Notes under the pieces: generated by a model
Databases searched by the model: none
The model's input: the letters and a program-made list of their open reading frames with translations, nothing else
What the model was told of the DNA's origin: nothing
Made by a program: the position numbers and the translations under genes
Virus record (IMG/VR): IMGVR_UViG_3300005529_000038
Coordinates: 1 to 62,290 of that record
Length of the DNA stretch: 62,290 nt
Source: a virus
Direction: 5' to 3' (one strand)
In this document: positions 1 to 62,290 of the stretch, in pieces
Numbering within the stretch: the first letter of the stretch is position 1
Layout: every line of letters starts with the position of its first letter

Positions 1-326
1 GACCATTGCTTTGCTCGACGCGCCACACCTATCCGGCCATCCCCCGCCCCTCCTGACGACGCCTTGCCCATCCGAGCGTTACCCGACCCGGCCGGCCGCT
101 CCCCGCCATGCCTTTGCAAAAACCGCCGGTCCATTCCTTGCCTGCCTTGCCTCGTCTCGCCGGGCCTGGACCTGGCTGTCATTCCTGGCCGCGCCAGCCC
201 GACCATGCCTTTGCACAAGCTGCCATGCCACACCGCACCGGAGCGCGGACTCGCCTCGCCTGCCACGCCGGGCCTCTCATGGCACGCCTAGCCAATCCGG
301 AGAGCGCCGCACCATTCCTGCCATGC
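1..326 (-). repeat. Non-coding spacer with degenerate GGCNN pentanucleotide repeats
   Basis: No convincing gene is seen in this stretch. On the minus strand it reads as runs of GGCAT, GGCAA, GGCAG and GGCGT. The word TTGCAAAGGCATGG or a close variant appears twice (around 107-122 and 206-222). The spacer lies downstream of the leftward gene ending at 327. Similar runs occur at 1459-1595 and 5291-5360, so this is a recurring spacer type of the recombination operon. A purine-rich AGGAGGGG near 50 (minus strand) could be the ribosome site of a gene that continues off the left edge. Confidence 0.5.
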
Positions 327-824
327 CTAAGCCGCCGGGCGATCGTCACGCGCGGCATCTTCAAATGCGCGTTCGGCTTCGACCGCGATGTCGAGCATCC
401 GCTCGAAATGCGATGCGAGGCCGAACACCTTTGCGAGTGATCGACCGCGTGACAATGCGCCCTTCACTCTGGAAAGTTCGTCTTCGAGTTGGGCCCGAGC
501 CGCGGCACCGCGCCGCGCGATGCGCATCGTTTCGATGTAGCCCGTCTCGTCTTGCGACTGATCCGCGACGTAGTAAGGCGCGCTGATTTTGACGTCCTCG
601 AAGACGATCTGCAGCCGCACTTCCTTGATCAACGATCGCGCGGTGTCGCGCCAATGGGCCTCAGCTGCTTTCTGAATGTCCCATTGGAAACAGCTGTGCA
701 GCACGCTCTTGGGGTTGCGGGCAGCCGCGACGACCGTGTCAGGATGGACGCGGCCACTGCGGTCTGCGCAGGCCTTGATGGCCTTCGCCCTCAATTCCAG
801 GAGTGTCGTTGCTTTCTTCGCCAT
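327..824 (-). CDS. Hypothetical phage protein, 165 aa
   Basis: This is the last recognisable gene of the leftward recombination operon. The N-terminus (MAKKATTLLELRAKAIKACA) is basic and helical, and the C-terminal 60 residues are charged and probably helical. No family is recognised. It starts at ATG 822-824, overlapping the 3' end of the upstream frameshifted gene by about 34 bases, which suggests translational coupling. The protein has normal residue composition, unlike the arginine-rich opposite-strand frames. Placement next to exonuclease and annealing genes hints at an accessory recombination or replication role, but that is inference only. Confidence 0.7.
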   Translation of the reverse strand: MAKKATTLLELRAKAIKACADRSGRVHPDTVVAAARNPKSVLHSCFQWDIQKAAEAHWRDTARSLIKEVRLQIVFEDVKISAPYYVADQSQDETGYIETMRIARRGAAARAQLEDELSRVKGALSRGRSLAKVFGLASHFERMLDIAVEAERAFEDAARDDRPAA

Positions 825-1458
825 GGTTCACCGTCTGAGAGTTTTGGCGCCGGCGCGATCACGCGAAACTGACCGTATGATCCGCCCTTCTGCGGGCGCC
901 AGTCACCGAGACCGACAATGATGCCGGCGGCGGCGAGCAGGTTCACGATCTGCGATTCCTTGATCAGCGATGCAACGAACCTAACCTCGACAGTGCAGCA
1001 CCACGACGGGAATATCGGCCGCGTGCGAACGTCTGGCGTGCGCGCCATGTCGCTCGATCGCACCATCGCCATGAACATTTCCGGCAGGCCGAAGACGTTG
1101 ACCTGCGTCGACGCGATCGACGTAAGCGCGACATCTGCGCTTTCGTCGCGCCGGGAATATCAACCGCGGCAGCGGCCAGCGCTTTGCCAAATGCGTTGCT
1201 CGGATAGTGAAACAGCGCGGGCTCGGCGTTCGATCTGTTCTGATACAAGGCCTCGACGAATTCGGCCTTCGGGTCATGCTTCAGCGATTCCGACTTTTCG
1301 GCGCTGTTCTTTTTGCCGCTCGGTAGCAACAATTCATGCCACGCTTTTGAAGCGAAACGATGCATGACGAGCGGACTTGTCCCGACCAGGTTTGCCCTGA
1401 TCGTACCCATTCGAATTTCCTGGATCTCGACTGCGGTCTCTTTTGCCTTCTTCACCAT
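791..1458 (-). CDS. Conserved phage protein split by a -1 frameshift
   Basis: Two overlapping frames together give one sensible protein of about 222 aa. The first frame starts at ATG 1458 (MVKKAKETAVEIQEIRMG) behind an AGAGGAG ribosome site and stays protein-like to about 1128 (GATKAQMS). It then degenerates into arginine and serine runs. The -1 frame continues with ALTSIASTQVNVFGLPEMFM and ends at 791 with a coherent C-terminus (GLGDWRPQKGGSYGQFRVI). The GDWRPxKGGxYGxF ending resembles phage proteins often found beside recombinases, which is a family impression only. The break may be a sequencing indel, a real mutation or programmed frameshifting. No obvious slippery heptamer is seen at the junction. 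Confidence 0.65.
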
Positions 1459-1595
1459 GACAACGAAAAACTCCTCTGTTGTTCGCATTTGGTTGAGATT
1501 ATCCGGCCCAACCTTCCGGTCTTTGAAATGCCGGCCCTGCCATGCCATGCCCAGCGAGGCCTTACCGCTCCACATCAATCCGCGCCTGCCTCGCC
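1459..1595 (-). repeat. GGCNN repeat spacer between recombination genes
   Basis: This 137-base gap on the leftward operon contains GGCATGGCATGGCAGGG and GGCGAGGCAGGCGCGG on the minus strand. It is the same degenerate pentamer texture seen at 1-326 and 5291-5360. No coding frame of phage character runs through it. Confidence 0.5.
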
Positions 1596-2924
1596 TTAAC
1601 TCTTGTCCGCGTCCCTGATCTCGCGCTGCTTCTCGGCCAGCCGCTCCTGCAACGCCTCGCGCGATTCGGAGGAGACGTTGCACTTGTTGCGCATCGTCTT
1701 CTCGCCGGACCATTGCTTGTCGCCAGCATCGGCGTCGACCAGCGCCTCGATCCAGCCTTGTGCGTGCTCGATATATTCGCGCTCATTGGCCGGAGCCCTG
1801 GGTGAGTCAGCCGGCTTGTCCTTCTCGGCTGTGGATGGCTTCGACTTGTCCACCGTTTCAACAGGCTTGGCCTTGTCGGCCGTCTTGCTGCCGGCATCGG
1901 CTTCTGTAGAAGTGGCCGGGCTCGCGGATGCTTTGCCTCCTGCATGCGTCCCGGCCTCCGAAGATTGCGCGGTCGTGGAGACCTCTTCGGCAGATTTCTT
2001 CGCTGACGAATTCGCCGCCTCGTCAGCGCTCGCGGCCTGGCCTTTGCCCGCCTCCCCGGCTGCGTTGGCCGGGCCGCTAGTCACCTCGCCAGTCGCTGGA
2101 TCGATGTGCTCGCCCTTCGGCGGGAAGCAATCATCGGCTGTTGCCATGCCGTCGGCGATGGCCTTGCCCATCGCGATGATCTTGGCAATGTCGGGCGCCA
2201 GCCAGTCCTTGCGCGCGCGGCCGAGCACAGCCTCGGCGCGGCTCACGTCGACGCCGATATTGGCAAGGCTCGCCGCGATCCTCTCGCGCCACTTCGCAAG
2301 GTCTTTGCCGATCTTCTCGACCAGCGAGTTCTTGGCCTGGTCGAACGCGTAGTCGGCGAAGGTCTGCAAGCTGTTGACGACGACGTTGCGGACGGCTTTC
2401 GAAACGCCGATCTGGAACGCAATGTCGAGCCGGCGCGCGTCGTCCGTGCCGCCCATCTTCGAACCGCCCTTGTTCTGTTGGAACGGGCGGGTCAGCGCAT
2501 AGCCGCTTTCGTAGTCGATGAACCTGGCATAGATCAACCAGCTCGGCCCGAGATCGATGACGCGGGTATCGATCTCGCAATTGCCATAGATGCGCGCGAG
2601 GTCATTGGCGAGCTTGATCGACGGGCCTTCGATGAAGTCCTGCACCCACTCGTCTTTGCCGGTCTCCTTGTTCTTGATCTTTTTGCGCACCGGGAATCGA
2701 TAGTACCAATCATCGCCGGCGGCGGCACCGAGCGCGGCGAGCTTCTGCAGCACGCGCTGTTCATCGCGGTAAATCGCGACCTTCTGCGCGCCGAACATGC
2801 GGTCGACACCGCCGGACGACATTGGCATGACCTGCAAGCCGTTGTCCTCGCGCGGCGCGGCTTGTGCGAAGGCATCGAGCGCACTGCGCCTGGACTCGCG
2901 TTCATCGTGGTCGATCGTGCTCAT
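1596..2924 (-). CDS. Putative single-strand annealing (recombination) protein, 442 aa
   Basis: The start is placed at ATG 2924 (MSTIDHDERESRRSALDAFA), just 8 bases after the upstream gene; the open frame upstream is arginine-rich out-of-frame sequence. Residues 1-250 form the conserved-looking part, with DDWYYRFPVRKKIKNK, EGPSIKLANDLARIYGN and KAVRNVVVNSLQTFADYAF. The C-terminal third is low-complexity and rich in A, S, K, E and T, probably disordered, ending in a short charged helix. A DNA-annealing role is inferred from its place two genes downstream of a YqaJ-type exonuclease, the usual SynExo arrangement. No Erf, RecT or Rad52 motif was assigned with certainty. Confidence 0.65.
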   Translation of the reverse strand: MSTIDHDERESRRSALDAFAQAAPREDNGLQVMPMSSGGVDRMFGAQKVAIYRDEQRVLQKLAALGAAAGDDWYYRFPVRKKIKNKETGKDEWVQDFIEGPSIKLANDLARIYGNCEIDTRVIDLGPSWLIYARFIDYESGYALTRPFQQNKGGSKMGGTDDARRLDIAFQIGVSKAVRNVVVNSLQTFADYAFDQAKNSLVEKIGKDLAKWRERIAASLANIGVDVSRAEAVLGRARKDWLAPDIAKIIAMGKAIADGMATADDCFPPKGEHIDPATGEVTSGPANAAGEAGKGQAASADEAANSSAKKSAEEVSTTAQSSEAGTHAGGKASASPATSTEADAGSKTADKAKPVETVDKSKPSTAEKDKPADSPRAPANEREYIEHAQGWIEALVDADAGDKQWSGEKTMRNKCNVSSESREALQERLAEKQREIRDADKS

Positions 2925-2932
2925 GGTCTCTC

Positions 2933-3712
2933 CTATTTGCGCCAGCGCGCTTTGTCGGTTTCGAAGATGCGGGCGCCGGTGATGGAGTGGCGGCCGGATT
3001 TGACGTAGGCGCGGAGCGCCTTCTCGATATCGGCCGCGGCGAGGAACGGCCGCAGCGCCTCCAGGTCGATGATATTGAGGTCGACGCTGTCGAAGGTCCA
3101 TTCGGTCTGCAGGCCGGCGGTGCCGCCGGTGGTGCGGGTGTGCGCGAGCGATGCCATCGGTGCGGCGGCTTCGCGTTCCTTGGCATTGGCGAAGGCGGTC
3201 AGGGCGCTCGCCTGCGCATCGGCCTTGATCGCCTCGACCGCATGCACGATTCCTGGCGCGGTCTCCGTCTTGGCCTTGGCCTCCTCGGCCTTGCGCAGCG
3301 CTTCGGCGGCGGCCTCAGCTGCGGCCTTGGCCTGCGCTTCGCGCGCCAGCCGTTCGCGCTCGGCCTTCTTTTTCAGATACGCGGTCCCGACCTTGTCGAG
3401 CACGGCGGCGCGGGCCAATGCACGCTGCTGCAGGCCAACCTTGAAAAAGGATTGGATGATGTTGCCGGCATCGATAATGGGCCGCTTTTCATCTTCGCGG
3501 ATGCCGTCAGTTTTCTTCTCAAAGGCCTTGAGGTCGGTGATGGTCTTGGTGAGCAGCGCCAGATCCTCTTCGTCCTCGAGGACCGGCGGCGTCTCGATGG
3601 CCTCCAGCGCCGCCAGCTCGGTTTCGAGGTGGGCATAGTCGGCCTTGAGCGATTCCGCGGTGACGATCGGCGGTCGCTGGTTGTCCTTCGGCGTGATGGC
3701 GCGCTCAGTCAT
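2933..3712 (-). CDS. Coiled-coil phage protein between exonuclease and annealing protein, 259 aa
   Basis: ATG 3712 overlaps the exonuclease stop (ATGA type), so the two genes are coupled. The first 115 residues are acidic and helical (ADYAHLETELAALEAIETPP). Residues 120-175 are a long A/E/K/R coiled coil. The last 60 residues (TEWTFDSVDLNIIDLEALRP) look like a small folded domain. Proteins of this layout accompany YqaJ exonucleases in other phages and plausibly bridge the recombination pair; this is inference. No catalytic motif is visible. Confidence 0.7.
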   Translation of the reverse strand: MTERAITPKDNQRPPIVTAESLKADYAHLETELAALEAIETPPVLEDEEDLALLTKTITDLKAFEKKTDGIREDEKRPIIDAGNIIQSFFKVGLQQRALARAAVLDKVGTAYLKKKAERERLAREAQAKAAAEAAAEALRKAEEAKAKTETAPGIVHAVEAIKADAQASALTAFANAKEREAAAPMASLAHTRTTGGTAGLQTEWTFDSVDLNIIDLEALRPFLAAADIEKALRAYVKSGRHSITGARIFETDKARWRK

Positions 3713-4659
3713 TTCTTCAAGATCCTCATGACGCGGTGGCCGCCCGGCGGGACCACATAGCTGCCGCGCTCCTGGTAGCGGTGGGAGATCCTGCGGCCGC
3801 CGGCGATCGTGATGATGCTGGCCTCGCCGAAGGCGTCGGCGAGCACGGTCTTGGCCTGCGCCTCCGCCTTCTCGGCTTCTTTCTTCATCTGGCGGGCGGC
3901 CTCGAGCTGATCGACCCAGCCAGGCAATTCGTTGTTGGCCGACAGATCAAGCTCGATGCCATTGTCGCGCGGATAGAGCGCCTTGATGATCTCGCCGTCG
4001 CGCTCGCTGTCGACCGGCGGCTGCAAGCCGGTGTCGAGATAGTTGGTGCGGAACGCCGCGACGCGCTCGCAAATCTTCTCCCAGGCCGCTTCGTTGCGCT
4101 CGAGATAGAACGGCTCGAGCGTCCACTTGAAGGCGTCGACCACCAGCGCGGCGATCAGGCCGCGGGCGCCGTCGGCGAGCATCGTCTCGGTCAAGGTCTG
4201 AAGCTGGTAGGCGAGCGGAGCGACGACAGGGCTGGCTTTGTCGCCGGGGTCCGCTCGCCAATGCAGGTCAAAGAACGGGCGTGACACCACCTTGGCCTGC
4301 ACGATCGTGATGCCGGGCAAACCGGGAATGATCGCGGCGCCGTCCGGCGTCGCGCCGATCCGCTTCTCAACATCACGGAAATAAACCTTGGCGCGGCGCA
4401 CCTCCCAATCCGGATAAAGATCCTCGATTGCGGAGAACACGGCCGCCTCGCCCCAGAGCCCGCGGCGCATCGCGTCGGTGGTCTCCTGCTGCGGCAGCTT
4501 GCCAAGCTTCTCGGCCCAGACCCGCACCGCGGTGTGGCCGTCGAAGATCGATTCGCCGCAGACGGCAGAGACGTCGGAGGCGGTGACGTCCTGCATGCGC
4601 AGCGCGAGCCAGGTCTCGCGGTCGCGCGCCGGGTCGATGGAAATGCGCTGGATCGTCAT
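3709..4659 (-). CDS. YqaJ-type viral recombinase exonuclease, 316 aa
   Basis: The N-terminal 180 residues carry the YqaJ/lambda-exonuclease fold signature. This comprises WLALRMQDVTASDVSAVCG, a GxxxE helix (GLWGEAAVFSAIEDLYPDW), GATPDG as the metal-binding aspartate and VQAKV as the E/Q-x-K motif. The family degrades one strand of double-stranded DNA 5' to 3' to give annealing substrates. The C-terminal 90 residues are a charged helical extension. The gene opens one base into the stop of the 116-aa upstream gene (TGATG) and overlaps the coiled-coil gene downstream. It forms a two-component recombination system with the putative annealing protein. Confidence 0.88.
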   Translation of the reverse strand: MTIQRISIDPARDRETWLALRMQDVTASDVSAVCGESIFDGHTAVRVWAEKLGKLPQQETTDAMRRGLWGEAAVFSAIEDLYPDWEVRRAKVYFRDVEKRIGATPDGAAIIPGLPGITIVQAKVVSRPFFDLHWRADPGDKASPVVAPLAYQLQTLTETMLADGARGLIAALVVDAFKWTLEPFYLERNEAAWEKICERVAAFRTNYLDTGLQPPVDSERDGEIIKALYPRDNGIELDLSANNELPGWVDQLEAARQMKKEAEKAEAQAKTVLADAFGEASIITIAGGRRISHRYQERGSYVVPPGGHRVMRILKK

Positions 4660-5009
4660 CAGTCTGGCACCTTCGGGTTGGGGTGGTTGCCGCCAGCCCG
4701 CAGCGCCAACCGAGAGACCTCAGCGGCATACTCGATATCGTGCTCTTGCGCCTTGGATGCGTAGTGAGCGAGCGCGTGACCGGCATTCCGATCGCGCAGG
4801 CGCATGACGAAAAACTCAGTGTCGATAGTGTCGCCCCAATCGATCACGCCAGCGCGCTCGAGCAGCGCGACCGCGTCATGGATTGCCTGGAGATCGGGGA
4901 CGTCGCCGTCGCCGCCATCATAAAGCTTTTCGATCTCAGCGAGCCGGCGGTTCTTGATCAGGCCATATTTGCCGTGGCCGTCGGCGTTGAGGTTGCGATC
5001 TAGTTTCAT
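4659..5009 (-). CDS. Hypothetical protein, 116 aa
   Basis: This is a charged soluble protein (MKLDRNLNADGHGKYGLIKN) with the motif FFVMRLRDRNAGHALAHYAS near residues 66-85 and no membrane segment. It is coupled at both ends, overlapping the HIRAN gene upstream and sharing one base with the exonuclease start. The family is not recognised. The setting suggests an accessory to recombination. Confidence 0.7.
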   Translation of the reverse strand: MKLDRNLNADGHGKYGLIKNRRLAEIEKLYDGGDGDVPDLQAIHDAVALLERAGVIDWGDTIDTEFFVMRLRDRNAGHALAHYASKAQEHDIEYAAEVSRLALRAGGNHPNPKVPD

Positions 5010-5290
5010 CGGCTGTCGACCTCGACCTGCGGCCAGCGCTCGCCGGTGACGCGATAGACGCCGGTGATCTCTTTCTGGCCGGCGGCGTCCATCTGGCGTG
5101 CGAGGCTGACAGCCTCCGTCGCCTTGATGAACGCGATATGCGTCGGTCCAAGATAGACAGCGACCGCGTTTGGATCGTGCGGATTCTCTGGATCGCGGCG
5201 CAGCGTCAGCGCCGTGCCAGCACTGAGGGATGCAACAAGCCGCTCACTCTTGCGATGCTGCATCCCCACCAATGTTGCGAGCTGCCTCAT
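5006..5290 (-). CDS. Standalone HIRAN-domain protein, 94 aa
   Basis: The start is set at ATG 5290 because AGGAGG lies seven bases upstream; an open frame reaches 5329 without a ribosome site. The sequence LTLRRDPENPHDPNAVAVYL, followed by a HIAFIKATEAVSLARQMD helix and a closing strand, is the HIRAN fold. In HLTF/Rad5 helicases this fold binds exposed single-strand 3' DNA ends, and it also occurs alone in phages and bacteria. Here it makes up almost the whole protein. Its place in the recombination operon fits recognition of processed DNA ends. Confidence 0.8.
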   Translation of the reverse strand: MRQLATLVGMQHRKSERLVASLSAGTALTLRRDPENPHDPNAVAVYLGPTHIAFIKATEAVSLARQMDAAGQKEITGVYRVTGERWPQVEVDSR

Positions 5291-5360
5291 AGTGCCCCTC
5301 CTGGCCAAGCCCTTGCCATTGCCCGCCACGCCATCACGTTCCTAGCCATGCCGGCCTCGC
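5291..5360 (-). repeat. GGCNN repeat spacer before the HIRAN gene
   Basis: On the minus strand this reads GGCGAGGCCGGCATGGC, then GGCGTGGCGGGCAATGGC, then AAGGGCTTGGCC. This is the third copy of the degenerate pentamer spacer in this operon. It ends in the strong AGGAGG ribosome site of the HIRAN gene. Confidence 0.5.
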
Positions 5361-5576
5361 CTAATCATCTTCCGACTCCGGTTCCTCGAAGGTTTGCAGT
5401 CCCCACCACTTGCTCATGCAGGCCGTGCAGAATTGCGCGGCATGCTTGTCGTTGAACAGGATCAGCGGCACTTCGCGCTCGCCGATCGACGTGAAGCAGT
5501 AGGAGCACAGCGCCGATTGCGTTGGGCTCCAGGCCACGCGGCTCCAATCGAAGCCGGGTTTTGGCTTGAGCGTCAT
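5361..5576 (-). CDS. Small zinc-ribbon-like protein, 71 aa
   Basis: Start chosen at ATG 5576 (MTLKPKPGFDWSRVAWSPTQ), overlapping the upstream stop. Two CxxC pairs (CSYC and CTAC) about 28 residues apart suggest a zinc-binding site. The C-terminus is acidic. The family is not recognised. It is followed by the 70-base repeat spacer. Confidence 0.65.
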   Translation of the reverse strand: MTLKPKPGFDWSRVAWSPTQSALCSYCFTSIGEREVPLILFNDKHAAQFCTACMSKWWGLQTFEEPESEDD

Positions 5577-5848
5577 GCGGTGACCAGATCGTACGCCTTG
5601 GCGAATTCGGCCTCGACGCAAAACGCCATCTGACTGAGCTGGTGGGCCAGGGCGTGAAGATCGCCGTTAAGCTTGATCACCTCATCATGCCGGCGCATCG
5701 CCCGTGCGACCTTGACGGCGCGGCTGATCTCGACCGCCTTGAGCAGCGCAATGTCGATCTCGACCTGGAGGTAAATGGTCCGGCTGTATTCGTCCGGCTG
5801 TTCCAAAACTGAAACTGCTGTGCGCAAGAAATCTGCCACCACGCGCAT
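5573..5848 (-). CDS. First gene of the leftward recombination operon, 91 aa
   Basis: Start at ATG 5848 (MRVVADFLRTAVSVLEQPDE) with AGGAG eight bases upstream; a GTG nine bases earlier would sit on the ribosome site. The protein is mostly helical with no membrane segment, and its family is unknown. It is read from the promoter at 5880-5902, so it is the promoter-proximal product of the early operon. Confidence 0.7.
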   Translation of the reverse strand: MRVVADFLRTAVSVLEQPDEYSRTIYLQVEIDIALLKAVEISRAVKVARAMRRHDEVIKLNGDLHALAHQLSQMAFCVEAEFAKAYDLVTA

Positions 5849-5876
5849 CTGAAACACTCCTGAGTTGCGTTAACGA

Positions 5877-5902
5877 TATGCATGGGGAATTACCCAAGTC
5901 AA
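5877..5902 (-). promoter_or_regulatory. Leftward early promoter with embedded operator
   Basis: On the minus strand TTGACT (5902-5897) is followed by TGGGTAATTCCCCATGCAT and a weak -10 (TATCGT or ATATCG at 17-18 base spacing). The near-palindrome GGGGAATTACCC lies wholly between -35 and -10, so a bound protein would block polymerase. It matches the operator of the opposing promoter at 17 of 19 positions. Confidence 0.65.
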
Positions 5903-5951
5903 CCCGGATTACACCAAATAAAATTTAAGTGGAACACCGTGCAAGTCACGG

Positions 5952-5981
5952 TTGACAAAATGGGTAATTTCCCATCCATCA
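5952..5981 (+). promoter_or_regulatory. Rightward promoter with the same operator in its spacer
   Basis: A perfect TTGACA (5952-5957) precedes TGGGTAATTTCCCATCCAT (5961-5979) and a weak -10 (CATCAT, 19-base spacing). Transcription would begin at or next to the ATG at 5988. Together with the lack of a ribosome site this implies a leaderless mRNA, as for lambda cI from PRM. The operator copy is oriented opposite to the leftward one. Confidence 0.6.
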
Positions 5982-5987
5982 TTCGGC

Positions 5988-6227
5988 ATGGTCAACATCG
6001 AGCAATTTTTCCAACTGGTCGAGCGCTACGCGGCCGTTAAGGGTCTGTCGGAGTCGACAGTCTCTCTGCGGCTGTTCAACGACGGCCAGCGACTGAAGAT
6101 CATGCGCGATGGTGGCGATCTCGGCCTGAGAAAGACGGCAGCTGCGGTGCAGCAAATGTCCGACGACTGGCCGGAGGGCGTCGCTTGGCCGAAGGGCATC
6201 AAGCGACCGAGGACGAAGGTGCAGTAG
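5988..6227 (+). CDS. Small HTH-like regulator of the divergent switch, 79 aa
   Basis: Start ATG 5988 (MVNIEQFFQLVERYAAVKGL). No Shine-Dalgarno precedes it. The segment KGLSESTVSLRLFNDGQRLK reads like a helix-turn-helix, with sequence similar to small phage DNA-binding proteins that recur in alphaproteobacterial phages. It sits alone to the right of the divergent operator region, the classic place for a repressor or Cro-like protein. Binding to the GGGNAATTACCC operators is therefore the natural inference. No dimerisation or cleavage domain is present. Confidence 0.6.
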   Translation: MVNIEQFFQLVERYAAVKGLSESTVSLRLFNDGQRLKIMRDGGDLGLRKTAAAVQQMSDDWPEGVAWPKGIKRPRTKVQ

Positions 6228-6354
6228 AGGTTGGGGAGTATCGCGGCCGGCATCACCGCCGCGAGGCATCCACGGAACAAGGATTTTCGACAGCCCCGCT
6301 GATGCCGGCGCGGGCCACGGATTTTTATTGCGTTTGGAATTGGAAGGTTTGGAA

Positions 6355-6852
6355 ATGCCGGAAGGCGATTGGACAGATTCGCGCATCAGGCTTCTCAGGC
6401 AGCTGATCGAAGCTGGCGCATCGGCCGGGCAGGCGCGCGATCAGATCAACGCGGCGATGGGCACTTCGTTTTCCCGTAACGCGGTCATCGGCAAGATGAG
6501 GCGGCTCGGCATCGTCTCGCAAAACAAGTGGGGCAAGCAGCCGGCGGACACCGTCAAGCTGAAACAGCCGAAAGAGTCCAAGCGCACCATCACCGTCCGC
6601 CACGCCGTGCCATCGCAGTCGCCCAAGCTGCCGGCGATGAAGGCCGCGCCGCCCCCGCAGGAAGTGATCAAGCCGTTCAAGCTACGCGAGCTTTACGGCG
6701 TCGCGGCCGAGCGCTGCACCTACACCGATGATTGCGATGAGCCGCCGGTCAGGGGCCGGTTCTACTGCGAAGCGCATTGCATGATCGTCTATCGGCCGCC
6801 GACGCAGCCGAGACAACCGCAACGTCCCCACCACCGTCCAACCAGGAGATGA
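6355..6852 (+). CDS. GcrA-family cell-cycle transcription regulator, 165 aa
   Basis: The start is ATG 6355 (MPEGDWTDSRIRLLRQLIEA), seven bases after GGAAGG. Residues 5-55 match the GcrA N-terminal HTH (WTD..., then SFSRNAVIGKMRRLGI). The C-terminal part has the family-type Cys cluster (RCTYTDDC, then RFYCEAHC). Host GcrA binds sigma70 holoenzyme and activates promoters containing CcrM-methylated GANTC sites. A phage copy could redirect host cell-cycle transcription or read the methylation state of phage DNA. The basic proline-rich linker and tail differ from chromosomal GcrA. It is the second gene of the rightward early operon. Confidence 0.85.
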   Translation: MPEGDWTDSRIRLLRQLIEAGASAGQARDQINAAMGTSFSRNAVIGKMRRLGIVSQNKWGKQPADTVKLKQPKESKRTITVRHAVPSQSPKLPAMKAAPPPQEVIKPFKLRELYGVAAERCTYTDDCDEPPVRGRFYCEAHCMIVYRPPTQPRQPQRPHHRPTRR

Positions 6853-6856
6853 CGAC

Positions 6857-7387
6857 ATGGCGAAAGCCAATGGCGAAGCTGCGACCGGGCCGCAACTGTC
6901 GAACGAAATGAACGACGACCAGCGCCACAAGCTGACGTCGGACTACTGCACGCGCTATGAGGCCGCGCTCGCGGCCAAGAAAGCGGCCGACAAGGCGATC
7001 AAGGATATCGGCAAGCTGGTGAAGGCCGATCTCGGCAAGAACGGCATGCGCGACATCCGCGACATGATCGAATTGCGAGATCCTGAGGGCGAGGCCCGCA
7101 TCAAGGAAGAGATGGAGGCGCGCGCCCGCGTGCTGCGCTGGATGAACGTCCCGATGCATACGCAGACGGAGCTGTTCCCCGACGTCGATCGCCGGCCGAT
7201 CACCGAGAAGGCTTTCGGCGACGGCAAGAAAGCCGGCATCTCCGGCGCTCCGCACGCCAACCCGTACCACCCGACCAACGACGGGCACGATGCCTGGAAC
7301 AAGGGCTACATCGCCGGCCAGGACGTCAACCTCGCCAAGATCAAGCCGATCGACACCGAGGCCGCGGCCGATAGCCTGGCGAGCTGA
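6857..7387 (+). CDS. Hypothetical protein with RMF-like C-terminal motif, 176 aa
   Basis: This starts 4 bases after the GcrA-like gene, with AGGAG upstream. Residues 20-100 form a charged helical region (YEAALAAKKAADKAIKDIGK and RDIRDMIELRDPEGEARIKE) weakly resembling GapR/DUF2312 DNA-binding proteins. The C-terminal NPYHPTNDGHDAWNKGYIAG resembles the NPY...AW..G motif of small ribosome-modulation-factor-like proteins. Both resemblances are by eye only. The position within the replication operon suggests a DNA-associated role. Confidence 0.6.
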   Translation: MAKANGEAATGPQLSNEMNDDQRHKLTSDYCTRYEAALAAKKAADKAIKDIGKLVKADLGKNGMRDIRDMIELRDPEGEARIKEEMEARARVLRWMNVPMHTQTELFPDVDRRPITEKAFGDGKKAGISGAPHANPYHPTNDGHDAWNKGYIAGQDVNLAKIKPIDTEAAADSLAS

Positions 7388-7389
7388 TC

Positions 7390-7944
7390 ATGCTGCTCGA
7401 GCGCGGTGAAGTCTGGGCCATCGATCTGTCATCGCGGAGCGCCGGGTTCGCCTATGGCGTGCCCGGCGACAAGCCGCGGCTGTGGACCGTCGACTTCATG
7501 CGCGACGGTGACCTGCATGACTTCTACGCCAACCTGACCGCCTATGCCGCGACGTTCCTGCGCGACAATCCGGTCAAGCTCGCCGCCATCGAGGAGCCGG
7601 TCGCGCCGGCGGCGGCGATGGGCCACACCAACCACAACACGACGATGATGACGATCCCGGGTTTTGCAATCGTCGTCGGCGTCGTGAAGTGTAAGAAAAT
7701 TCCGTATCAGCCGGTCCGCGTCGAGACGTGGCGCAAGCACTTCATCGGCACGGGCCGGCTCACGCACATCAAGAAGGCCGCCGAACGGCGGAAGGAAGGG
7801 AAGCGGCTCGCTGTGCAGCGCTGTCGTCAACTCGGCTGGAAGGTCGAGAACGACGACGAAGCGGACGCAGCGGGAATTTGGGATTGGGCAGGGGCTACGC
7901 ATATGGGCGCGCGGCAGGCGCGCCTGCAAATGTTTGGCAATTGA
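7390..7944 (+). CDS. RuvC-like Holliday junction resolvase, 184 aa
   Basis: The RNase H-fold resolvase acidic residues are all visible: D12 in VWAIDLSSRSAGFAYG, E68/E69 in LAAIEEP, and D156/E157/D159 in NDDEADAAGIWDWA. A basic segment (IKKAAERRKEGKRLAVQR) precedes the last motif, as in phage RuvC-type endonucleases. These enzymes cut four-way junctions formed by replication and recombination before packaging. The start ATG 7390 lies just after the previous stop. It belongs with the exonuclease and annealing proteins of the opposing operon. Confidence 0.85.
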   Translation: MLLERGEVWAIDLSSRSAGFAYGVPGDKPRLWTVDFMRDGDLHDFYANLTAYAATFLRDNPVKLAAIEEPVAPAAAMGHTNHNTTMMTIPGFAIVVGVVKCKKIPYQPVRVETWRKHFIGTGRLTHIKKAAERRKEGKRLAVQRCRQLGWKVENDDEADAAGIWDWAGATHMGARQARLQMFGN

Positions 7945-7965
7945 AAAACGAGGGGGAAGCATACC

Positions 7966-8265
7966 ATGGCTAACTTCGGTGAGATGGGCGTCGCGTTGCT
8001 GGTTGCTCGGCACAGCATCGAGAATGAGATCGCGCGCGTGCGCCAGGTCGCCGGGCGGATCGGGCTGCACAAGGGCAGCGTGATGATCGCGATCGAAGGT
8101 TTCGAGCGCGACATCCACGCGATCGATGAAGCGGCGTCCTTGCTCAAGCTGATGGCCGAGCATGAGGCCGAGATCAGGGAGTTCGTGAAGCGCAAGGGCA
8201 GCGCCGGCAAGACCTGGATGGCGCGCCTGATGGATGTTGCGACGGCTGCCAGCCTGATGCTCTGA
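7966..8265 (+). CDS. Hypothetical helical protein, 99 aa
   Basis: It is preceded by GAGGGGGAAGC. The sequence is nearly all helical (HSIENEIARVRQVAGRIGLH, then AIDEAASLLKLMAEHEAEIR) with a short basic segment (EFVKRKGSAGK). The family is not recognised. It lies between the resolvase and an HTH-like gene in the replication operon. Confidence 0.65.
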   Translation: MANFGEMGVALLVARHSIENEIARVRQVAGRIGLHKGSVMIAIEGFERDIHAIDEAASLLKLMAEHEAEIREFVKRKGSAGKTWMARLMDVATAASLML

Positions 8266-8267
8266 CA

Positions 8268-8657
8268 ATGGCAGAGCGCAAGCGTTCATTCCGCTACACC
8301 ACCAAGTCCGTCGCGCAAATTCGGGAGTACGCGCGGCGGCGGATGGACGCAGTGCGCATTGCCGACAAGATGCATTGCCGGGTCTCGACGGTCGAAGCGA
8401 TCTGCGCCAAGCATCAGATCGCCCTGGTTGCCATCGCCGACGGCGCCCCGCCGGTCGGTGTCCACACGATCGACGGCAAAGCCACGCGCGTGCGCTACGC
8501 CGTAGTCAACGTCACGATCGCGCGCGATCTCCTGGCAAAAATCATCGATGAGGCGGCGCGGCGCGGCACCAAGCCGCAGAGCCTGATCGGCCGCCTCGCC
8601 GAGGTGGTGGCGCGAGACAATTTATTTTCCGCGGTGTTCGATGACTTCAGAACCTGA
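8268..8657 (+). CDS. Putative HTH DNA-binding protein, 129 aa
   Basis: Residues 12-50 (KSVAQIREYARRRMDAVRIA, DKMHCRVSTVEAICAKHQIA) read as a helix-turn-helix of the kind that binds through the second helix. The C-terminal half (ARDLLAKIIDEAARRGTKPQ) looks like a ribbon-helix-helix or small helical domain. It overlaps the helicase gene by 17 bases and is translated with it. A role as replication accessory or initiator is possible but unproven. Confidence 0.6.
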   Translation: MAERKRSFRYTTKSVAQIREYARRRMDAVRIADKMHCRVSTVEAICAKHQIALVAIADGAPPVGVHTIDGKATRVRYAVVNVTIARDLLAKIIDEAARRGTKPQSLIGRLAEVVARDNLFSAVFDDFRT

Positions 8658-10488
8658 CAGGCCCAAACGCACCAAGCAGGGCGCGCTGACCGAGCGCGTG
8701 GCCATGCTGTTGCTGGGGCAGCCGTCGGGCGTCGACCCGGCGAAGGGACAGGTCCGCTTCAATGACATCGTCGTCAACTACACGACCGGCCGCTACTACG
8801 ATATGGAGGAGGAGGAGGGCGGCGATCACCTCGCGCTGATCCGCAAGTTCAAGCGGCTGGAGAACGGGCAGGCCGAGGCCTGGCTCGAGGAGCACGTCAC
8901 CAAAGCGCCGCGCACGGTCGCGCCTGAATTGGAGGCCGAGCGCATCCTGATCGGATTCCTGGCGATGCGGCCCGACCTGATGGCCGTCATCGAGGAGGAG
9001 ATCACCGCCGATGCCTTCGTGCTGCCGCTGCACAAGCAGCTGTTCGATGCCATCTTCCACTGGACCGACCCGACCAAGCCGGTCAGCTCCAAGCGCTTGA
9101 TTGACGCCGGCAGCGGCGATCCGATGGCGCCGGTGGCCGGCGCCGATGGCTTCACGCTGGCCACCTACATCGCCAAGCTGATCGCGGAAGCACCGAGCGA
9201 GATCCCGGACGCGGCGCATTTCGTCCGATCGCTGGCAACGCGGATACGGTCCGAGGCCAACCGCGAGGGCGAGGTCGAGGACGATTATGATCTCGAGCCC
9301 GAACCGCCGCCGTTCGAATCGAAGTTCGGCGGCATCCCGTTCGAAGCGCTCGATGAGCCGGGTCCGGAGCATGAGCACCTGATCGACGGCATCCTCACCG
9401 TCGGCGACAAGTCGATCATCGGGGGCGCCTCCAGGTCGGGCAAGTCGTTCCTGGCGATCGACATGGCGATGAGCATCGCCACCAAGCGCAATTTCTTCGG
9501 CCACAAGGTCATGAAGCAGGGGCTAGTCGTCTACCAGGCCGGCGAGGGCACGCGCGGCATCAAGAAACGGTTCCGCGCCTGGCGGCAGTATTACCAGCTC
9601 GACCCGGCGACCAAGATCCCGCTGTTCATCCTGCCGGCCAAGGTCGACATTCACTCGGCCGACGGCGACACCGGCAAGCTGATCGACGAGCTCGCCGGCA
9701 TCGAACGGCTCTACAACATGCCGATCGTCGCGTTCTTCATCGATACGCTGGCGCAGGCCTCCGGCGCCGCTGACGAAAATTCCGGCAAGGACATGAACCT
9801 GGTGATGAGCAACGTCACCAAGATCGCCGACGCATTTCCCGACATGCACGTCTGCCTCGTCCACCACATGAACGCCGGCGGCACCAAGCTGCGCGGCCAC
9901 ACCTCGGTGGCCGCCGGCGTCGATCAAGTCATCCTGGTCACGCGCGATGAAGCCAACCCGCGCATCCGCACCGCGGTGCTCGACAAGCAGAAGGATGAGG
10001 AGGACGGCGCCAAGATCGTCTTCGAGCTCCAGCGGATCGTGATCGGGCACCGCCCGATCGACCGGCAGGAGATCACCTCATGCGTGCCGCTGCCGCTGGG
10101 GGCCGAAGTCAGCATGACGGCCAGGGGCCCGATGATGGACCGGTCGCAGCGGCTGTCGACCGGCCAAGCCGTGATCTTCCAGGCCCTGAAGGACGCGATT
10201 GCCGATGAGGGGATTCCGACGCCGCCGACCCTGAAGCTGCCGAAGGCCATCACCCGGGTGGTCGACGTCCGGCATTGGCGCAGTCACGTCCGGGCGAAGG
10301 CCGACGATATTTCGGACAGCGCGATCAACAAAGCGATGAAAGCAGCATCTGAGAAACTTTTGTTTCTTAAGCTGATCGGCCGGGTCAATCCCTACGTCTG
10401 GCTCACCAACCGCGGAACCGTGAACGTCTCCGACCCGTCGCATGGGCATGTCGGGGCGCCCGATCAGGCCGAGTTCCCAGAGGGCTGA
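8641..10488 (+). CDS. Replicative helicase-like protein: DnaB N-terminal domain plus RepA-type AAA ATPase, 615 aa
   Basis: Residues about 95-200 are the DnaB N-terminal helical domain (EAERILIGFLAMRPDLMAVI, then LPLHKQLFDAIFHW). Residues about 235-480 are a RepA/AAA_25-type RecA fold with Walker A GGASRSGKS, Walker B-like IVAFFIDTLAQ and sensor CLVHHMNAGGTKLRGHTSVA. The C-terminal 120 residues are a helical DNA-binding-like tail. It is a likely phage replicative helicase or helicase-loader ATPase and the last gene of the early rightward operon. No primase domain was recognised. Confidence 0.8.
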   Translation: MTSEPDRPKRTKQGALTERVAMLLLGQPSGVDPAKGQVRFNDIVVNYTTGRYYDMEEEEGGDHLALIRKFKRLENGQAEAWLEEHVTKAPRTVAPELEAERILIGFLAMRPDLMAVIEEEITADAFVLPLHKQLFDAIFHWTDPTKPVSSKRLIDAGSGDPMAPVAGADGFTLATYIAKLIAEAPSEIPDAAHFVRSLATRIRSEANREGEVEDDYDLEPEPPPFESKFGGIPFEALDEPGPEHEHLIDGILTVGDKSIIGGASRSGKSFLAIDMAMSIATKRNFFGHKVMKQGLVVYQAGEGTRGIKKRFRAWRQYYQLDPATKIPLFILPAKVDIHSADGDTGKLIDELAGIERLYNMPIVAFFIDTLAQASGAADENSGKDMNLVMSNVTKIADAFPDMHVCLVHHMNAGGTKLRGHTSVAAGVDQVILVTRDEANPRIRTAVLDKQKDEEDGAKIVFELQRIVIGHRPIDRQEITSCVPLPLGAEVSMTARGPMMDRSQRLSTGQAVIFQALKDAIADEGIPTPPTLKLPKAITRVVDVRHWRSHVRAKADDISDSAINKAMKAASEKLLFLKLIGRVNPYVWLTNRGTVNVSDPSHGHVGAPDQAEFPEG

Positions 10489-10526
10489 AACGCGAAATTC
10501 CGCGACAACCAAAACGCAAAACGCCC

Positions 10527-10543
10527 TACGTCACGATGGCGCA
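10527..10543 (-). promoter_or_regulatory. Isolated copy of the TACGYC-N5-GRCGTA operator
   Basis: On the minus strand this reads TGCGCCATCGTGACGTA, one of thirteen copies found. It has no leftward gene start beside it and no good -10, unlike the promoter copies. It sits just after the helicase gene, so it could act like a stoperator, or be a decayed promoter. Confidence 0.5.
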
Positions 10544-10615
10544 AAATGGCGCCAAAACAACCATAGGAATTTTTGGCTTAAGTATCTGATCCAGCTGATA
10601 GACGTTGGTTCCAAA

Positions 10616-10637
10616 CAACCTTTTCCAGAAAAGGTTG
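10616..10637. other. Perfect 9-bp hairpin after the helicase gene
   Basis: CAACCTTTT and AAAAGGTTG flank a CCAG loop. No T-tract follows directly on the plus strand. It may be an RNA-processing or attenuation element ahead of the true terminator at 10689. Confidence 0.5.
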
Positions 10638-10673
10638 TCGGGAGCGAGGTTGTTTTATTCCCCGACCGATCAC

Positions 10674-11261
10674 TTAGCGCAATCCGGTGGCCGCCTCTAT
10701 GGCGGCCTTTTTGCACCGTTCCCAGAGCTGGTTGTCGAGCCGGCGGAGCCTGACGGCATCGATCCGGTCGGGCGATCCGGCCGGGTAGTGCCAGGGCGGG
10801 TTATCGCCGAATCGGCGGCGGTACCGGCGCGCCAGGCGTGACCGCCGGCGGCGCCAGGCGGCCGGCGCGAGGCGCCAGTGCTTGCCGCAAATGATCTCGC
10901 TGCAATGGGGGAATTTGGCGCGCGATGCGGTGCGCCGGCAGTAGGGGACGCAGCACGGGATGCGGTCGGTCACAGCTGGGCCCAGCACCGCCAGCAAACA
11001 GCCGCCAGGTTCGCCCGGCGCGCTCGCCCGGTGGACAATCTGATTCGGGCACCATGCGCACGTCACGACGACGTCCGCATCGTCGGCGGGCGGCGGGTCG
11101 CGCGGCTCGCCCACGATGGCACAGATCAGGACGCCTTCGCCCGGATCAAGCTTGGCGATCTCGGCATTGGCCATGACCCGCGCGCGCCGGCGGCCTGGGT
11201 GGTCCGCCGGCCATTCGGCATCGGTGCGGGTGGTGATGGCGGTGATGATGCGCTTGGTCAT
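10674..11261 (-). CDS. Cys-rich zinc-binding-like protein, 195 aa
   Basis: This is the last gene of the leftward small-gene cluster. Cysteine pairs occur as CAWC near residue 68 and CCVPYC near 103. They are followed by HCSEIICGKHWRLAPAAWRR, then a strongly basic stretch and a tail that resembles phage proteins from related hosts. This pattern suggests one or two zinc sites, possibly nucleic-acid binding. ATG overlaps the upstream stop (ATGA). The function is unknown. Confidence 0.7.
   Translation of the reverse strand: MTKRIITAITTRTDAEWPADHPGRRRARVMANAEIAKLDPGEGVLICAIVGEPRDPPPADDADVVVTCAWCPNQIVHRASAPGEPGGCLLAVLGPAVTDRIPCCVPYCRRTASRAKFPHCSEIICGKHWRLAPAAWRRRRSRLARRYRRRFGDNPPWHYPAGSPDRIDAVRLRRLDNQLWERCKKAAIEAATGLR
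10689..10712 (+). terminator. Rho-independent terminator of the early rightward operon
   Basis: GGCCGCC, loop TCTAT, GGCGGCC, then TTTTT. It lies inside the 3' end of the converging leftward gene, whose last codons encode part of the stem. Confidence 0.8.
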
Positions 11262-11530
11262 GCCCGCAACCTTTTCAGGATCGTCGTGGCCATGGCGTCG
11301 CGGAAGGCCGGGCTGGCGGTGTTATCGGCGACCTGGGCGAAGGTCTCGAGCAGCGCGGCCACCGGGCCGCTCGGCCCGTCGCCGTTCTGCCATTTGCGGA
11401 TGGTGTTGGCGCCGTTGCGCTCCGGGTCCTCGAGCCCGCAGAGCTTCGCCATCTCGGCACGCGTGAGCCGGCGGCCGATGGTGGCGATGCCGATCGTGGC
11501 GCGCAGGTCGTTGAGATCATCGCCGTTCAT
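11258..11530 (-). CDS. HTH transcription-regulator-like protein, 90 aa
   Basis: Start at ATG 11530 (MNGDDLNDLRATIGIATIGR); the longer frame upstream is out of frame with the preceding gene. RRLTRAEMAKLCGLEDPERN and NTIRKWQNGDGPSGPVAALL form an XRE-like helix-turn-helix in which the recognition helix is NTIRKWQNG. It is a candidate phage regulator. It overlaps both neighbours by a few bases. Confidence 0.7.
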   Translation of the reverse strand: MNGDDLNDLRATIGIATIGRRLTRAEMAKLCGLEDPERNGANTIRKWQNGDGPSGPVAALLETFAQVADNTASPAFRDAMATTILKRLRA

Positions 11531-11903
11531 GGGTTTCTCTCGCCGTGATGGCGTTGTTGTAGGCCGGCATCGCTTTGCCGGCGAGCGCGCACGAATAGCC
11601 GAATCGCTTGGCGTGATCGCCTCTGCAAAAATACAGGTCTTTGTAGCTGATGCGGTCCCAGACAAAGGCGGTGCGGACGCCGTCGCCACTGTAGACGACG
11701 GTCAGCACCTCATCGGTGCAGAGCCGCCGCACCTCAGCGAGGTTGGCCGGCAGCTTCGCCACTTCGACGATGGTCGGGCTGCCGTCCTCCGCGCGATTCT
11801 TCCACGGCGTCGCGTCGAGCACGAACATGATCATCCTGGAACGCTTGCCGATCGGCTTGCCGCAGTAGCGGCACAGCGGGGGAGCCTGCTTCACGTCGGC
11901 CAT
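11517..11903 (-). CDS. Zinc-ribbon protein, 128 aa
   Basis: An N-terminal CRYCGKPIGKRSRMIMF carries one CxxC, and a possible second ligand pair lies near YFCRGDH around residue 93. Soluble and family unknown. It is the third zinc-ribbon-like product of this cluster, a type common in phages of alphaproteobacteria. Confidence 0.7.
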   Translation of the reverse strand: MADVKQAPPLCRYCGKPIGKRSRMIMFVLDATPWKNRAEDGSPTIVEVAKLPANLAEVRRLCTDEVLTVVYSGDGVRTAFVWDRISYKDLYFCRGDHAKRFGYSCALAGKAMPAYNNAITARETHERR

Positions 11904-12184
11904 CAGTGCCTCTTTGCGCGGATGATGGCGCGGGCCTTGAGCAGGCTATCGAGTTCATGGTGCAGGATCGCGGCGCGCTTGACCGCGAAGCTGTAGCGCT
12001 CGGTCGACATGGTCGGGTAGGGGTCCTCTGGGCGCTGCGCCCGCTCCAAGGTGTGGGCCGCGGACAGCAGCTCGCCGGCGAGGCCGCGATAGATGGCGGC
12101 CACCTCACTGGCGAGCAGCAACACAAGCTGATGATGCGCGACCGCCGCAGGCGGCGGTGCCTTAGGTTTCTTGCGAGGCGTCAC
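11903..12184 (-). CDS. Hypothetical protein with GTG start, 93 aa
   Basis: GTG 12184 is chosen because CAGGAGGAGGGAAGAC lies just upstream; the longer frame is the shadow of the previous gene. The basic N-terminus (VTPRKKPKAPPPAAVAHHQL) is followed by helices (SEVAAIYRGLAGELLSAAHT). The family is unknown. It ends with RAIIRAKRH. Confidence 0.6.
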   Translation of the reverse strand: MTPRKKPKAPPPAAVAHHQLVLLLASEVAAIYRGLAGELLSAAHTLERAQRPEDPYPTMSTERYSFAVKRAAILHHELDSLLKARAIIRAKRH

Positions 12185-12524
12185 GTCTTCCCTCCTCCTG
12201 CTCTCTTTCGAATTCGGCGATCGATTGCCAGCGCCGGCAGAATTCGACCAGCCAGAGGCGCTGTGCATCGGTGAGACGCGGATCGACCAGGTGTTCGTCG
12301 GCCGAGCCGAGCCAGGTGATGCGGTGCTTGAGACCGAAGGTTCGATATTCGATCTCGAGGATGGCATAGGTCAGCGGGTTGGAGCGCGCGTCGCGCATCG
12401 CTTCGTCGAGGTTGACGTAAGCGCGATCCGTGTCGCCGACCTGGATCAGGTCGCCCCAGCGCTGGCTGATGACGTGGCGCAGCTGGTGGCCGGCGATGGC
12501 CGGGTATTCGTTAAGCGATCTCAT
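12162..12524 (-). CDS. Hypothetical protein, 120 aa
   Basis: Start ATG 12524 (MRSLNEYPAIAGHQLRHVIS). This is a soluble protein with a mixed pattern, including QVGDTDRAYVNLDEAMRDAR and YRTFGLKHRITWLGS. It overlaps the next gene by 23 bases and the previous one by 14. The family is not recognised. Confidence 0.65.
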   Translation of the reverse strand: MRSLNEYPAIAGHQLRHVISQRWGDLIQVGDTDRAYVNLDEAMRDARSNPLTYAILEIEYRTFGLKHRITWLGSADEHLVDPRLTDAQRLWLVEFCRRWQSIAEFEREQEEGRRDASQET

Positions 12525-12864
12525 GGGCCTCTCGCTTGCGCGTCTCGAGTCCGCGCGCGTGGCGTTCGGCGCCTTCGACCGACTTGAGCGCACGCTGCAC
12601 ATAGTCGGCCGCCTTGTCGGCGCCGGCCGCGCGCAGATGCGCGCGCGCAGCGCGGATCAGCATCGCCGCCAGCTTGATGTTGTCGGCCTTGGTGCGGTGG
12701 ATGTCTTCAAGCAACTTGACCTTGCCATCGCTTGTCTGGAGGCGTTTGATCTCCGCCAGCGCAAGGTCGGCTTGCGCCGACGGGCTGTCATTGTCTTCGT
12801 CCGGAACGTCGATCTTCAGCGCATCGAGAATGTCGTCGGTGAAGTCGGTACAGCTGTAGGTCAT
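12511..12864 (-). CDS. Hypothetical helical protein, 117 aa
   Basis: Start ATG 12864 (MTYSCTDFTDDILDALKIDV), overlapping the upstream stop. An acidic N-terminal third is followed by long helices (AEIKRLQTSDGKVKLLEDIH; MLIRAARAHLRAAGADKAAD). It is probably a small helical bundle. No motif is assigned. Confidence 0.65.
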   Translation of the reverse strand: MTYSCTDFTDDILDALKIDVPDEDNDSPSAQADLALAEIKRLQTSDGKVKLLEDIHRTKADNIKLAAMLIRAARAHLRAAGADKAADYVQRALKSVEGAERHARGLETRKREAHEIA

Positions 12865-13091
12865 GGCGCCACCCATCCGGTTGGCGAGGCCGGCATGCCG
12901 ATCGCGATGTAACACTCGGTGCAGGCGAAGTGCCCGTTCTCGCGGTTGTAGGTGCCCTCCTCGCGCTTGACGTAGTCGTCAGGCGTCATGCCGAAATCGT
13001 CGGCGGCCTCGATGTATTCCTCGATCTCCGCCGGTCGCTTGCCGCAGTAGGCACAGATCGGTCCTGGTAGCAGTCTCTTGATGTCAGTCAT
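12861..13091 (-). CDS. Small zinc-ribbon protein, 76 aa
   Basis: CAYCGKRPAEIEEYIEAADD near residues 13-32 and CTEC near residue 57 give two CxxC knuckles about 40 residues apart. The central acidic stretch is typical of phage zinc-ribbon proteins of unknown function. It overlaps the next gene by four bases. Confidence 0.7.
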   Translation of the reverse strand: MTDIKRLLPGPICAYCGKRPAEIEEYIEAADDFGMTPDDYVKREEGTYNRENGHFACTECYIAIGMPASPTGWVAP

Positions 13092-13093
13092 GG

Positions 13094-13375
13094 TCAGTCC
13101 TCATACACGTCGAGATCGGTCAGCTGATCCGCGTCGCGATCGAACAGGATGTAATCGGCGCCGTGCTGGCGCGCGTACGTCATGCAGGCGAAGGCGTCGG
13201 ACGGGATGCTGTCGTCGCCGTTCTCTTCATCGCAGTAGAGAAACCAACCGTAGGGCGCCACCCAATGGCTAAGGTTGCCCTGGTCGCTCGAAACGCGCTC
13301 GAGCCATTCACGCGTCGACGGCTTCAGATGCGCGGTCGACAGGTCCATGAAGTTGCGGAGGTTCGGGTGCGTCAT
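13094..13375 (-). CDS. DUF5983-like protein, 93 aa
   Basis: Start ATG 13375 (MTHPNLRNFMDLSTAHLKPS). The LSTAHL opening, the APYGWFLYCDEEN strand, and SDAFACMTYARQHGADYILF followed by DRDAD resemble the DUF5983 family carried by plasmids and phages. Function is unknown; the fold is probably small alpha/beta. The family assignment is by eye. Confidence 0.65.
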   Translation of the reverse strand: MTHPNLRNFMDLSTAHLKPSTREWLERVSSDQGNLSHWVAPYGWFLYCDEENGDDSIPSDAFACMTYARQHGADYILFDRDADQLTDLDVYED

Positions 13376-13737
13376 GCCAGCACCGATGCCATCGCTTCGT
13401 TCATGTCGGAGAAGTAGACGCGCCACTCTTCGCCGCGCCACACCGCGCGATCGTCGGGCGGCATGTGCTCGTCACCGTCGCCGACGACGATGTAGTGTGA
13501 CCACTCGCCGGCGGCGGCAGATGCGGCGTCGACCTTGATCAGCTTTGCGGCTCTTTCCCTGGCGCGCGCTTCAAGCCGCGCCTCGACCTTTTTGCGGTAG
13601 CGGTCGAATTCGGCGAGCGTCCGATCCTCCAGGTAAACCCAATGGTCGACGCCATCGCGCGGCGCGCGCAACTTGAAACCGAAGCCGTCGAACGATGCAT
13701 AAAGGCCGTCGTGCAGGTACTCTTCGCGGTCAGGCAT
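13372..13737 (-). CDS. Hypothetical protein, 121 aa
   Basis: Start ATG 13737 (MPDREEYLHDGLYASFDGFG). The EYLxDGLYASFDGFGFxLRAPR opening is a pattern I associate with a widespread phage/prophage hypothetical family. A basic helix (YRKKVEARLEARARERAAKL) follows. It overlaps the DUF5983-like gene by four bases. Confidence 0.7.
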   Translation of the reverse strand: MPDREEYLHDGLYASFDGFGFKLRAPRDGVDHWVYLEDRTLAEFDRYRKKVEARLEARARERAAKLIKVDAASAAAGEWSHYIVVGDGDEHMPPDDRAVWRGEEWRVYFSDMNEAMASVLA

Positions 13738-13738
13738 T

Positions 13739-13948
13739 TCAGCGCTCCCAGACCATGTTGTCATCCATGTCGAGGACGGCATAGACGCTTTCATCCTTGA
13801 TGTCGTCGCCGGCGCCCCAATCCTCGACCGTGCCATCGCGGAGCATGGCCTCGCCCCTAGCCATCGCAAGTTCCGGCGTGTCAGCCTCGATCATCACAAA
13901 CGCCGTCTCCTCGACGTATTGCTGTACGCACACTTTGAATTTCGGCAT
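13739..13948 (-). CDS. Hypothetical protein, 69 aa
   Basis: Start ATG 13948 (MPKFKVCVQQYVEETAFVMI) with AGAAGGAG upstream. It looks like a beta-alpha-beta protein with an acidic C-terminus. A perfect 8-bp hairpin (13969-13990) lies immediately before the ribosome site. Confidence 0.65.
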   Translation of the reverse strand: MPKFKVCVQQYVEETAFVMIEADTPELAMARGEAMLRDGTVEDWGAGDDIKDESVYAVLDMDDNMVWER

Positions 13949-13968
13949 CTGGTCTCCTTCTGATGTTC

Positions 13969-13990
13969 GGCGCCGCACGATCGCGGCGCC
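13969..13990 (-). promoter_or_regulatory. Leader hairpin before the 69-aa gene
   Basis: GGCGCCGC and GCGGCGCC flank a six-base loop and end about ten bases upstream of AGAAGGAG. It is one of five hairpins found directly upstream of ribosome sites of leftward genes. It may protect the mRNA or tune translation after processing. Confidence 0.55.
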
Positions 13991-14004
13991 GTCTCTGAAG
14001 CCGC

Positions 14005-15078
14005 TTAACCGGCCATCTCCATCACCTTGCTCGCGGCGACGTCGAGCGCGGTCCGATCGGCGGCGTTCGGCATGTCGCGGGCGATCTCGGTCAGGCCGCC
14101 GGCATAGCCCCACACCGAGCGCGGCGAGCCGTACCAATCGACCCGCTGCTCGGCGAGGTCATAGGCCTCGCTTGCGACCTTCCTGGTGATCGCCGACAGC
14201 TTCAGCTTAAAGATCGCGTCGAGGACTTCGTCCTTGCTCGCGCCGATCTCGACCGTGCGCATGCGCTCGATCCGGGCTTCATCGTCGGCGGCCGAGCCCT
14301 CGGCATACTTGGCAACTTCGATCCGCATCTGATCGAAGGCCTTGCTTGCCTGGTCGTTGCCGATGTGGATGACCTTCACCTGCTCGACGTTCTGCATGCC
14401 CCAAATGCGATGGTTGCCGCAGATGTATTCGTACAGGAACGTCCAGAGGTTATAGGAGCCGTCACCGACTTCGCTGTTCGACGTGCAGAAGCCGCGGGAC
14501 AATCCGCCGCCGGGCAGCGTCTCGAAGATGCGCCGTTCGTTGTCGACCAGGAAGGCGAACATATCGCGCTCGCCAAGGTATAGGCCGCGCTTGCCGTCGA
14601 AGGCCGCCGGCGCCGGCTTCCACGTTCCCTCCGCCTCAAGGTCCAGCAACCGCGAGGTGATATCGCTGTTCCAGATCCTGGAGTACTTGCCGGAGGTGAT
14701 CGCCCGCGCTCGCGCAACATTGCCGCTCTTGCCGAACAGCATCATCGCGTCGGCATCTTCGGCGCGCTTATCGAGCCCGTCGTTGATGCACTCCGCCGCC
14801 AGCGGCGCGGGCAGCTGGGCGAGGTAGCCGGCGGGCGCCTTGGCGCGCTCGCAGACCTGCCGGAAAGCCCAATTGCTCATTCCGGCGCCGTCATACTGCG
14901 GCAGGATCAGATCATCGCCCTGGGCCGCGACGCGCAACGCATTGGCCTTGATCTGCTCGACCGTGGCGGTGGTCCGCCACTTCGACGCCGCGGCGTGAAG
15001 CTCGGCGATGCTCTTGAAGCATTCATCGTCCGGCCGACTTGCCCATTGGCGATGGGCGATTTCCATCATGCTCGACAT
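14005..15078 (-). CDS. DUF932-family (phage/plasmid-like) protein, 357 aa
   Basis: The sequence shows the overall layout of DUF932 proteins: the N-terminal FKSIAELHAAASKWR region, QLPAPLAAECINDGL, and RAITSGKYSRIWNSDITSRL. A central beta-rich region (GKRGLYLGERDMFAFLVDNE; GFCTSNSEVGDGSYNLWTFL) and a helical C-terminus follow. Members are encoded by many phages and plasmids and have no settled function. The gene starts at ATG 15078 behind AGGAGAG, with a GGGCC-GTC-GGCCC hairpin at 15100-15112. It is the largest product of this cluster. Confidence 0.75.
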   Translation of the reverse strand: MSSMMEIAHRQWASRPDDECFKSIAELHAAASKWRTTATVEQIKANALRVAAQGDDLILPQYDGAGMSNWAFRQVCERAKAPAGYLAQLPAPLAAECINDGLDKRAEDADAMMLFGKSGNVARARAITSGKYSRIWNSDITSRLLDLEAEGTWKPAPAAFDGKRGLYLGERDMFAFLVDNERRIFETLPGGGLSRGFCTSNSEVGDGSYNLWTFLYEYICGNHRIWGMQNVEQVKVIHIGNDQASKAFDQMRIEVAKYAEGSAADDEARIERMRTVEIGASKDEVLDAIFKLKLSAITRKVASEAYDLAEQRVDWYGSPRSVWGYAGGLTEIARDMPNAADRTALDVAASKVMEMAG

Positions 15079-15224
15079 TCACACTCTCCTGGTTGTGGCG
15101 GGCCGTCGGCCCTCCGGTGAAAAACTCGATTACCCGATCTCGCCTTGGCCGGCGCCAGCACGGGGCGGCGCTTCAGCCAGCTTGCGGCGACCAGCACGCC
15201 GGCGGCAATCCAGATGGCGGTCAT
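15066..15224 (-). CDS. Small single-span membrane peptide, 52 aa
   Basis: ATG 15224 overlaps the stop of the upstream 202-aa gene (ATGA). The first 18 residues (MTAIWIAAGVLVAASWLKRR) form a short hydrophobic span followed by positive charge. The C-terminal part reads through the DUF932 leader hairpin and ends within that gene's first codons. Coupling supports translation, but the tail composition is poor, so the real product may be little more than the membrane span. Confidence 0.4.
   Translation of the reverse strand: MTAIWIAAGVLVAASWLKRRPVLAPAKARSGNRVFHRRADGPPQPGECECRA
15100..15112 (-). promoter_or_regulatory. Leader hairpin before the DUF932 gene
   Basis: GGGCC-GTC-GGCCC, followed on the minus strand by GCCACAACCAGGAGAG. 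It is nearly the same element as at 15851-15863 and 33962-33974. Confidence 0.5.
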
Positions 15225-15829
15225 GCGGCAACTCCGATCGCTGCGGCCTTCGCCGCCAGATTCCGCCGCCTGGTCTCCGCGGCCTTCAGGCCCGCGGCCC
15301 GCCAGTCGACCGGCTTCTTTGCCGGCTTGACGATCGCCGCGACCGCCTTCGCATCCGCCGCCGAAACGGCCTTGGAGAATTCGGGCTCGCTCGACGCGGC
15401 CGCGGCTCGCGCGGCCTTCTCAATCATCGCGGCCCGGTACATCGATTCGACGGCATCGGGCTTCCGCTTGGCCCACGACGCGGCCAGCGCACCCGCCAGC
15501 GCGCGGGAATGCTCGGCCCTGATCCGCGCGCCAACGTCTCGGCAAGGCGCATCAGCGGCGGCCAGACCGGCCTTCCACCAAGCATTGTTTTTGGCGTGGA
15601 TGGCGCGCTCAATCGCGGCCGCATAGGCGTCCCGGTCCGCCCGGGACATGGCGGACACGCTGCCGGCGGCCGCGGCGATCTTGCGGAACTTGGCGACCGA
15701 GGCGCCCATTTCGGGATAGGCCGGGCCAAGCTCGGCATCGAGCGAGCTGCGGCCATCTTCAATCCGCTTCAGCGCAGCTGCCGACAATTCGGCGCGCTCG
15801 CCGCGGGTCATTTTGAGAAGGGAAGCCAT
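15221..15829 (-). CDS. Promoter-proximal gene of the leftward small-gene cluster, 202 aa
   Basis: Alanine-rich helical protein starting MASLLKMTRGERAELSAAAL, with a central AHKN-type segment (AAIERAIHAKNNAWWKAGLA) and a basic C-terminus (RAAGLKAAETRRRNLAAKAA) that could bind nucleic acid. The family is not recognised. It is transcribed from the operator-bearing promoter at 15877-15905 and is followed in the same direction by about thirteen coupled genes down to 10674. Confidence 0.65.
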   Translation of the reverse strand: MASLLKMTRGERAELSAAALKRIEDGRSSLDAELGPAYPEMGASVAKFRKIAAAAGSVSAMSRADRDAYAAAIERAIHAKNNAWWKAGLAAADAPCRDVGARIRAEHSRALAGALAASWAKRKPDAVESMYRAAMIEKAARAAAASSEPEFSKAVSAADAKAVAAIVKPAKKPVDWRAAGLKAAETRRRNLAAKAAAIGVAA

Positions 15830-15850
15830 GTCCGGAACTCCATTGCTGGC

Positions 15851-15863
15851 GGGCCGATGGCCC
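15851..15863 (-). promoter_or_regulatory. Leader hairpin before the 202-aa gene
   Basis: GGGCC-ATC-GGCCC on the minus strand, followed by GCCAGCAATGGAG. The same 13 bases recur before the zinc-ribbon gene at 33942. Confidence 0.55.
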
Positions 15864-15876
15864 TGGGGACAAGGAG

Positions 15877-15905
15877 AATATACGACATGGCGACGTAGGA
15901 AGCAA
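15877..15905 (-). promoter_or_regulatory. Leftward promoter with single TACGYC-N5-GRCGTA operator
   Basis: Minus strand: -35 TTGCTT (15905-15900), 17-base spacer, -10 TATATT (15882-15877). The operator TACGTCGCCATGTCGTA (15897-15881) fills the spacer and its last TA is the first TA of the -10. A bound repressor would occlude polymerase. Confidence 0.7.
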
Positions 15906-15933
15906 GGGGTTTTGGAACGAAATTTTGTTGCGT

Positions 15934-15978
15934 TGTTGCCTGGCGCAACACTGTTTCACGCTTGTTTCATATGAAACA
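15934..15978. promoter_or_regulatory. Two palindromes, one resembling a ParB-binding parS site
   Basis: TGTTGC-CTGGC-GCAACA (15934-15950) is followed by a TGTTTCACG half-site (15952-15960) and the perfect 16-base palindrome TGTTTCATATGAAACA (15963-15978). The chromosomal parS consensus is TGTTTCACGTGAAACA, so 14 of 16 bases match and only the central CG differs. It lies in the divergent region between the 15829 and 16028 genes. It may instead be the operator of a local regulator. Confidence 0.55.
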
Positions 15979-16027
15979 GGCCCGGGATTGAGTGATTTTT
16001 GAGTATTTTCGGAGCATATCCGAGGCG

Positions 16028-16309
16028 ATGACGCCCGACAAGATCAGCGCCCTGGTCGAGGCCTTCCTGGCCGAGCTGCCCGAAACGGTGCGCGCGACGC
16101 CTCAGGCGCGCGCTGAGGCCGAGCTGTCGGTCGAGCGGGTGATCTTCCTTGTCGACGCCAAACGCCGCACGGGCGGCCTCGCAGGCCTCAACGCGGCCTA
16201 TCGGGAGGGAAGGCAAGCGGGCGAGATCAGGGTGAGCTACGCGGCTTGGTTTGAGCAGCTTATCGAGGCCGAGGTCCGCGCGGCGGCACATACTTTCCAG
16301 CGCAGTTGA
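16028..16309 (+). CDS. Hypothetical protein beside the palindrome region, 93 aa
   Basis: Start ATG 16028 (MTPDKISALVEAFLAELPET). A TTG at 15992 would also be in frame but lacks support. The protein is helical, with RVIFLVDAKRRTGGLAGLNA and YREGRQAGEIRVSYAAWFEQ, which could form a DNA-binding helix pair. No family is recognised. It is the first rightward gene after the parS-like palindrome, hence a candidate for its regulator. Its 3' end overlaps the converging small membrane-protein gene by 50 bases. Confidence 0.6.
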   Translation: MTPDKISALVEAFLAELPETVRATPQARAEAELSVERVIFLVDAKRRTGGLAGLNAAYREGRQAGEIRVSYAAWFEQLIEAEVRAAAHTFQRS

Positions 16310-16541
16310 AGCCGCCGAGATCCTCCTCGACCAGGAGATCGCCGGCCTGGACGTCGTCGAGGACGCGGCCGCGCTGGTAGTAGTGCTCCGGCCGCGGCGT
16401 TGGATCGCCGCGGGTTTTCCACACCCGCCGATAGCTACGGAGGTTCCGCTCCTCCTGCAATTCGCGCGACCACCAGCCGAGCACGAAGGCCAGCGCCAGG
16501 CCGGCAACGATCAGGATCAGCACAAGCCAGTCTGGCAGCAT
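16260..16541 (-). CDS. Single-span membrane protein, 93 aa
   Basis: ATG 16541 has GGAG six bases upstream. Residues 4-24 (DWLVLILIVAGLALAFVLGW) form a membrane helix followed by a charged cytoplasmic-looking tail (SRELQEERNLRSYRRVWKTR). The type resembles small phage inner-membrane proteins. Lysis accessory or superinfection roles are possible but unsupported. It is isolated, and antisense to the end of the 16028 gene. Confidence 0.55.
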   Translation of the reverse strand: MLPDWLVLILIVAGLALAFVLGWWSRELQEERNLRSYRRVWKTRGDPTPRPEHYYQRGRVLDDVQAGDLLVEEDLGGFNCAGKYVPPRGPRPR

Positions 16542-16561
16542 GCGGGTCTCCGGTTATGAAA

Positions 16562-16598
16562 AACGCCCCGCGGAGCCGGCTCGGAACCGCGAGGCGTT
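16562..16598 (+). other. GC-rich stem-loop upstream of a weak ORF
   Basis: AACGCCCCGCGG pairs with CCGCGAGGCGTT around an internal AGCCGGCTCGGAA. No T-tract follows. The AACGCCCCGCGG word also opens the stem-loop in the cold-shock leader near 20310, so the two untranslated regions may be related. Confidence 0.4.
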
Positions 16599-16653
16599 CT
16601 GGCTCCCCGGAAGAGACCACCTGTCAGAGTCGAGCCCTCAGGGGAAACGTCAC

Positions 16654-16906
16654 CATGACGCTTTCGCGCTACGACGTCAAGTCGCAATCCGCGCGCGCGG
16701 CGCGCTGTGCAAAACGCATATCTGTGCGACTCGGTACGAAATTTATGGAAAGCCGAGCCGGTTTCATATCGCAACCACCCGGGGAGTTTTTTTCTACGCC
16801 ATCATGTCGTATAGGTTGTTTCGACCTTAAGCCGCTGGCCGCGCTCGCAAACTGCATCAATCTTTCCACTGTCACAGGAATAGAGGAACACGCCATGGTG
16901 GCGTAA
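16654..16906 (+). CDS. Putative basic small protein, 84 aa
   Basis: It opens with MTLSRYDVKSQSARAARCAK, ten bases after AGGGG. The first 35 residues are basic and credible. The remainder has ordinary composition but no recognisable motif. Base composition is less GC-rich than in neighbours, which may mean recent acquisition or non-coding sequence. An operator copy (16889-16905) overlaps its stop. Confidence 0.3.
16889..16905 (-). promoter_or_regulatory. Isolated operator copy
   Basis: Minus strand TACGCCACCATGGCGTG, a near-perfect palindrome of the phage-wide operator. A weak plus-strand -10 (TAAAAA) follows it, but no -35 is clear. Confidence 0.45.
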
Positions 16907-17493
16907 AAACTCCCCGGCGGATTTCTCGACTTCCTTTCAAATATTATTCCTCCGCAAAATCAGGCACCTCCAGAATCTTATCCACATTTTCCACTGCTCC
17001 TCTATTGACACGCGGTTTTTCGGAATGCTCCCTTCGCGCGGCCTCCACCCCGCGCAATCTCTTCCATCCCGTGCTGCTTCGAAGCGCGAGGGGCGCACCA
17101 AGCGCCCCCGATAGAGCGCGGGCATCTGGGACGACGCCACAAACGCCTTTCCGAGGTCTCCGCTCCGGGTTTTGGTGAGAGGTGTGTCTTCTCGACGTTC
17201 TACAGCGAACCCGCGGACTCGCGCTTGAGGCGCGGTCCGGCTCACAACGATCACGCCAAGACCTATTCGAAATCACCATCAGCACCGAGGCCTGCCGAGC
17301 CTCTGAAAAATTGGGGCGATCCGCGCGTGTGCCGATGGCCGGGGCCGTCCCGGTCAAAACGACACCGTGTCGCTTTTTCTGTGCGCCACCACCCGGAGCT
17401 TCACACGTCGTTAAGACGTATGGGGGAAGGTTCCACCCGCATCACGGTCTGCGCCGGTTCGCGCGCGAATGTCGGATGGGGAGTATGCTTGGC
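16907..17493. other. 587-base region without a clear gene; DnaA box and operator copy
   Basis: No phage-like coding frame was found. The stretch begins AT-rich (CTTTCAAATATTATTCC near 16935-16951). It contains a perfect DnaA box TTATCCACA (16978-16986) abutting a GAATC (GANTC) site at 16973-16977, followed by TATTGACACG near 17004. An operator copy lies at 17404-17420 (CACGTCGTTAAGACGTA). CGACA-CCG-TGTCG followed by CTTTTT near 17369-17387 may be a weak terminator. A replication origin is possible but rests on a single box. Confidence 0.45.
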
Positions 17494-17820
17494 ATGTTCA
17501 AGCACATTGGGACGCAGTTGATGCTCGCGGGCGCTCGACTGAGCGCCGGGCCCGCCTTCAACCTGGAGGCGCTGCAGCGTCAGCTCGAGGCCGCTAAGGC
17601 CCGCAGCTCATTCGAGAAGCGCACCGCGACCGAGCGCAAGACCACCTTCCACGTTGCCAATGGTCAGCGGGAGCGCGAGCGGCGGATGCGCCAGGGCGCG
17701 CATGAGCGCCAGCTCGCCAGCCATCGCGACGTGTTTCGCTGGAATGATTTTCCGAGGTCTCTCGACGGCACGCAGTTCCGGAGCGTCAAGCCTGCGCACA
17801 TCTTCGGGCGCGACGCATGA
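17494..17820 (+). CDS. Hypothetical helical, basic protein, 108 aa
   Basis: ATG 17494 (MFKHIGTQLMLAGARLSAGP) is preferred because GGGGAG lies ten bases upstream; in-frame ATGs at 17476 and 17485 sit on or before that site. A long charged helix (EALQRQLEAAKARSSFEKRT) leads into NGQRERERRMRQGAHERQLA. The family is unknown. It begins the rightward coupled chain that runs to 20269 and overlaps the next gene by four bases. Confidence 0.6.
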   Translation: MFKHIGTQLMLAGARLSAGPAFNLEALQRQLEAAKARSSFEKRTATERKTTFHVANGQRERERRMRQGAHERQLASHRDVFRWNDFPRSLDGTQFRSVKPAHIFGRDA

Positions 17821-18260
17821 CCAAGCTGGCCGAATCGATCTTCGATCCCACCTACCTTCTGAGCGATGCGAAGCTCGCGCTGCGCGCGCGCATCTGCCTG
17901 GCTTTCGGCATGGCCGGCTTTGCGGCTATGGTCACCTTGCTCGTTCTCGCAGTCAGGAAACCACCCCATGACGAATTCCGTTCGGCACCCGCACTTGCGA
18001 AACCGGCAATCGCGCTCGGCCACGTTTCCTCAGCCTCTGAGGTTGGAGACACCGGCGCCATCCAAGCCGCAACGGGGGACGATCCCGCTGGTCTTCCTCG
18101 CGGTCTATCTCGGCTACATGGTGGTGATCGGATTGATCTTGAGCCCCAGCGCACCGGCCTGGGTGAAGGCCTTCCTGCAGTAATAAACCCCGAGAAGGGC
18201 GGCGATCGATCGACTGTCGACGCATCGGCGCCGGCACGCCGCCCGTGGGGGTCTCAATGA
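17817..18260 (+). CDS. Membrane-anchored protein with a nested gene, up to 147 aa
   Basis: It overlaps the previous stop (ATGA). Residues 1-25 are MTKLAESIFDPTYLLSDAKL..., and residues about 25-47 (ARICLAFGMAGFAAMVTLLV) form one membrane helix. The rest is hydrophilic and less convincing where a second gene is read in the +1 frame. Either both frames are used or the true product is shorter. The arrangement recalls nested spanin pairs, but no lipobox or cysteine supports that. Confidence 0.5.
   Translation: MTKLAESIFDPTYLLSDAKLALRARICLAFGMAGFAAMVTLLVLAVRKPPHDEFRSAPALAKPAIALGHVSSASEVGDTGAIQAATGDDPAGLPRGLSRLHGGDRIDLEPQRTGLGEGLPAVINPEKGGDRSTVDASAPARRPWGSQ
17968..18183 (+). CDS. Nested membrane protein in the +1 frame, 71 aa
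   Basis: It starts at ATG 17968 (MTNSVRHPHLRNRQSRSATF) with CAGGA ten bases upstream. A basic proline-containing N-terminus leads to one strong membrane helix (TIPLVFLAVYLGYMVVIGLI) near the C-terminus, ending SPSAPAWVKAFLQ. It lies entirely inside the 17817-18260 frame. The clean hydrophobic segment argues that this frame is translated. Confidence 0.55.
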   Translation: MTNSVRHPHLRNRQSRSATFPQPLRLETPAPSKPQRGTIPLVFLAVYLGYMVVIGLILSPSAPAWVKAFLQ

Positions 18261-18448
18261 AGGTTTTGCTCGGCACCTGGCGCGACCATCACATCGAGCT
18301 CAATGAGCAGGACATGCGCCGGCTCGAGGCCGGCGAGATCCTGAAAGCCGATGGCGTCGAAATCATGGTGGAGCGGCACAAGTTCACCGAGCTGCCAAAG
18401 ACGGCCGACGGCCGCCGGCGGTTCCTGCGCGAGGGAAGGGCGGAGTAA
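18257..18448 (+). CDS. Hypothetical protein, 63 aa
   Basis: Start ATG 18257 (MKVLLGTWRDHHIELNEQDM). This is a small mixed alpha/beta protein with an acidic middle and basic end (TADGRRRFLREGRAE). The family is not recognised. It is separated by two bases from the Acb2/Tad1-hairpin-like gene. Confidence 0.6.
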   Translation: MKVLLGTWRDHHIELNEQDMRRLEAGEILKADGVEIMVERHKFTELPKTADGRRRFLREGRAE

Positions 18449-18450
18449 GC

Positions 18451-18669
18451 ATGCCGATCGAACAGCACCTGGTTGTCACCGAACCGATTCTGCAATTCTT
18501 CGAATTCAGTCACCTGCCGCAGGCGCTCGCCGCGGTGTCGGCGCCGTTCGGTGATCTCGCCGTGCAGATCGTCGAGACGCTGCCGCGCAATCCGGAACGC
18601 ACCGTCGCGCTGCGCAAGCTGCTCGAGGCCAAAGATGCAGCGGTGCGCGCCAAGCTGATGCGGAGATGA
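18451..18669 (+). CDS. Acb2/Tad1-hairpin-like small protein, 72 aa
   Basis: The sequence is FEFSHLPQALAAVSAPFGDL, then AVQIVETLPRNPERTVALRK and LLEAKDAAVRAKLMRR. Its plan matches the helical-hairpin proteins grouped with Acb2 and Tad1: an aromatic N-terminal element, one helix, a P-x-ER turn and a final LALxKLEEA-type helix. Acb2 sequesters cyclic oligonucleotides of CBASS, and Tad1 sequesters the Thoeris signal. Many members of the wider family are uncharacterised. The match is by memory and eye, so anti-defence function is a hypothesis. It is the first of six translationally coupled genes. Confidence 0.55.
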   Translation: MPIEQHLVVTEPILQFFEFSHLPQALAAVSAPFGDLAVQIVETLPRNPERTVALRKLLEAKDAAVRAKLMRR

Positions 18670-18770
18670 AGTCGACCGCGCTCATGCTGCTGATCGCATG
18701 CGAGAGCGCGGTTTTGTTTTTCTGCATTCGTGACGTGGTTTTGGCAGGCCGCATCCTGGGAGTTTGGTGA
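18666..18770 (+). CDS. Micro-membrane peptide, 34 aa
   Basis: ATG 18666 overlaps the previous stop (ATGA), and its TGA overlaps the next ATG (TGATG). The peptide MKSTALMLLIACESAVLFFC then IRDVVLAGRILGVW is largely hydrophobic, with one membrane span. Perfect coupling at both ends in a chain where every junction is coupled supports real translation. Confidence 0.55.
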   Translation: MKSTALMLLIACESAVLFFCIRDVVLAGRILGVW

Positions 18771-18868
18771 TGATGCATATCGTTGACTGGCCGGAAGCCG
18801 CGGTTTTTATGACCGCGATCATCTGTTTCACCGTCTATCGCCTGGCGACCAAAGCGGGGACGAAGTGA
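18770..18868 (+). CDS. Second micro-membrane peptide, 32 aa
   Basis: MMHIVDWPEAAVFMTAIICF then TVYRLATKAGTK: one membrane helix with a basic C-terminus. It is coupled on both sides by TGATG overlaps. It could be a holin-like or superinfection peptide, or a membrane partner of the adjacent proteins. No family is assigned. Confidence 0.55.
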   Translation: MMHIVDWPEAAVFMTAIICFTVYRLATKAGTK

Positions 18869-19098
18869 TGACGAACGATCAGATCGACGACGACATGGCC
18901 AAGCTCGCCGCGGCTGTTGCCGCCGGCATGACGCCAGGTTTGCCAAAGAAAGCATCCGATGCCGCGCTGGTCGAGGCGCTGGGCGCCGCCTTCGGCCTGA
19001 TCGGCGGCTTTCTGAAAAACATCAACGATATCGCTGCCAACGCGCGCGACGATATGAAGTCCAGGAATGCGCTTTTGGATGAGCCGCGAGACAACTGA
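18868..19098 (+). CDS. Hypothetical protein, 76 aa
   Basis: Start ATG 18868 (MTNDQIDDDMAKLAAAVAAG), in a TGATG overlap. An amphipathic or hydrophobic stretch (VEALGAAFGLIGGFLKNIND) is flanked by charged ends. It may be membrane-associated. It directly precedes the ParB-N gene, sharing one base. Confidence 0.6.
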   Translation: MTNDQIDDDMAKLAAAVAAGMTPGLPKKASDAALVEALGAAFGLIGGFLKNINDIAANARDDMKSRNALLDEPRDN

Positions 19099-19685
19099 TG
19101 ACGACCGAGCCGATCATCAGCACCAACGAAGAACGCGCGCTCGCCTCACTGACCGTCGATCCGAAGAACGCGCGCCGGCATAGCGAGGCGCAGATCGCGC
19201 AAATCGTCGCATCGATCGAACGGTTCGGCTTTGTCGCGCCGATCATCATCCGCCCCAACGGCCAGATCATCGGCGGCCATGCCACGGTGATCGCGCTGAA
19301 GCGGCTCGAGCGCAGCGACGTCGTCGATTGTCGCGTCGTGCACGGGTTGAGCGAGGCCGGCTACCAGGCGCTGGGCGTCGCGCTCAACAAGATTCCGGAA
19401 AATTCGAGCTGGGACGACGCGGTGCTCCGCGACGTCCTGGCCTCGCTCGATGAGCTGGGCGAGGACACGTCCGGGCTCGGCTTCTCCTCCAATGAGCTGA
19501 CCAAGCTGCTCGCCGAACCGGAGGAGCTGGAGCTTAAGGAAATCGACACGACCACGGTCGAGGATGAATTCTGGATATCGATCCGCGGGCCGCTCGCCGA
19601 GCAGGCCAATGCGCTCAAGGCGCTGCGGGAGGCGATGAAGCCGTTCGCCGGCGTCACCGTCGAGCAGGGGACGATCGCAATCTGA
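19098..19685 (+). CDS. ParB/Srx N-terminal-domain protein, 195 aa
   Basis: Residues 10-95 show the ParB-N fold (LTVDPKNARRHSEAQIAQIV, FVAPIIIRPNGQIIGGHATV, then IALKRLERSDVVDCRVVHGL). In partition ParB this domain binds CTP. In phages the same domain often stands beside methyltransferase or terminase genes. No KorB-type HTH follows, so sequence-specific DNA binding by this protein alone is doubtful. The C-terminal 60 residues are acidic and helical. Its presence is notable given the parS-like palindrome 3 kb upstream. Confidence 0.8.
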   Translation: MTTEPIISTNEERALASLTVDPKNARRHSEAQIAQIVASIERFGFVAPIIIRPNGQIIGGHATVIALKRLERSDVVDCRVVHGLSEAGYQALGVALNKIPENSSWDDAVLRDVLASLDELGEDTSGLGFSSNELTKLLAEPEELELKEIDTTTVEDEFWISIRGPLAEQANALKALREAMKPFAGVTVEQGTIAI

Positions 19686-20269
19686 TGCTGACCAAGATCA
19701 ACCACAAGCTCGACGAAGTGATCGGCCTGCTGATGGATGGCCGCGCACCGCCGCGCCAGCTCGCGCTGCCCGTCGTCGAACCCAACGAGGAGCACGCCGC
19801 GCAAATCGCGCAGCTGCTCAAGAACCTAAGCACCTTCGAGGAACGATCGCGGGGAGCTGCGATCCAGCAAGCGCAACTGTTGGCCGCCATGGCCACGAAA
19901 CTGGAAAGGTTGGAATGCATGTCGCAAGCCCTAATCGACGCGGTCGCAGCCCTGGCCGCGAACGTGCAGACCTTGACCGACACCACGGCCGCGCACGACA
20001 CCGAGGTGCAGGCCGGCATCAAGGCGCTCACTGACGCGCTCGCCAAGGGCGGCGCGCCGATCGACCCCGACGTCGCCTCTGCGGTCGAGCAGCTGTCCAA
20101 GCTGTCGACCCTGGTCAAGACGTCGGCCGACACGATCAACGCGGAGACCCAGTTGATTGCCGCTGCGGTCACGCCGCCGCCACCGCCAGAACCTGCACCG
20201 GCGCCCGCGCCTGCCGCTGATCCTCATCCGGCGGTGACGTTGGACCCTCCGCCGGCCGCAGGCTCCTAA
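19685..20269 (+). CDS. Coiled-coil protein with proline-rich tail, 194 aa
   Basis: It starts in a TGATG overlap with the ParB-N gene. Residues 1-155 are predicted long helices (MLTKINHKLDEVIGLLMDGR; MATKLERLECMSQALIDAVA), a coiled-coil pattern. The last 35 residues are PPPPPEPAPAPAPAADPHPA-type low complexity. It is the last gene of the coupled chain. The function is unknown. Confidence 0.65.
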   Translation: MLTKINHKLDEVIGLLMDGRAPPRQLALPVVEPNEEHAAQIAQLLKNLSTFEERSRGAAIQQAQLLAAMATKLERLECMSQALIDAVAALAANVQTLTDTTAAHDTEVQAGIKALTDALAKGGAPIDPDVASAVEQLSKLSTLVKTSADTINAETQLIAAAVTPPPPPEPAPAPAPAADPHPAVTLDPPPAAGS

Positions 20270-20587
20270 GCGGCGGGAGCATCTGGCAGTTCTGATCCTG
20301 CCAATACGAACGCCCCGCGGCGATCGACACGCCGCGGGGAGTAGTGCCGGGAAACTCAGGGGGTGACGGTGCCGCCGTCCTGGCGTCCTAACCGGACCTG
20401 CGCAGCCCCTTCGATCGGGACGGACACCCCGACCGAAGGATGGGAGCTTGGCACGCCGCGCGGGCGAAGCGGTTCATGAAACTCCTAAGGTCTGGAAGCG
20501 GCCCATTAATCTTTTCTGGTTGAGGTGTGAGCCCGTGGCCTCGAGGCTTCGTATCGGCCACCAGTTTTAGGCGGGAGTGTGATTGCG
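20270..20587 (+). other. 318-base structured leader of the cold-shock gene
   Basis: No gene is seen. It contains CCCCGCGGCG-N7-CGCCGCGGGG (near 20310-20338), a perfect 10-bp stem without a T-tract. It also contains a long hairpin CCTTCG-A-TCGGG paired with CCCGA-C-CGAAGG near 20407-20441. CspA-type mRNAs typically have long structured leaders that control translation by temperature, so this may be a riboregulator or a small RNA. Confidence 0.45.
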
Positions 20588-20803
20588 ATGGCGACCGGTG
20601 TCGTCAGGTTTTTCATCAGCCAGAAGGGCTATGGCTTCATCCTCCCCGACGATTCTGGCGCAGAGCTGTTCGTGCATCGCAGCCAGCTTGCCCGCGGCGT
20701 CTTCGAATTGAAGCCGCGTGATCGCGTCTCATTCGAGATCGGGCCCGCCAACCAGGGCAAGGGCGATGGCCGCCAGGCCGTCAACGTCAAGGTGATCGGC
20801 TGA
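20588..20803 (+). CDS. Cold-shock domain protein, 71 aa
   Basis: The sequence has the CspA fold with RNP1-like KGYGFILPDD and RNP2-like ELFVHRSQL, preceded by GVVRFF in place of the usual G-x-V-K-W-F. Such proteins bind single-stranded RNA and DNA and melt RNA structure. Start ATG 20588 has GGGAG ten bases upstream. Phage copies may act as RNA chaperones or antiterminators. It overlaps the methyltransferase-like gene by one base. Confidence 0.88.
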   Translation: MATGVVRFFISQKGYGFILPDDSGAELFVHRSQLARGVFELKPRDRVSFEIGPANQGKGDGRQAVNVKVIG

Positions 20804-21453
20804 TGGCTGCACCACGCCGCAACGCGATCGGCAAGCTGTCGACGCCTGGCTTTGAGAAGTCCGACAACAACCCGCAAGCGCACGACGCCAAGGTCAAGCT
20901 GCGCGAGCTAGTGATGGCGCAAATTCCGGTCCCCAAGGTGTTCGACGCCTTCGCCGGGAGCGGCGCCATGTATAGCGCGGTGTGGCGCAAGGCGCAGAGC
21001 TACACCGGTTGCGATCAAAAGCCGCAGAGCGATGAACGGCTGATGTTCTGCTGCGACAATCGCCGCGTGCTGCGCGCGATCGACCTGGCGCCATTCAACG
21101 TGTTCGATCTCGATGCCTACGGCTTCCCCTGGGAACAGGCGATCATCATCGCCGCGCGCCGGCCGATCGCCAGCGGCGAGCTCATCGGCTTCTGCTTCAC
21201 CGAGGCCGGCGGCATCATGTACAAATCCAATGGCGTTCCCAATGCGGTCACGATGTTGGCCGGCATCAAGGCCGGCAGCGTCGGGCTCGGCCGCGCACGG
21301 CATCAGCTGTTCGAAAAGACGCTCGCCGGCTTCCTCAAGATGACGCAGTGCGACGTCGTCAAGCGCTGGCAGGCCGTCGCGAAGCTGACCGCCAACGGCA
21401 AGGCCAGCGGCAATCAAACCATCTATTGCGGCGTCGTGCTCAGAGGCCGTTAA
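20803..21453 (+). CDS. SAM-dependent methyltransferase-like protein, 216 aa
   Basis: Residues 45-60 (KVFDAFAGSGAMYSAVWRKA) match methyltransferase motif I, with GCDQKP as the following acidic loop. NVFDLDAYGFPWEQAIIIAA stands where the catalytic DPPY/DPFG motif is expected, so the exact chemistry is unclear. The target may be DNA or RNA. The neighbourhood (ParB-N, cold-shock protein) suggests nucleic acid. The C-terminal half (GSVGLGRARHQLFEKTLAGF) is helical. Confidence 0.65.
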   Translation: MAAPRRNAIGKLSTPGFEKSDNNPQAHDAKVKLRELVMAQIPVPKVFDAFAGSGAMYSAVWRKAQSYTGCDQKPQSDERLMFCCDNRRVLRAIDLAPFNVFDLDAYGFPWEQAIIIAARRPIASGELIGFCFTEAGGIMYKSNGVPNAVTMLAGIKAGSVGLGRARHQLFEKTLAGFLKMTQCDVVKRWQAVAKLTANGKASGNQTIYCGVVLRGR

Positions 21454-21494
21454 CACATCGGCGCGAGACTTGCCTCAATCGGAGGCATCACCCG

Positions 21495-21785
21495 ATGAAA
21501 ATGCAGCCATGGTTTGATCCGATCACCGAGCGCTGGCAGGACCCGAAGACGCCCAGCGCAGAGCCGCTGACCTACGCGGATCAGCAAATCATTCAACGCC
21601 TGGAGCAGGAAGACAAGGCGCGGGTGTTCTCCGTGCCGCGCATCTGGGAAGCGCTGCAGGCGACTGCGATCTCGAGTCTGATGGAGGCGCCGGCGGTTGA
21701 GCCGCCGGCAGATCCTGCGCCGAATGCCGAGGTGCCAAACTCCTGCGTCGTGATCATCGACGAAGCAATCGGAGGGATGGACTGA
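21495..21785 (+). CDS. Hypothetical protein, 96 aa
   Basis: Start ATG 21495 (MKMQPWFDPITERWQDPKTP) after GGAGGCATCACCCG. N-terminal aromatic residues are followed by a helix (YADQQIIQRLEQEDKARVFS) and an acidic proline-containing tail. The family is unknown. It is coupled to the next gene by TGATG. Confidence 0.6.
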   Translation: MKMQPWFDPITERWQDPKTPSAEPLTYADQQIIQRLEQEDKARVFSVPRIWEALQATAISSLMEAPAVEPPADPAPNAEVPNSCVVIIDEAIGGMD

Positions 21786-22036
21786 TGCGCCGTCGCCGCG
21801 GTCCAGTGCTCCCGCATCATCCGGAGCTGATGAAGCGCATCGGGCTCTACGTGCCCGACACCGAATTCAATCGCCGGGCGGCGGCTTACGCGAAGGAAGC
21901 GGCACGACGTTGCTACGTGAAGGCTCCACCGGAGCAGGTGAGGGCGCAGCGCCACCGGGCGGGCAAGCTGGGGGCTGCCGCCCGTTGGGGAAAGCCATCG
22001 CGACAATCGACTGGCGCAGAGCCATCACAGCCTTGA
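21785..22036 (+). CDS. Basic hypothetical protein, 83 aa
   Basis: MRRRRGPVLPHHPELMKRIG opens a basic protein with a helix (FNRRAAAYAKEAARRCYVKA). Its last 57 codons overlap the converging leftward gene ending at 21867, so the C-terminus may be shorter than the open frame. It is the last gene of this rightward run. Confidence 0.5.
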   Translation: MRRRRGPVLPHHPELMKRIGLYVPDTEFNRRAAAYAKEAARRCYVKAPPEQVRAQRHRAGKLGAAARWGKPSRQSTGAEPSQP

Positions 22037-22262
22037 ACAATTCGGCGCCGGTTTGATTCGTCGTATCGGCCAGGGCGGTGCGCTCCTCGAGCGTCATGCG
22101 CTCCACCGACCTGATCAGCATTTCCACCGAACGCATCAAGGTGATGACGTCGTCGACCTTCACCTTTGAGCCCGTGGCGAGATAGAGCCGCACGGCGTCC
22201 TGGACGCCCATGCGCGCGACGTCGAGATGCCGCGCGACGATATCGTCGGGAATGTCGGTCAT
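21867..22262 (-). CDS. Hypothetical protein, 131 aa
   Basis: MTDIPDDIVARHLDVARMGV opens a helical domain (VDDVITLMRSVEMLIRSVER), followed by a proline-rich tail ending RSNVVPLPSRKPPPGD. This is the last gene of the leftward unit read from the promoter at 24529. It converges with and overlaps the 83-aa rightward gene by 170 bases. Confidence 0.65.
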   Translation of the reverse strand: MTDIPDDIVARHLDVARMGVQDAVRLYLATGSKVKVDDVITLMRSVEMLIRSVERMTLEERTALADTTNQTGAELFKAVMALRQSIVAMAFPNGRQPPACPPGGAAPSPAPVEPSRSNVVPLPSRKPPPGD

Positions 22263-22519
22263 AGGCCACCTTCGCTCTTTGGGCGCGTCACCGCCAGAGC
22301 CTTTTGCCCCGCTTCGGTGACAAAAAATGTCGTCCCCTCGCCAATGACAAATCTCTCTTCCAGGAGACCGATAGCAGCGAGCCGATCCATGACGCGCCAG
22401 TCGCTGGACAACGTGGCGCTCTTCGTCAGACCAGATGGGGTCTTTACCCCGCCTACCAAAGAGTAGCGGGTGTTAATGAACCGCAGCACAGCAAGCTGCG
22501 CAGATCCAAGCTTTCTCAT
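22259..22519 (-). CDS. Winged-helix-like hypothetical protein, 86 aa
   Basis: The pattern MRKLGSAQLAVLRFINTRYS, TKSATLSSDWRVMDRLAAIG, then LLEERFVIGEGTTFFVTEAG resembles a small winged helix with a beta hairpin. It may be a regulator. It overlaps both neighbours by four bases. Confidence 0.6.
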   Translation of the reverse strand: MRKLGSAQLAVLRFINTRYSLVGGVKTPSGLTKSATLSSDWRVMDRLAAIGLLEERFVIGEGTTFFVTEAGQKALAVTRPKSEGGL

Positions 22520-22902
22520 GGCTTGCGCGCTTCCTGCGGTAGTGCATTGAGGCGGTCGTCGGCTTCGCGGGCGAGGTCCAGGATTGCATGCTCGTATTTG
22601 CTCCAGTTTTCCTGACCGCCAGCCGCCTCCTGCATCAGCGCAGCGGCGCGTGCCGTAAAGGGCATCTCCGCATCGCCAGTCGCGGCAGATGAGGGCGCAA
22701 CCGTTGACGACTGCATCGCATAGCGGTTGAGCGCAATCGCGACCCGCACCGCGTTGTCCCAGGTCGAGCCCTGCGCGATCACGGCATCAGGAATCGTCGT
22801 CGCGTTCGGGTCAACCAGTTCGAAGACGTCGGCATCGTGCGGGATGACAAAGAAGCGATCGACGCCGCGGACGTTGTGGCGAACGGCTTTATAGGTTGTC
22901 AA
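22516..22902 (-). CDS. Hypothetical protein, 128 aa
   Basis: The first 60 residues look like a small beta-alpha domain (VRGVDRFFVIPHDADVFELV; AQGSTWDNAVRVAIALNRYA). The second half is helical and acidic. The family is unrecognised. It overlaps the next upstream gene by 14 bases. Confidence 0.6.
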   Translation of the reverse strand: MTTYKAVRHNVRGVDRFFVIPHDADVFELVDPNATTIPDAVIAQGSTWDNAVRVAIALNRYAMQSSTVAPSSAATGDAEMPFTARAAALMQEAAGGQENWSKYEHAILDLAREADDRLNALPQEARKP

Positions 22903-23107
22903 AGCTCGCTCCTCCCCATTGCGTGACGTCGGCCTCCGTGGCCAATCCGGTCAAGGCGTGTGCGAAGTTTGCCGGCGCGATCTCCAGCCGGATCACCACG
23001 CCAGGCTTGTCGGTCCGACGAACCACGATGCAGATCGGTGCGACGTCTTCACCCTCGATGCGCGAGATATTGACCAGCGCCTTGGCGAAGGCCTTCGGCT
23101 TGCTCAT
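22889..23107 (-). CDS. Hypothetical protein, 72 aa
   Basis: MSKPKAFAKALVNISRIEGE leads to strands (CIVVRRTDKPGVVIRLEIAP) and a helix. It is probably a compact alpha/beta domain of unknown role. It starts four bases into the upstream stop region. Confidence 0.6.
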   Translation of the reverse strand: MSKPKAFAKALVNISRIEGEDVAPICIVVRRTDKPGVVIRLEIAPANFAHALTGLATEADVTQWGGASFDNL

Positions 23108-23343
23108 TCCTCGCCACCTTGCTGCGCCTCGAAGCTATCCGCCAGCGAGCGCGCCAGTTTCTTCGCGGCCCTGGCGATCGTATCGATGCCGGCATCAGAT
23201 TGCGCCAGGCCATCGATGCTTGTCATCGCCCAGAAGCCGAGGATGAGCGTGAGCATGGCGCCGACGTCGGCCGGCGAGCGGCCGGCAATCATGTGGTCGA
23301 AATAGGCCTTCGCGGCCGCGATGTGTTTGCTGTCGTCTGACAT
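23104..23343 (-). CDS. Hypothetical protein, 79 aa
   Basis: A helical protein (MSDDSKHIAAAKAYFDHMIA) with one moderately hydrophobic helix (DVGAMLTLILGFWAMTSIDG) that could be buried or membrane-associated. It has an acidic end. The family is unknown. Confidence 0.6.
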   Translation of the reverse strand: MSDDSKHIAAAKAYFDHMIAGRSPADVGAMLTLILGFWAMTSIDGLAQSDAGIDTIARAAKKLARSLADSFEAQQGGEE

Positions 23344-23354
23344 TCGCTCGCTCC

Positions 23355-23684
23355 TCAGAACGGAATGCTGTCGCTGTAGTCGGGGCAGGCGTTCATCGCC
23401 GCGACGTGAGCCACCTTCAGCGCGTCCACCTCTGGCGATGATGGGGCTTTCGCTAGAGCCGCCTCAACCGCCTTGTGCAAGTCCTCCAGCTTCGGCTTGG
23501 CGCGCTCGCGCGCCTGCTCCAGGTGGCGCGCGTGATTGGCGTGGTTGATTGCATCGCGCCGCACTTCATTGCGTTCGCCTTCAGCCACGTTGCAGCGGCG
23601 ATCGGATGCCTCCCTGACCGCGACAAGATCGATGATGCGGTCGACCAGCCGATCGAAAGCATCGGCTCCGGTGAATTCAGACAT
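23355..23684 (-). CDS. Hypothetical helical protein, 109 aa
   Basis: A long central helix (NHARHLEQARERAKPKLEDL) with high charge. It starts MSEFTGADAFDRLVDRIIDL and ends CPDYSDSIPF. It is probably coiled coil. It lies ten bases downstream of the radical SAM gene. Confidence 0.6.
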   Translation of the reverse strand: MSEFTGADAFDRLVDRIIDLVAVREASDRRCNVAEGERNEVRRDAINHANHARHLEQARERAKPKLEDLHKAVEAALAKAPSSPEVDALKVAHVAAMNACPDYSDSIPF

Positions 23685-23693
23685 GGCAACTCC

Positions 23694-24500
23694 TCAGTGA
23701 TGCTGCGGCACGCGCAACGGGTTGTGGTAACCAGGCGGCAAAAATGGCTGCAGGTCTTTCTTGATGTAGTGGGCCTTGCCGAGCGCCTGCAGCTTGTCGA
23801 TCATGCGCAGCGTGTAGTCGCGCCAGTCGAGCACGTTGGTGATCGACGGCACGTAGTTGGCGCGCCCGACCTTGTAGAGATCGACAAAGCCGTGTGTCGC
23901 GTCGACGATCGACAGCGACGACTCGAGATCAAGCGTCGGCTCGAGCGACACCCAGGTGAAGATGCCGCGCTCATGAAACTTGCGCAGCGTCTCGATCCTG
24001 TTCCACGGCAGCGCCGCGTTGCGTTCCCATTTCTCGGAAAACCTGGCGTCGAGCGAGGTCAGCGTCGAGGCGAAGGCGTCGCGATCGGGACGGAACGCAT
24101 AGAGATCCTGCAAGGCCCGATCGCCGCCCTTGGTCAGCGTGCAGAAGCCGAGCCCTGCACCGCGCAAATATTCCAGCGTCGTGCGGGTCAGGTGATTGTC
24201 GCCAGGATGGTACGGGTCCGTCGTGAAACTGAGCATCACTTGCTCGGTGACGCCGAGCTGCTGATACTTGCGGCAATCGGCTGTCAGCCGCTCGATGAAG
24301 TCGGCGCGCGGCACCGCGCCGGCGTCGAATTCCTTGCGGTCCTGCTTGGTCACGCGCGGCACGTAGCAATAGGCACAGCCGTGCCCACATCCGCGGTATG
24401 GATTGCAGGCCAGCGGGGCGTATTCGCCCGCCTGGCCCTTCGGCGCATAGATGATCGTGCAGCCTTTGACGGACACTCCGTCGTCGTTGAGCGTCGGCAT
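23694..24500 (-). CDS. Radical SAM protein of the SPL-like (COG1533) type, 268 aa
   Basis: NPYRGCGHGCAYCYVPRV contains the CX3CX2C cluster (C38, C42, C45) that binds the 4Fe-4S centre and S-adenosylmethionine. LSFTTDPYHPGDNHLTRTTL and FTWVSLEPTLDLESSLSIVD match later strands of the barrel in spore-photoproduct-lyase-like proteins. The start is taken as ATG 24500; the longer frame would read through the promoter. It is promoter-proximal in its unit, so it is probably the key product. The substrate is unknown; a nucleic-acid modification is one possibility. Confidence 0.8.
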   Translation of the reverse strand: MPTLNDDGVSVKGCTIIYAPKGQAGEYAPLACNPYRGCGHGCAYCYVPRVTKQDRKEFDAGAVPRADFIERLTADCRKYQQLGVTEQVMLSFTTDPYHPGDNHLTRTTLEYLRGAGLGFCTLTKGGDRALQDLYAFRPDRDAFASTLTSLDARFSEKWERNAALPWNRIETLRKFHERGIFTWVSLEPTLDLESSLSIVDATHGFVDLYKVGRANYVPSITNVLDWRDYTLRMIDKLQALGKAHYIKKDLQPFLPPGYHNPLRVPQHH

Positions 24501-24528
24501 TGTAAACCCCGTTAACTGTGATGAGATA

Positions 24529-24564
24529 AACATACGTCATCGCGACGTATGACGCTAGGGCGTA
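24529..24564 (-). promoter_or_regulatory. Leftward promoter region with two overlapping operators
   Basis: Minus strand: -10 TATGTT (24534-24529), with operator TACGTCGCGATGACGTA ending on its first TA. A second copy, TACGCCCTAGCGTCATA, overlaps the first by two bases upstream. The -35 (TAGCGT) is weak, so an activator role is as possible as repression. The pair also lies just before the TerS start (24567), so it could govern late rightward transcription too. Confidence 0.6.
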
Positions 24565-24566
24565 GC

Positions 24567-25115
24567 ATGGGCAAAAGTGAAAAAAAGAAGCCGGCCGAAT
24601 CGGGCGACAAGCCGCGCGAGCGCAAGCGACTGGCGAAGATCGAATTCACGCCGGAACAGCGCAAGATCGTTGCCGGCCTCTCCGCGATCGGCTGCTCGCT
24701 CGATGAGATCGCCGCAACGCTGCGATCCTCCGGCCTGAAAATCTCCAACCGCTCGCTCGACGTGCATCTCAAAAAGGATGAGCTGCTGCGGCAGCAATAC
24801 GACGACGGCATCGCGACACGAAACGTCAAGCTTCGATCGCGCATGTTCCAGCAAGCGATGATGATGAACGGCGCTGGCGTGCATCAGGCTCAGTTCCTCG
24901 CGGTCAACTGGCTCGGCATGAAGCGCAACCCAGAGATCACCGACGAAGAGACCGCAAAGAATCAGGCCAAACATGACCAGGAGGCAGCAACTGCCCGCGA
25001 GCGCGTCACTGCTAAGCTCGAAGCTCTCTCCAAACGCCTCGCTGGCCGAGTTGCTGGCGGAGACACCGACGGAATTAAAAAGCTACCTGCGCCAGCTCAA
25101 GCAGAAGGAAATTGA
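24567..25115 (+). CDS. Putative terminase small subunit, 182 aa
   Basis: Start ATG 24567 (MGKSEKKKPAESGDKPRERK). IVAGLSAIGCSLDEIAATLR is an HTH-like DNA-recognition segment followed by a helical oligomerisation region (MFQQAMMMNGAGVHQAQFLA). The basic N-terminus and acidic/basic C-terminus suit a TerS. Identity rests mainly on position, overlapping the large terminase by 143 bases. No specific TerS family was recognised. Confidence 0.65.
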   Translation: MGKSEKKKPAESGDKPRERKRLAKIEFTPEQRKIVAGLSAIGCSLDEIAATLRSSGLKISNRSLDVHLKKDELLRQQYDDGIATRNVKLRSRMFQQAMMMNGAGVHQAQFLAVNWLGMKRNPEITDEETAKNQAKHDQEAATARERVTAKLEALSKRLAGRVAGGDTDGIKKLPAPAQAEGN

Positions 25116-26421
25116 AGCGCTCGAATATGACTGGCGGTTCTGGGCGCGCCGCAACCAGATGGAGCCGCCCGGCGAAGCCTGGTCGATCTGGGCGATCATT
25201 GCCGGCCGCGGTTTCGGCAAGACCCGCACCGGCGCCGAATGGATCCGCGGCCTTGCCTATCCCCGCGGCTCGACGCCGCTGACCGGCGGCAAGATCGGCC
25301 ATATCGCCCTGGTCGCAGAGACCGCGGCCGACGCCCGCGACGTCATGGTCGGCTACGGCAAGGGCCCGGGCGAGGCCAGCGGCCTGCTCCAGGTCTGCCC
25401 GCCGGACTTCCGCCCGACCTATGTCGGCTCGACCCGGTCGGTGACCTTCCCCAATGGCGTGAGCTGCACGCTCTACAACGGCACCGAGCCCGACCAGCTG
25501 CGCGGCCCGCAGCACGGCGCCGCGTGGTGCGATGAGCTGGCCAAATGGCGCTATGCGCAAGAGGCCTATGACCAGCTCGAATTCGGCCTGCGCATCGGCG
25601 ACAACCCGCGCACCGTGATCACCACGACACCGCGGCCGATCAAGCTGCTCAAGGATATCCTGGCCGAAGAGACGACGGTGATGACGCACGGCTCCACCGA
25701 GGAGAACCGGGCGAACCTGTCGGCCAAGTTCATCAAGCGCGTCATCGAGAAATACGAGGGAACGCGGCTCGGCCGGCAGGAGCTGGCGGCCGAGATCCTG
25801 GACGACACGCCTGGCGCGCTGTGGTCGCGCGCCATGATCGACGCCCAGCGTATCAAGCCGCATCAGCTGCCCGACCTGGTCAGGGTCGTCGTCGCGATCG
25901 ACCCGGCGGTGTCGACCAACGAAGACAGCAACGAAACCGGCATCATTTGCGCCGGCAAGACCGACGGGCCCGATCCCGATTACTACGTGCTCGAGGACGC
26001 CAGCGACGTCCACACCCCGGGCGAATGGGCAAAGGAAGCAGTCGCGCTGTTCGACGCCAGGCATGCCGACCGGATCGTCGGCGAGGTCAACAATGGCGGC
26101 AACATGGTGGAGTCGACCGTGCGCAATGAGCGCCCGCATATCTCCTACCGCGCCGTCCACGCCTCCCGCGGCAAGTACACCCGGGCCGAGCCGATCTCAG
26201 CGCTTTACGAAAAGAAAAAGGTCCATCACGTAGGAAGCTTTGCCCGGCTCGAGGACCAAATGTGTGCCTTCACCTCCGACTTCGACCGCAAGGCCAACGG
26301 CTACTCGCCCGACCGCATGGATGCGCTGGTCTGGGCGTTAACGGAGCTTAATTCGGTCGTGGTCGATGATGACGTCGGCGGCGTGGTCTCGGTCCCGAAG
26401 CCCGCTCAAACCCTATGGTGA
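24973..26421 (+). CDS. Terminase large subunit (DNA-packaging ATPase/nuclease), 482 aa
   Basis: Residues 77-84 (AGRGFGKT) are Walker A. GAAWCDELAKW is Walker B with the catalytic glutamate. VVVAIDPAVSTNEDSNETGI begins the RNase H-like nuclease domain, closed by GYSPDRMDALVWAL. The sequence type matches terminases of alphaproteobacterial phages and gene transfer agents. The start at 24973 overlaps TerS by 143 bases, which is long; an internal start cannot be excluded. It pumps DNA through the portal encoded next. Confidence 0.9.
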   Translation: MTRRQQLPASASLLSSKLSPNASLAELLAETPTELKSYLRQLKQKEIEALEYDWRFWARRNQMEPPGEAWSIWAIIAGRGFGKTRTGAEWIRGLAYPRGSTPLTGGKIGHIALVAETAADARDVMVGYGKGPGEASGLLQVCPPDFRPTYVGSTRSVTFPNGVSCTLYNGTEPDQLRGPQHGAAWCDELAKWRYAQEAYDQLEFGLRIGDNPRTVITTTPRPIKLLKDILAEETTVMTHGSTEENRANLSAKFIKRVIEKYEGTRLGRQELAAEILDDTPGALWSRAMIDAQRIKPHQLPDLVRVVVAIDPAVSTNEDSNETGIICAGKTDGPDPDYYVLEDASDVHTPGEWAKEAVALFDARHADRIVGEVNNGGNMVESTVRNERPHISYRAVHASRGKYTRAEPISALYEKKKVHHVGSFARLEDQMCAFTSDFDRKANGYSPDRMDALVWALTELNSVVVDDDVGGVVSVPKPAQTLW

Positions 26422-26427
26422 TCGACC

Positions 26428-29361
26428 TTGGCTGAAGACGAGATCAAGAAAGAGGCGGCCGTCGCGCCGCCTGGGCCGCCCAACGTCGAGCGCGACGCCA
26501 CGCTGGTCACCATCACCGGAGATCCCAAAGCCGGCCCGATGGCCGAGATCGGCGTCTCTGGCCTCAAGGCCTTCTCCGGCTACATCAACGAAGAATACCT
26601 GCATGAGCTGCAGGGCCAGAAGGCGATCAAGGCCTATAACACGATGGGGCATGACCCGATCGTGGCCGCGGTGCTGCAGGCGATCACGCTGATCCTGCGC
26701 GCCGTCGACTGGCGCATCGAGCCGGCCGACGACGGCAGCGACGTGCAGAACGATCACTCGGCCCAGGCCGAGAAGGAAGCCGAGTTTGCACAGCAGCTGC
26801 TCGACGACATGTCCCACACTTGGGAGGACACGGTCGGCGAGATTTGCAGCATGCTGCAATACGGCTGGAGCTATCTCGAGATCGTGCTCAAGACCCGCAA
26901 CGGTCCCGACCAGGACGACGGCGCGCGGCGATCGAAGTACGACGACGGCCGCATCGGCATCCGCAAGCTGCCGCTGCGCTCGCAGGACTCACTGTATCGC
27001 TGGCAGCTGCAGACCGACGGCGGCGTCGATGGCATGTGGCAGCAATCGCCGCAGGGCGGCCCGCAGCTGTTCATCCCGATCCAGCGCGCGCTGCTGTTCC
27101 GCACCACCTCGAAAAAGAATTCGCCGGAAGGCGTGTCGATCCTGCGCGCGTCCTACCGTCCTTGGTACGTCAAGCGCGGCATCGAGGACCATGAGGCGAT
27201 CGGCATCGAGCGCGAGCTCGCCGGCCTGCCCGTGGTCAAGATCCCGAAGAAATATCTGGCGCCCAACGCGGCGCCGGCCGACATCGCATTCATGAACAAG
27301 ATGACGGCGCTGGCGCGCGACGTGAAGATGAATTCGCAGGCCGGCGTGGTGCTGCCGAGCGAGACCTTCGTCAATCCGGACGGCACCTGGTCGTCGGTGC
27401 CGATGGTCAGCCTCGAGCTGTTGTCGAGCGGCAGCTCAAAGCGCGGCATCGACACCGACCCGGTGGTGAAGCGCTACAATCGCCTGATCGCGATGGCCGC
27501 CCTCGCCGACTTCCTCACGCTGGGCGATGAGAAGGGATCGTTCGCGCTCTCGCAAAACAAAAGCGAGCTGTTCCTGCGGGCCTGCAAAGCCTACCTCGAC
27601 CAGATCGGTTCGGTGATCAACCGTTTCCTGTTCCCGCGCATGTTCTCCTACAACGGCATCGCGCATGAGCTGTTGCCGACGGCCAAGCCTGGCCGCCTGT
27701 CACCGGTCAACCTCGCCGAGCTTGGCAACTACATCGCGCAACTGGCCTCCGCCGGCGCGCCGCTGTTCCCGAACCAAGACCTTTCCGATCATCTCGCCGA
27801 CGTCGCCGGCCTGCCGGAGCCGCCACAGGATATCGGTCTGTTGGCCGAGCCTGGCAGCGTGCCGCGCATGGGCCAGATCAATCCGGACACCGGCGAGCCG
27901 ATGACGCTCGACGAACACGCGGAGTTTCAGCAGGCGCAATACGGCGACCAGTCGTTCGAAGACCAGGCCATCACGCCGGCCGCAGCGCAAGGCGCAGGCG
28001 CGGCCAAGCGCCGTTTCTTCCCGGTCGGAGGCGCGCGCAAGCGGGCGCCCCTCCCTTTTTCGAAGCGGACGACGACGAAGTTTAACCAGGCGCACGATCA
28101 GCATGGCCGGTTCGCCGCGGCCACCGGCGCCGATTCGGATCATGGCGTCGTCCCGCCGAAGATGGCGGACGATGAGTGGCACCGCATCCTCGCCGAAGCC
28201 AAAGAGCGCAACGACACCACCGAGGCCCACGTCAACGACGTTCTCGGCTCGAAGAACAACATGGCGGTGTACACCCATCCAGATCGCCCGCAGCGACGCG
28301 TGGTCGTGTCGCGATCTTTGGACGCGCGCTACGGCATGCGGGTCACCGACTTTGACGAGAAAGGCCCGATCGGGCATCGCGAGTATTCGACCGGCGATCG
28401 GCGCGGCCTGCATTCGGAGATCAGTCAGGCGCTCGCCGGCGGCATGAAACGCACGGTGCTGAAGTATGACGAAAGCCTGCATCCGCGCGATGAGCACGGC
28501 CGCTGGACGTTCGGCAACGGTACCAACGGCATGGCGACCGCGCTCTACCAGCAAACGCTCGAGCCCAACGTCAAGCCGGAGGACATCTATAACCGCGTCG
28601 ACCCCGATGCGCAGCGCGCCGCGACCGAGCTCGAGGCCGACATGGCCAAACGCGTGCCGTCAGATCAGCCCGTCGAGCACGGCGGTTTTATGCGGCCAGA
28701 TGGCAGCTACACGCCGGAGCGCCAGGCGCTGCATGAGAAGCTGCTCGATCACGTCTTCACGCCGGAGCGGATCGATGCCGCAACGCCGGTGGAAGGCGAG
28801 AAGCCGACAATGACGATGCTGGGCGGCCGCGGCGGTTCTGGCAAAAGCTTCCTGACCGACCCGTCGAAAGGTGGTCCGGTCGACCCGAACCGAACCATCG
28901 TGCTCAACTCCGATGACTTCAAAACGCCGCTGGCGAAGGCGTCCGGCCTCGATGAGCGCTATGCAGCGCTCTACCATGAGGAATCCGATCACGTCCTCAA
29001 GATGGCATCGGCGCGCGCCAAGGCGCTTGGCGTCAATGTCGCGTTCGATGCGACGATGAAGAGTGAGAGTACCGCGGCCGCGCGCATGCTGGAGTATCAA
29101 AATGCCGGCTACGTCATCAACGGCCACTACGTTCACACGGCGCCGCAGCTGGCGGCGCAGCGTTCGATCGGGCGGTTCTACAAAGGCGGCAAGGCCAATG
29201 GTCGCTACGTGCCGCCGGCAGTGATCCTGGGCAACGTCAACAACGAAAAGAACTTCGACAAACTCAGTCCCAACTTCCGCAGCTGGTCGATCTGGGATAA
29301 CAACGGGTCCAAGCCCGCGCTGGTCGCGCATAGCCCGACCTTCAAACCGAGCTTTAGGTGA
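26428..29361 (+). CDS. Portal protein (DUF935/Mu gp29-like) fused to a zeta-toxin-like kinase, 977 aa
   Basis: The start is TTG 26428. Residues 1 to about 520 are a DUF935-type portal (KAYNTMGHDPIVAAVLQAIT; EGVSILRASYRPWYVKRGIE; LFLRACKAYLDQIGSVINRF). Two linker motifs follow, FNQAHDQHGRFA near 551 and HPRDEHGRWTFG near 688, flanking an unassigned domain at about 575-680. Residues about 790-960 look like a zeta/PezT kinase: Walker A GGRGGSGKS (799-807), LNSDDFKTP with D829/D830, VNVAFDATMKSE, and a late basic segment with R926. Zeta toxins phosphorylate UDP-N-acetylglucosamine. Portals are usually 450-550 aa. A twelve-copy portal ring would carry twelve kinases if the fusion is not cleaved. 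Confidence 0.82.
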   Translation: MAEDEIKKEAAVAPPGPPNVERDATLVTITGDPKAGPMAEIGVSGLKAFSGYINEEYLHELQGQKAIKAYNTMGHDPIVAAVLQAITLILRAVDWRIEPADDGSDVQNDHSAQAEKEAEFAQQLLDDMSHTWEDTVGEICSMLQYGWSYLEIVLKTRNGPDQDDGARRSKYDDGRIGIRKLPLRSQDSLYRWQLQTDGGVDGMWQQSPQGGPQLFIPIQRALLFRTTSKKNSPEGVSILRASYRPWYVKRGIEDHEAIGIERELAGLPVVKIPKKYLAPNAAPADIAFMNKMTALARDVKMNSQAGVVLPSETFVNPDGTWSSVPMVSLELLSSGSSKRGIDTDPVVKRYNRLIAMAALADFLTLGDEKGSFALSQNKSELFLRACKAYLDQIGSVINRFLFPRMFSYNGIAHELLPTAKPGRLSPVNLAELGNYIAQLASAGAPLFPNQDLSDHLADVAGLPEPPQDIGLLAEPGSVPRMGQINPDTGEPMTLDEHAEFQQAQYGDQSFEDQAITPAAAQGAGAAKRRFFPVGGARKRAPLPFSKRTTTKFNQAHDQHGRFAAATGADSDHGVVPPKMADDEWHRILAEAKERNDTTEAHVNDVLGSKNNMAVYTHPDRPQRRVVVSRSLDARYGMRVTDFDEKGPIGHREYSTGDRRGLHSEISQALAGGMKRTVLKYDESLHPRDEHGRWTFGNGTNGMATALYQQTLEPNVKPEDIYNRVDPDAQRAATELEADMAKRVPSDQPVEHGGFMRPDGSYTPERQALHEKLLDHVFTPERIDAATPVEGEKPTMTMLGGRGGSGKSFLTDPSKGGPVDPNRTIVLNSDDFKTPLAKASGLDERYAALYHEESDHVLKMASARAKALGVNVAFDATMKSESTAAARMLEYQNAGYVINGHYVHTAPQLAAQRSIGRFYKGGKANGRYVPPAVILGNVNNEKNFDKLSPNFRSWSIWDNNGSKPALVAHSPTFKPSFR

Positions 29362-29366
29362 GTATC

Positions 29367-29558
29367 ATGGCCGACGACAGCACCAACAGCACCGGCATCA
29401 AATCGAAGGCTGGCCCGATTCCTGATGCGGCTTTCGAGAACGATGCGGCCGCGGCGCTCGGCGATCCGCAGTTCAACGCGGAGGGCAAAAAGGCCTTCGA
29501 CGAAAAAACAGCCCGCCTCATCTCTGAGCGGGCTGCGCGGTTGGGTCGATCGACTTAG
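29367..29558 (+). CDS. Small acidic protein directly after the portal-kinase gene, 63 aa
   Basis: Start ATG 29367 (MADDSTNSTGIKSKAGPIPD) with AGGTGA upstream. It ends in a charged helix (FDEKTARLISERAARLGRST). It could be a head accessory, or a partner or inhibitor of the kinase domain because it follows that domain directly. It is not similar by eye to the epsilon antitoxin. It converges with the leftward gene at 29555. Confidence 0.55.
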   Translation: MADDSTNSTGIKSKAGPIPDAAFENDAAAALGDPQFNAEGKKAFDEKTARLISERAARLGRST

Positions 29559-29752
29559 GCTGCCAGGGTCTCCGGCGCCAGTTCACTTTCCGCCTCGCGG
29601 ATCGCCTCCGAGGTGATGACCTCGAAATTGCTGAGTAGCAGGTTGGCTTCCGAAAGAGTCTTGGGCGGGTTGAGCTTGATCGCCTCATTCATCACCGAGA
29701 CGATGTAGAGCAGTTTCTTTGCCGTGGTGATCGGCAACGGCTTGTAGGCCAT
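29555..29752 (-). CDS. Hypothetical helical protein, 65 aa
   Basis: MAYKPLPITTAKKLLYIVSV begins a helical protein with NEAIKLNPPKTLSEANLLLS. It is the only gene of the first inserted leftward unit, read from the double-operator promoter at 29804-29841. AAGGAGG upstream is preceded by a 6-bp hairpin. Confidence 0.65.
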   Translation of the reverse strand: MAYKPLPITTAKKLLYIVSVMNEAIKLNPPKTLSEANLLLSNFEVITSEAIREAESELAPETLAA

Positions 29753-29782
29753 TTTCGGCCTTCCTTTCCTCCTTTTTTGCCA

Positions 29783-29797
29783 GCGGGACCATCCCGC
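29783..29797 (-). promoter_or_regulatory. Leader hairpin before the 65-aa gene
   Basis: GCGGGA-TGG-TCCCGC on the minus strand, followed by TGGCAAAAAAGGAGG. It has the same geometry as the GGGCC-N3-GGCCC leader hairpins but a different stem. Confidence 0.5.
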
Positions 29798-29803
29798 AAG
29801 CTC

Positions 29804-29841
29804 AATATATGCCCTGGCGTCGCATACGTCAATATGACGTA
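29804..29841 (-). promoter_or_regulatory. Leftward promoter with two adjoining operators
   Basis: Minus strand: -35 TTGACG (29832-29827), 17-base spacer, -10 TATATT (29809-29804). Operator TACGTCATATTGACGTA (29841-29825) covers the -35. A weaker copy TGCGACGCCAGGGCATA (29824-29808) fills the spacer. The two 17-mers abut exactly. Confidence 0.7.
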
Positions 29842-29873
29842 GTTCCGGAATTCCGGATAGGATCGAAACGGTC

Positions 29874-29975
29874 CTAGTGGCGGAAGATCAGGACGTAGCC
29901 CAACGCGATGATCACCACCAATATGGCAAGGTTGGCGAACATCGCATAGGCGAATGGTGTGGGGCGCTTACGCAT
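29874..29975 (-). CDS. Micro-membrane peptide, 33 aa
   Basis: ATG 29975 overlaps the stop of the HTH gene. MRKRPTPFAYAMFANLAILV then VIIALGYVLIFRH is a basic N-terminus with one long membrane helix, giving an N-in topology. It is coupled to the putative regulator, so regulator and membrane peptide are co-expressed. Confidence 0.6.
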   Translation of the reverse strand: MRKRPTPFAYAMFANLAILVVIIALGYVLIFRH

Positions 29976-30180
29976 CGAGCAACTGCTCGGCTGGGATTTG
30001 GTGAATCTCCACAAGCCGCAGCAGCTTGCCGATCGGCTTCGGCACCGGCGAGGTGCCGGAATCGATCCGCTGGCACTGCCGCTTGCTGATGCCGAGATAG
30101 GGCGCGGCGCCGACGATCGACAGGCCAAGCTGCTCGGTGACAATGGAATGGAATTCTTTCCGGGTCAGGGGCTTCGCCAC
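29968..30180 (-). CDS. XRE/Cro-like HTH protein, candidate operator-binding regulator, 70 aa
   Basis: HSIVTEQLGLSIVGAAPYLG and ISKRQCQRIDSGTSPVPKPI form a helix-turn-helix with recognition helix ISKRQCQRI, followed by KLLRLVEIHQIPAEQLLDA. ATG 30180 has TTGAGGAGAC upstream. The gene is read from a promoter bearing two abutting copies of the phage-wide operator, so autoregulation by this protein is the simplest hypothesis for the regulon. Confidence 0.7.
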   Translation of the reverse strand: MAKPLTRKEFHSIVTEQLGLSIVGAAPYLGISKRQCQRIDSGTSPVPKPIGKLLRLVEIHQIPAEQLLDA

Positions 30181-30219
30181 GGCTGTAGTCTCCTCAAGAT
30201 GCTTGCCGGCTCGAAGCGA

Positions 30220-30257
30220 TATCTATGACACCATGACGCTTACGTCAATGTGGCGTA
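30220..30257 (-). promoter_or_regulatory. Leftward promoter with two adjoining operators, upstream of the HTH gene
   Basis: Minus strand: -35 TTGACG (30248-30243), 17-base spacer, -10 TAGATA (30225-30220). Operators TACGCCACATTGACGTA (30257-30241) and AGCGTCATGGTGTCATA (30240-30224) abut. The layout equals those at 29804 and 32609. Confidence 0.68.
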
Positions 30258-30258
30258 A

Positions 30259-30483
30259 TCACTTGCCGCGTCTCGACTTGGCGTCACCTCTCCGCGGCTC
30301 GGTCAGGTATTCGCGCGCCTTGCGCAAATTGCGCAGGTACAGCTCGGAATAGACCCACTCCTCGGTCAGCTCCGCCTTGTAGAGCATCCGCGTGTTGCTA
30401 TCGACGCGCACGATCAGCTTGGCGATGGCGCGCGTTGCCTGGCGCCGCAGCTCGCGCATCGAGTCCTTGTCGGTGTTGCTCAT
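30259..30483 (-). CDS. Basic hypothetical protein, 74 aa
   Basis: The last gene of the middle leftward unit. It is basic throughout (MSNTDKDSMRELRRQATRAI; YLRNLRKAREYLTEPRRGDA) with a probable helix-strand-helix layout. ATG overlaps the stop of the 41-aa gene. The family is unknown. Confidence 0.6.
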   Translation of the reverse strand: MSNTDKDSMRELRRQATRAIAKLIVRVDSNTRMLYKAELTEEWVYSELYLRNLRKAREYLTEPRRGDAKSRRGK

Positions 30484-30605
30484 GGCCGCATCCTCGCCCG
30501 CTCCAGCTGCCGCAACTGCTCATCGAGCAGCCTGATCCGCAGCAACAGCAATTCGATGTAGCGGAGCCGCAGCAATTCCGAGCGCGGCAGATTGACATTG
30601 ATCAT
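30480..30605 (-). CDS. Micro-protein, 41 aa
   Basis: MINVNLPRSELLRLRYIELL, then LLRIRLLDEQLRQLERARMR and P. It is a single amphipathic leucine/arginine helix, probably a coiled coil. It is coupled by ATGA overlaps on both sides (start 30605 on the previous stop; stop 30480 on the next ATG). It is too regular to be chance sequence. Confidence 0.6.
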   Translation of the reverse strand: MINVNLPRSELLRLRYIELLLLRIRLLDEQLRQLERARMRP

Positions 30606-30811
30606 GTGTGCGCCTTCGCCGCGATGCATTCGACCTTTTCGAGTTCGATCAGCAGCACGCGTGCCGTCGAGTCGGTGAGCGATATCAACGTGCCGCCGCC
30701 GGCGATCTGGATCGTGCCCTGGTAGTTGCGCAACGTGGTCCAGACGTCGACGATGGTCTGAGGTCCGATCCGCAGGCGGTTCACCGCCGCGTTGAAGTCG
30801 GCCGGCGTCAT
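30602..30811 (-). CDS. Hypothetical protein, 69 aa
   Basis: MTPADFNAAVNRLRIGPQTI, then strands (QGTIQIAGGGTLISLTDSTA) suggest a small beta-rich domain ending in a helix. It overlaps both neighbours by four bases. The family is unknown. Confidence 0.6.
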   Translation of the reverse strand: MTPADFNAAVNRLRIGPQTIVDVWTTLRNYQGTIQIAGGGTLISLTDSTARVLLIELEKVECIAAKAHT

Positions 30812-31086
30812 TCCTCGCCCCTGTCCTTCACGTCGGGGATCGACTCGGCCTCGGCCTCAGCTTGTGTCGCGCCGCGCATCTTGCGCGTGCCGGCAGCCGC
30901 GGCGAGCAGCTGGCTTTCGAGCTTGGCTTTGCCCTTATCGAATTTGCGCACGCCCTTGGGCGACAGCGCGATGCCATCAGGCCGCTTGTGCAGGCCGTTG
31001 TGGACGGCCGAAGTGAGCACGGCGAGCAGTGCAAACCATTCGTCGCCGCGCATGGTGACGGTGACGTTGTCAGTCGAAAAGGCCAT
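30808..31086 (-). CDS. Hypothetical protein, 92 aa
   Basis: MAFSTDNVTVTMRGDEWFAL opens a domain with a central helix (AVLTSAVHNGLHKRPDGIAL) and an acidic C-terminal tail. No motif is recognised. It is coupled to the next gene. Confidence 0.6.
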   Translation of the reverse strand: MAFSTDNVTVTMRGDEWFALLAVLTSAVHNGLHKRPDGIALSPKGVRKFDKGKAKLESQLLAAAAGTRKMRGATQAEAEAESIPDVKDRGEE

Positions 31087-31087
31087 G

Positions 31088-31492
31088 TCAGTCTCCGCTG
31101 TCGATCGTCATGTCGAGGCCGCACTTGGAACAGCGGCCGGGATGCCAGCCGCGCGAGTGATTGGCGCCGGGATCGTCGACCTTGGTGTGCTGGCAGATTG
31201 CGAATTTGAGGCCCGTGGCGGTCGAGCACTGCTTTTCGGCGTTCCACTCCGTCCAGGCCACGATGCCGGAGCCGTAGAGCTGACCGCCCTGGCCGTGGTC
31301 GAGGCAGAAGCTCACATTCCACCTTTTCGATTTGCCTGGCACGACGACAGAGCAGCCGCTGTGCAGCTGGCCATAGTGCAGCAACAGCGCGCCGATATCG
31401 CCCTTGATCGGCTCGGGATTCGGCAGCGGCACGTCACCGCGCATGATCGGCATCAGGTCGCCGTCGAGCGTGTAGACCTTGCGCTCAGCCAT
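31088..31492 (-). CDS. Cys/His-containing hypothetical protein, 134 aa
   Basis: Near the C-terminus HSRGWHPGRCSKCGLDMTID carries a CxxC plus histidines, a possible zinc site. The rest is beta-rich (HYGQLHSGCSVVVPGKSKRW). It starts at ATG 31492, eight bases into the preceding gene. The function is unknown. Confidence 0.6.
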   Translation of the reverse strand: MAERKVYTLDGDLMPIMRGDVPLPNPEPIKGDIGALLLHYGQLHSGCSVVVPGKSKRWNVSFCLDHGQGGQLYGSGIVAWTEWNAEKQCSTATGLKFAICQHTKVDDPGANHSRGWHPGRCSKCGLDMTIDSGD

Positions 31493-31664
31493 GGGCCAGC
31501 TCCCGTTCCATCAGCACGCTTTCGATCTTGTAGGACAGCCGGCCGAGCAAGTAGCCGACATGGATCGACGACGGTGTCGTCTCGCGGATATCGTCGAGCA
31601 GGCTCTTCAGCTCAGCTTTCGAGAGCTTGCGAAGATCCTCTTTGGTCATCGTCATCGGCGTCAT
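31485..31664 (-). CDS. Hypothetical helical protein, 59 aa
   Basis: Start ATG 31664 (MTPMTMTKEDLRKLSKAELK) because GAGGAGGAGAACG lies directly upstream. KEDLRKLSKAELKSLLDDIR and YLLGRLSYKIESVLMERELA form two helices. The family is unknown. Confidence 0.6.
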   Translation of the reverse strand: MTPMTMTKEDLRKLSKAELKSLLDDIRETTPSSIHVGYLLGRLSYKIESVLMERELAHG

Positions 31665-31675
31665 CGTTCTCCTCC

Positions 31676-31888
31676 TCAATAGCCGGCGACGACGTCACCG
31701 GGCTGATACTTGTCGCGATCGATGGGCGTGAACCGAACCGCCATGCCGCTGGCGCTGATCCAGCGGATCGCGTGCTCGCCGTCAAAGCGGTAGTAGTAGC
31801 CAGGCCGATCGTCGGGATCGCGACTGCCGTCATAGCTGCCAGTGATCGTCAGCCTGCGGCCGTTCGATTTAAAGCGCGCGCCGATCAC
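31676..31888 (-). CDS. Hypothetical beta-rich protein with GTG start, 70 aa
   Basis: GTG 31888 overlaps the stop of the 47-aa gene (GTGA). The strands RRLTITGSYDGSRDPDDRPG, YYYRFDGEHAIRWISA and VRFTPI suggest a small beta barrel. No family is recognised. Confidence 0.6.
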   Translation of the reverse strand: MIGARFKSNGRRLTITGSYDGSRDPDDRPGYYYRFDGEHAIRWISASGMAVRFTPIDRDKYQPGDVVAGY

Positions 31889-32028
31889 CGCACCACCTCC
31901 ACCTTGATGATCTCCAGGTGTTCAAACGTCGCGGCCCACCACTCGCGGATCGCGGCCTCGCTCTTGCCGTCGTAGAACGTCGAACGGATGCGATGACCGT
32001 CGGTCCAGAGGATGCGGAAGCGGATCAA
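31885..32028 (-). CDS. Micro-protein with TTG start, 47 aa
   Basis: It reads LIRFRILWTDGHRIRSTFYD (TTG start), then GKSEAAIREWWAATFEHLEI and IKVEVVR. A beta-hairpin then helix then strand fold is likely. The start overlaps the previous stop (TTGA) and its TGA overlaps the next GTG. Such tight coupling on both sides supports translation despite the rare start codon. Confidence 0.55.
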   Translation of the reverse strand: MIRFRILWTDGHRIRSTFYDGKSEAAIREWWAATFEHLEIIKVEVVR

Positions 32029-32213
32029 AGCTCGGACTCCACATCGAACGGCGCCGGCATCTGGCGCCTGATCTTGAAAGCGACGGCGCGCATTCTGACG
32101 GCCATTTCAGGATGAGACGTGGTTGCGGCCTTGCTCAATGCGATGACGATTGTCATCAGCTCGCTGACGTCGAGCGTATCGCCGCCCGGCAGTTCGATCG
32201 GCTTAAACATCAT
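32025..32213 (-). CDS. Hypothetical protein, 62 aa
   Basis: MMFKPIELPGGDTLDVSELM then helices (TIVIALSKAATTSHPEMAVR). Basic C-terminal half. It is coupled to both neighbours by four-base overlaps. The family is unknown. Confidence 0.6.
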   Translation of the reverse strand: MMFKPIELPGGDTLDVSELMTIVIALSKAATTSHPEMAVRMRAVAFKIRRQMPAPFDVESEL

Positions 32214-32422
32214 GCCCTCTCATCTTGCTCGTAGCGCTTGGTGTTCGGGTTGTAGAACATCAGGCCTGGCCGATCGCGCATGAACTTCTGGAGATCGGCA
32301 GAGGCTTGCGGCGTCGAGACTTCGAACATCCGTTCAAGATGCCCGCGATTGATGAAGCCATAGACGCGCAGCATCTGCGCAATCCATTCCTGGCGGTGAC
32401 GTGCAAACCAGCGATCAGACAT
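32210..32422 (-). CDS. Winged-helix DNA-binding-like protein, 70 aa
   Basis: Start ATG 32422 (MSDRWFARHRQEWIAQMLRV). YGFINRGHLERMFEVSTPQA then SADLQKFMRDRPGLMFYNPN is the pattern of the N-terminal winged helix seen in WYL-type and other phage regulators, with STPQASADLQKF as recognition helix. No effector domain is present. It may be a second regulator of the inserted units. Confidence 0.65.
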   Translation of the reverse strand: MSDRWFARHRQEWIAQMLRVYGFINRGHLERMFEVSTPQASADLQKFMRDRPGLMFYNPNTKRYEQDERA

Positions 32423-32591
32423 CGGGACAGCTCCAGCCCTCGCGATAGAAGATTTGGACCCAGCCGTCGGCGAGGTCGCGCCAGCCGTCGATCCAGATGA
32501 ACTTGCCGCGCCAGTTGCGACGCTGGCCGACGCGTTCGACCCAGATGGCGGCATCGGCGGCGGGAATGGTGAAACTCTGGCGGGTTGACAT
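32415..32591 (-). CDS. Promoter-proximal protein of the middle unit, 58 aa
   Basis: ATG 32591 has GAGG seven bases upstream. It reads MSTRQSFTIPAADAAIWVER, then VGQRRNWRGKFIWIDGWRDL and ADGWVQIFYREGWSCPDV, a tryptophan-rich mixed protein. Its stop overlaps the winged-helix gene start by eight bases. The function is unknown. Confidence 0.6.
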   Translation of the reverse strand: MSTRQSFTIPAADAAIWVERVGQRRNWRGKFIWIDGWRDLADGWVQIFYREGWSCPDV

Positions 32592-32608
32592 GTTGGAACC
32601 TCACAATC

Positions 32609-32646
32609 AATGTACGTCACGATGGCGCTTGCGTCAAGGTGACGTA
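32609..32646 (-). promoter_or_regulatory. Leftward promoter with two adjoining operators
   Basis: Minus strand: -35 TTGACG (32637-32632), 17-base spacer, -10 TACATT (32614-32609). Operators TACGTCACCTTGACGCA (32646-32630) and AGCGCCATCGTGACGTA (32629-32613) abut. The region overlaps the 3' end of the upstream leftward gene. Confidence 0.7.
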
Positions 32647-32837
32647 ATGGGCCTGGCGCGGCGGCGATTGAGCGCCGCCAGTGAGCGCGCGTTGTGGCAG
32701 ACCTTGCAGGTGCTCTGCCGCCACGGATAGCCGTTGGCCACGCGATAGAATTCGGTCTCCGGCTTTTCGACCTGGCACATCCGGCAGACCTTGCGCGGCG
32801 TGTCCGCGGTGGCGATCTCAGGTTTCGTGCATTTCAT
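32634..32837 (-). CDS. Zinc-knuckle protein, 67 aa
   Basis: RKVCRMCQVEKPETEFYRVA and TCKVCHNARSLAAL give two CxxC pairs about 24 residues apart, the layout of the N-terminal zinc site of phage endonuclease-VII-like or HNH-associated ribbons. No HNH residues follow. The basic C-terminus ends NRRRARPITSP. The last gene of the upstream unit. Confidence 0.6.
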   Translation of the reverse strand: MKCTKPEIATADTPRKVCRMCQVEKPETEFYRVANGYPWRQSTCKVCHNARSLAALNRRRARPITSP

Positions 32838-32916
32838 CGTCGAGCACCATCAGGAAGGCCAGCAACGAAACTTCGTGGAAGATCAGCCAGAGCATCACGG
32901 CATCGTAGAGCGTCAC
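32818..32916 (-). CDS. Micro-membrane peptide with GTG start, 32 aa
   Basis: It reads VTLYDAVMLWLIFHEVSLLA (GTG start) then FLMVLDDEMHET, one hydrophobic helix with an acidic end. GTG 32916 overlaps the previous stop (GTGA), and it overlaps the zinc-knuckle start by 20 bases. Together with the 33-aa peptide at 29874 it suggests each inserted unit may carry a membrane peptide. Confidence 0.5.
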   Translation of the reverse strand: MTLYDAVMLWLIFHEVSLLAFLMVLDDEMHET

Positions 32917-33272
32917 GGCTGCTCTCCGAGCAGCGCGCGCATCTCCGGGGTCAGCTCGCCCTGGTCGTCGAAAACGGCGATCGGATCGAAGCTGTCATCG
33001 CCGTCGCGCTCCGCGTACAGCGGCCACGGCCGCCGGCTGTTGAGCGGCCTTGTCAGCGTGTAGGAATGCCGGCCGATCTCCAGCGGCAAATTGTAGACGA
33101 AGATCGCGCCATCGCTCTCGCGCTGCATGATCTCGAATCGCGGCACGTCTTCATTGCGAAAGCGCGCCTCGCAGCCGGCCAGCCGCTCCATCGCGATGTA
33201 AAGCTGGCCGTAGCACTTGAGCAGGTTGGCCTCGTTGAAGAGGTCGCGGGGGATCACGCGGCGATAGGTCAT
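32913..33272 (-). CDS. Hypothetical protein, 119 aa
   Basis: Start ATG 33272 (MTYRRVIPRDLFNEANLLKC). A helical first half (YGQLYIAMERLAGCEARFRN) is followed by strands (SDGAIFVYNLPLEIGRHSYT) and an acidic end. The family is unrecognised. ATG overlaps the upstream stop. Confidence 0.6.
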   Translation of the reverse strand: MTYRRVIPRDLFNEANLLKCYGQLYIAMERLAGCEARFRNEDVPRFEIMQRESDGAIFVYNLPLEIGRHSYTLTRPLNSRRPWPLYAERDGDDSFDPIAVFDDQGELTPEMRALLGEQP

Positions 33273-33565
33273 TGCTTCAACTCCGGTCCAAAGACATGAC
33301 AGGGTTTGTCGGCGCCGTTCTGCTTGCGGTACCACTCAGGCGGATTGCTGGGCTGAACGATGACGCCGAGGAAACCGCACTCCTCGAAATAGGCGAGCAC
33401 CTTGCCCGGGCCGATCTGGTTGACGCCGACGATGACGTCGGCGCCGATCGCGGGCGGAGGTTGCTTGCCGCCCCACTTCATCGGGTCGTCGCGGTTGACG
33501 ATCTGATCGCCGCTCCAGATCAGTTGCTGCCATTCCGGCAGAGCGTCGAGCTTACGAATTGCCAT
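33269..33565 (-). CDS. Hypothetical protein, 98 aa
   Basis: Start ATG 33565 (MAIRKLDALPEWQQLIWSGD). The central strands (ADVIVGVNQIGPGKVLAYFE; CGFLGVIVQPSNPPEWYRKQ) suggest an SH3-like barrel of the kind many small phage proteins have. It overlaps the upstream gene by 14 bases. Confidence 0.6.
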   Translation of the reverse strand: MAIRKLDALPEWQQLIWSGDQIVNRDDPMKWGGKQPPPAIGADVIVGVNQIGPGKVLAYFEECGFLGVIVQPSNPPEWYRKQNGADKPCHVFGPELKQ

Positions 33566-33698
33566 TGTCCGACTCCTTCCGTTCGATCTCCCAGGCTGGC
33601 GGGGGAGGCGGCGGCGCGTACAGACCGCGCGCCGCTTCGTTCTGGCGGTCGCGCTCCTCGCGCTGCCGCTCAAGGTCCCAGATTATCCAAGGCTTCAC
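33552..33698 (-). CDS. Small proline-rich protein with GTG start, 48 aa
   Basis: GTG 33698 (VKPWIIWDLERQREERDRQN) is chosen because AGGAGG lies eight bases upstream. A charged helix is followed by LYAPPPPPPAWEIERKESDN. It resembles short scaffolding or binding peptides. The function is unknown. Confidence 0.55.
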   Translation of the reverse strand: MKPWIIWDLERQREERDRQNEAARGLYAPPPPPPAWEIERKESDNGNS

Positions 33699-33711
33699 GA
33701 TGGTCACCTCC

Positions 33712-33942
33712 TCACTTCGTCCAGCCGGACAGCGCGATCTCCTCCGCCCCAAACACCAGGGACAGGCCGCAATCGTCGCAGGGATAGCGCCGAGCATCCG
33801 GCTCACAGGCATCCTTGCTGGCGCCGCACGCGACGCAGAAGCCCATGTTTTCGTCGGCCGCGCGCTCAAGGCGCTCAACCGAGAAGCGCTTGGGAATGAT
33901 CTTGCCCGACGCGCTGCGCTTGATCTTTAGGGAAGTCGTCAC
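33712..33942 (-). CDS. Zinc-ribbon protein, 76 aa
   Basis: GTG 33942 has AGGAGG six bases upstream. SLKIKRSASGKIIPKRFSVE then GFCVACGASKDACEPDARRY and PCDDCGLSLVFGAEEI give a two-CxxC ribbon. The opening has a characteristic basic N-terminus that I have seen in phage zinc-ribbon proteins of related hosts. It is promoter-proximal in its unit, read from 33989-34017. Confidence 0.7.
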   Translation of the reverse strand: MTTSLKIKRSASGKIIPKRFSVERLERAADENMGFCVACGASKDACEPDARRYPCDDCGLSLVFGAEEIALSGWTK

Positions 33943-33961
33943 CGTTTTCCTCCTCAATGGC

Positions 33962-33974
33962 GGGCCGATGGCCC
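33962..33974 (-). promoter_or_regulatory. Leader hairpin before the zinc-ribbon gene
   Basis: GGGCC-ATC-GGCCC on the minus strand followed by GCCATTGAGGAGG. The thirteen bases are identical to those at 15851-15863, in front of a different promoter of the same class. Confidence 0.55.
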
Positions 33975-33988
33975 TTCGGGACACCATC

Positions 33989-34017
33989 AATATACGCCAT
34001 AGTGACGTAGCACGCAA
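33989..34017 (-). promoter_or_regulatory. Leftward promoter with single operator
   Basis: Minus strand: -35 TTGCGT (34017-34012), 17-base spacer, -10 TATATT (33994-33989). Operator TACGTCACTATGGCGTA (34009-33993) fills the spacer and shares its final TA with the -10. It is nearly the same as the promoter at 15877-15905. Confidence 0.7.
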
Positions 34018-34027
34018 GGGGCGAGTT

Positions 34028-35077
34028 TTGGCAATTTTGGTCGCAAAACGGGCCGTTCGGCCGGGCGGGATTGGGCACAATTCGGGCCTGTTCGCAAAGA
34101 CCGAAGCCGACGCGGAAACGGTCGACCGCCTCCTCGCGCAAAGCGACAAGATCAGCGCCCAGGTTCGGCAAGCCTATGTCGACGCGGTGCGCCGGCTGCA
34201 AAGTCAGGTCGACGTCGCGCGCATCAGCGATCTGCTCGAGGCCGGGCGCATCTCCGAAGCGCTGCAACAGATCAACGCGCAAAGCGTGGCCGCCGGGTTC
34301 ATGCCGGTCGTCGACGCCATCACCGCAGCGACGTTCGGCGTTGCGCGATCGACCGCGCAACTGGCGACGCAGGCCTCAGGAATCCAGTTCTCGTTTTCGC
34401 AGGTCAACCCGGAGGCGGTCAGCTTCGTCCAGCACTACGAGATGAACCTGATCCGCGAGATGACCAGCGAAACGCTCAAGACGGTTCGCGGCATCATCAA
34501 TGCCGGCGTCACCGCCGGCGACAATCCGCTCGACATTGCGCGCGAGCTTCGCGCGCACATCGGGCTCACCGAGCGCCAGGCGCAGGCGGTGCGCAACTAT
34601 CGTCGCCTCCTGGAGGATGGTGATGGGCAGGCCCTGCAGAGGCAGCTTCGCGATCGACGTTTTGATCGCTCTGTTCGGAATCATGTTGCTGGCACTCGCG
34701 CTCTATCGTCTGAGCAGGTCGACAACATGGTCGAGCGCTACTCGCAGCGGTACCTCAAATATCGCGCCGAGACGATCGCCCGCACCGAGGCCAAGCGCGC
34801 GCTAGGCACCGGCAATCAACTGCTCTGGAACCAAGCGGTCAAGGACGGTCGCGTCGCCGAGGACGACGTCACCAAAACCTGGATCACCGTCGGCGACCAC
34901 AAGGTCAGGCCCACCCACCGCGAGCTGCACAAACAAACTGTGGGTCTCAACGACACGTTTACCTGTTCGGAAGGGGACATCAGTTACCCGGGAGATCCTG
35001 GCGCAGACGTCGGGCTCACTGCGAATTGCCGATGCACCTGCGTCTATCGCTTCAAGGTGAAGGGGCAGCAGCCATGA
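34028..35077 (+). CDS. MuF-like minor head protein, about 349 aa
   Basis: The C-terminal 130 residues are the Mu gpF/SPP1 gp7 family: ETIARTEAKRALGTGNQLLW, KTWITVGDHKVRPTHRELHK, then GLTANCRCTCVYRF with the usual Cys cluster. The N-terminal helical part begins with RPGGIGHNSGLFAKTEADAE. The open frame extends to 33815, but upstream codons read through the opposing promoter and hairpin, so TTG 34028 (after AAGGGGCGAG) is preferred; the start is uncertain. Such proteins bind the portal, enter the head and aid assembly or ejection. It is displaced 4.5 kb from the portal gene by the inserted leftward units. Confidence 0.8.
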   Translation: MAILVAKRAVRPGGIGHNSGLFAKTEADAETVDRLLAQSDKISAQVRQAYVDAVRRLQSQVDVARISDLLEAGRISEALQQINAQSVAAGFMPVVDAITAATFGVARSTAQLATQASGIQFSFSQVNPEAVSFVQHYEMNLIREMTSETLKTVRGIINAGVTAGDNPLDIARELRAHIGLTERQAQAVRNYRRLLEDGDGQALQRQLRDRRFDRSVRNHVAGTRALSSEQVDNMVERYSQRYLKYRAETIARTEAKRALGTGNQLLWNQAVKDGRVAEDDVTKTWITVGDHKVRPTHRELHKQTVGLNDTFTCSEGDISYPGDPGADVGLTANCRCTCVYRFKVKGQQP

Positions 35078-35451
35078 CGAGGAGTGACTACGTCCGATTT
35101 TACAGCACTGGATTTGCCGGCATCCTGATCGCGGTCGCGCTGACCTGCGCGGCCTGGGCGCACGACCACAACAGGCCGGAGCTCAATGACTGGTTTGCCT
35201 CGCTGAGGTCCGGCAACGGATCGTGCTGCGACGGCTCCGACCAGAAGGGTCTCGACGATCCGGACTGGCAGGCCACCGGCGACGTCGACAATCCCTACAA
35301 GGTCCGGCTGCCGGGGTCGAAGGAATGGACGCTGGTTCCGAAGTCCGCGGTGGTCGACGGGCATAACCGCGCCGGGCATGCGGTGGTCTGGCCGATCGCC
35401 GGCTACATGGGCGTCTCGATTCGCTGCTTTATGCCGGGCTCGATGACCTGA
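35074..35451 (+). CDS. Secreted CCDGSD-type protein, 125 aa
   Basis: ATG 35074 overlaps the MuF stop. Residues 1-28 (MTRSDYVRFYSTGFAGILIA, then VALTCAAWAHD) are a signal peptide. The mature part has HNRPELNDWFASLRSGNGSC, CDGSDQKGLDDPDW and a closing RAGHAVVWPIAGYMG then IRCFMPGSMT. I associate this pattern with small exported proteins on Rhizobiales chromosomes. Its function is unknown. In a head operon it looks like a moron, possibly acting in the host periplasm. Confidence 0.7.
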   Translation: MTRSDYVRFYSTGFAGILIAVALTCAAWAHDHNRPELNDWFASLRSGNGSCCDGSDQKGLDDPDWQATGDVDNPYKVRLPGSKEWTLVPKSAVVDGHNRAGHAVVWPIAGYMGVSIRCFMPGSMT

Positions 35452-35653
35452 TCAGGTCCGCCAGTAGCGAAACCGTTAATCCCGCGGAAGCAATTCGCGA
35501 ACGAATATCGGCTAGGACGATCCGCAACGCCGGGTCGGTCGTCGCGGCCAGCCTGATCTCGAGCTGTTCGTCGAGGTCAGACAGGAAGGCCAGCGTGGTC
35601 CCGTGAGGGCCGCCAGGCGCGTCGACCGATCCGTCTCGCTTGTAGAGGACCAA
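35429..35653 (-). CDS. Possible antisense small protein, 74 aa
   Basis: The 200-base gap between the secreted protein and the protease has no good rightward frame. The minus strand reads LVLYKRDGSVDAPGGPHGTT, then LAFLSDLDEQLEIRLAATTD and PALRIVLADIRSRIASAGLT from TTG 35653, with balanced composition. It could be a genuine antisense gene or an accident of codon bias. No promoter was found. Confidence 0.35.
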   Translation of the reverse strand: MVLYKRDGSVDAPGGPHGTTLAFLSDLDEQLEIRLAATTDPALRIVLADIRSRIASAGLTVSLLADLIRSSSPA

Positions 35654-35656
35654 ACC

Positions 35657-36358
35657 TTGCCCCTGACCACGACGCAATTGTCGCCCGTCCAGAAGTTTCT
35701 GCCGCCGGCGGCGATGGAGATTTTCACCAAGGCGGCGAACGACGCCGACGGCGCCGGGCAGGCCTTCAATGACTGCATCCGCGCCGGCTGGGCCGCAACC
35801 AAGGAAGCCGGCTGGCAGGCGCCATCCACCGGGAAAAAGTGGGTCCTGGTTAACAAGGGCGAACCTGGCGTCGGCGACGTGCACGCCACGGCGCCGATGG
35901 GCGGCAAGAAGCCGAAGAAACCCGGCGACACCACGGTCGACGATGACGGCGACGGCGCCGACTGCGCCAAGGAATTCACCGCCAAGGTGCTCAAGGTCGA
36001 CGGCGGCCACGGCCTGGTGTTCGGCTGGGCGATCGTCTGCAAGCAGGCCGGCGAGGACTATTTCGACACCCAGGGCGACCACATCCCTGAGGACTCGATG
36101 CTGGCGGCCTCGCTCGATTTCATGCTCAACGCCCGCGTCGCCAAGGACATGCATCAGGGCGAGGAGATCGGCCCGATCGTGTTCGCCTGGCCGATGACCG
36201 GCGACATCGCCAAGGCGATGGGCGTCGAGACCGGCGGCCAGACCGGCCTGATGATCGCGATGAAGCCGCCGGCCGACATTCTCCAAAAATTTAGGAACGG
36301 CGATTACACGGGTTTCTCGATTGGCGGCTCGCGGGTCGAAGACGAGGAAGTTGCGTGA
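35657..36358 (+). CDS. ChaB-like domain plus XkdF-type putative prohead protease, about 233 aa
   Basis: TTG 35657 follows AGAGG by eight bases; a GTG at 35603 is an alternative. Residues 8-55 (SPVQKFLPPAAMEIFTKAAN; AFNDCIRAGWAATKEAGW) resemble ChaB. Residues 105-225 (FTAKVLKVDGGHGLVFGWAI; QGDHIPEDSMLAASLDFMLN; VFAWPMTGDIAKAMGV; GDYTGFSIGG) match the XkdF/phage serine-protease-like family found before scaffold and capsid genes. It probably processes the prohead. It overlaps the next gene by GTGA. Confidence 0.78.
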   Translation: MPLTTTQLSPVQKFLPPAAMEIFTKAANDADGAGQAFNDCIRAGWAATKEAGWQAPSTGKKWVLVNKGEPGVGDVHATAPMGGKKPKKPGDTTVDDDGDGADCAKEFTAKVLKVDGGHGLVFGWAIVCKQAGEDYFDTQGDHIPEDSMLAASLDFMLNARVAKDMHQGEEIGPIVFAWPMTGDIAKAMGVETGGQTGLMIAMKPPADILQKFRNGDYTGFSIGGSRVEDEEVA

Positions 36359-36702
36359 TCCAGTTCGGGCTTGCGTCGCATTCGGCGGTCCGGTGGTTGA
36401 TCGGCTCGGAAAAGGCGATCTACGACCGCGTGATCGATTTCTACATGGGCAATGCTGACACCGACATCGTCGAGGTGGTTGGCCCGCCCACCGAAAAGGA
36501 CTTTGAGGCCGCGAAGAAACGCGGCCATGGCGATCCGGTACCGCTCCCTGTCGTGCGGCTGCAGATGAAGCTGGCGACGAACATGTTGACGGGCGAAAAG
36601 GGCGTGGAAGTGGTTTGCAGCGACGCTGATCTCGATGAGGTCAAGCGCTGGGAGTTGAAGGCGCTGCTCGATTCGTTCAAGGCGAAAGGGATGCCGCAAT
36701 GA
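36355..36702 (+). CDS. Hypothetical head-region protein, 115 aa
   Basis: GTG 36355 overlaps the protease stop. MIQFGLASHSAVRWLIGSEK leads to an alpha/beta protein with VVRLQMKLATNMLTGEKGVE and a closing helix (VKRWELKALLDSFKAKGMPQ). The family is unrecognised. The position in the head operon suggests a structural or assembly role. Confidence 0.65.
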   Translation: MIQFGLASHSAVRWLIGSEKAIYDRVIDFYMGNADTDIVEVVGPPTEKDFEAAKKRGHGDPVPLPVVRLQMKLATNMLTGEKGVEVVCSDADLDEVKRWELKALLDSFKAKGMPQ

Positions 36703-37763
36703 GCCGGCGCATTATGCGAGCCTTCAAGATGGCGGAGATTTCCGCCGTCGACTTCCCCGCCCAGGTCGGGGCGCGCGCGACGATCCTTAAGCGCGATGAC
36801 AGCGAACCCTATTGGAAGCGCGATTTCACTCAGGAGCAGCGCGACCGAGCGGCGAGTTCCGGTGCGGCGTTGCCGGATGGCTCATTCCCGATCCAGAACG
36901 GGAGCGACCTGGAGAACGCCATCCACGCAATCGGCCGGGCAAAAGACCCGGCCAAGGCAAAGGCCCACATCATCGCACGGGCGAAAACCCTGGGACTAAC
37001 CAGCAAGCTGCCCGACGGATGGACTACCAGCAAAAGGATCGACGACATGACCGAAGCAGAAATTCAGGCGATGCTGGAGAAGGCGGTCGCCAAAGCGACC
37101 GCTCCGCTCCAGGCGGAAATCACCACGCTCAAGGCCGATCTCGAGAAGGCCAAGAAGGCTCCCCCGAAGCCCGCCGATGGCGACGATGAGCCGGACGACG
37201 ACGACGCCACCAAGAAGGCCTGGCGCCCGTACGTCACCAAGATGGTCGAGAAGGCCAAGGCCGCGATGCAGGCCGAGTTCGACAAGGCCAACGCGATCGC
37301 GAAGGGCGACGAAGTCCTCAAGGACGACGCCGGCAACGAAATCCGCAAGTCGGTGGTCGGCGAACAGACCTTCAACTTCATGAAGGCCCAGGCCGAGAAA
37401 ATCGAGCTGGCCGAATTCGGCAAGCGCGCGGAAACGGAAATCCCGCACCTGCCGGGCGAGCAGACGCTCAAGGCCAAGTGCCTGCGCGCGATCTCGAAGC
37501 TCGACAAGGACATCCGCGAGGGCGTCGAGGCCATGCTCAAGGGCGGTTCTGCCGCCGTGAAGTCCATGACCAAGTCGAGCGGTCACAGCAACCCCGTCGC
37601 CAATTCGTCCGAGGAAAAGCTCGAGCAGCTGACCAAGGACCTGATGGCGAAGGACACCAAGCTTTCGCACGCGGAGGCCTACACCAAGGTGCTCGAGTCG
37701 ACGGAAGGCGCCGAGCTGTACCGCGAGATCAGCGTCGCCAAGCGCGCCGCCGCCGCTCGCTAA
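36699..37763 (+). CDS. Scaffold-like capsid assembly protein with DUF6582-like segment, 354 aa
   Basis: Residues 1-30 (FKMAEISAVDFPAQVGARAT) resemble the N-terminus of XkdF-linked capsid proteins. Residues about 55-110 (GSFPIQNGSDLENAIHAIGR; KAHIIARAKTLGLTSKLPDG) match the DUF6582-like motif. The remainder is a highly charged coiled coil (ITTLKADLEKAKKAPPKPAD) with an acidic linker, typical of scaffolding proteins. It ends in a basic helical tail. It precedes the decoration and capsid genes. Confidence 0.7.
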   Translation: MSRRIMRAFKMAEISAVDFPAQVGARATILKRDDSEPYWKRDFTQEQRDRAASSGAALPDGSFPIQNGSDLENAIHAIGRAKDPAKAKAHIIARAKTLGLTSKLPDGWTTSKRIDDMTEAEIQAMLEKAVAKATAPLQAEITTLKADLEKAKKAPPKPADGDDEPDDDDATKKAWRPYVTKMVEKAKAAMQAEFDKANAIAKGDEVLKDDAGNEIRKSVVGEQTFNFMKAQAEKIELAEFGKRAETEIPHLPGEQTLKAKCLRAISKLDKDIREGVEAMLKGGSAAVKSMTKSSGHSNPVANSSEEKLEQLTKDLMAKDTKLSHAEAYTKVLESTEGAELYREISVAKRAAAAR

Positions 37764-37780
37764 AACCCAACCCCAACGGT

Positions 37781-37805
37781 TCTTGCGGTGCGACCCACCG
37801 CAAGA
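37781..37805 (+). promoter_or_regulatory. Perfect 10-bp hairpin between scaffold and decoration genes
   Basis: TCTTGCGGTG-CGACC-CACCGCAAGA without a T-tract. It probably limits read-through or stabilises the downstream mRNA end so that decoration protein exceeds scaffold. Confidence 0.55.
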
Positions 37806-37839
37806 CCGCGTTAACCCTGGATAGGATAGGGGAGAAGCT

Positions 37840-38217
37840 ATGTCTTTCGATACCGTCAACCACCTCGACCAGTCGCTCGAAGCGGCCGCCGATCTTTCGG
37901 CCAAGCAGTATCGCTTCGTGACGATCGATTCGAACGGCCAGGCTGCACTGGCCACCCGCGGCGCGCTTGCCGTCGGTGTGCTGCAGGACAAGCCGAATGC
38001 CGCCGGCCGCGTCGGTGCGGTGCGCACCGTCTCCGGCCTGCCGACCAAGATCGTCCTGGGCGGCACCGTCACCAAGGGTCAGGCGCTTGTGTCTGACGCC
38101 AACGCCGCCGCGGTCAACGCGTCGTCGTCCGACAATGCTTACCTCGGCTTCGCGATGGAATCCGGTTCGTCCGGTCAGATCATCGCGATGCTCTGGCAGC
38201 CGCGTGGTCTGAGCTAG
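37840..38217 (+). CDS. DUF2190-like capsid decoration (cement) protein, 125 aa
   Basis: MSFDTVNHLDQSLEAAADLS, QYRFVTIDSNGQAALATRGA, LAVGVLQDKPNAAGRVGAVR and GGTVTKGQALVSDANAAAVN follow the DUF2190 pattern. This family trimerises on the capsid surface. AGGGGAGAAGCT precedes the ATG. It is bracketed by a hairpin and a strong terminator. Confidence 0.8.
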   Translation: MSFDTVNHLDQSLEAAADLSAKQYRFVTIDSNGQAALATRGALAVGVLQDKPNAAGRVGAVRTVSGLPTKIVLGGTVTKGQALVSDANAAAVNASSSDNAYLGFAMESGSSGQIIAMLWQPRGLS

Positions 38218-38250
38218 TCGCTCCAGATCACACCCACCCAGCCATGAGAG

Positions 38251-38283
38251 GGCCGCCCACCTGATACGGGCGGCCTTTTCTTT
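38251..38283 (+). terminator. Terminator after the decoration gene
   Basis: GGCCGCCC, nine-base loop, GGGCGGCC, then TTTTCTTT. It lies between decoration and capsid genes, so the capsid gene needs read-through or its own promoter. Confidence 0.8.
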
Positions 38284-38318
38284 GGCACCGACGAAGATCC
38301 GGCACAGAGGAAACCCCA

Positions 38319-39347
38319 ATGCCGAATCCCACTGCATCAGACGTCCACGTAAGCGTACCGCTCACCAACATTTCGATCGCCTACATGCAGAAGCCTGATG
38401 GCTTCGTGGCCGATCAGGTGTTCCCCAACATCCCCGTGCAGAAGCAGGCCGATCGTTATTGGGTCTACTCGCGCGCCGACTTCAACCGCAACAGCTTCAA
38501 GCGCCGGGCTCCCGGCACCGAATCTGCGGGCGGCGGCTGGCGGATCGATTCGACGCCCAACTACTTCTCGGAGAAGTGGGCGCTGCACAAGGACATCGAC
38601 GACGACACCCGCGCCAATGCGGATCAGCCGCTCAACATGGATCGCGACGCCACGCTTTGGCTCGGTCAGCAGGCGCTGATCAATCGCGAAGTCAATTGGG
38701 CGACGAAGTTCTTTGGTACCGGCATATGGACCGGCGCCAGCGTCGACGTCACCGGCGTTGCGGCCTCGCCGGCCGGCAACAGCGTGCTGCAGTGGAATGA
38801 CTCCAGCGCGACCCCGGTCAAGGACGTCAAGACCTACAACACCAAAATCCAGCTCGGCACCGGCCTTCGCGCCAACCGCCTGGTGATGGGCCGTCAGGTC
38901 TGGGACGTGCTGTCGGAGCATCCGTCGATCACGGACCGCATCAAGTACGGTGCGAGCCCGAATGCGCCGGCGATCATCACCAAGCAGGCCGTTGCCGCGC
39001 TGATGGAGATCGACCAGCTCATGGTGATGGAGGCGATCGTCAACAACGGTGTTGAGAACGACGCCCAGAACACCGGCGGCGCGATCAACTCCGGCGAGTC
39101 GAACGCCTTCATCGGCGGCAAGTCGGTGCTGCTCGTCTACGCAGCGCCCCAGGCCTCGCTGATGACGCCGTCCGGCGGCTACACCTTCAGCTGGACCGGC
39201 TACACCGGCGCCGGCCCGCTGGGCCAGCGCGTCAAGAACATCCGCATGGAGCCGATCGGATCGGACCGCATCGAGATGGAGATGCACTACGATCAGAAGC
39301 TGGTCGCTGCCGAGTGCGGCGTGTTCTTCACTTCGATCGTCGCCTGA
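38319..39347 (+). CDS. Major capsid protein, 342 aa
   Basis: AGAGGAAACCCC precedes ATG 38319. The sequence has the features of HK97-fold capsids of alphaproteobacterial phages: VFPNIPVQKQADRYWVYSRA; LHKDIDDDTRANADQPLNMD; RANRLVMGRQVWDVLSEHPS; IGGKSVLLVYAAPQASLMTP; then MEPIGSDRIEMEMHYDQKLV. No long N-terminal delta domain is present, consistent with a separate scaffold. It is flanked by two terminators, suggesting high independent expression. Confidence 0.85.
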   Translation: MPNPTASDVHVSVPLTNISIAYMQKPDGFVADQVFPNIPVQKQADRYWVYSRADFNRNSFKRRAPGTESAGGGWRIDSTPNYFSEKWALHKDIDDDTRANADQPLNMDRDATLWLGQQALINREVNWATKFFGTGIWTGASVDVTGVAASPAGNSVLQWNDSSATPVKDVKTYNTKIQLGTGLRANRLVMGRQVWDVLSEHPSITDRIKYGASPNAPAIITKQAVAALMEIDQLMVMEAIVNNGVENDAQNTGGAINSGESNAFIGGKSVLLVYAAPQASLMTPSGGYTFSWTGYTGAGPLGQRVKNIRMEPIGSDRIEMEMHYDQKLVAAECGVFFTSIVA

Positions 39348-39396
39348 CGGACCGAGGGGTAAGGGCAGCCCGGCCTCAACCCGCTCACGTCAGAAG

Positions 39397-39427
39397 CCCT
39401 CGGCCGAAAGGCCGGGGGTTTTCTTTT
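39397..39427 (+). terminator. Terminator after the capsid gene
   Basis: CCCTCGGCC-GAAA-GGCCGGGGG followed by TTTTCTTTT, with a stable GNRA-type loop. It separates capsid expression from the glycan gene cluster. Confidence 0.85.
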
Positions 39428-39472
39428 GGCCATCAACGTACAATTTACGTTTCGGGCAGAGCTTCCTGCCCC

Positions 39473-39868
39473 ATGGCACAACCGGCTGCAAAATTCTGGC
39501 AAGACAAGTTCGACCCCGCCGCGACGCTGGTCGTCGCCGCCTGGCCGTCGGGCTTCACCCACAAAGGGCGCGCACCGCGCCGCGGCGAGATCCTGGACAA
39601 GTCCGGCGTGGCGCCGAACATCCTGCGCGCGATGTACGAATCGCGCTGGGTCCGGATGGCCGAGCCGCACGAAATTCCCCCTTCGGTGTCGCCATCTCCT
39701 ACCGGCAACGTCACGCAAACGACGGGAGAACCGTCCGGCGAGAGCCCGCCAGCAACCGCGGCCATGGGCCTTAGTGACGGCACCGAACCTGACCCGAAAG
39801 CCGCCTATGCCGAGAAGCTTGCGGCTGAAGGCGCAACTGCCGCGCCGCCCCAGCGCAAGCGCAAATGA
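39473..39868 (+). CDS. Hypothetical protein after the capsid gene, 131 aa
   Basis: Start ATG 39473 (MAQPAAKFWQDKFDPAATLV). An N-terminal folded part (GFTHKGRAPRRGEILDKSGV; ILRAMYESRWVRMAEPHEIP) is followed by a disordered serine/proline/threonine tail. It may be a small head protein. It overlaps the first glycan-cluster gene by ATGA. Confidence 0.6.
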   Translation: MAQPAAKFWQDKFDPAATLVVAAWPSGFTHKGRAPRRGEILDKSGVAPNILRAMYESRWVRMAEPHEIPPSVSPSPTGNVTQTTGEPSGESPPATAAMGLSDGTEPDPKAAYAEKLAAEGATAAPPQRKRK

Positions 39869-40602
39869 ACGCGCTGCGGGACATCGCAGCGCGGCACGGA
39901 ATCGCCATGGCCCAAGCTCCAATGTCCCCACTTCCACCGCTCGGCCGGGTGGAGGCGCCATGGTGGGACGACAAGCCGCTCGCGATCGTCGGCACCGGAT
40001 CCTCGCTCAACGGCTTCGACTTCGCATCGTTCGACAACCCGCGCTTTCGCGTGCTCGCCGTCAAAGAGGCGGTGTGGGATTTGCCGTTCGCCGCGGCGGT
40101 GTTCGGCCTCGACCGGCCTTGGATCAATCGCCAGGCGCAGCGGCTGCAGGATTGCCCGGTGCCCAAGGTGCTGTCCGTCGAGCCTGAGGTGCGGCCCTGC
40201 GCACAGATCGACGGCGCGCTGTACCTGATGCGCCAGCGCTTCCCGGGCTTCTCCGACGATCCGGCGGTGATCCAGAGCGGCGCCAACTCCGGCTTTGGCG
40301 CGGTCAACTACGCCTACCTGAAACGCGCCAAGCACATTTGCCTGTTCGGCTTCGACTACAAGCCGGGCCCGCACTATTGCCAGGACCGCTACACCGACGG
40401 CAACGGCAACCCGCAGCCGGCCGATCACAACGCGCGCTACTGGCTCAATTGGGGCGACAATTTCAACGACTGCCGGGCGCAGCTCGAGCGCGCCGGCGTC
40501 ACGGTCATGAACGCATCGATCCACTCGACCGTGAAGGCTTTTCCAAAGTGTTCCATCGAGGAGGGGTTACGGTGGCTGATCAACATCCCGCAAAGGTCGT
40601 AG
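39865..40602 (+). CDS. DUF115/sialyltransferase-like protein, 245 aa
   Basis: WWDDKPLAIVGTGSSLNGFD is a Rossmann-like G-T-G-S-S-L loop as in DUF115 and related GT-like proteins of phages. LPFAAAVFGLDRPWINRQAQ, PAVIQSGANSGFGAVNYAYL and CLFGFDYKPGPHYCQDRYTD complete the pattern. It probably handles a nucleotide sugar or lipid-linked glycan in the cytoplasm. First gene of the sugar-modification cluster; it overlaps the GT-A gene by 31 bases. Confidence 0.65.
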   Translation: MNALRDIAARHGIAMAQAPMSPLPPLGRVEAPWWDDKPLAIVGTGSSLNGFDFASFDNPRFRVLAVKEAVWDLPFAAAVFGLDRPWINRQAQRLQDCPVPKVLSVEPEVRPCAQIDGALYLMRQRFPGFSDDPAVIQSGANSGFGAVNYAYLKRAKHICLFGFDYKPGPHYCQDRYTDGNGNPQPADHNARYWLNWGDNFNDCRAQLERAGVTVMNASIHSTVKAFPKCSIEEGLRWLINIPQRS

Positions 40603-41378
40603 GCGGCAAGCGGCGAATCTTCATCGGCTTCGATCCGCGCGAGGTGGTCGCGTTCGCCATCGCGCGGGACACCTGCCGGCAGCACATGACATTGCCGGCG
40701 CCGATTTATGGCCTGATGCTGTCCGACCTGCAGCGCAGCGGACTGTATCAGCGGCCGATCGAAATGCGGCCGTCGGCCGCCGATCGCCCGGTGATGTGGG
40801 ACGTGGTCAGCGACGCACCGATGGCCACCGAGCACGCCAATGCGCGTTTCTTCGTGCCGCTGCTCGCCCGCAACGGGTGGGCATTGTTCACCGATGGCGA
40901 CGTGCTGTTTCGCGGCAATGTCTGCCGGCTGTTCGACCAGCTCGACGACAGCAAGGCGGTCTATTGCGTCAAGCACAACCATCAGCCGGCGACCGGCATC
41001 AAGATGGATGGACAGATACAGACGCAATACAGCCGGAAAAACTGGTCGAGCGTCATCGCCTTCAACTGCGATCATCCCGCCAACGCCAAGCTGCGGTCAT
41101 TGAGCTTCCTCAATTCGACGCCGGGCCGCGACCTGCATCGGCTGTGCTGGATCGACGATGACGATCTGATCGGCGAGCTCGCTCCCAACTGGAATTACCT
41201 GGTCGGCTACACCGACCCGTCGATCTCCGCCACCATCGTGCACTTCACGAACGGCGTTCCGGACATGCCAGGCTATGAGACGCAGCGGTATGCCGATGAA
41301 TGGTTCCTGGCGCGCGAACGCTGGATTCGCGGTGGCAGCGGCCTTCTGGTCGACACCTGGATTCAGGGGGGCAAGTGA
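40572..41378 (+). CDS. GT-A family glycosyltransferase (GT8-like), 268 aa
   Basis: GTG 40572 has AGGAGGGG seven bases upstream. RRIFIGFDPREVVAFAIARD starts the fold. GWALFTDGDVLFRGNVCRLF holds the D-x-D metal site (DGD). CWIDDDDLIGELAPNWNYLV and ISATIVHFTNGVPDMPGYET, with the late His-Phe, match GT8-type enzymes. It should transfer a sugar from a nucleotide donor. The acceptor could be virion protein or host surface glycan. Confidence 0.75.
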   Translation: MADQHPAKVVGGKRRIFIGFDPREVVAFAIARDTCRQHMTLPAPIYGLMLSDLQRSGLYQRPIEMRPSAADRPVMWDVVSDAPMATEHANARFFVPLLARNGWALFTDGDVLFRGNVCRLFDQLDDSKAVYCVKHNHQPATGIKMDGQIQTQYSRKNWSSVIAFNCDHPANAKLRSLSFLNSTPGRDLHRLCWIDDDDLIGELAPNWNYLVGYTDPSISATIVHFTNGVPDMPGYETQRYADEWFLARERWIRGGSGLLVDTWIQGGK

Positions 41379-41602
41379 TGTGCTTCGCCCCGGATGACAG
41401 GGTCAGGCTCACGCCGGCGATGGCCGCGACGATGATGAAGGGCCTCGCGCCAGGCCTGCGGCGGGCTTCGAAGGTCGATTGGCCGAATCGCGTCGGCACC
41501 GTGCACCACGTCGGCAAGCATGTTGCCCTGCGCTGGGACGGCATGAAGACGATGGACCACTGGCCAGAACGCGCGCTGGAGCTGGCCGATGGGGTTCGGT
41601 GA
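41378..41602 (+). CDS. SH3-like small protein, 74 aa
   Basis: ATG 41378 overlaps the previous stop (TGATG). MCFAPDDRVRLTPAMAATMM, WPNRVGTVHHVGKHVALRWD and MKTMDHWPERALELAD form a five-strand KOW/SH3-like pattern seen in many small phage proteins. It overlaps the GT9-like gene by 14 bases. The role in the cluster is unknown. Confidence 0.6.
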   Translation: MCFAPDDRVRLTPAMAATMMKGLAPGLRRASKVDWPNRVGTVHHVGKHVALRWDGMKTMDHWPERALELADGVR

Positions 41603-42416
41603 CGAGATCATCGGCGCGGGCCTAGCGCGCGGTGCGGCCGCGCGCGGCAAGCGCGTGGCGTTCGGCGACGGCCAGCGCGTCATCTGGCACGACAACGCCC
41701 GCTTAATCTTTGCCCGCAATCCTAACGTCGCGCCGCCGGGGACGGAGTGGTGCGGAGACGTCGAATGGATCAAGCACTACCCGGGCCGGCGCGTCTATTG
41801 CGACATCTGCCACGATCGCAGCGGCCGGCACTGGCGCTTTACGCCGGGCCGGGTCACGCCGGGCGAGATGTATTTCTCGGCCGAGGAGATCGCGGCGGCC
41901 GCGGCGATGGCGCCGGAAAGCTTCATCCTGATCGAACCGAACACCAAGCATCAGGCGCCGAACAAGCAATGGGGCCATGATCGCTATGCACAGATTGCTC
42001 GAGCACTATCAGCGCAGGGCTGTCGGGTGGCTCAATTCGCTGCCGGCGGGGTGGCTCTTGATCGTGTCGAGCAAATCCGGACCGTGGATTTTCGTGTCGC
42101 CTGCGCGGTTCTGCAGCGCGCCAGACTGTACATCGGTCCTGAAGGCGGCCTGCACCACGCCGCCGCGGCGCTCGGTGTCCCCGCCGTCGTCATCTTCGGA
42201 GGCTTCATCTCCCCAGCGGTGACCGGCTATGCGATGCACACGAACATTTTCACGGGCGATGAGCTTGGGTGTGGTCGGATTGATCCGTGCAATCATTGCC
42301 GGCAGGCTATGAGCCGGATCGGCGTCGCGCACGTCCTGCACGAAGCTCACAAGATCCTGGAGGCGTGCGATGAGCGCGGTCGGGCGGACGCTGTCGAAAG
42401 CGTATCGCAAGCTTAA
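41589..42416 (+). CDS. Heptosyltransferase-like (GT9) protein, 275 aa
   Basis: LYIGPEGGLHHAAAALGVPA then VVIFGG is the donor-binding signature of GT9 heptosyltransferases. SFILIEPNTKHQAPNKQWGH near the middle is the paired N-x-K-x-W-x-R-type motif. The N-terminus (MGFGDEIIGAGLARGAAARG) is a Rossmann start. A C-terminal Cys cluster (GCGRIDPCNHCRQAM) is like that of WaaC/F relatives. It may modify LPS core or transfer a sugar to phage structures. Confidence 0.75.
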   Translation: MGFGDEIIGAGLARGAAARGKRVAFGDGQRVIWHDNARLIFARNPNVAPPGTEWCGDVEWIKHYPGRRVYCDICHDRSGRHWRFTPGRVTPGEMYFSAEEIAAAAAMAPESFILIEPNTKHQAPNKQWGHDRYAQIARALSAQGCRVAQFAAGGVALDRVEQIRTVDFRVACAVLQRARLYIGPEGGLHHAAAALGVPAVVIFGGFISPAVTGYAMHTNIFTGDELGCGRIDPCNHCRQAMSRIGVAHVLHEAHKILEACDERGRADAVESVSQA

Positions 42417-42885
42417 TACGCGGCTGCATGAGCGGGCGCCGCACTATGGCTGCTCCGGCCAGCTGCACGCCGCGCGCATCCGCACGCTGATGATGGAATT
42501 CGAGACGTCCGATGTGCTCGACTACGGCTGCGGCAAGCGCACGCTCGAGTCCGCGCTCGGCATCGCAATCCACAATTTCGATCCTTGCATCCCGGCGCTG
42601 GCGCGGCCGCCGCAGCCGGCCGACATCGTCGCCTGCATCGAGGTGCTGGAGCACATCGAGCCGGATTATCTCGCACCGCTGCTGACCGACCTGCGGCGCC
42701 TGACCCGACATGTGCTGTTCGCCACCATCGCGGTGGTGCCGTCGACCAAGCTGCTCGATGATGGCCGCAACGCGCACCTGATCGTCGAACCTGAGGATTG
42801 GTGGTTACGCCATATTGACGCGGCGGGGTTCGCCGTGCGTAAGCTGGACCGGCATGACTTCGGGTTCTACGTCACCGCAACATGA
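42370..42885 (+). CDS. Class I SAM methyltransferase, 171 aa
   Basis: VLDYGCGKRTLESALGIAIH is motif I, PADIVACIEVLEHIEPDYLA motif IV, and AGFAVRKLDRHDFGFYVTAT the C-terminal strands. The small size suits sugar or lipid O-methylation rather than DNA. It overlaps the GT9-like gene by 47 bases, so it is translated with it. Confidence 0.75.
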   Translation: MSAVGRTLSKAYRKLNTRLHERAPHYGCSGQLHAARIRTLMMEFETSDVLDYGCGKRTLESALGIAIHNFDPCIPALARPPQPADIVACIEVLEHIEPDYLAPLLTDLRRLTRHVLFATIAVVPSTKLLDDGRNAHLIVEPEDWWLRHIDAAGFAVRKLDRHDFGFYVTAT

Positions 42886-42895
42886 GGAGTCACCG

Positions 42896-43171
42896 GTGGA
42901 AAGACGAACATTCCTGACGGCGCTTGGCCTGGCGCCGGCCGCGATCGGCACCGACGCGTTTCTCGAAAGCTCGCTAAAGAACTTCCCGCAGCAGGCGAAG
43001 GATGCGACGCGCGACAAGATCGCCGCAGCGCTCGATGGCCTGGCGCGCGAGGTGCGAGAAGGCCGCGCGGAAGTCGCCAAGATCAGCGTGCATTCCGACA
43101 TCGCGCCGGCCTCGCTCGTCATCCACAACGTCACGATCAGCCTGCACTACCAGCCGGAGGATATCTCTTGA
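42896..43171 (+). CDS. Protein with Tat-like N-terminus, 91 aa
   Basis: GTG 42896 has GAGGAG six bases upstream. VERRTFLTALGLAPAAIGTD resembles a twin-arginine signal (RRTFL then hydrophobic, then Ala-rich). The mature part is helical (REVREGRAEVAKISVHSDIA) then strands. If exported, it would act in the periplasm or on the envelope. It could equally be a short cytoplasmic protein. Confidence 0.55.
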   Translation: MERRTFLTALGLAPAAIGTDAFLESSLKNFPQQAKDATRDKIAAALDGLAREVREGRAEVAKISVHSDIAPASLVIHNVTISLHYQPEDIS

Positions 43172-43821
43172 AACAGGTCCGCGGCTTTTGGCTCCCCGAT
43201 GCCGAGGAGCATCTGATTCCGTTCCTGCAAAGCGGTCCGGAGTTCGCAGGCGGCCCGACCTATCAGCTGCACAAGCTGATGGCCTGCATGCCGTTCATCA
43301 AGAATTTTGGTCACGCGATCGACGTCGGCGGCCATTGCGGATTGTGGTCGCGCCCGCTGGCGGCGATGTTCGGCAAGGTCACGGCTTTCGAGCCTGTGCT
43401 CGAGCATCGCGAGTGCTTCAAAAAGAACGTCGAAACCTATCCGCCGGGAAATGTCTGGTTGCTGCCTTTCGCGCTCGGCACCCATGACACCACCATCACG
43501 ATGCACACAGGCCAGGCATCGAGCGGCGACACCTGCGTTTCGCTAGGTGGCGAGCATGCCGCGGAGATGCGCACGCTCGACAGCTTCGCGCTGCCGCGCG
43601 TCGACTTCGTCAAGATCGATTGCGAGGGCTATGAGCTGTACGTCCTGCAGGGCGGCGAGCAGCTGATCCGCAAATGGCGGCCGACGATCATCGTCGAGCA
43701 GAAGCCCGGCAAGGGCCGCCAGTTCGGCCTCAGCGACACCGCGGCCGTGAAACTGCTGCAGGATTGGGGCGCGCAGCTGGTCAAGGAAATATCCGGCGAC
43801 TACATCATGAGATGGCCGTGA
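43168..43821 (+). CDS. FkbM-family methyltransferase, 217 aa
   Basis: AIDVGGHCGLWSRPLAAMFG is motif I; VTAFEPVLEHRECFKKNVET, MRTLDSFALPRVDFVKIDCE and GYELYVLQGGEQLIRKWRPT match the FkbM family (D-x-x-KID-x-EG-x-E). FkbM enzymes O-methylate sugars of natural products and surface glycans. It overlaps the previous and following genes by 4 and 10 bases. Confidence 0.82.
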   Translation: MKQVRGFWLPDAEEHLIPFLQSGPEFAGGPTYQLHKLMACMPFIKNFGHAIDVGGHCGLWSRPLAAMFGKVTAFEPVLEHRECFKKNVETYPPGNVWLLPFALGTHDTTITMHTGQASSGDTCVSLGGEHAAEMRTLDSFALPRVDFVKIDCEGYELYVLQGGEQLIRKWRPTIIVEQKPGKGRQFGLSDTAAVKLLQDWGAQLVKEISGDYIMRWP

Positions 43822-43958
43822 GCAACCTGATCCTGAATTTGCGCGTCTGGTATTGGCACCTGCAGATCGATCGCGATCGATGGTGGGCGCCGCGCATCAC
43901 CTTCAACGACTACCGTTGGGAGCTAGGCGAACGGTCACCATGGATCGAGCTGTGTTGA
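43812..43958 (+). CDS. Small hypothetical protein, 48 aa
   Basis: ATG 43812 lies inside the FkbM end. MAVSNLILNLRVWYWHLQID then RDRWWAPRITFNDYRWELGE is Trp/Arg-rich with a possible amphipathic or interfacial helix. It is coupled to both neighbours. The role is unknown. Confidence 0.5.
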   Translation: MAVSNLILNLRVWYWHLQIDRDRWWAPRITFNDYRWELGERSPWIELC

Positions 43959-43959
43959 G

Positions 43960-44748
43960 ATGCTGTGGTGCTGTATAGAGCCGGAGCGCGTCCAGAAGAC
44001 GACGCCGATCATGGAAGCGATGGCCGCCGGGTTCGGCGGACGGACCTGCCTCGGTGAGCCGCCCGACGATGGCGAAATGTTCGTCACCTGGGGCCAGCTG
44101 TGGAACGCGCTGAAGACGATCCCCAAGGCGCTGAAGCAGGGCCGCCCGTTCCTCCACATCGATAACGGCTATATCGATCCGGCGCGCGGGCTGGCGACAG
44201 GCTATTACCGCATCACCTACAATTCACCGTCGCCGATCATGTGGCCAGACGCGCCGAAAGCGCGCCTGGTCAAGTCGATGGCGCCGTGGCGGGAGAACGG
44301 CCGCGGCATCGTGATCGGCCTGCCCAGCGGATTCTTCGGCCGCGCCTGGGGCATCGACAGCCAGGTCTGGCAGGCCAGCTGCGTCAAAGAGCTGCGGCGC
44401 TACACCGAGCGGCCGGCCTTCACCCGGCTGAAGAAAAGCCCGGTGCCGCTGGCGCGCGACCTGCAGCACGCCTGGGCGCTCTACACCCATTCCAGCAATG
44501 TCGCGGTCGACGCGGTGCTGGCGGGAATCCCGGTGTTCTGCCAGCCCACCTGCCCGGCCGCCCCGGTCGGCAACCTCGACATCGCCCAGATTGAGCGGCC
44601 GGCGATGCCGGACCGGCAGGCATGGTTCAACAGCTTAATCGCCCAGCAATACACTGTGGATGAAATGCGCTCCGGACTGGCGCGCGACCATGTCGCCGCC
44701 GTGATTGCGAGGGCAAATGCAGGTTCTCACCCCGACCGGGTACGTTGA
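43960..44748 (+). CDS. Putative GT-B-like surface-glycan protein, 262 aa
   Basis: MLWCCIEPERVQKTTPIMEA opens the protein. HAWALYTHSSNVAVDAVLAG then IPVFCQPTCPAAPVGNLDIA is the nucleotide-sugar binding end of capsule (KpsC/S-like) or GT-B proteins, where a conserved loop sees T-x-S-S-x-x-x-x-x-A-x-x-x-G. It closes the glycan cluster and overlaps the Hint-domain gene by 32 bases. Confidence 0.6.
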   Translation: MLWCCIEPERVQKTTPIMEAMAAGFGGRTCLGEPPDDGEMFVTWGQLWNALKTIPKALKQGRPFLHIDNGYIDPARGLATGYYRITYNSPSPIMWPDAPKARLVKSMAPWRENGRGIVIGLPSGFFGRAWGIDSQVWQASCVKELRRYTERPAFTRLKKSPVPLARDLQHAWALYTHSSNVAVDAVLAGIPVFCQPTCPAAPVGNLDIAQIERPAMPDRQAWFNSLIAQQYTVDEMRSGLARDHVAAVIARANAGSHPDRVR

Positions 44749-45976
44749 TCCCGCCACGCTGGCGGACGGGGCCGAGCTCTGCGCGTTCGACGCCACCACC
44801 GGCGCGCCGATCGTCAACACCGTCGAGAACATCGATTTCGTCGACTATGCCGAGTGGTGCCGATGGTGGCAGCTCGAGGACACGGTGCCGGAATTCACCT
44901 GGTACCGCATCAATGGCGGCACGCTGCTGTTTCGCGAGCAGAGCATCTGGCGCAACGGCACGAACGTCTGCCACGTCCGCGATCTCGTCATCGGCGATGT
45001 GATCTATGACGATCATGACCACGACGTCACGATCACGTCGATCGATGCGGTCGAAGATCGAACGATCAACTGGTACCGCTTCGACGTCTCCGGCGATCAC
45101 TCCTACATCGTCGACGGCATCACGGTGCACAACGCCTCGCGGTTCTGGGTTGGCGGCACCGGCACCTGGGATTCCTCCACCACGACGCATTGGGCGTCGA
45201 CCACGGGCGGCACCGGCGGCCAGTCGGTGCCTGGCTCGGCCGACACCGCCACGCTTGACGGATCGAGCGGCGGCGGCACGGTGACGATGAATTTCGGCGG
45301 CACCGTCACGATCCAGTCGCTGACCATGGGCGCCTTCACCGGCACCTGGGACAACAGCGTCAACAACAACAATTTCACGCTGAGTACGGCCTTCACGGGC
45401 AGCGGCACCGCGACCCGGACGTTCAAGATGGGGAGCGCCACCTATAACCTCACCGGCACGGCCGGCGCCGTCTTCAACTTCAACTTGGTGACCGGTCTGA
45501 CGCTGACCGCCGGCTCGGAGACCTGGGCGATCGGCGGCGTGGCACAGGGAGGCCGATCGCTCATCACACCGTCGGCTGCGGCATCGTTCGGCAATCTCAC
45601 CATCAATTCCGGGGCGGGGCTTGTCCAGCTCAACAATCAGGGTGCCACGACCTTTGCTGCGATCACGATCAACAGCGGCGTCACCCTCTACTCCAACACT
45701 GGCACGGTGAATGCGACCTCGCTGACCGTGACAGGGACGGCGGCATCGCCGTGCCTCATCGAGGGCGGCACGCAAGGGACGCAGTCGACCTTTAGCGTGA
45801 CCAGCGGGACGCAAACGCTCAAATGGGCCGGGATACGCGACGTGGTCTTCACCGGCGGTGCGACCTTCGTCGGCAGCGACTGCTTCGATCTCGGCCACAA
45901 TTCCGGCATCACGATCACCCCTCCAGCCGGCCTTGCGCCGGCGCCGATGGTGGTCCGGGCCGGGGCACCCTACTGA
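44717..45976 (+). CDS. Hint (intein-like) domain fused to a beta-rich virion protein, 419 aa
   Basis: Residues 1-139 are a Hint fold: VLTPTGYVDPATLADGAELC at the N-terminus, REQSIWRNGTNVCHVRDLVI in the middle, and RFDVSGDHSYIVDGITVHN ending in the intein H138-N139. The intein Cys1 is missing (Met-Gln precede VLTP) and the +1 residue is Ala140, so splicing is unlikely, while Asn cyclisation could still cleave at 139/140. Residues 140-419 are glycine/threonine-rich repeating strands (GTVTIQSLTMGAFTGTWDNS), typical of a beta-helix fibre or decoration protein. Confidence 0.72.
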   Translation: MQVLTPTGYVDPATLADGAELCAFDATTGAPIVNTVENIDFVDYAEWCRWWQLEDTVPEFTWYRINGGTLLFREQSIWRNGTNVCHVRDLVIGDVIYDDHDHDVTITSIDAVEDRTINWYRFDVSGDHSYIVDGITVHNASRFWVGGTGTWDSSTTTHWASTTGGTGGQSVPGSADTATLDGSSGGGTVTMNFGGTVTIQSLTMGAFTGTWDNSVNNNNFTLSTAFTGSGTATRTFKMGSATYNLTGTAGAVFNFNLVTGLTLTAGSETWAIGGVAQGGRSLITPSAAASFGNLTINSGAGLVQLNNQGATTFAAITINSGVTLYSNTGTVNATSLTVTGTAASPCLIEGGTQGTQSTFSVTSGTQTLKWAGIRDVVFTGGATFVGSDCFDLGHNSGITITPPAGLAPAPMVVRAGAPY

Positions 45977-45989
45977 AAGGAAACGAACG

Positions 45990-46493
45990 ATGCGCTTTCT
46001 GATGAACAACGGGCCGATGCAGACCACCGCGGCGCCGTCGTCGGTGACGACCAGCGCGGCGATCAAGACGCTGATGCAATTCAAGCCGCTCGTCCCCTGC
46101 AAGATCATCGAGTGGGGCATCTCATTTGACGGCTCGGCCGCGGCGACGCCCGGCAAGGTCGAGCTGATCGAAACCGACGTGGCGGCAACGGTGACTGCCT
46201 TCGTCAACAACGACATCACCAAGTATGATGGTGAGGCACTGCAATTCGGCGATCCGACGTCAAACTATATTTCGGTCGGCACGTCGGCCTCCGGCTACAC
46301 CGCCACCGTCGAAGGCTCGACCACGGCGGTGCGCGATCTCGACGGACCGCAGCTGATCGCCCCGACCAGCCAGTTCGTCAAGCAATTCCCGCTCGGCCGT
46401 GAGCCGCTTGTCCAGGCCAACAAATTCGCGCGCGTCCGCGTCACCTTCGGGTCGGCGATCAACGCCTACACCTACATGATCGTGGAATTCTGA
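45990..46493 (+). CDS. Structural-type protein, 167 aa
   Basis: Start ATG 45990 (MRFLMNNGPMQTTAAPSSVT) after GAAAGGAAACG. A beta-rich pattern (CKIIEWGISFDGSAAATPGK; FARVRVTFGSAINAYTYMIV) suggests a virion surface protein. The family is not recognised. It sits with fibre-like genes. Confidence 0.65.
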   Translation: MRFLMNNGPMQTTAAPSSVTTSAAIKTLMQFKPLVPCKIIEWGISFDGSAAATPGKVELIETDVAATVTAFVNNDITKYDGEALQFGDPTSNYISVGTSASGYTATVEGSTTAVRDLDGPQLIAPTSQFVKQFPLGREPLVQANKFARVRVTFGSAINAYTYMIVEF

Positions 46494-46496
46494 GCC

Positions 46497-47501
46497 GTGG
46501 CGATCTTCGGCCGCGCCTATCCCAGCCAAGCGGCCGTCAAGATCCTGCGGCCGGTCAGTGGTGGCACGACCTACGACAATTCGATCAGCCTTGGCGTCGT
46601 CGCCGGCATCGCGACCGCCGACACGGTCGACGCGGCCGCCGCAGCCAGCTTGAACACCGTCATGGGCGATGCGGCCGCCGCCTTCGTCGGCGCGCCTGGC
46701 GCAGCCAGCTTCAACGTCGTGGCCGGATTGAGCGAGGCCTGCTCGGTTGGCGCCGCGGGCGCGGCGAGCTTCAATGTGGTGGCCGGCTTTGCGCCGGCCG
46801 TCACGGCCGATGCCGTCGGCGCGGTCTCCATCAATACCGTCGCAAGCCTGTCCGAGGCGGCAACCCTGGACGCGCCGGCCAGCGTCGCCCTTGGCGTCGT
46901 GGTCGGGGTTGCGGCGTCCGGTTCCGTCAGCGTCGAGCTGGCAATGGCCCTGGGAGCCGTTTTAGGGGCCGTGGATGGGGCATCCGTCGACGCGGTAGGG
47001 AGCAGCGACCTTGGCTTGGCGCTGGCACAGGGCGCCGCGGCGGGCCAGCTGGTCGACGTTTCGATCGCGATCGGACTTGGCGTCGGGTTTACCCCGGCGG
47101 CCAGCGTCACCATCGAGGGCACCGTGAGCCTGCCGGTGGCGGTCGGTGCGGCGTCCGGCGCCGCGGTTGGCGCCTCCGCAAGTGCGGCCTTCACGGCGGT
47201 CCTCAGCATGGGGGACGGGGCTTCGATCGACGCCGCCGCGGCGATCTCGCTGGCAGCCAGCATCGCCGCGGGCATGGTCGGGCACATCCAAGCGCCGTTC
47301 CCGGTCGGCTCGACCGTCACCCTGCAGGGCACGGTAAGCAATCTTTTGCAGCTCGCCGGTATCAAGGCGGACACCGCGGCCGTCCAGGGAACAGTAAGCA
47401 ATCTTTCGCAGGTAGCCGGTATCAAGGCAGGCACCACCACGGCAAACGGCATCATGGCGGTCACGGTCACGGTTGCGGGACAGACCGACCGCCTCAACTG
47501 A
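46497..47501 (+). CDS. Repetitive alanine/valine-rich fibre-like protein, 334 aa
   Basis: GTG 46497. From residue 28 to about 265 the sequence repeats about every 23-24 residues (ASFNVVAGLSEACSVGAAGA; VSINTVASLSEAATLDAPAS; VALGVVVGVAASGSVSVELA), roughly ten copies. Near the C-terminus two copies of QGTVSN-LxQxAGIKA occur 18 residues apart. The period suggests a beta-solenoid or collagen-like rod made of small residues. Probably a virion spike or fibre. Repeats could allow length variation. Confidence 0.65.
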   Translation: MAIFGRAYPSQAAVKILRPVSGGTTYDNSISLGVVAGIATADTVDAAAAASLNTVMGDAAAAFVGAPGAASFNVVAGLSEACSVGAAGAASFNVVAGFAPAVTADAVGAVSINTVASLSEAATLDAPASVALGVVVGVAASGSVSVELAMALGAVLGAVDGASVDAVGSSDLGLALAQGAAAGQLVDVSIAIGLGVGFTPAASVTIEGTVSLPVAVGAASGAAVGASASAAFTAVLSMGDGASIDAAAAISLAASIAAGMVGHIQAPFPVGSTVTLQGTVSNLLQLAGIKADTAAVQGTVSNLSQVAGIKAGTTTANGIMAVTVTVAGQTDRLN

Positions 47502-47517
47502 AGCGGAGAAAATTAAC

Positions 47518-48078
47518 ATGCAGAACATCCAAGGCTCCGACTTCGGCCTCGAGGCCAGCGCCGGGCTCGATGCGGGCGCCACCGGACGGCACGGCATCAC
47601 CTTCAAGAACGTCTACAAATTCGAGGCCTATGATGCCGATGGCAACCTGAAATGGACCGAGGAAGCCGAGAACACCGTCGTCAATGTCGGGCTCAACGAC
47701 GTCCTGACCAACTATCTGAAGGGCTCGAGCTACACCGCGTCATTCTTCGTCGGCCTCAAGGACAATGGCAGCATCGCGGCCGCCGACACCATGAGTTCGC
47801 ACGCCGGCTGGACCGAGGACACCACCTATTCGAATTCGACCCGGCCGGCGCTGACGCTCGGCTCGGTCGCCTCGCAATCGGTGGACAATTCGGCGAGCAA
47901 GGCGGTGTTCAACATCAACGGCTCGACCACGATCTATGGCGCCTTCATCACGACGTCGTCGACCAAGGGCGGCACCACCGGCGTGCTGTTCGGCGCCGCC
48001 GACTTCGGCGCGAGCCGCGCGCTGCTGTCTGGCGATACGCTCAACGTCACCTGCACCCTGACCGCGAGCTCGAGCTGA
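47518..48078 (+). CDS. Fibre/tail-associated structural protein, 186 aa
   Basis: Start ATG 47518 (MQNIQGSDFGLEASAGLDAG) after CGGAG. FKNVYKFEAYDADGNLKWTE and ENTVVNVGLNDVLTNYLKGS then SYTASFFVGLKDNGSIAAAD form a pattern frequent in siphovirus structural proteins encoded near fibres. It ends with serine-rich strands. TGATG coupling to the next gene. Confidence 0.7.
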   Translation: MQNIQGSDFGLEASAGLDAGATGRHGITFKNVYKFEAYDADGNLKWTEEAENTVVNVGLNDVLTNYLKGSSYTASFFVGLKDNGSIAAADTMSSHAGWTEDTTYSNSTRPALTLGSVASQSVDNSASKAVFNINGSTTIYGAFITTSSTKGGTTGVLFGAADFGASRALLSGDTLNVTCTLTASSS

Positions 48079-48461
48079 TGCCGGCAACTGACCAGTCTGT
48101 CGAGATTTGGGCCGGTGACAGCTTCACGATCCGGATTCCGATCCTGGACGCCAACGGCGCCAAGGTCGATCTGGCGAGCGCGCAATCGGCCAAATGGTGG
48201 ATGGGCAAGAGCGCGAAGGCGATCGGCACCGACGTCTATCTGAAAAAGGCGCTGACATCGGGCGTGGTGCTCGACAACGAAACCGACGCATGGGTGATGG
48301 TGATCACGCTTAACCCGGCCGACACCGAGACGGGCGTCGGCTCCAACCCGAAGCCGGGCACGTACTACCATGAGGCCGAGATCATCGACGCCGACGGCAA
48401 CATCTCGACGGTCACGACAGGGCAGTTCACGATCCATCCGACCATTGTGAGGAACCCGTAA
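48078..48461 (+). CDS. Beta-sandwich structural protein, 127 aa
   Basis: MPATDQSVEIWAGDSFTIRI, PILDANGAKVDLASAQSAKW and YHEAEIIDADGNISTVTTGQ, with FTIHPTIV at the end, look like the N-terminal domain of baseplate-upper or neck-type proteins (BppU-like). Single domain. It may adapt fibres to the neck. Confidence 0.65.
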   Translation: MPATDQSVEIWAGDSFTIRIPILDANGAKVDLASAQSAKWWMGKSAKAIGTDVYLKKALTSGVVLDNETDAWVMVITLNPADTETGVGSNPKPGTYYHEAEIIDADGNISTVTTGQFTIHPTIVRNP

Positions 48462-48462
48462 C

Positions 48463-48882
48463 ATGGCGATCGATCTCGACACGGTCCGCGTCCTGGTCGG
48501 CGATGCCGACCCCGACACGCAATTGCTCGACGACGATTCGATGACGTTCGCCATCGGCGACATCTCGACCACATATGCGGCCGCCGCCGCGGTCGCGCGC
48601 GCCATCGCCGCCAAGTTCTCGCGCAAGGTCGACTTCAGCCTCGAGGGCCTGCGCTTTTCGAATTCGCAGAAGGCCAAGGCCTATCTCGAGCTGGCGCAGC
48701 GGCTCGACGTGCAATCCAACAACAGCGACTCGAGCGCAATCGGCGTCGTCATCACCGGCACATCGCTGGGCGACATGAACAGCGTGCAGCAGGATTCGGA
48801 TCGGCCGCGCGACCTATTCGAAGTCGGCATGCAGCAAGATCCCGCGGTGCGCGGCGGCTCAGATGCGGACTATGACGCATGA
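48463..48882 (+). CDS. Head-tail connector (adaptor) protein, 139 aa
   Basis: MAIDLDTVRVLVGDADPDTQ, then DDDSMTFAIGDISTTYAAAA and AVARAIAAKFSRKVDFSLEG, matches the gp6-like adaptor pattern in which a D-T-L/D-D start and a helix bundle bind the portal. The acidic C-terminus is variable. It is placed directly before the stopper. Confidence 0.75.
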   Translation: MAIDLDTVRVLVGDADPDTQLLDDDSMTFAIGDISTTYAAAAAVARAIAAKFSRKVDFSLEGLRFSNSQKAKAYLELAQRLDVQSNNSDSSAIGVVITGTSLGDMNSVQQDSDRPRDLFEVGMQQDPAVRGGSDADYDA

Positions 48883-49247
48883 CGCTGGCCACCGACCTGC
48901 AGGACGATATCGCGGAGCTGCTCGACGATCCCGACGTCGGCCGGGCGATCGTGATCTCGCGCGCCGCCCCTGGCGCCTATGATCCGTCGACCGGCGCGGT
49001 GACGCCGGCGACGCCGCAGACCTGGCGCACCCAAGGCCTGTTCCTCAATTACAAGGATACGCTGATCGATGGCACCAACATCAAGCGTGGCGATCGGCGG
49101 CTCTACTTCAAGATCAAGGGCCTGACCTATCAGGCGGCGATCGACGACATCGTCATCGCCGGCAGCGATATCTACACTGTGATCAACTTCAACACCATCG
49201 AGCTCGGTGGCACCGTCGTCATCTTCATCATGCAGGTGCGCAAATGA
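48879..49247 (+). CDS. Head closure (stopper) protein, 122 aa
   Basis: MTLATDLQDDIAELLDDPDV, TWRTQGLFLNYKDTLIDGTN, IKRGDRRLYFKIKGLTYQAA and DIYTVINFNTIELGGTVVIF resemble the gp16/stopper beta barrel that closes the head after packaging. Four-base overlap with both neighbours. Confidence 0.72.
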   Translation: MTLATDLQDDIAELLDDPDVGRAIVISRAAPGAYDPSTGAVTPATPQTWRTQGLFLNYKDTLIDGTNIKRGDRRLYFKIKGLTYQAAIDDIVIAGSDIYTVINFNTIELGGTVVIFIMQVRK

Positions 49248-50044
49248 CCACCAAGCCATGGCTGGCGCCCGACATCGCGCAATCGATCAGCAGCGGCAAT
49301 CCGGCGCCATGGCTGGCGCCTGATCTTGCCAGAGCGATCCGCACCAAGGCGCCGCCATCTTGGATTGCGCCGGACATCGCCAATGATATCGTCGAGGCAG
49401 GCATAAGCAGCGGCACCTTTCCACCCGCTGACGCGCTGGTCGCGTTGGATTTTGTGAACGGCCAATACTACGCCGGCGGGACAGTTGCCCTTGCGGGTGT
49501 CATCGATCAGACGGCCTACGTTCACGATGGGGCGTTGAACCTGCGATCGACCGACGTCGCGGCCCAGATCATCGGCGCCGCCGCTACGCCCCTGCTGGAT
49601 TTGCGAACCGGGTGGACCGTCGTCGTTGATCTTGAGGGCGTCGATATATCGCGGGACATGGGAGGCGCGGCGATAGCGGTCGGCGACGCAAGCGACAATG
49701 ATTTTCTGGACATCAACGGTCGCACGACGGGCACTGGAACAAATTGGACATTTGAGCGGGACGGTGGTCCCGACGTCCTCTTTGCGGTAACGCCGGCCGT
49801 CAACGTTGCCACAACGCGAGTGAAGATCGCCGCGACCTACACCGATGCCAAGATATCGATCTCGGTCAACGGCTCCGATGTATCGTCCGAGAGCACGGCG
49901 ATCCCGGTCACGCCGCAAACTTCCGTGGTCTATCTCGGCAACTACATCAACAATTCCAATAGCGACCAGAACCTCAAGTTCTATTCGGTCGTCGTGTATG
50001 CGCCGAAGGATGACGCTGATCTCGCTGCGTTGAGTGCGCCCTGA
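49244..50044 (+). CDS. Adornment protein A with WxAPDIA anchor repeats, 266 aa
   Basis: Residues 1-52 contain three repeats (PWLAPDIAQSI, PWLAPDLARAI, SWIAPDIANDI). Residues 60-266 form a lectin/concanavalin-like beta sandwich pattern (LVALDFVNGQYYAGGTVALA; WTVVVDLEGVDISRDMGGAA; KISISVNGSDVSSESTAIPV). The anchor is shared with the next gene while the body differs. It is probably displayed at the neck or tail top. Confidence 0.65.
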   Translation: MTTKPWLAPDIAQSISSGNPAPWLAPDLARAIRTKAPPSWIAPDIANDIVEAGISSGTFPPADALVALDFVNGQYYAGGTVALAGVIDQTAYVHDGALNLRSTDVAAQIIGAAATPLLDLRTGWTVVVDLEGVDISRDMGGAAIAVGDASDNDFLDINGRTTGTGTNWTFERDGGPDVLFAVTPAVNVATTRVKIAATYTDAKISISVNGSDVSSESTAIPVTPQTSVVYLGNYINNSNSDQNLKFYSVVVYAPKDDADLAALSAP

Positions 50045-50072
50045 TGCTGGAAGAACGTTATGAGGTGACGCG

Positions 50073-51146
50073 ATGACTGCCAAGCCCTGGATAGCCCCAG
50101 ACATCGCGCGATCGATCGCAACCGGCACGCCGGCGCCATGGCTGGCGCCGGACATCGCTGCGGCAATCCGAAGTAAGGCACCGGCGCCCTGGATCGCGCC
50201 GGACATCGCCGGCGACATCATCGAGGACGCGCCGGGCGGGGATGCCGCTGTTGCGCCGTCCAACAGCGCCGCGCCATCGATCAGCGGCACCGCAGCGATC
50301 GGCCAGACGCTGACCTGCGATCCTGGCACCTGGGACGGCACCGCGCCGATCGATTACGCCTATCAATGGAAGGTCTCCGGCGGCGCCGACATCGGTGGCG
50401 CGACGGCCAGCACCTTCGTGCTGACGTCGGCGCAGTTCAACAAGCAGATCGTCTGCACCGTCACCGCGTCCAACACGGCCGGCAGCGCGTCGGCTGCGAC
50501 CGATCCGACCAGCGCGGTGACTGGCACCAAGAGCTATGTGCAGGGCAAGCTGCACGCCAATGGCGCTAGCTCCGTTGACAATGTGAGTGTGACGTTTGAC
50601 GCTGCCGTGCAGAGTCACAGCTCAATCTTGGTCTCGGTCGGGTTTGCCTCCGGCACCGGGGCTGTCAGCAGCATCACGGACGACAAGGGCAACACCTATG
50701 GTCTGCTCGACTCGACCGTAACGTCTGATAGCAGCTACACCTGGGCAACGGCCATCGCCACAGACGTTGCCAACGCCCCATCGATGGTCACCGCGACGCT
50801 CGATGGCGCGCACAACTTCGTCACCATCATGATCGATGAGGTGGCATATGCCACGGCCGTCAGAAGCCACGCGGCGCACACAAGCAACGGCATCGGCAAC
50901 GGCACCGATGCGGTGACGTCGACCAGCGTCGCTGCTCAGATCGGGGACTTTGTCTACGGGTCAGCCGTCGACGCTTCCAGCACCGGTATCCACCCCGGTA
51001 CTGGTTTCACCATGGGCCAACTCACCTCGTCGACGTTCATCTCAGAGTACAAGACCGCCGCGGGAACGACGGTCGCTGCGACGTTTACGGCTGATGCCGG
51101 CGACGTGTCGGATAATCTGGTCGCCGCCGTGGTGGTGCTGCACTGA
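50073..51146 (+). CDS. Adornment protein B with the same anchor and an Ig-like domain, 357 aa
   Basis: GAGGTGACGCG precedes ATG 50073. Residues 1-50 repeat the anchor (PWIAPDIARSI, PWLAPDIAAAI, PWIAPDIAGDI). Residues about 58-150 (GTAAIGQTLTCDPGTWDGTA; YAYQWKVSGGADIGGATAST) are an Ig-like domain of the kind displayed on virions. Residues 155-357 are a further beta-rich domain. It is a paralogue by anchor duplication. Confidence 0.65.
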   Translation: MTAKPWIAPDIARSIATGTPAPWLAPDIAAAIRSKAPAPWIAPDIAGDIIEDAPGGDAAVAPSNSAAPSISGTAAIGQTLTCDPGTWDGTAPIDYAYQWKVSGGADIGGATASTFVLTSAQFNKQIVCTVTASNTAGSASAATDPTSAVTGTKSYVQGKLHANGASSVDNVSVTFDAAVQSHSSILVSVGFASGTGAVSSITDDKGNTYGLLDSTVTSDSSYTWATAIATDVANAPSMVTATLDGAHNFVTIMIDEVAYATAVRSHAAHTSNGIGNGTDAVTSTSVAAQIGDFVYGSAVDASSTGIHPGTGFTMGQLTSSTFISEYKTAAGTTVAATFTADAGDVSDNLVAAVVVLH

Positions 51147-51559
51147 TGCTCAAGATCGACTTCCCGATCGATGAGATCCTGGCGAACATCGAGGGCGCGC
51201 AAAAGAAGACGCTGCGCTTTGCCACCGAGTTTCTGCAGGACATGAATCAGCACGTCGTCGAGAACACCCCGTTCCTGACCGGCAATCTGCGCGGCTCATG
51301 GTACGCCGGGCTCAATGGCGAGCCCGACGCCGGCAACGGGCCGCCCGATCCGGGCGGCGGCGCGGTGGCGCGGCTCAATCTGACATTGACCGACCTGAAG
51401 CTGGGCGATGTTTATTATGCGGTCAACGGCGCCAACTATGCCGGCTTCGTCGAGTACGGTACCCGACACATGTGGCCGCACAGCTATGTGCGGGTGACCG
51501 TCGGCCTGGCGGCCGTCTATGCCGAAGAGACGGCGGCGCGCATCGCGGCGGAGGATTGA
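51146..51559 (+). CDS. HK97 gp10-like tail completion protein, 137 aa
   Basis: KKTLRFATEFLQDMNQHVVE then NTPFLTGNLRGSWYAGLNGE and YYAVNGANYAGFVEYGTRHM matches the gp10 family signature TP-x-x-TG-x-LR-x-SW and Y-x-x-x-VE-x-GT. TGATG-type coupling to the previous gene. Confidence 0.85.
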   Translation: MLKIDFPIDEILANIEGAQKKTLRFATEFLQDMNQHVVENTPFLTGNLRGSWYAGLNGEPDAGNGPPDPGGGAVARLNLTLTDLKLGDVYYAVNGANYAGFVEYGTRHMWPHSYVRVTVGLAAVYAEETAARIAAED

Positions 51560-51560
51560 T

Positions 51561-51974
51561 TTGAGCATCCACCAGGACATTCGCGGCGCGCTGCAAAATG
51601 CCGCCATCGCCGTCCCCGGCTTCCCGCCGTCGGCGCAGCGCGCCTATGACGGGCTGACCTTCACCCCGACACCAAAGACGCCATGGGCGCGGCTGGCGTT
51701 CATGCCGCAGCCATCGCGGCCGTTCGCGATCAAGGGCACCGATCAGCTCATCGGCCTCTTCCAGGTCAGCCTGTTCTACCCGCCGAATCTCGGCACTGCG
51801 ACCGTGGAGGCCATGGCCGATGCGGTGGTCGCGGCCTTCCCGACCGAGACGCCGTTGCTGTTCGGCACCGCCCGCGTGCAGATCCTGTCGAGCGGCCGCG
51901 GGCCCGGCCTGCCGGAGGCCGATTGGTACCAGGTCCCGGTGACGGTTCGCTGGCAGTGTTTAACGGCGTCTTGA
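51561..51974 (+). CDS. Tail terminator protein, 137 aa
   Basis: TTG 51561 has GGAGG six bases upstream. LSIHQDIRGALQNAAIAVPG, TPWARLAFMPQPSRPFAIKG and LIGLFQVSLFYPPNLGTATV match the DUF4128-like terminator that caps the tail tube and joins it to the head. Confidence 0.78.
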   Translation: MSIHQDIRGALQNAAIAVPGFPPSAQRAYDGLTFTPTPKTPWARLAFMPQPSRPFAIKGTDQLIGLFQVSLFYPPNLGTATVEAMADAVVAAFPTETPLLFGTARVQILSSGRGPGLPEADWYQVPVTVRWQCLTAS

Positions 51975-52062
51975 CGGTTTGCGGGCTATTCCCGGGCCTG
52001 ATCACTGAGCACGAGGCCACAGGAGTGTCATTTGGCCGCCTTCCCTCTAGGAGACTGCCAAC

Positions 52063-52530
52063 ATGGGTACTCCCGGCCTTGTCAATGCCTCGCTTGGGTG
52101 CACGATCGCGATCGGCACCACGGCGACCAACCAGCTCACCGACAGCTACACCGACATCGGCGAAGTCGTCACCATCCCGCCGATCGGTCTGGCCTACGAT
52201 TCGATCAACTTCGCGGCGCTCGCGGACGGCTTCGAACGGTTCTTCAAGTCGATCGGCAAGGGCGGCAACCCGCAAGTCGGTGTCGGCCGCAAGGCCTCGG
52301 ATGCCGGCCAGGCGGCCTGCTTGCTCGCGCTCGCCTCGCATCTCGATTACAACTTCCTGGTCACGCTCAACGATTCGAGCGAAGTGACCGGCAGCCACGG
52401 CACCCAGATTTATTTCAAGGCCAAGGTCATGAGCTACCAGACCGGCCCGTTCACGATCACGTCGGTCGTGATGGCGACGATCCAGCTCGGCATCAACGCC
52501 GCGACCTTCATCGACGTCGCCGCGACCTAA
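52063..52530 (+). CDS. Major tail (tube) protein, 155 aa
   Basis: YTDIGEVVTIPPIGLAYDSI, RFFKSIGKGGNPQVGVGRKA and THGTQIYFKAKVMSYQ-type strands are the tube-protein pattern (actual segment SHGTQIYFKAKVMSYQTGPF). Position between the terminator and the tail chaperones confirms the call. Confidence 0.82.
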   Translation: MGTPGLVNASLGCTIAIGTTATNQLTDSYTDIGEVVTIPPIGLAYDSINFAALADGFERFFKSIGKGGNPQVGVGRKASDAGQAACLLALASHLDYNFLVTLNDSSEVTGSHGTQIYFKAKVMSYQTGPFTITSVVMATIQLGINAATFIDVAAT

Positions 52531-52599
52531 GCCTGATCGATTGACGATATCGGGGCCGCGCATGGTGCGCGGCCTCTTTCGTGAGGAGGAGTGCCCGTC

Positions 52600-53046
52600 A
52601 TGGGTTTTGATCTGAGCGCAGTCGAGACGCGCAAGCACGTTGAGGTCGGCAAGTATTTCCCGATCAAGCACATGGTCACCGGCGAGGTGCTGGTCGACGA
52701 CAAGGGCAAGCCGCTCGAGATTTGCATCTCTGGCGCCGACGCATCCCGCATCAAGAACGCCGTCGAGGCGCGCCAGAAGCAGCGCCGCGCCGCGATCGAA
52801 GCGGCCAAGCCCGGCGAGACGCCGCCCGACTTCAACACCTGGGAGCAGCGCGAGCAGGACATCGTCGACGATCTTGTGCTGCTGACCGAGGGCTGGAGCG
52901 ACAACATCGAGCTCGATGGCAAGCCGTTCCCGTTCTCGAAAGAAAACGCCGCGATCCTCTACCAGCGCTTTCCGGAAATTGCGCAGCAGATGGTGGCCCA
53001 CGCGACCGACCGCGTGAATTTTATGCCGGCCTCGTCCAAGAAATAG
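52600..53046 (+). CDS. Tail assembly chaperone, short (G-like) form, 148 aa
   Basis: Start ATG 52600 (MGFDLSAVETRKHVEVGKYF) with GAGGAG eight bases upstream. A beta N-terminus is followed by helices. The stop TAG at 53044-53046 lies in the region where a -1 shift opens the downstream frame. It acts with the tape measure during tube polymerisation. Confidence 0.8.
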   Translation: MGFDLSAVETRKHVEVGKYFPIKHMVTGEVLVDDKGKPLEICISGADASRIKNAVEARQKQRRAAIEAAKPGETPPDFNTWEQREQDIVDDLVLLTEGWSDNIELDGKPFPFSKENAAILYQRFPEIAQQMVAHATDRVNFMPASSKK

Positions 53047-53450
53047 TCGACTTCGCTGAGGCCGAAACCCTCCGGGCGCTGGGCCATGGCGATCTGATCG
53101 CCTGGCAACCCAAGACCCCGCGCCCTGAGCTTCGACAAATCTGGCGGTGGTTCTGCCACCTTGACGAATTCCGGGACCGGCCGCGGTTGACCGCGCCGAC
53201 AAACACGCCCGATGGACGCCTTGCCTGGCAGGTGCAGGCCCACACCAAGCGCCTGCAGCCCACCGAGATCCTGGCTTGGAGCCAGCTCGCGGCCGTCAGG
53301 CTCGAGCCATGGCACCTCGCCGCGCTGGCCTTGATTGACGATTTCTTCGTCCGGACAAGCAATGATCCGCCCAAGCCCCAGGTCCGTGCTACCGCGGAGG
53401 GGCTGAAGACGATGTTCAAGATGCTGGCGAAGGGCAGGAAATCGAAATGA
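52600..53450 (+). CDS. Tail assembly chaperone, long (GT-like) form by -1 frameshift, about 283 aa
   Basis: The frame entered near 53015-53040 reads EFYAGLVQEIVDFAEAETLR, then RWFCHLDEFRDRPRLTAPTN and ILAWSQLAAVRLEPWHLAAL. It has no start codon of its own near the junction, so it is most simply the T part of a G/GT frameshift. The slip site is not a classic heptamer; AATTTTA (53018-53024) and CAAGAAA (53037-53043) are the candidates. It overlaps the tape-measure start by four bases. Confidence 0.7.
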
Positions 53451-56400
53451 CCGATCTCGCGAAGGTTGGCTTTAGCGCCGATACGGCGCCGCTGCAGACC
53501 CTTAACGACCAGCTCGACACCACCAAAGACAAGGTCCGCGGCCTCAACGATGAGATGGCCAAGACCAACGCGGCCGCCGCCGGCGCCGCCACCGGGCTCA
53601 ACCAGGTCGGGGCCGCGGCACAGAACGTCAAGAACAGCGCCGCCGACACCGCGATCTCGAATGTCGGCCAGGGCCTCGCCAAGGTCACCGACGCGACCAC
53701 CGCGGCCGCAACCGGGCTCGGCAAGACGGCCGACGCGACCAAGTCGGTGTCAACGGCGCTGGATCAGAACCTGGCGCCGTCGCTGCAGCGCTCGACCGGC
53801 TTCCTATCGTCCTTCAAGCAGGCCTTCACCGACGGCTTCAACAACGCGATCAGCCAGGCCAACGCGCCGATCGCGCAGGCAGGCCAAGTCACCCGGCAGC
53901 TCGAGGACTACGTCAAGGCAACCGGCCTGTCGTACGAACAGGCTGCCGAGGCGATGAAGAAAGTCGCGACCGCAGAGACGGCGCTCAACACCACCACCAA
54001 GGACTCCGGCGGTTTCTTCAACACGCTCAAGACCACCGTGGCCGGCTTCGCGCAATCGCTGACCTCGACCAACACCGCGGTGGTCGAGCACACCGCCAAA
54101 GCCAAGGAAATGGGCGAGGCGCACCGCGAGACGGAGTCGGCCGCCAAAGAGTTGCGCGAGACGATGCACACGCTGGAGGGGCCGCTCGACGCGCTCGGCC
54201 TGCAATTCTCCACCGTCTCGCAATTTTCCGGCGCCGCGCGCGCCGGCATGCTGGCGCTCGCCGCGTCGATCGCCGGCACGGTGCTGGTCGAGCTGCAGAA
54301 GCTGACCGACGAATCCAAGACGCTCGAGACCAGGCTGCAGGGTCTCGCCGGCGTCCACATGGGCGAGCACATCGCCCAGGAATTCGAGACGGCCGTCAAG
54401 GGGGCCGAGCATCTGCCGGCCGCGCTGGCACCGGCGCTCGAGGCGCTGATCAAGCTGCAGCAGCAGAATTTCGATCCGCACGTCATCCAAGCCGCCGGCA
54501 AGGAATTCGAGAGCGTTGGCGTTAGTGCGCAGCGTTCGATCGATGCGGTGCAGAGCCTATACGAATCGATCCGGCTTGGTGGCGCTTCCAGCGCGCAAGC
54601 GGTCGCGGCCACCACCAAGTTCTTCCAGGACTTGCAGACCCAGGGCAAGGTCACCGAGCAGACGTTCCGCTCATTGCAGGATGCATCGCCCGCGACCGCG
54701 CAGGCGATTGCCAACATCTTCACGCAAGGCCGGATGAGCGCGACGCAGTTCGCGACGACGCTCAAGGACCACCCGATCGAGATTCAGAAGGTTGTCAGTG
54801 CGCTCCAGAAGATGAAGGACGCGAACGACGACGCTTACAACGACATGATCGAAAGCCCGAAGGATCTCGAGTCCGCGCTCGAAAAGCTGAAGGGCAAGTT
54901 CATCGATCTGACCAAGCCGGCGCAGGACTCGCTGTTCGGCGTCGACCAAAAAGTTGGCATGGTCACCGAGGCGATCAACCTGCTCGCCGATGGGCTTGAT
55001 GAGCTCAACACCAGGGGCCTGCCTGGTCTCAAGCAGAGCTTCGACCTTGCCACCAACGCCTCGAAAAGCTGGGGCGACATGATCAAGGTGGTCGACGATC
55101 AGAATTCGATCTTCGGCAAGTCGCTCGAGATCGACGTCGTCGGCGCCATCGAGAAAGCGCTGATCGAACTCGGCAACTTCGCGACGCGCGCGCCGCAAGC
55201 GGTGACCGACTTCGTCAGCCAGTCGCTCACGGCGATGGGGCAATGGGGCGCCAGCTTCGTCGGCGCGATCCAGAGCGGCCTGTCCGCTGCCATGACGGCG
55301 ATCTCGAATTTTGTCAGCAGCGCGACCGCCGCGCTGCAGTCTGTTGCCAACGCGGTCTCCAATATCGCGAGCGCCGGCGGTGGCACGGGCAACAACCCGT
55401 TTGTGTCGGCGACCAACAATTATTCCAGCCCCGGCGCCGGAACGGGTGACCAGCTTGGCAGCGGCACACCCGCCGATGAAGGCCTCGCTGGCTTTGCGAC
55501 CGGCGGCAGCTTCACGGTTGGCGGCAGCGGTGGCACCGACAGCCAGCTGATCCAGTTCATGGCGACGCCTGGCGAGCAGGTCACGATCGAGCAGCCCGGC
55601 ACCTCAGGCACCGGCGGCGGTGCGCCGCAGACGCTCGGCAGCCTGATCCCGACACCGGGCACCGGAACAGGCGGGGGCACCGCGGCCGATGACATCCAGC
55701 AAGCCAAGTTCGTCGACGCGCTGAAGACCCAGACGCTTGACCTGAAAGACTCGGCGCTGGCGAACCGCAACGCGATCGTCGCCACCATCAACACCACCAC
55801 CGCGCAAATCGTCGCGGCGATCAAAACCCTGGTGGTCAGCTCCGGCGTTGCCGCCTCGACGTCGACGACGTCATCGAGCAGCGGCACCTCGGCATCGTCG
55901 AGCAGCAGCAGCGTCGCGCCCAACTCGACGGTCAGTTCTGCCGCCGGCGGTGGCGGCGGTCTATCGCCGAACATCAACAAGGACGGCCAGTTTGGCTCGC
56001 CGTGGAACATCTTTGGCGACGACAAGAGCACCACATCGTCGGCAGATCAGCAGGCCTCGCGGCCGATCAACATCCCGGCGCCGCAACAGTCAGGCCTAGC
56101 GTCAGGGCGAGGCGGGCTTGTTAAGGGCGGCACGCCCGGGGGCGCCTACAGCGTCGGCCCGGATGGCAACATGACGCCGTTTGTGCCGGGCCAGCAGCTC
56201 GGCACCAACGGGCTGCAAGCGCCAACGCCGGAGGCCTTGAGCAACCAGATCGGCAACGGCGTCGCGCAGGCGATGGCAGCGCCGCCGCTGCTCGAGCCGG
56301 GCCAGCCGGGGCAGGGCTGGGAGGTTGCCAAGGGCGGCGCGGACGTCAAAGAGCAGACCCAGACGCTGAAGCAGTCGCAGGACACCGGCTCGAAGACGGT

Positions 56401-58531
56401 CGCCGACAAGGTCACCCAGCAAATCCAGGAAACCAAGACCATCGGCGACAAGTCGACGAGCTCGCTCGACAAGGTCAGCACCGCGTCGCAGGACGCAGCG
56501 AAGGCCAGCGACGAAACCGCCAAGGCGACGGACGACGGCAACCAGCAAGCCAAGACGATCGGCGATGACACGACGAAGTCGATCGACGACGGCACCGATG
56601 CGACGAAGGGAGTCGGCGATACGACCAGGTCGGTCGGCGATGCGACGCAGCAGTCGATCGATCAGTCCGGGACGCAGGTCGCCGACGCGACCAACACCGG
56701 CTCGAGCAACATCGTCAACGCCGTTGAGCAGATGGCCAGCTCGGTCGCCAGTGCGATCGGCAGCGCGCTTGCGCAGGCGGCATCGTCGCAGACCGCGAGC
56801 CCGGCCAACGACAACGGCAACCCCATCGGCTCCAGCGGCGGAGGTGGGGACATCGGCGGCGGCACCACCGATCTCGGCAGCAGCAATCCAGGCGGCGGCG
56901 ACACCACCGACAACAGCGGCGGCGCGCCTGGCGGCTTTGCGACCGGCGGCCAGTTCTCCGTCGGGCTGCCGCGCTTCGCGACCGGCAACCAGTTCATGGT
57001 CAAGGGCCCGGGGCATGCCGATACAGAGCTGATCCAGTTCATGGCCTCGCCTGGCGAGACCATCACGATCACGCCGCCGGGCGGCACGCCGCCGCCCAAC
57101 CCGACGATGGACTCGCATCCGAACCTGGGACGCAAGAGCGGCTATGCCACCGGCGGCCAGACCACGCTGGGCGGCCTGTTCGGCACACCGAGCATGCCGG
57201 ATGGCGCGGCCAATGACCTGGTCGCGGCGCACGTTGCCGACAGCATCAACCAACAGAACGCGGACATCGGCAGCAAGATCAGCGACATGACGTTGACGCT
57301 GCTTCGCGCGACCAACGATTCGACGGACGCGATCGTCGGCAAGATCGCGAGCATGGCGAGCAGCCTGCCGATGCCTGCGCCGGCATCGTCGGCGTCGTCA
57401 TCGTCTTCGGCGCCTGCGCCTAGCAGCAGCTCGGCATCGTCCGGGCTCGATTTCTTCGGCCGCGACCAGTCCATCGCCAACGCCATCCTTTCCTCCGGCG
57501 GAACGTATGGCGTCCCGATCGGCGTCCCGGTTGGCGGCGGCAACCTGGGCGGTCCGAGTGGGCTCGCCGCGCCGACGCGCTTCGCCACGGGCGGTCAGTT
57601 CTCCGTCGGCACCACTGGCCTGCGCGGCTTCGCCACCGGCGGCCAGACCACCGTCGGCGGCGACACGGGTCCGACGTCATCAGGCAGCATCGATGCGCTG
57701 ACGGCGACGCTTGACCATCGGCAGCAAAACCAGACGCTTTCGATCAAGGACTCGATCGGCGCCAGCACCAACCGCATCTCTCAGACCATCAGCAACAATG
57801 CATCGAGGGTGACGAGCGGGCTCGACGCACTCAGCGCCGCGATCAATGCGTCGATCGACGCGGTACGCGCCAGCTCGCGCGCTTCCTCGACGCCGTCCTC
57901 GACGTCAGCTGCGTCGAGCAGCGGGTCATCGTCCAGCGATGGCGGCCTCTTGCTGTATGGTCGCGATCCGTCCATCGCCAAAGCCATCCTCGCCTCTGGT
58001 GGCACCTACGGCACGCCTGTAGGGAGCTATCAGACGGTCCTTGGACTCATGTCCGGCAAGACCCCGGGCAATGGCGGCGGCCTCTACGGCTTCGCCACCG
58101 GCGGCCAGTTCCAGATCGGCGCCGGCAACATGGCCGAGGGCGGCGCCTTCACCGTGCCCGGCGGCCAAAGCGGGTCCGACAGCGTCGACGTCGCGATCAA
58201 GGCCTCGCCGGGCGAAAAAATCTTCGTGGTGCCGCCGCAGGAGGCCAGCAAGTTCAAGGCCGCGCACGACATGGTGCGGCCGACGCTGGAGCCGATCGAC
58301 AGCTACCTGCCGCGCCCGATGAGCGTCCCCGGCAACGACAATGCCACCGCGACCCAAGCGGCGGTAAGCGGTTGGAAGGGATCGGCGTCCTATCAAGGCG
58401 AGGCCGTCGCAGGCTCCGGCATGGGCGGCGCACCGCCGGCGCCGGTGATCATCCAGGTGCAACAGGGCGTGCAGGCCGATGACTTCATCCGATCGCGCGC
58501 GCAAATCCAGAGGGCGATGAACGGGAAATGA
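53447..58531 (+). CDS. Tape measure protein, 1694 aa
   Basis: A long protein rich in A, S, T and Q. Residues 1-600 are coiled coil with tape-measure traits (LQTLNDQLDTTKDKVRGLND; LEDYVKATGLSYEQAAEAMK). The C-terminal two-thirds has seven GFATGG-x-F-x-VGG modules near residues 682, 1164, 1177, 1233, 1378, 1393 and 1547, several followed by DSxLIQFMAxPGExVTI. At about 1.5 angstrom per residue this predicts a tail near 250 nm. Serine-rich linkers separate modules. No lysozyme or peptidase motif was recognised. Confidence 0.88.
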   Translation: MTDLAKVGFSADTAPLQTLNDQLDTTKDKVRGLNDEMAKTNAAAAGAATGLNQVGAAAQNVKNSAADTAISNVGQGLAKVTDATTAAATGLGKTADATKSVSTALDQNLAPSLQRSTGFLSSFKQAFTDGFNNAISQANAPIAQAGQVTRQLEDYVKATGLSYEQAAEAMKKVATAETALNTTTKDSGGFFNTLKTTVAGFAQSLTSTNTAVVEHTAKAKEMGEAHRETESAAKELRETMHTLEGPLDALGLQFSTVSQFSGAARAGMLALAASIAGTVLVELQKLTDESKTLETRLQGLAGVHMGEHIAQEFETAVKGAEHLPAALAPALEALIKLQQQNFDPHVIQAAGKEFESVGVSAQRSIDAVQSLYESIRLGGASSAQAVAATTKFFQDLQTQGKVTEQTFRSLQDASPATAQAIANIFTQGRMSATQFATTLKDHPIEIQKVVSALQKMKDANDDAYNDMIESPKDLESALEKLKGKFIDLTKPAQDSLFGVDQKVGMVTEAINLLADGLDELNTRGLPGLKQSFDLATNASKSWGDMIKVVDDQNSIFGKSLEIDVVGAIEKALIELGNFATRAPQAVTDFVSQSLTAMGQWGASFVGAIQSGLSAAMTAISNFVSSATAALQSVANAVSNIASAGGGTGNNPFVSATNNYSSPGAGTGDQLGSGTPADEGLAGFATGGSFTVGGSGGTDSQLIQFMATPGEQVTIEQPGTSGTGGGAPQTLGSLIPTPGTGTGGGTAADDIQQAKFVDALKTQTLDLKDSALANRNAIVATINTTTAQIVAAIKTLVVSSGVAASTSTTSSSSGTSASSSSSSVAPNSTVSSAAGGGGGLSPNINKDGQFGSPWNIFGDDKSTTSSADQQASRPINIPAPQQSGLASGRGGLVKGGTPGGAYSVGPDGNMTPFVPGQQLGTNGLQAPTPEALSNQIGNGVAQAMAAPPLLEPGQPGQGWEVAKGGADVKEQTQTLKQSQDTGSKTVADKVTQQIQETKTIGDKSTSSLDKVSTASQDAAKASDETAKATDDGNQQAKTIGDDTTKSIDDGTDATKGVGDTTRSVGDATQQSIDQSGTQVADATNTGSSNIVNAVEQMASSVASAIGSALAQAASSQTASPANDNGNPIGSSGGGGDIGGGTTDLGSSNPGGGDTTDNSGGAPGGFATGGQFSVGLPRFATGNQFMVKGPGHADTELIQFMASPGETITITPPGGTPPPNPTMDSHPNLGRKSGYATGGQTTLGGLFGTPSMPDGAANDLVAAHVADSINQQNADIGSKISDMTLTLLRATNDSTDAIVGKIASMASSLPMPAPASSASSSSSAPAPSSSSASSGLDFFGRDQSIANAILSSGGTYGVPIGVPVGGGNLGGPSGLAAPTRFATGGQFSVGTTGLRGFATGGQTTVGGDTGPTSSGSIDALTATLDHRQQNQTLSIKDSIGASTNRISQTISNNASRVTSGLDALSAAINASIDAVRASSRASSTPSSTSAASSSGSSSSDGGLLLYGRDPSIAKAILASGGTYGTPVGSYQTVLGLMSGKTPGNGGGLYGFATGGQFQIGAGNMAEGGAFTVPGGQSGSDSVDVAIKASPGEKIFVVPPQEASKFKAAHDMVRPTLEPIDSYLPRPMSVPGNDNATATQAAVSGWKGSASYQGEAVAGSGMGGAPPAPVIIQVQQGVQADDFIRSRAQIQRAMNGK

Positions 58532-59148
58532 CCCTAACAGCCTTCACCAAGATCCCGAACTCGATTGCGATCGGCGCGCAAGTGTCGTTCACGATCAGCA
58601 CGGCGAAGAACCCAAGCGAGAGCGGCAACTCGAGCCGCAAGTCGATGCGCCCGATCAAGCGCAACTACATGGTCAGCGTCTCGCCGGATGATTCGGATGA
58701 GATGCAGGCCATCGTCATGGCGATGCTGGGCGACCGCTACCCGGTCGCGATGCGCGATTACTCCGCCTACCTGATCACCGATGAGCCGTGCCAATTCGAC
58801 AACGCCACCGGCGATTGGCTGATCGGCCGCACCTGGACGCCGTCGACCGGAACACGGACGTTCTTTGAGCGCATCTTGGTGCCCGACGATATCGTGGTGC
58901 TGGTCAACGGCTCGCCGGCAACCACCAGCGGCTTCACCCTCAAGGACTTCGGCCGCATCAGCTTCTCCGGCGGCGTCACCACCGGTGACGAAGTCTCGGT
59001 AACAGGCACCTACCTTCGCCCGGTCGCGCTGGTCGACGCGCCGTCGGCCAACCTGTTCGGCGCCGTCGGCGGCGTGACGCAATATCAGTTTGCCTCGATG
59101 CGCTTTGAGGAGCTTTACGAGGCCGAGCTTGTGGAGCTGTTCTCGTGA
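58528..59148 (+). CDS. DUF2460 distal tail protein (GTA gp12-like), 206 aa
   Basis: MRPIKRNYMVSVSPDDSDEM; YPVAMRDYSAYLITDEPCQF; RTWTPSTGTRTFFERILVPD; VTQYQFASMRFEELYEAELV. This is the DUF2460/TIGR02217 pattern of distal tail proteins in phages and gene transfer agents of alphaproteobacteria. It overlaps its neighbours by four bases. Confidence 0.82.
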   Translation: MTLTAFTKIPNSIAIGAQVSFTISTAKNPSESGNSSRKSMRPIKRNYMVSVSPDDSDEMQAIVMAMLGDRYPVAMRDYSAYLITDEPCQFDNATGDWLIGRTWTPSTGTRTFFERILVPDDIVVLVNGSPATTSGFTLKDFGRISFSGGVTTGDEVSVTGTYLRPVALVDAPSANLFGAVGGVTQYQFASMRFEELYEAELVELFS

Positions 59149-60203
59149 GGAGCTTTCCGTTTTCGCCGACGGCTCTGGGGCTGCACTATGCCATCACGAT
59201 TTTCCAGCCCAATCAGACGATCCGGCTGACCACCTATTTCGAGAACGTCACGATCGGCGGCGAAGTCTTCAAGGCGTCCGGCGCCGTCAACATCACCCAG
59301 ATTCTCTACACGGCGGACGGCAGCCCCAGCAATGCCGACATCCGCATCAACACCACTTCGTCCGGCAGCATTCGTCCTGGCCTTGCCGCCCGCGGCCTGA
59401 TCGATGGGCTCCCCATCCAGGTCCAGGCCTTCGACCCGAAGAACCCCGGCCTCGGCGCCTTCGACGTCATGCCAGGCGCCACCATCGGCAGCGTCACCGA
59501 AGCATCCAGCGGCTCGATTGTGCTCGCCGTGCAAGGGCGCCTGGCGCTGATGAAGTCGCCGATGTGCGAGGTCTACACGACTGTCTGCCGCGCCCGCCTC
59601 GGTGATGCGCGCTGCCGCGTCCCGATCCTGGTCGACGACGTCAAGCGATCCACCGGCTACATCCTGAAAGACACCATGCAGCTGGCCAACGGGACTCAGT
59701 GGGGCGCCTCGCAAGCGTGGGTCCGCAAGCTCGAGGGCGGCAGCTACAATGACCGCGTCTACGAGTGCACGACGGCAGGCACGACGGCCGGATCGGCACC
59801 GACCTATCCGACGTCGATCGGCTCGACGGTGACCGATGGCTCGGCTGTCTTCACCTGCCGGCAGGCCTGGCTGGTTGCCGCCACCGGCCAGGCGCTCGAT
59901 TTCTTCAACATCCAGCTCGCCGCAGCGCCCAGCGTCGATCCGTCGATCCTCGGCAATCTGATCCCGCAGACGGGCGAGCTGAAGAACACGCGCATCCCGA
60001 TCAAGGCCTACGATTCAGGGACGCTGATCGTGACGACGTGGCAGCCGTTCGCACCGAGCAACTTCCCGGCCGCGACCCAATTCCTGCTGCATCCCGGCTG
60101 CGATCGGACGATGGCGACCTGCCGCGACGTCTTCGACAACCTCAAGAACATGCGCGCGGAGCCGTACGCGCCCAACTCTGATCTCGCCACGGGGAGGGCC
60201 TAA
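59145..60203 (+). CDS. DUF2163 baseplate hub protein (GTA gp13-like), 352 aa
   Basis: GTG 59145. RARLGDARCRVPILVDDVKR and HPGCDRTMATCRDVFDNLKN, then MRAEPYAP, are the paired Cys signatures of DUF2163/phage BR0599 hub proteins, which bind an iron-sulfur cluster in the GTA hub. An insertion near residues 175-245 (GGSYNDRVYECTTAGTTAGS) looks like a carbohydrate-binding repeat. Confidence 0.82.
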   Translation: MRSFPFSPTALGLHYAITIFQPNQTIRLTTYFENVTIGGEVFKASGAVNITQILYTADGSPSNADIRINTTSSGSIRPGLAARGLIDGLPIQVQAFDPKNPGLGAFDVMPGATIGSVTEASSGSIVLAVQGRLALMKSPMCEVYTTVCRARLGDARCRVPILVDDVKRSTGYILKDTMQLANGTQWGASQAWVRKLEGGSYNDRVYECTTAGTTAGSAPTYPTSIGSTVTDGSAVFTCRQAWLVAATGQALDFFNIQLAAAPSVDPSILGNLIPQTGELKNTRIPIKAYDSGTLIVTTWQPFAPSNFPAATQFLLHPGCDRTMATCRDVFDNLKNMRAEPYAPNSDLATGRA

Positions 60204-62290
60204 TGTCCTGGGACGACGATCCGGTCACCTACTATCACCTCAACGGCACGCTGATGGCGGATTGGGGGACCACGTCGACCGGTTCCTACGGCGCTTTCCC
60301 TCCAGGGACCTATGCCTACCAGCCAAACGGGCCGAGCGGCACGTACCAGTGGAATCTGATCTCCGCGCCGGCGTCGCCTGCCCCGGCGCCGTCGACGGCA
60401 CCGACGCCGACGCCGACGCCGCAGCCGCCGCACCTGCAATTTTCAGCGACGACGATCGGCTCGCCGCTGTTCCTCGCGCACGGCAGGTGCAAGCTGCCTG
60501 GTCAGATCATATGGGCGCTTGGCATCGATGCATCCAACGACATCCTGGACACCTCGTTTCTGACGTTTGCGGCCGCCTATTGCGAGCCGATCGACCCCAA
60601 CGAGTCGGTGCGCATTCAAGGCATGTGGGCCAACGGAACGCAGTTCTACGACTACGACCAGGGCGGCATCCTGCAGGTCGCGAACATCGATTCGGTGGCG
60701 CAGAGCTACCTGCAGAGCTGCATCGACGGCATGGAGATTCACCTCGGCACCGAGACGCAGCAACCGTCGTCGATCATCGCGAGCTACCTCGGCGCCGCCA
60801 ACGTGCCGGGCTATCGCGGCTTGCGCTACCTGGTCTTTCCCGACTTCCCGCTGATCGTTTCCAACAATGCGGTGCCGAACATCGTGGTCGAATGGCGGCC
60901 GGTCAGTGCTGGCCTGCTCAACGTCGCTGACGAGATGACGCTGCTGATCGAGCACGTCAACTTGCGCTCGGAAAGCTCGCCGGTGTTCGCGGCTCCCACC
61001 ATCTCCGGCATTGACGACCTTTGCCTTGGCGTGACCATCACGGATCAAAGCTCGCTCATCGACCACTTCGGCAAGCATCGCAACGTCTACAACTTCCAGA
61101 TCAAGGAAGCTGACCCGATCGCGATCCAGCGGCGTGTGGTCGGCAGTAGCCTGGTCATTGATGTTTCGGTTGACGAGGTCGATCTCATCACCAACGGCAA
61201 CAATCCGGCCGTCGTGACGAACCGCGCCAACCCGACCGACTTCCCGGTCGGCATGAACCTGACCTACACCGACCCGGACCACAACTACGACACCAAGGTC
61301 GCGCCGGCGATGTTTGACGGCTCGCAGCCTGGCCGGTCGTCGTCGACGTCTTCCGCAGTCATGACCGCGCAGACGGACTATATCGTCGACGCCACCACGG
61401 CGCGGTCCCTCGCCTACAATGCCCTGTTCAACCTCCGATCCTATGCTGGCCGCGTCACGCTGGAGATGAAAGACCTGCGGCCTGAGGTCGGCGACACCAT
61501 CGCCGTGACGACACGCGAGGGTGACGTCTACGTGCTCCTGGTCGAGCAGCAGACCATCACCAAGCAACGATCCAACAGCATCATGGCGATGCAGCTGCTG
61601 ACCGCCCCTGGCGCGGACGTCAACGGCGACGGCGGCAACGACGGCGGCACGATCAACAAAAAATACTGGCCTGAGGACGTGCTAGGCAAGGCCTTCATCG
61701 TCGACCCGCGCGCCGGCATCGATCGGGTCTGGAGCATCCGCGACATCACCAGCACATACGTGATCGGCATGAATGCGATGAGCGCGCCGACGCGCAAGCT
61801 GTCACCGCTGCGCTGGCGCAACATGCCGGCGAACGATCCGGCTCAGATCGAATGGGGCGCGGCGGCCAGCTGCGCCATCGCCGCCGGCCCGATGTTCGAT
61901 GATGACTTCTACACCTATTGGATGCCGGGCAATGCACTGATCGTGACGCGGCTGTTGAAGACGGCCGACAACATCGCTGGCGTTGAGACGCTGGTTTTCC
62001 CGCCGGGCTTCGGCCTCTCCTGCGTCAACGCCAACGACGCCGACAACAACGTCTTTGCCTTCAAGGACGGCAAGCTCTACCTCGGCTGGAACGGCCAGTG
62101 GAACGGCGCCGGCGGTGACACGACAAATTTCAAGTTGATCGTCGTCGACATCAACGCCTGGGACGCATCGGCGATCAACGTCTACGACTATTATGTGCCA
62201 GGCGCAGACATCCCCTTTGCGACGGCGCTCGAGGTCACCGACAACGGCATGGTGGTGATCGCGACCACTCTCGGCTCGCCGCTCACGGCG
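60203..62290 (+). CDS. Tail-tip/host-specificity protein, truncated by window end, at least 695 aa
   Basis: ATG 60203 overlaps the previous TAA region. A proline-rich linker near residues 52-75 (PAPAPSTAPTPTPTPQPPHL) separates a short N-terminal part from a long body. LRPEVGDTIAVTTREGDVYV and IEWGAAASCAIAAGPMFDDD are typical of central tail-tip proteins that carry receptor-binding regions. No stop is reached. A GTA gp15-like identity is inferred from gene order (DUF2460, DUF2163, then tip). Confidence 0.75.
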   Translation, partial: MSWDDDPVTYYHLNGTLMADWGTTSTGSYGAFPPGTYAYQPNGPSGTYQWNLISAPASPAPAPSTAPTPTPTPQPPHLQFSATTIGSPLFLAHGRCKLPGQIIWALGIDASNDILDTSFLTFAAAYCEPIDPNESVRIQGMWANGTQFYDYDQGGILQVANIDSVAQSYLQSCIDGMEIHLGTETQQPSSIIASYLGAANVPGYRGLRYLVFPDFPLIVSNNAVPNIVVEWRPVSAGLLNVADEMTLLIEHVNLRSESSPVFAAPTISGIDDLCLGVTITDQSSLIDHFGKHRNVYNFQIKEADPIAIQRRVVGSSLVIDVSVDEVDLITNGNNPAVVTNRANPTDFPVGMNLTYTDPDHNYDTKVAPAMFDGSQPGRSSSTSSAVMTAQTDYIVDATTARSLAYNALFNLRSYAGRVTLEMKDLRPEVGDTIAVTTREGDVYVLLVEQQTITKQRSNSIMAMQLLTAPGADVNGDGGNDGGTINKKYWPEDVLGKAFIVDPRAGIDRVWSIRDITSTYVIGMNAMSAPTRKLSPLRWRNMPANDPAQIEWGAAASCAIAAGPMFDDDFYTYWMPGNALIVTRLLKTADNIAGVETLVFPPGFGLSCVNANDADNNVFAFKDGKLYLGWNGQWNGAGGDTTNFKLIVVDINAWDASAINVYDYYVPGADIPFATALEVTDNGMVVIATTLGSPLTA

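Follow-up and report, generated by a model that had tools for sequence, protein, structure and literature searches.

A palindrome repeated across six leftward phage promoters resembles the operator of the Aca10 repressor

Results

The window, by which we mean the whole 62,290-nucleotide stretch of viral DNA analysed here (IMG/VR record IMGVR_UViG_3300005529_000038), carries several leftward units on the minus strand. Unit g27-g16 (10674..15829) comprises 12 genes, and those scanned mostly lacked a family match, with g26 related to DUF932/phrog_1362. Unit g46-g41 (21867..24500) opens with a radical-SAM protein (phrog_13321), and unit g70-g54 (30259..33942) encodes short proteins, mostly of 30-140 amino acids; those tested gave no confident family match. 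Two further leftward genes are g51 (29555..29752), which encodes 65 amino acids, and g53 (29968..30180), which encodes a 70-amino-acid HTH protein of the Aca10/Aca2 kind and is our proposed cognate repressor. PADLOC returned nothing for the ten proteins submitted, and no known acr gene was identified.

The original prediction described thirteen copies of a palindrome, TACGYC-N5-GRCGTA, as a dispersed network, and proposed that its density be compared with that expected by chance and that of host genomes. By both comparisons the sites are enriched in the window. The window holds four exact sites and, allowing up to two mismatches, 20 sites, against 5.9 +/- 2.2 in shuffled sequence (shuffle maximum 11). 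The motif could be refined to a 17-bp palindrome, TACGYCA-N3-TGRCGTA, which scores 14/14 at three sites, 13/14 at five and 12/14 at four, where Markov models of order 1-3 predict 0, 0 and about 0.3, respectively; in total, 12 sites score at least 12/14 (0.3 expected), eight of them at least 13/14 (0 expected). Control alphaproteobacterial DNA around homologous terminases (1.31 Mb) contained 0.43 sites of at least 12/14 per 62 kb and none above 12, and in whole rhizobial genomes the pattern was not enriched relative to the reversed pattern. Scores of 9/14 and 10/14 arise by chance about 240 and 40 times per genome, respectively. When promoter geometry was tested over all sites, significance was only modest (P about 0.01), the null including the sites themselves.

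The thirteen copies first counted include not only the promoter sites described below but also in-gene sites and four noncoding ones. Sites at 13176, 42806, 11059 and 13902 lie inside genes and are probably chance matches rather than operators. The noncoding sites are a 13/14 match, with no promoter, between convergent gene ends (10527..10543), a pair of 13/14 matches at 16795 and 16889 (together 16795..16905) that adjoin the inverted repeat CCGGGGAGTTTTT/AAAAACTCCCCGG, and a site at 17404; the first three are not assigned to a strand. De novo palindrome clustering was swamped by GC-rich chance palindromes, megablast of the region found no match among named phages, and Rfam gave no match.

Six promoters, all leftward and in three separated regions as first described, carry the palindrome (all operator coordinates on the minus strand). 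The six were said to share one geometry, in which the last TA of the operator is the first TA of the -10, and a well-matched operator (12-14/14) is so placed at four of them: P15877, P24529, P32609 and P33989. At P33989 (TTGCGT-17-TATATT), which drives g70-g54, a 14/14 operator (33993..34009) occupies the spacer; a 12/14 operator (15881..15897) does so at P15877 (TTGCTT-17-TATATT), which drives g27-g16, and a 13/14 operator (24533..24549) at P24529 (TAGCGT-17-TATGTT), in the divergent region g46/g47, where a weak second copy (24548-24564) shows the two-base overlap originally noted. The -35 hexamers of these three promoters are poor. At P32609, two abutting operators of 12/14 and 13/14 span 32613..32646, the -35 TTGACG lying within the upstream operator and the -10 TACATT beginning at the last TA of the downstream one. 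P29804 and P30220 depart from this plan: their 14/14 operators lie one 17-bp step upstream, over a TTGACG -35, at 29825..29841 for P29804 (TTGACG-17-TATATT), which drives g51, and at 30241..30257 for P30220, the g53 promoter. The proximal copies at these two promoters are degenerate, that at P30220 (30224-30240, ending on the -10 TAGATA) scoring 10/14 and that at P29804 (29808-29824) about 9/14 by hand count.

The proposal of a single regulon of leftward units is supported, but its extension to all accessory leftward units went too far. Between 0.3 and 5.8 kb lies a leftward recombination operon that lacks a TACGYCA-type operator; its promoter (TTGACT-18-TATCGT, 5902-5873) carries a different palindrome, TGGGNAATTNCCCA, found only as a pair at 5883 and 5961. 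No operator-promoter of the leftward type was found ahead of replication or structural genes.

Related contigs retain the operators. L005, L006 and L007, whose terminases are 78% identical to that of the window, keep the operator of the g46/g47 promoter at the orthologous position, and L005 and L007 also keep the operator before g51, with g51 itself (74% in L005) conserved behind an operator-promoter in each. At the L005 counterpart of P29804, the distal operator, the TTGACG, the TATATT and a leader hairpin are conserved, unlike the proximal copy; upstream of the L005 g53 lies a 12/14 operator with TTGACC-17-TATTTC. L007 ends just upstream of g53, and L006 ends before reaching the g53 position. 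In L088, an unrelated phage, and L089 (terminase only 38% identical), no proteins other than terminase and g53 homologues are shared with the window (E<=1e-3), yet the operators reappear, within promoters of the form TTGACA-16/17-TATATA/TATATT; two of them abut in front of the HTH gene itself. A variant palindrome, TACGCAA-N3-TTGCGTA, takes up the same promoter arrangement in L011, which also encodes a diverged g53 homologue. Core-promoter operators with the shared TA also occur in L005, L006, L007, L088 and L011. Contigs L085-L087 and L090, which are low in GC, have single matches that probably arose by chance (our own estimate of the expected number is about ten). The motif is absent from Brevundimonas phage Strzyga and, despite a distant g53 homologue, from Bradyrhizobium phage ppBeUSDA76-2.

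When the promoter architecture was searched for blind, 15 of 17 distinct HTH genes of the g53 family proved to be on the same strand and downstream (p about 7e-8), and 14 of the 15 downstream HTH genes encode the R34-x-x-Q37 helix found in Aca10 and g53. Most distant homologues whose recognition helix reads RTSRRW have no obvious operator of this type, so belonging to the family is not by itself enough to predict a site.

Among the HTH proteins originally suggested for binding (at 29968, 32210, 11258 and 8268), the first, g53, is singled out and is most likely the cognate regulator of the palindrome. Its operon is preceded by a promoter that itself carries the operator, and each operator-bearing relative that extends far enough has a homologue. 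It is also the only DNA-binding candidate common to the operator-bearing window, L005, L007 and L088. The recognition helix reads S-K-R34-Q-C-Q37-R. Used alone as a query against the PDB, g53 found no match, so the link to Aca10 and Aca2 needs the family profile or the fold: the profile matches MbcA, Aca10 (7XI5, E 2e-4) and Aca2, and the AlphaFold2 model (pLDDT 89) has Aca2 as its best fold match and aligns with Aca10 at a TM of 0.78 on target length (rmsd 1.8), the Foldseek E-values all being >0.001. The antitoxin HTH domains of HigA2 and the MqsA C-terminus are among the Foldseek and profile matches. In viral contigs, g53 singly or with two close homologues as query found little; among 199 genomes searched with the profile, 47 had HTH matches, mostly weak, and the best five loci of that search had no operator nearby (3 kb each).

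Discussion

The palindrome has a published counterpart in the operator of Aca10 from Pseudomonas citronellolis (PDB 7XI5), ATACGCTCATTGAGCGTAT, which lies inside TTGCAA-N16-TATTCT (PMC9410881). Both have the frame TACGNNN-N3-NNNCGTA, and in both systems a small HTH protein is encoded downstream of its own operator, and operators fill the -35/-10 spacer and have a TA in common with the -10 (PMC9410881); R34 and Q37, DNA-reading residues of the Aca10 recognition helix, also occur in g53. They differ in the inner half-site (CTC in Aca10, YCA in the window), in two further DNA-reading residues, R44, the most critical one in Aca10, which is S44 in g53, and Q22, which is I, and in reach, with one acr operon there and six promoters here; the sequence similarity is visible only via profile or fold. 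The matching frame, geometry and HTH homology therefore assign the motif to an Aca10-type family rather than to stoperators or SOS sites, and for the family as a whole the earlier statement that it is not a described motif was wrong: the window's sites have the promoter geometry of the published Aca10 operator and represent a specificity variant of it (PMC9410881). The exact half-site TACGYCA and its multi-operon use were not found in the literature searched. Aca2 of Pectobacterium phage ZF40, the top fold match of the g53 model, represses anti-CRISPR genes as well as its own gene from a promoter that contains palindromes (PMC9410881, PMC9410906), but it is larger, with an extra dimerisation domain (PMC8434428), and has another operator sequence. 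HigA2 and MqsA have the same HTH fold, yet no toxin partner was identified beside g53.

Drawing on the computed sites, promoter geometry, conservation, Aca10/Aca2 homology and co-occurrence of operator and HTH family, we consider it probable that a small Aca10-like HTH repressor, most likely g53, binds the palindromes as a dimer and thereby silences the six promoters. After DNA entry, host sigma70 polymerase would read the leftward promoters, whose -35 and -10 elements are interleaved with operators, and the accessory leftward genes and g53 would be made early. Dimers of g53 would then bind the operators and exclude RNA polymerase, switching off all six promoters together, including that of g53. 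The acr-aca negative feedback circuit would in this way extend from one operon to a regulon.

Many dispersed sites, some of them outside promoters (10527, 16795, 16889), could instead suggest a CI-like lysogeny repressor or stoperators, with transcription blocked or terminated at numerous points so that a prophage stays silent, and the ParB-like g36 could fit a plasmid-like prophage. A single repressor with dispersed operators is indeed known from P1 C1 (22 operators; PMC8546580), and Cluster A mycobacteriophages carry one stoperator site in many copies across the genome (PMC9283540). However, P1 operators are asymmetric and serve lysogeny, and stoperators are asymmetric and terminate elongation (PMC9283540), whereas the symmetric sites of the window cluster in the core promoters that serve accessory leftward units, and no leftward-type operator-promoter was found before its replication or structural genes. 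Neither a tyrosine or serine integrase nor an S24 peptidase-type repressor (PF00589, PF00239, PF00717) was found in the record, which may be incomplete. We therefore regard the stoperator and SOS analogies first drawn as unsupported, the sites being symmetric and mainly located in core promoters and neither an integrase nor an S24/LexA-type repressor having been found, and silencing of a prophage as unlikely. That a host transcription factor controls the sites in SOS-like fashion is barely credible, since nothing we found supports it and neither rhizobial genomes nor prophage-bearing host DNA, which may not represent the true host, showed enrichment.

It is unlikely that another phage protein, for instance the XRE-like g17 (11258-11530) or a regulator not yet recognised, is the cognate repressor. 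g17 lies within the regulon and looks HTH-like by eye, and the related contigs are partial, such that shared genes may be missed; yet L009, which has a g17 homologue (34%), has one 12/14 site only, inside its terminase gene, and g53 is the sole DNA-binding candidate that the window, L005, L007 and L088 share. The poor hexamers TTGCGT, TTGCTT and TAGCGT would also suit an activator, a spacer-bound phage protein compensating for weak -35s at delayed early promoters. We judge this very unlikely, given that the operators extend over the spacer and onto the edge of the -10, with the usual 16-17 bp between the hexamers, as when Aca10 represses, and that in L007 and L088 the same operators accompany strong TTGACA -35s.

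Repression by an Aca10-like protein would account for the motif without inventing a new system. Aca repressors have been described as regulators of single acr operons, and one Aca10-type repressor over six promoters looks new; if true, an Aca circuit can scale to a regulon. The controlled genes may have an anti-defence role, and it is possible, though somewhat less likely than not, that a repressor of the Aca10 type now serves as an early shut-off switch for the whole phage, its operator tagging scattered counter-defence operons. In that event, scanning phages for the operator code (the TACG...CGTA frame plus the R-x-x-Q helix) would turn up new anti-defence genes, among them non-CRISPR ones. 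A regulon of this kind would also provide a sequence rule by which operator and repressor could be found as a pair, and it would nominate the short ORFs behind the operator-promoters as early, possibly counter-defence, genes.

Results

The palindrome in this virus genome (62,290 bases, 64% GC; packaging, head, tail, RecE-like recombination and replication genes) is real and occurs well above chance. By pattern search, the window holds four exact sites for TACGYC-N5-GRCGTA and, with up to two mismatches, 20 sites against 5.9 expected. A better definition derived from the window, TACGYCA-N3-TGRCGTA, matches at 12 positions with at least 12 of its 14 letters (about 0.3 in Markov sequences) and at eight sites with 13-14 letters (none in Markov sequences). 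Control DNA, 1.31 Mb of alphaproteobacterial sequence around related terminases, contained 0.43 sites per 62 kb, with no match better than 12/14. In six whole host-type genomes, which may not be those of the actual host, the operator count did not exceed that of a reversed control pattern. By these counts the operator is neither a host nor a background motif.

The original prediction had the operator's end double as the first TA of the -10 at six leftward promoters, named here by position. A well-matched operator does so at P33989 (TTGCGT-17-TATATT), P15877 (TTGCTT-17-TATATT), P24529 (TAGCGT-17-TATGTT) and P32609 (TTGACG-17-TACATT). At P32609, P29804 (TTGACG-17-TATATT) and P30220 (TTGACG-17-TAGATA), the -35 lies under a well-matched operator whose right half gives TTGACG; the shared TA was not upheld at the latter two, where the proximal copies (29808, 9/14; 30224, 10/14) are too degenerate to count alone. 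Only a few intergenic sigma70-like promoters in the window have at least 9/12 matches, among them P29804 and P32609. Hairpins (GGGCCATCGGCCC; GCGGGATGGTCCCGC) stand at the predicted transcript 5' ends downstream of P33989, P15877 and P29804, and may protect the mRNA 5' ends.

Another intergenic promoter of this quality (at least 9/12), located at 5873, points into the leftward recombination operon. It bears a different palindrome, TGGGNAATTNCCCA, whose only two copies in the genome (5883 and 5961) lie in the divergent region 5873-5974, which separates leftward g8 from rightward g9; one of them falls between the -35 and -10 of this promoter. Because of this, the window probably has two operator systems, and the regulon falls short of the full set of leftward units once assigned to it. 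The pair points to a second repressor, with g9 (79 aa) as a possible candidate.

The proposed cognate repressor of the main operator is g53, a 70-aa HTH protein (29968-30180, minus strand). Curated Pfam and NCBIfam models gave weak HTH, MqsA and VC1465 matches only; compared with PDB, the family profile found MbcA, Aca10 (7XI5, E 2.2e-4), Aca2, HigA2-like proteins and MqsA. A fold search with the AlphaFold2 model (pLDDT 89) ranked Aca2 top and gave Aca10 a TM score of 0.78, normalised to target length, with an rmsd of 1.8; the Foldseek E-values were modest. Aca10 has been shown to bind ATACGCTCATTGAGCGTAT, sited within TTGCAA-N16-TATTCT (PMC9410881). Its operator and that of the window share a 17-bp frame, outer TACG/CGTA and a TA common with the -10; the proteins agree in the number and place of R34 and Q37 of the recognition helix (R-x-x-Q), whereas Q22 and R44 do not coincide.

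Related viral contigs retain parts of this arrangement. In L005, L006 and L007, whose terminases are 78% identical to the window's, the operator between g46 and g47 (the divergent region at P24529) is kept at 12-13/14. That before g51, which encodes a 65-aa protein behind P29804, is kept in L005 and L007, and in L007 TTGACA-17-TATCAT surrounds a 12/14 operator. In L005 an operator precedes g53. At the L005 counterpart of P29804, the operator and the leader hairpin GCGGGATGGTCCCGC persist together with both TTGACG and TATATT, but the proximal "copy" does not. Homologues of g53 are 47% (L005), 50% (L007) and 28% (L011) identical.

Searching viral contigs for an operator followed by TATRTT returned six loci, of which L088 and L089 are GC-rich and belong to one phage type. 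The L088 terminase is 38% identical to that of the window (g48), and besides it the two share only two g53 homologues (E<=1e-3). Operators in L088 lie at 6086/6103 (an abutting pair directly upstream of one HTH gene), 9017, 9476 and 11447, in promoters with TTGACA or TTGCGC, 16-17 bp, then TATATA, TATATT, TATGTA or TATATG. Three palindromes in L011 read TACGCAA-N3-TTGCGTA without mismatch, and two of them sit in window-type promoter geometry. Among 98 viral loci, at least two near-perfect TACG-N9-CGTA palindromes occurred only in the window, L005, L011 and L088/L089 plus duplicate fetches, L088 having been retrieved by the operator motif itself. In L281, operators of the TACG...CGTA frame (8187 and 10362) precede two separate genes of the HTH family, one operator per gene, which suggests tandem paralogous circuits within one phage.

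A blind query of viral contigs, TTGACA-N1/2-TACG-N9-CGTATANT, required neither the inner palindrome nor any protein and found 117 stretches. At these loci, 15 of 17 distinct matches to family HTH genes lie downstream of the promoter on its strand (binomial p ~7e-8 against one quarter), most of them 0.4-1.5 kb away. R-x-x-Q is present in 14 of the 15 downstream proteins, and the lone exception, in L218, adjoins a non-palindromic site. The Aca10 half-site CTC occurs at several blind-search loci. Not all homologues follow this pattern. Some with other helices have no such operator site at their loci, and one such site does occur in L099, where position 37 is S.

Discussion

Most likely, host sigma70 polymerase would begin early leftward transcription, and g53 dimers would then occupy the operators and shut off all six promoters, including g53's own. 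This would most likely be an acr-aca feedback loop widened to accessory operons; the short ORFs under its control, which may be anti-defence genes, gave no confident family match among those scanned. A lysogeny switch built on the same operators is disfavoured, since searches of the window, whose last gene runs off the end of the record, found no integrase or S24 repressor. The widened feedback loop would be explicable as a known kind of repressor circuit, its multi-operon use being the putatively new part.

The window also holds other features. The perfect palindrome TGTTTCATATGAAACA (15963-15978) is two centre bases off the chromosomal parS consensus, and g36 (19098-19685) encodes a ParB-N-like protein. 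About 1 kb without convincing genes (16465-17494), adjoining tRNA-Gly (16380-16465), contains operator-like sites and the inverted repeat CCGGGGAGTTTTT/AAAAACTCCCCGG, with an RNA fold z-score of -3.1. The protein encoded at 6355-6852 resembles GcrA (Pfam GcrA, E 3.5e-17) and is thus a phage-borne homologue of an alphaproteobacterial cell-cycle transcription regulator. The radical-SAM protein behind an operator-promoter in the window (23694-24500; phrog_13321) is 64-75% identical in five related contigs (L005, L006, L008, L009 and L010).

What the first reader, a model, noticed from the sequence alone, without database searches (positions are those of the whole stretch)
26428..29361. Portal protein carrying a C-terminal zeta-toxin-like kinase
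One uninterrupted 977-aa frame joins a DUF935-type portal to a P-loop kinase-like domain with the zeta/PezT layout: Walker A at residues 799-807, D829/D830, a VAFDAT strand and a late basic R926 segment. Two D-x-HGR[FW] linkers and an unassigned domain lie between. Zeta toxins poison cell-wall precursor synthesis by phosphorylating UDP-N-acetylglucosamine. Twelve copies per portal ring would put a kinase inside or at the neck of every head. It might be ejected with DNA to block wall synthesis or competing phages, be a checkpoint on packaging, or act as a defence-like toxin released from broken heads. The small gene after it (29367-29558) could be its inhibitor.
Basis: partly seen in the sequence, partly recalled or inferred. 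Interest (0 to 1): 0.78.

Follow-up and report, generated by a model that had tools for sequence, protein, structure and literature searches.

The report
Phage portal fused to zeta-toxin kinase
A soil-type phage carries a toxin-like kinase as a tail on the ring protein through which DNA enters its head, followed by a tiny overlapping gene of a family that travels with this kinase in many other phages and is probably its off-switch, so the phage seems to carry its own restrained toxin in the virion.

Summary
One 977-aa frame (26428-29361) joins a Mu-type portal (PF06074, 2e-30) to a zeta-toxin-fold kinase (PF06414, 1e-17; predicted fold pLDDT 95.8; best solved match epsilon/zeta). It is not a sequencing join: two related phages carry the same fusion, and separate branches of the kinase tree are fused to a second portal family, to MuF and to a prohead protease.

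The kinase belongs to a phage-dedicated zeta clade (175 relatives in IMG/VR, one fragment in about 85,000 species genomes). The residues essential in zeta (K46, D67, E116, R158, R171) are matched by residues invariant in 64 of 64 relatives. The secondary UDP-GlcNAc contacts are not conserved, so the substrate is open.

The next gene overlaps the kinase stop by 4 bases. It belongs to an undescribed family (core GxIPxxxFEN[DE]) found beside 22 of 27 kinases on this side of the tree and 1 of 37 on the other. It is absent from kinase-less portal relatives. The kinase is often preceded by a PRDxxGR[FW] linker that also joins other head proteins to ADP-ribosyltransferases, Acb1, NUDIX and phosphatases.

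Best reading: a head-borne effector cassette with its own neutraliser, a new variant of MuF-type/polyvalent head-fused effectors. Delivery, substrate and inhibition are untested.

The parts
26428..29361 (+). portal-zeta kinase fusion gene, 977 aa, TTG start
   Evidence: same fusion in L002 and L005
26530..27981 (+). Mu-type (DUF935) portal domain, residues 35-518
   Evidence: PHROG_113 4.5e-75; PF06074 2.3e-30; PDB 11bp 1e-59
28081..28113 (+). linker 1, FNQAHDQHGRF (residues 552-562)
   Evidence: sequence; same motif type before modules in relatives
28114..28464 (+). middle module, residues 563-679, unassigned; replaced by an unrelated module in L002, absent in L005
28465..28506 (+). linker 2, YDESLHPRDEHGRW (residues 680-693)
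28516..29358 (+). zeta-toxin-fold kinase domain, residues 697-977
   Evidence: PF06414 1.2e-17; profile vs zeta 1gvn 2.6e-12; AF2 pLDDT 95.8; Foldseek 1gvn 1e-9
28822..28848 (+). Walker A GGRGGSGKS, residues 799-807
   Evidence: residues 799-806 invariant in 64/64 relatives
29358..29558 (+). small partner gene (66 aa from GTG; 63 aa from ATG 29367), start overlaps kinase stop; putative neutraliser
24973..26421 (+). terminase large subunit, directly upstream (context)
   Evidence: PF03237 9.4e-25
33926..35077 (+). MuF head-morphogenesis protein, separate gene (context)
   Evidence: PF04233 1e-11; PHROG_3517 2.9e-82
35603..36358 (+). XkdF-type putative prohead protease (context; candidate to process the linkers)
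   Evidence: PF14550 3.4e-6

Best explanation
The gene encodes a portal whose C-terminus carries an exchangeable effector module, an active zeta-fold small-molecule kinase. Twelve copies would be built into each head (by the portal's role) and held in the capsid interior. They would enter the next host with the DNA, whole or after cleavage at the GR[FW] linkers, and there phosphorylate a nucleotide-type metabolite, to the phage's advantage in that cell. The small overlapping gene makes a peptide that keeps the kinase off in the producing cell. Shown here: the fusion, zeta fold and intact catalytic residues, the phage-dedicated clade, recurrent fusion to head proteins, and the constant coupling with the small gene. 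Inferred: packaging, delivery, cleavage, substrate, and inhibition by the small protein.
For: Fusion and fold. Catalytic K806, D829, D874, R916 and R926 invariant in 64/64, matching zeta residues whose loss abolishes toxicity (K46, D67, E116, R158, R171; PMC6356619). Carriers are head proteins: Portal_Mu x3, Phage_portal_3 x7, MuF x3, XkdF protease x1; others sit as separate genes beside portal, MuF, protease or capsid genes. At least three separate portal fusions on the tree. Phage-dedicated: 175 viral relatives, 1 fragment in genome contigs. Small gene: 4-base overlap in window, L002, L005 and L003; leave-group-out profile finds it near the kinase in 22/22 loci as the top hit, E to 2.5e-11, second hits 2-9 bits; 22/27 vs 1/37 across the tree, 0 of 500 shuffles as clustered; missing after the kinase-less portal in L007 and in kinase-less portal loci. 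Linker-plus-module exchange between close relatives. Precedent: MuF-fused toxins Apk2 and Bxa have downstream immunity proteins that block them (PMC11699363).
Against: No virion proteomics, no toxicity assay, no substrate. Five of 27 kinases on this side of the tree lack a recognisable small gene, and most of the other side lacks it. The read-through fold of L037 kinase plus small protein gave only moderate confidence for the small part and no coordinates to inspect, so binding is not shown. The window phage shows no integrase, unlike the temperate phages that carry MuF toxins.
Confidence: 0.55

Rival explanations
1. The kinase stays in the head and acts during assembly or packaging, for example as an ATP-dependent checkpoint, and is never delivered. 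The small gene is an assembly partner.
For: Location on the portal ring next to the packaging motor; small gene overlapping the portal-kinase gene in the late cluster.
Against: A close relative has the portal without any kinase (L007, 64% identical portal), so it is not needed for packaging. The kinase also sits on MuF, on the protease, or alone. In five phages the small gene lies within about 350 nt of the kinase on the opposite strand (a sixth is about 1.1 kb away), so it need not be co-expressed.
Confidence: 0.12
2. Cell-wall poison as in epsilon/zeta: the kinase phosphorylates UDP-GlcNAc in the new host or in competitors, weakening the wall at entry or killing rivals (the first reader's idea, and the suggestion of Iyer et al. 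2017 for MuF-fused zeta).
For: Zeta and PezT are the closest solved relatives; PMC5512222 proposes this role.
Against: Zeta's E100 and T128 contacts are not conserved; AvrRxo1 keeps ATP but not UNAG residues and phosphorylates NAD (PMC5087710); relatives with the key residues occur in viruses of haloarchaea, which lack murein.
Confidence: 0.2
3. The kinase serves the phage inside the producing cell, made in excess as portal, modifying a signalling or defence nucleotide (an anti-defence role), with little or no delivery.
For: The same linker joins head proteins to Acb1 (anti-CBASS), NUDIX, phosphatase and ADP-ribosyltransferase modules that act on nucleotides.
Against: Late structural genes come too late to stop most defences; head-protein fusion is then unexplained.
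Confidence: 0.13

Closest known systems
Polyvalent / head-fused effectors of phages (Iyer et al. 2017, PMC5512222)
   Same: Enzymatic modules fused to head proteins; zeta-like kinase on MuF, and PBECR, 2H, InPase on portal are described there.
   Different: Zeta on a portal, its overlapping small partner gene, and the shared linker are not mentioned in the text passages read.
MuF polymorphic toxins (Jamet et al. 2017, PMC5576092; Apk2, Bxa in PMC11699363)
   Same: Head protein at the N-terminus, variable toxin at the C-terminus, small downstream immunity gene.
   Different: The carrier here is the portal, not MuF (MuF is a separate gene at 33926); no integrase found, whereas MuF toxins belong to temperate phages.
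Epsilon/zeta and PezAT toxin-antitoxin systems
   Same: Kinase fold and essential residues.
   Different: Fused to a portal; partner gene is downstream and unrelated in sequence to known antitoxins; secondary UNAG contacts lost.
AvrRxo1-ORF1/ORF2
   Same: Zeta-fold kinase followed by a small gene whose product neutralises it; atypical UNAG pocket (PMC5087710).
   Different: A bacterial type III effector, not a phage structural protein; ORF2 shows no sequence similarity to the small gene.
Cyanophage PSS2 'minor head protein', Halovirus HCTV-5 gp114, Mycobacterium phage Phrappuccino gp57
   Same: Distant zeta domains in large proteins, near a MuF-like gene (HCTV-5) or the major head protein (Phrappuccino), or annotated as head protein (PSS2).
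   Different: Only 28-29% identical in the kinase; none was matched in its portal part in the same protein.

Membership tests
Zeta toxin kinase superfamily (PF06414) | profile match above curated cut-off | tested here: met
   64.5 bits vs cut-off 22.3; 67 of 68 relatives match
Zeta toxin kinase superfamily (PF06414) | Walker A lysine, catalytic Asp, metal acidic residue, two Arg | tested here: met
   K806, D829, D874 (Asp for Glu116), R916, R926 invariant in 64/64; zeta roles in PMC6356619
Epsilon/zeta UNAG kinases | UNAG-contact residues E100, T128 | tested here: not met
   positions 858 and 886 are variable
Epsilon/zeta UNAG kinases | phosphorylates UDP-GlcNAc | not testable with these tools
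   needs assay
Epsilon/zeta UNAG kinases | epsilon- or PezA-like antitoxin | tested here: not met
   small gene matches no Pfam, PHROG or PADLOC family, nor a solved structure, by sequence; fold not compared
Portal proteins (Mu type, PF06074) | profile match and location after terminase | tested here: met
   2.3e-30, gene follows TerL
MuF polymorphic toxins | MuF domain at the N-terminus | tested here: not met
   carrier is a portal; MuF is a separate gene
MuF polymorphic toxins | small ORF directly downstream that neutralises the toxin | tested here: inconclusive
   gene and its coupling to the kinase shown; neutralisation not tested
Polyvalent / head-delivered effectors | effector domain fused to or encoded with head-packaging proteins | tested here: met
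Polyvalent / head-delivered effectors | packaged in the virion and injected | not testable with these tools
   needs mass spectrometry of virions and a translocation assay

The most novel reading that the evidence does not exclude
Phages keep a general plug-in system for head-borne effectors: a conserved [FY][DNS]xx[QE]PRDxxGR[FW] linker lets enzyme modules (zeta kinases, ADP-ribosyltransferases, Acb1, NUDIX, phosphatases) be attached to portals, MuF, prohead proteases or capsid proteins. The zeta version travels with a new family of short antitoxins (GxIPxxxFEN[DE]), making a toxin-antitoxin pair whose toxin half is a virion part.
Probability: 0.4. Interest if true: 0.78.

Novelty: new variant of a known kind. 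Interest (0 to 1): 0.6.

Why it matters
If the kinase is delivered, each virion would bring up to twelve toxin-fold kinases into the cell with its DNA, restrained during production by a partner peptide. That makes a testable virion-borne toxin-antitoxin pair. The small gene family gives a handle to find such kinases in unannotated phages, and the shared linker could help pick out head-delivered effectors, among them anti-defence enzymes, from metagenomic phage sequence.

Tried and rejected
(1) Sequencing or frame error joining two genes: rejected, independent contigs share the fusion. (2) A natural kinase-small-protein fusion in L046/L050 to predict the complex: the small gene lies there in another frame than the kinase, so not usable. 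(3) Reading through the L037 stop to fold kinase and small protein in one chain: kinase confident, small part pLDDT about 56-85, no coordinates available, inconclusive. (4) That the IPxxxF stretch just N-terminal to the kinase in the other branch is an in-cis version of the small protein: profile comparison weak (probability 2%, P 0.022), not claimed. (5) Middle domain of the window: no relatives in viral contigs, no family; the L002 middle domain looked ADP-ribosyltransferase-like by eye but matched nothing, so left unassigned. (6) Defence-system library: no match. (7) Integrase search for a temperate life style: none. (8) RNA structure over the kinase/small-gene junction: nothing beyond chance.

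Full report
What is there. The frame at 26428-29361 is open for 977 codons from a TTG just after the terminase large subunit. Residues 35-518 are a Mu-type portal (PHROG_113 4.5e-75; PF06074 2.3e-30; solved portals down to 1e-59). Residues 787-947 match Zeta_toxin (1.2e-17, 64.5 bits against a cut-off of 22.3). The predicted structure of residues 697-977, made with 63 relatives, has mean pLDDT 95.8, and its best solved matches are epsilon/zeta (1gvn, 3q8x), AvrRxo1 and PezT (E 1e-9 to 3e-7, TM 0.48-0.62). A profile of the family finds the same three by sequence (2.6e-12, 4.5e-8 and 1.6e-8 in that order).

Is it an active kinase? In zeta, K46, D67, E116, R158 and R171 are essential for toxicity and ATPase activity, while E100 and T128 are partly dispensable (PMC6356619). 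Aligned to these, K806, D829, D874, R916 and R926 are invariant in 64 of 64 relatives; the match of zeta R158 and R171 to R916 and R926 is my reading of the alignment. The positions of E100 and T128 vary. So the machinery for phosphate transfer is intact but the substrate cannot be read off. AvrRxo1 is a warning case: zeta fold, ATP residues kept, UNAG residues lost, and NAD as substrate (PMC5087710). Distant relatives with the key residues also occur in haloarchaeal viruses, near a MuF-like gene; that haloarchaea lack murein is general knowledge.

Not an accident of this contig. L002, from another metagenome, has a 973-aa protein of the same layout, kinase domain about 73% identical. L005 has it too, with one break in the portal part. 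Across IMG/VR, 175 places encode this kinase and 80 were fetched; the scan of about 85,000 bacterial and archaeal species genomes gave one fragment. That scan depends on exact peptide patterns, so it shows rarity, not absence. Of 68 kinase proteins, seven carry Phage_portal_3, three Portal_Mu, three MuF, three InPase and one the XkdF protease. Several others lie as their own gene beside portal, MuF, protease or capsid genes. On a maximum-likelihood tree the portal fusions fall in three separate places: the window trio, L038/L043/L047, and L055-L058. The common denominator is the head interior.

The small gene. The 66-codon gene at 29358-29558 starts inside the kinase stop codon (GTGA), and its counterparts in L002 (ATGA), L005 (GTGA) and L003 lie just as tightly on the kinase stop. 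A profile of these four finds the same kind of gene beside kinases in unrelated settings. With each locus and its close kin left out of the profile, the best hit in all 22 loci tested is the gene near the kinase; E-values range from 0.045 to 2.5e-11, while second-best hits score only 2-9 bits. On the tree it accompanies 22 of 27 kinases on the window's side of a branch with 99/85 support and 1 of 37 on the other side; no shuffle of 500 is as clustered. In L007 the portal is 64% identical but has no kinase and no such gene; MuF follows at once. Kinase-less portal loci have no hit apart from L016, the same contig as L037. In L051, L052, L082, L084 and L085 the gene lies within about 350 nt of the kinase, convergent to it, and in L053 about 1.1 kb away, so its link is with the kinase and not with the operon. 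The conserved core is short, GxIPxxxFEN[DE], with a variable charged tail. No known family or solved structure matches. Substitutions between window, L002 and L005 are most frequent at third codon positions, as expected for a coding gene. By analogy with Apk2 and Bxa, whose downstream proteins are shown to block the toxin (PMC11699363), and with the AvrRxo1 operon, the likely role is neutraliser. Direct evidence is lacking; the one-chain fold attempt was inconclusive.

The modules. In the window the portal is followed by linker FNQAHDQHGRF, an unassigned module, linker YDESLHPRDEHGRW, then the kinase. L002 has a linker, an unrelated module, the same linker again, and the kinase; L005 has one linker and the kinase. 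The two middle modules share only the linker. So whole linker-plus-module units come and go while portal and kinase stay. A linker of this type stands directly before the kinase in 18 of the 29 sequences I had grouped on the window's side by eye, and in none of the other group apart from the truncated L035. A DNA pattern for PRDEHGRW alone, with no reference to zeta, found 67 stretches in IMG/VR. About a dozen are one unrelated repeated family. Of the 47 proteins then scanned, carriers include MuF (8), Phage_portal (4), Phage_portal_3 (1), prohead proteases (4) and capsid (1); modules include ADP-ribosyltransferases, histidine phosphatase, InPase, NUDIX and the anti-CBASS enzyme Acb1. The scan gives counts per family, so which module sits on which carrier was not worked out protein by protein. 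L023 shows a portal with a histidine phosphatase. Enzymes on MuF, portal and the capsid-processing peptidase were already noted for NUDIX (PMC9503650).

How it most likely works. The portal builds one ring per head; that there are twelve copies with the C-terminus towards the capsid interior is general knowledge, not tested here. The kinase would thus be carried inside, kept silent in the producing cell by the small protein, and reach the next cell with the DNA, perhaps after cleavage at the linkers by the XkdF-type protease encoded at 35603. Each of these steps is inferred. No integrase was found, so the neutraliser would serve the producing cell rather than a lysogen, unlike MuF toxins of temperate phages (PMC5576092).

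What is known. Iyer et al. 2017 (PMC5512222) list zeta-like kinases on MuF and other enzymes on portals as injected effectors. I found no statement of zeta on a portal, of the small partner family, or of the linker; the library held open-licence papers only and figure content was not available. I therefore call this a new variant of a known kind.

Noticed in passing
L046:5683-5800 and L050 (same arrangement): The small gene lies in another frame while the kinase frame runs on without a stop through it into a further linker (RFNPNHDPSTGEF) and module, so the two genes overlap fully.
   Followed up: partly
window 29555-33335: About 3.7 kb of small genes on the minus strand interrupt the late operon between portal-kinase and MuF; L002 also appears to have minus-strand genes there.
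   Followed up: no
window 44705-45140: Start of the 423-aa frame 44705-45976 looks by eye like a Hint/intein-type domain ending in ...DGITVHNAS, at the head of a putative structural protein.
   Followed up: no
L023:905-3265: Portal fused to a histidine phosphatase (PF00300, 1.1e-27), 787 aa.
   Followed up: partly
L037:3564-5705: XkdF-type prohead protease fused to the zeta kinase, followed in frame by the small gene.
   Followed up: yes
L098:1623-4052: MuF protein carrying two zeta kinase domains in one chain.
   Followed up: partly
L043:3-5708: 1902-aa frame with portal, ADP-ribosyltransferase-type (below cut-off), DUF7178 and zeta modules in one chain.
   Followed up: partly
L111-L177: PRDEHGRW linker recurs in proteins with head domains and many enzyme modules, including Acb1, NUDIX and ADP-ribosyltransferases.
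   Followed up: partly
window 40338-43821: Glycosyltransferase- and methyltransferase-like genes lie within the structural gene region, judged by eye only.
   Followed up: no
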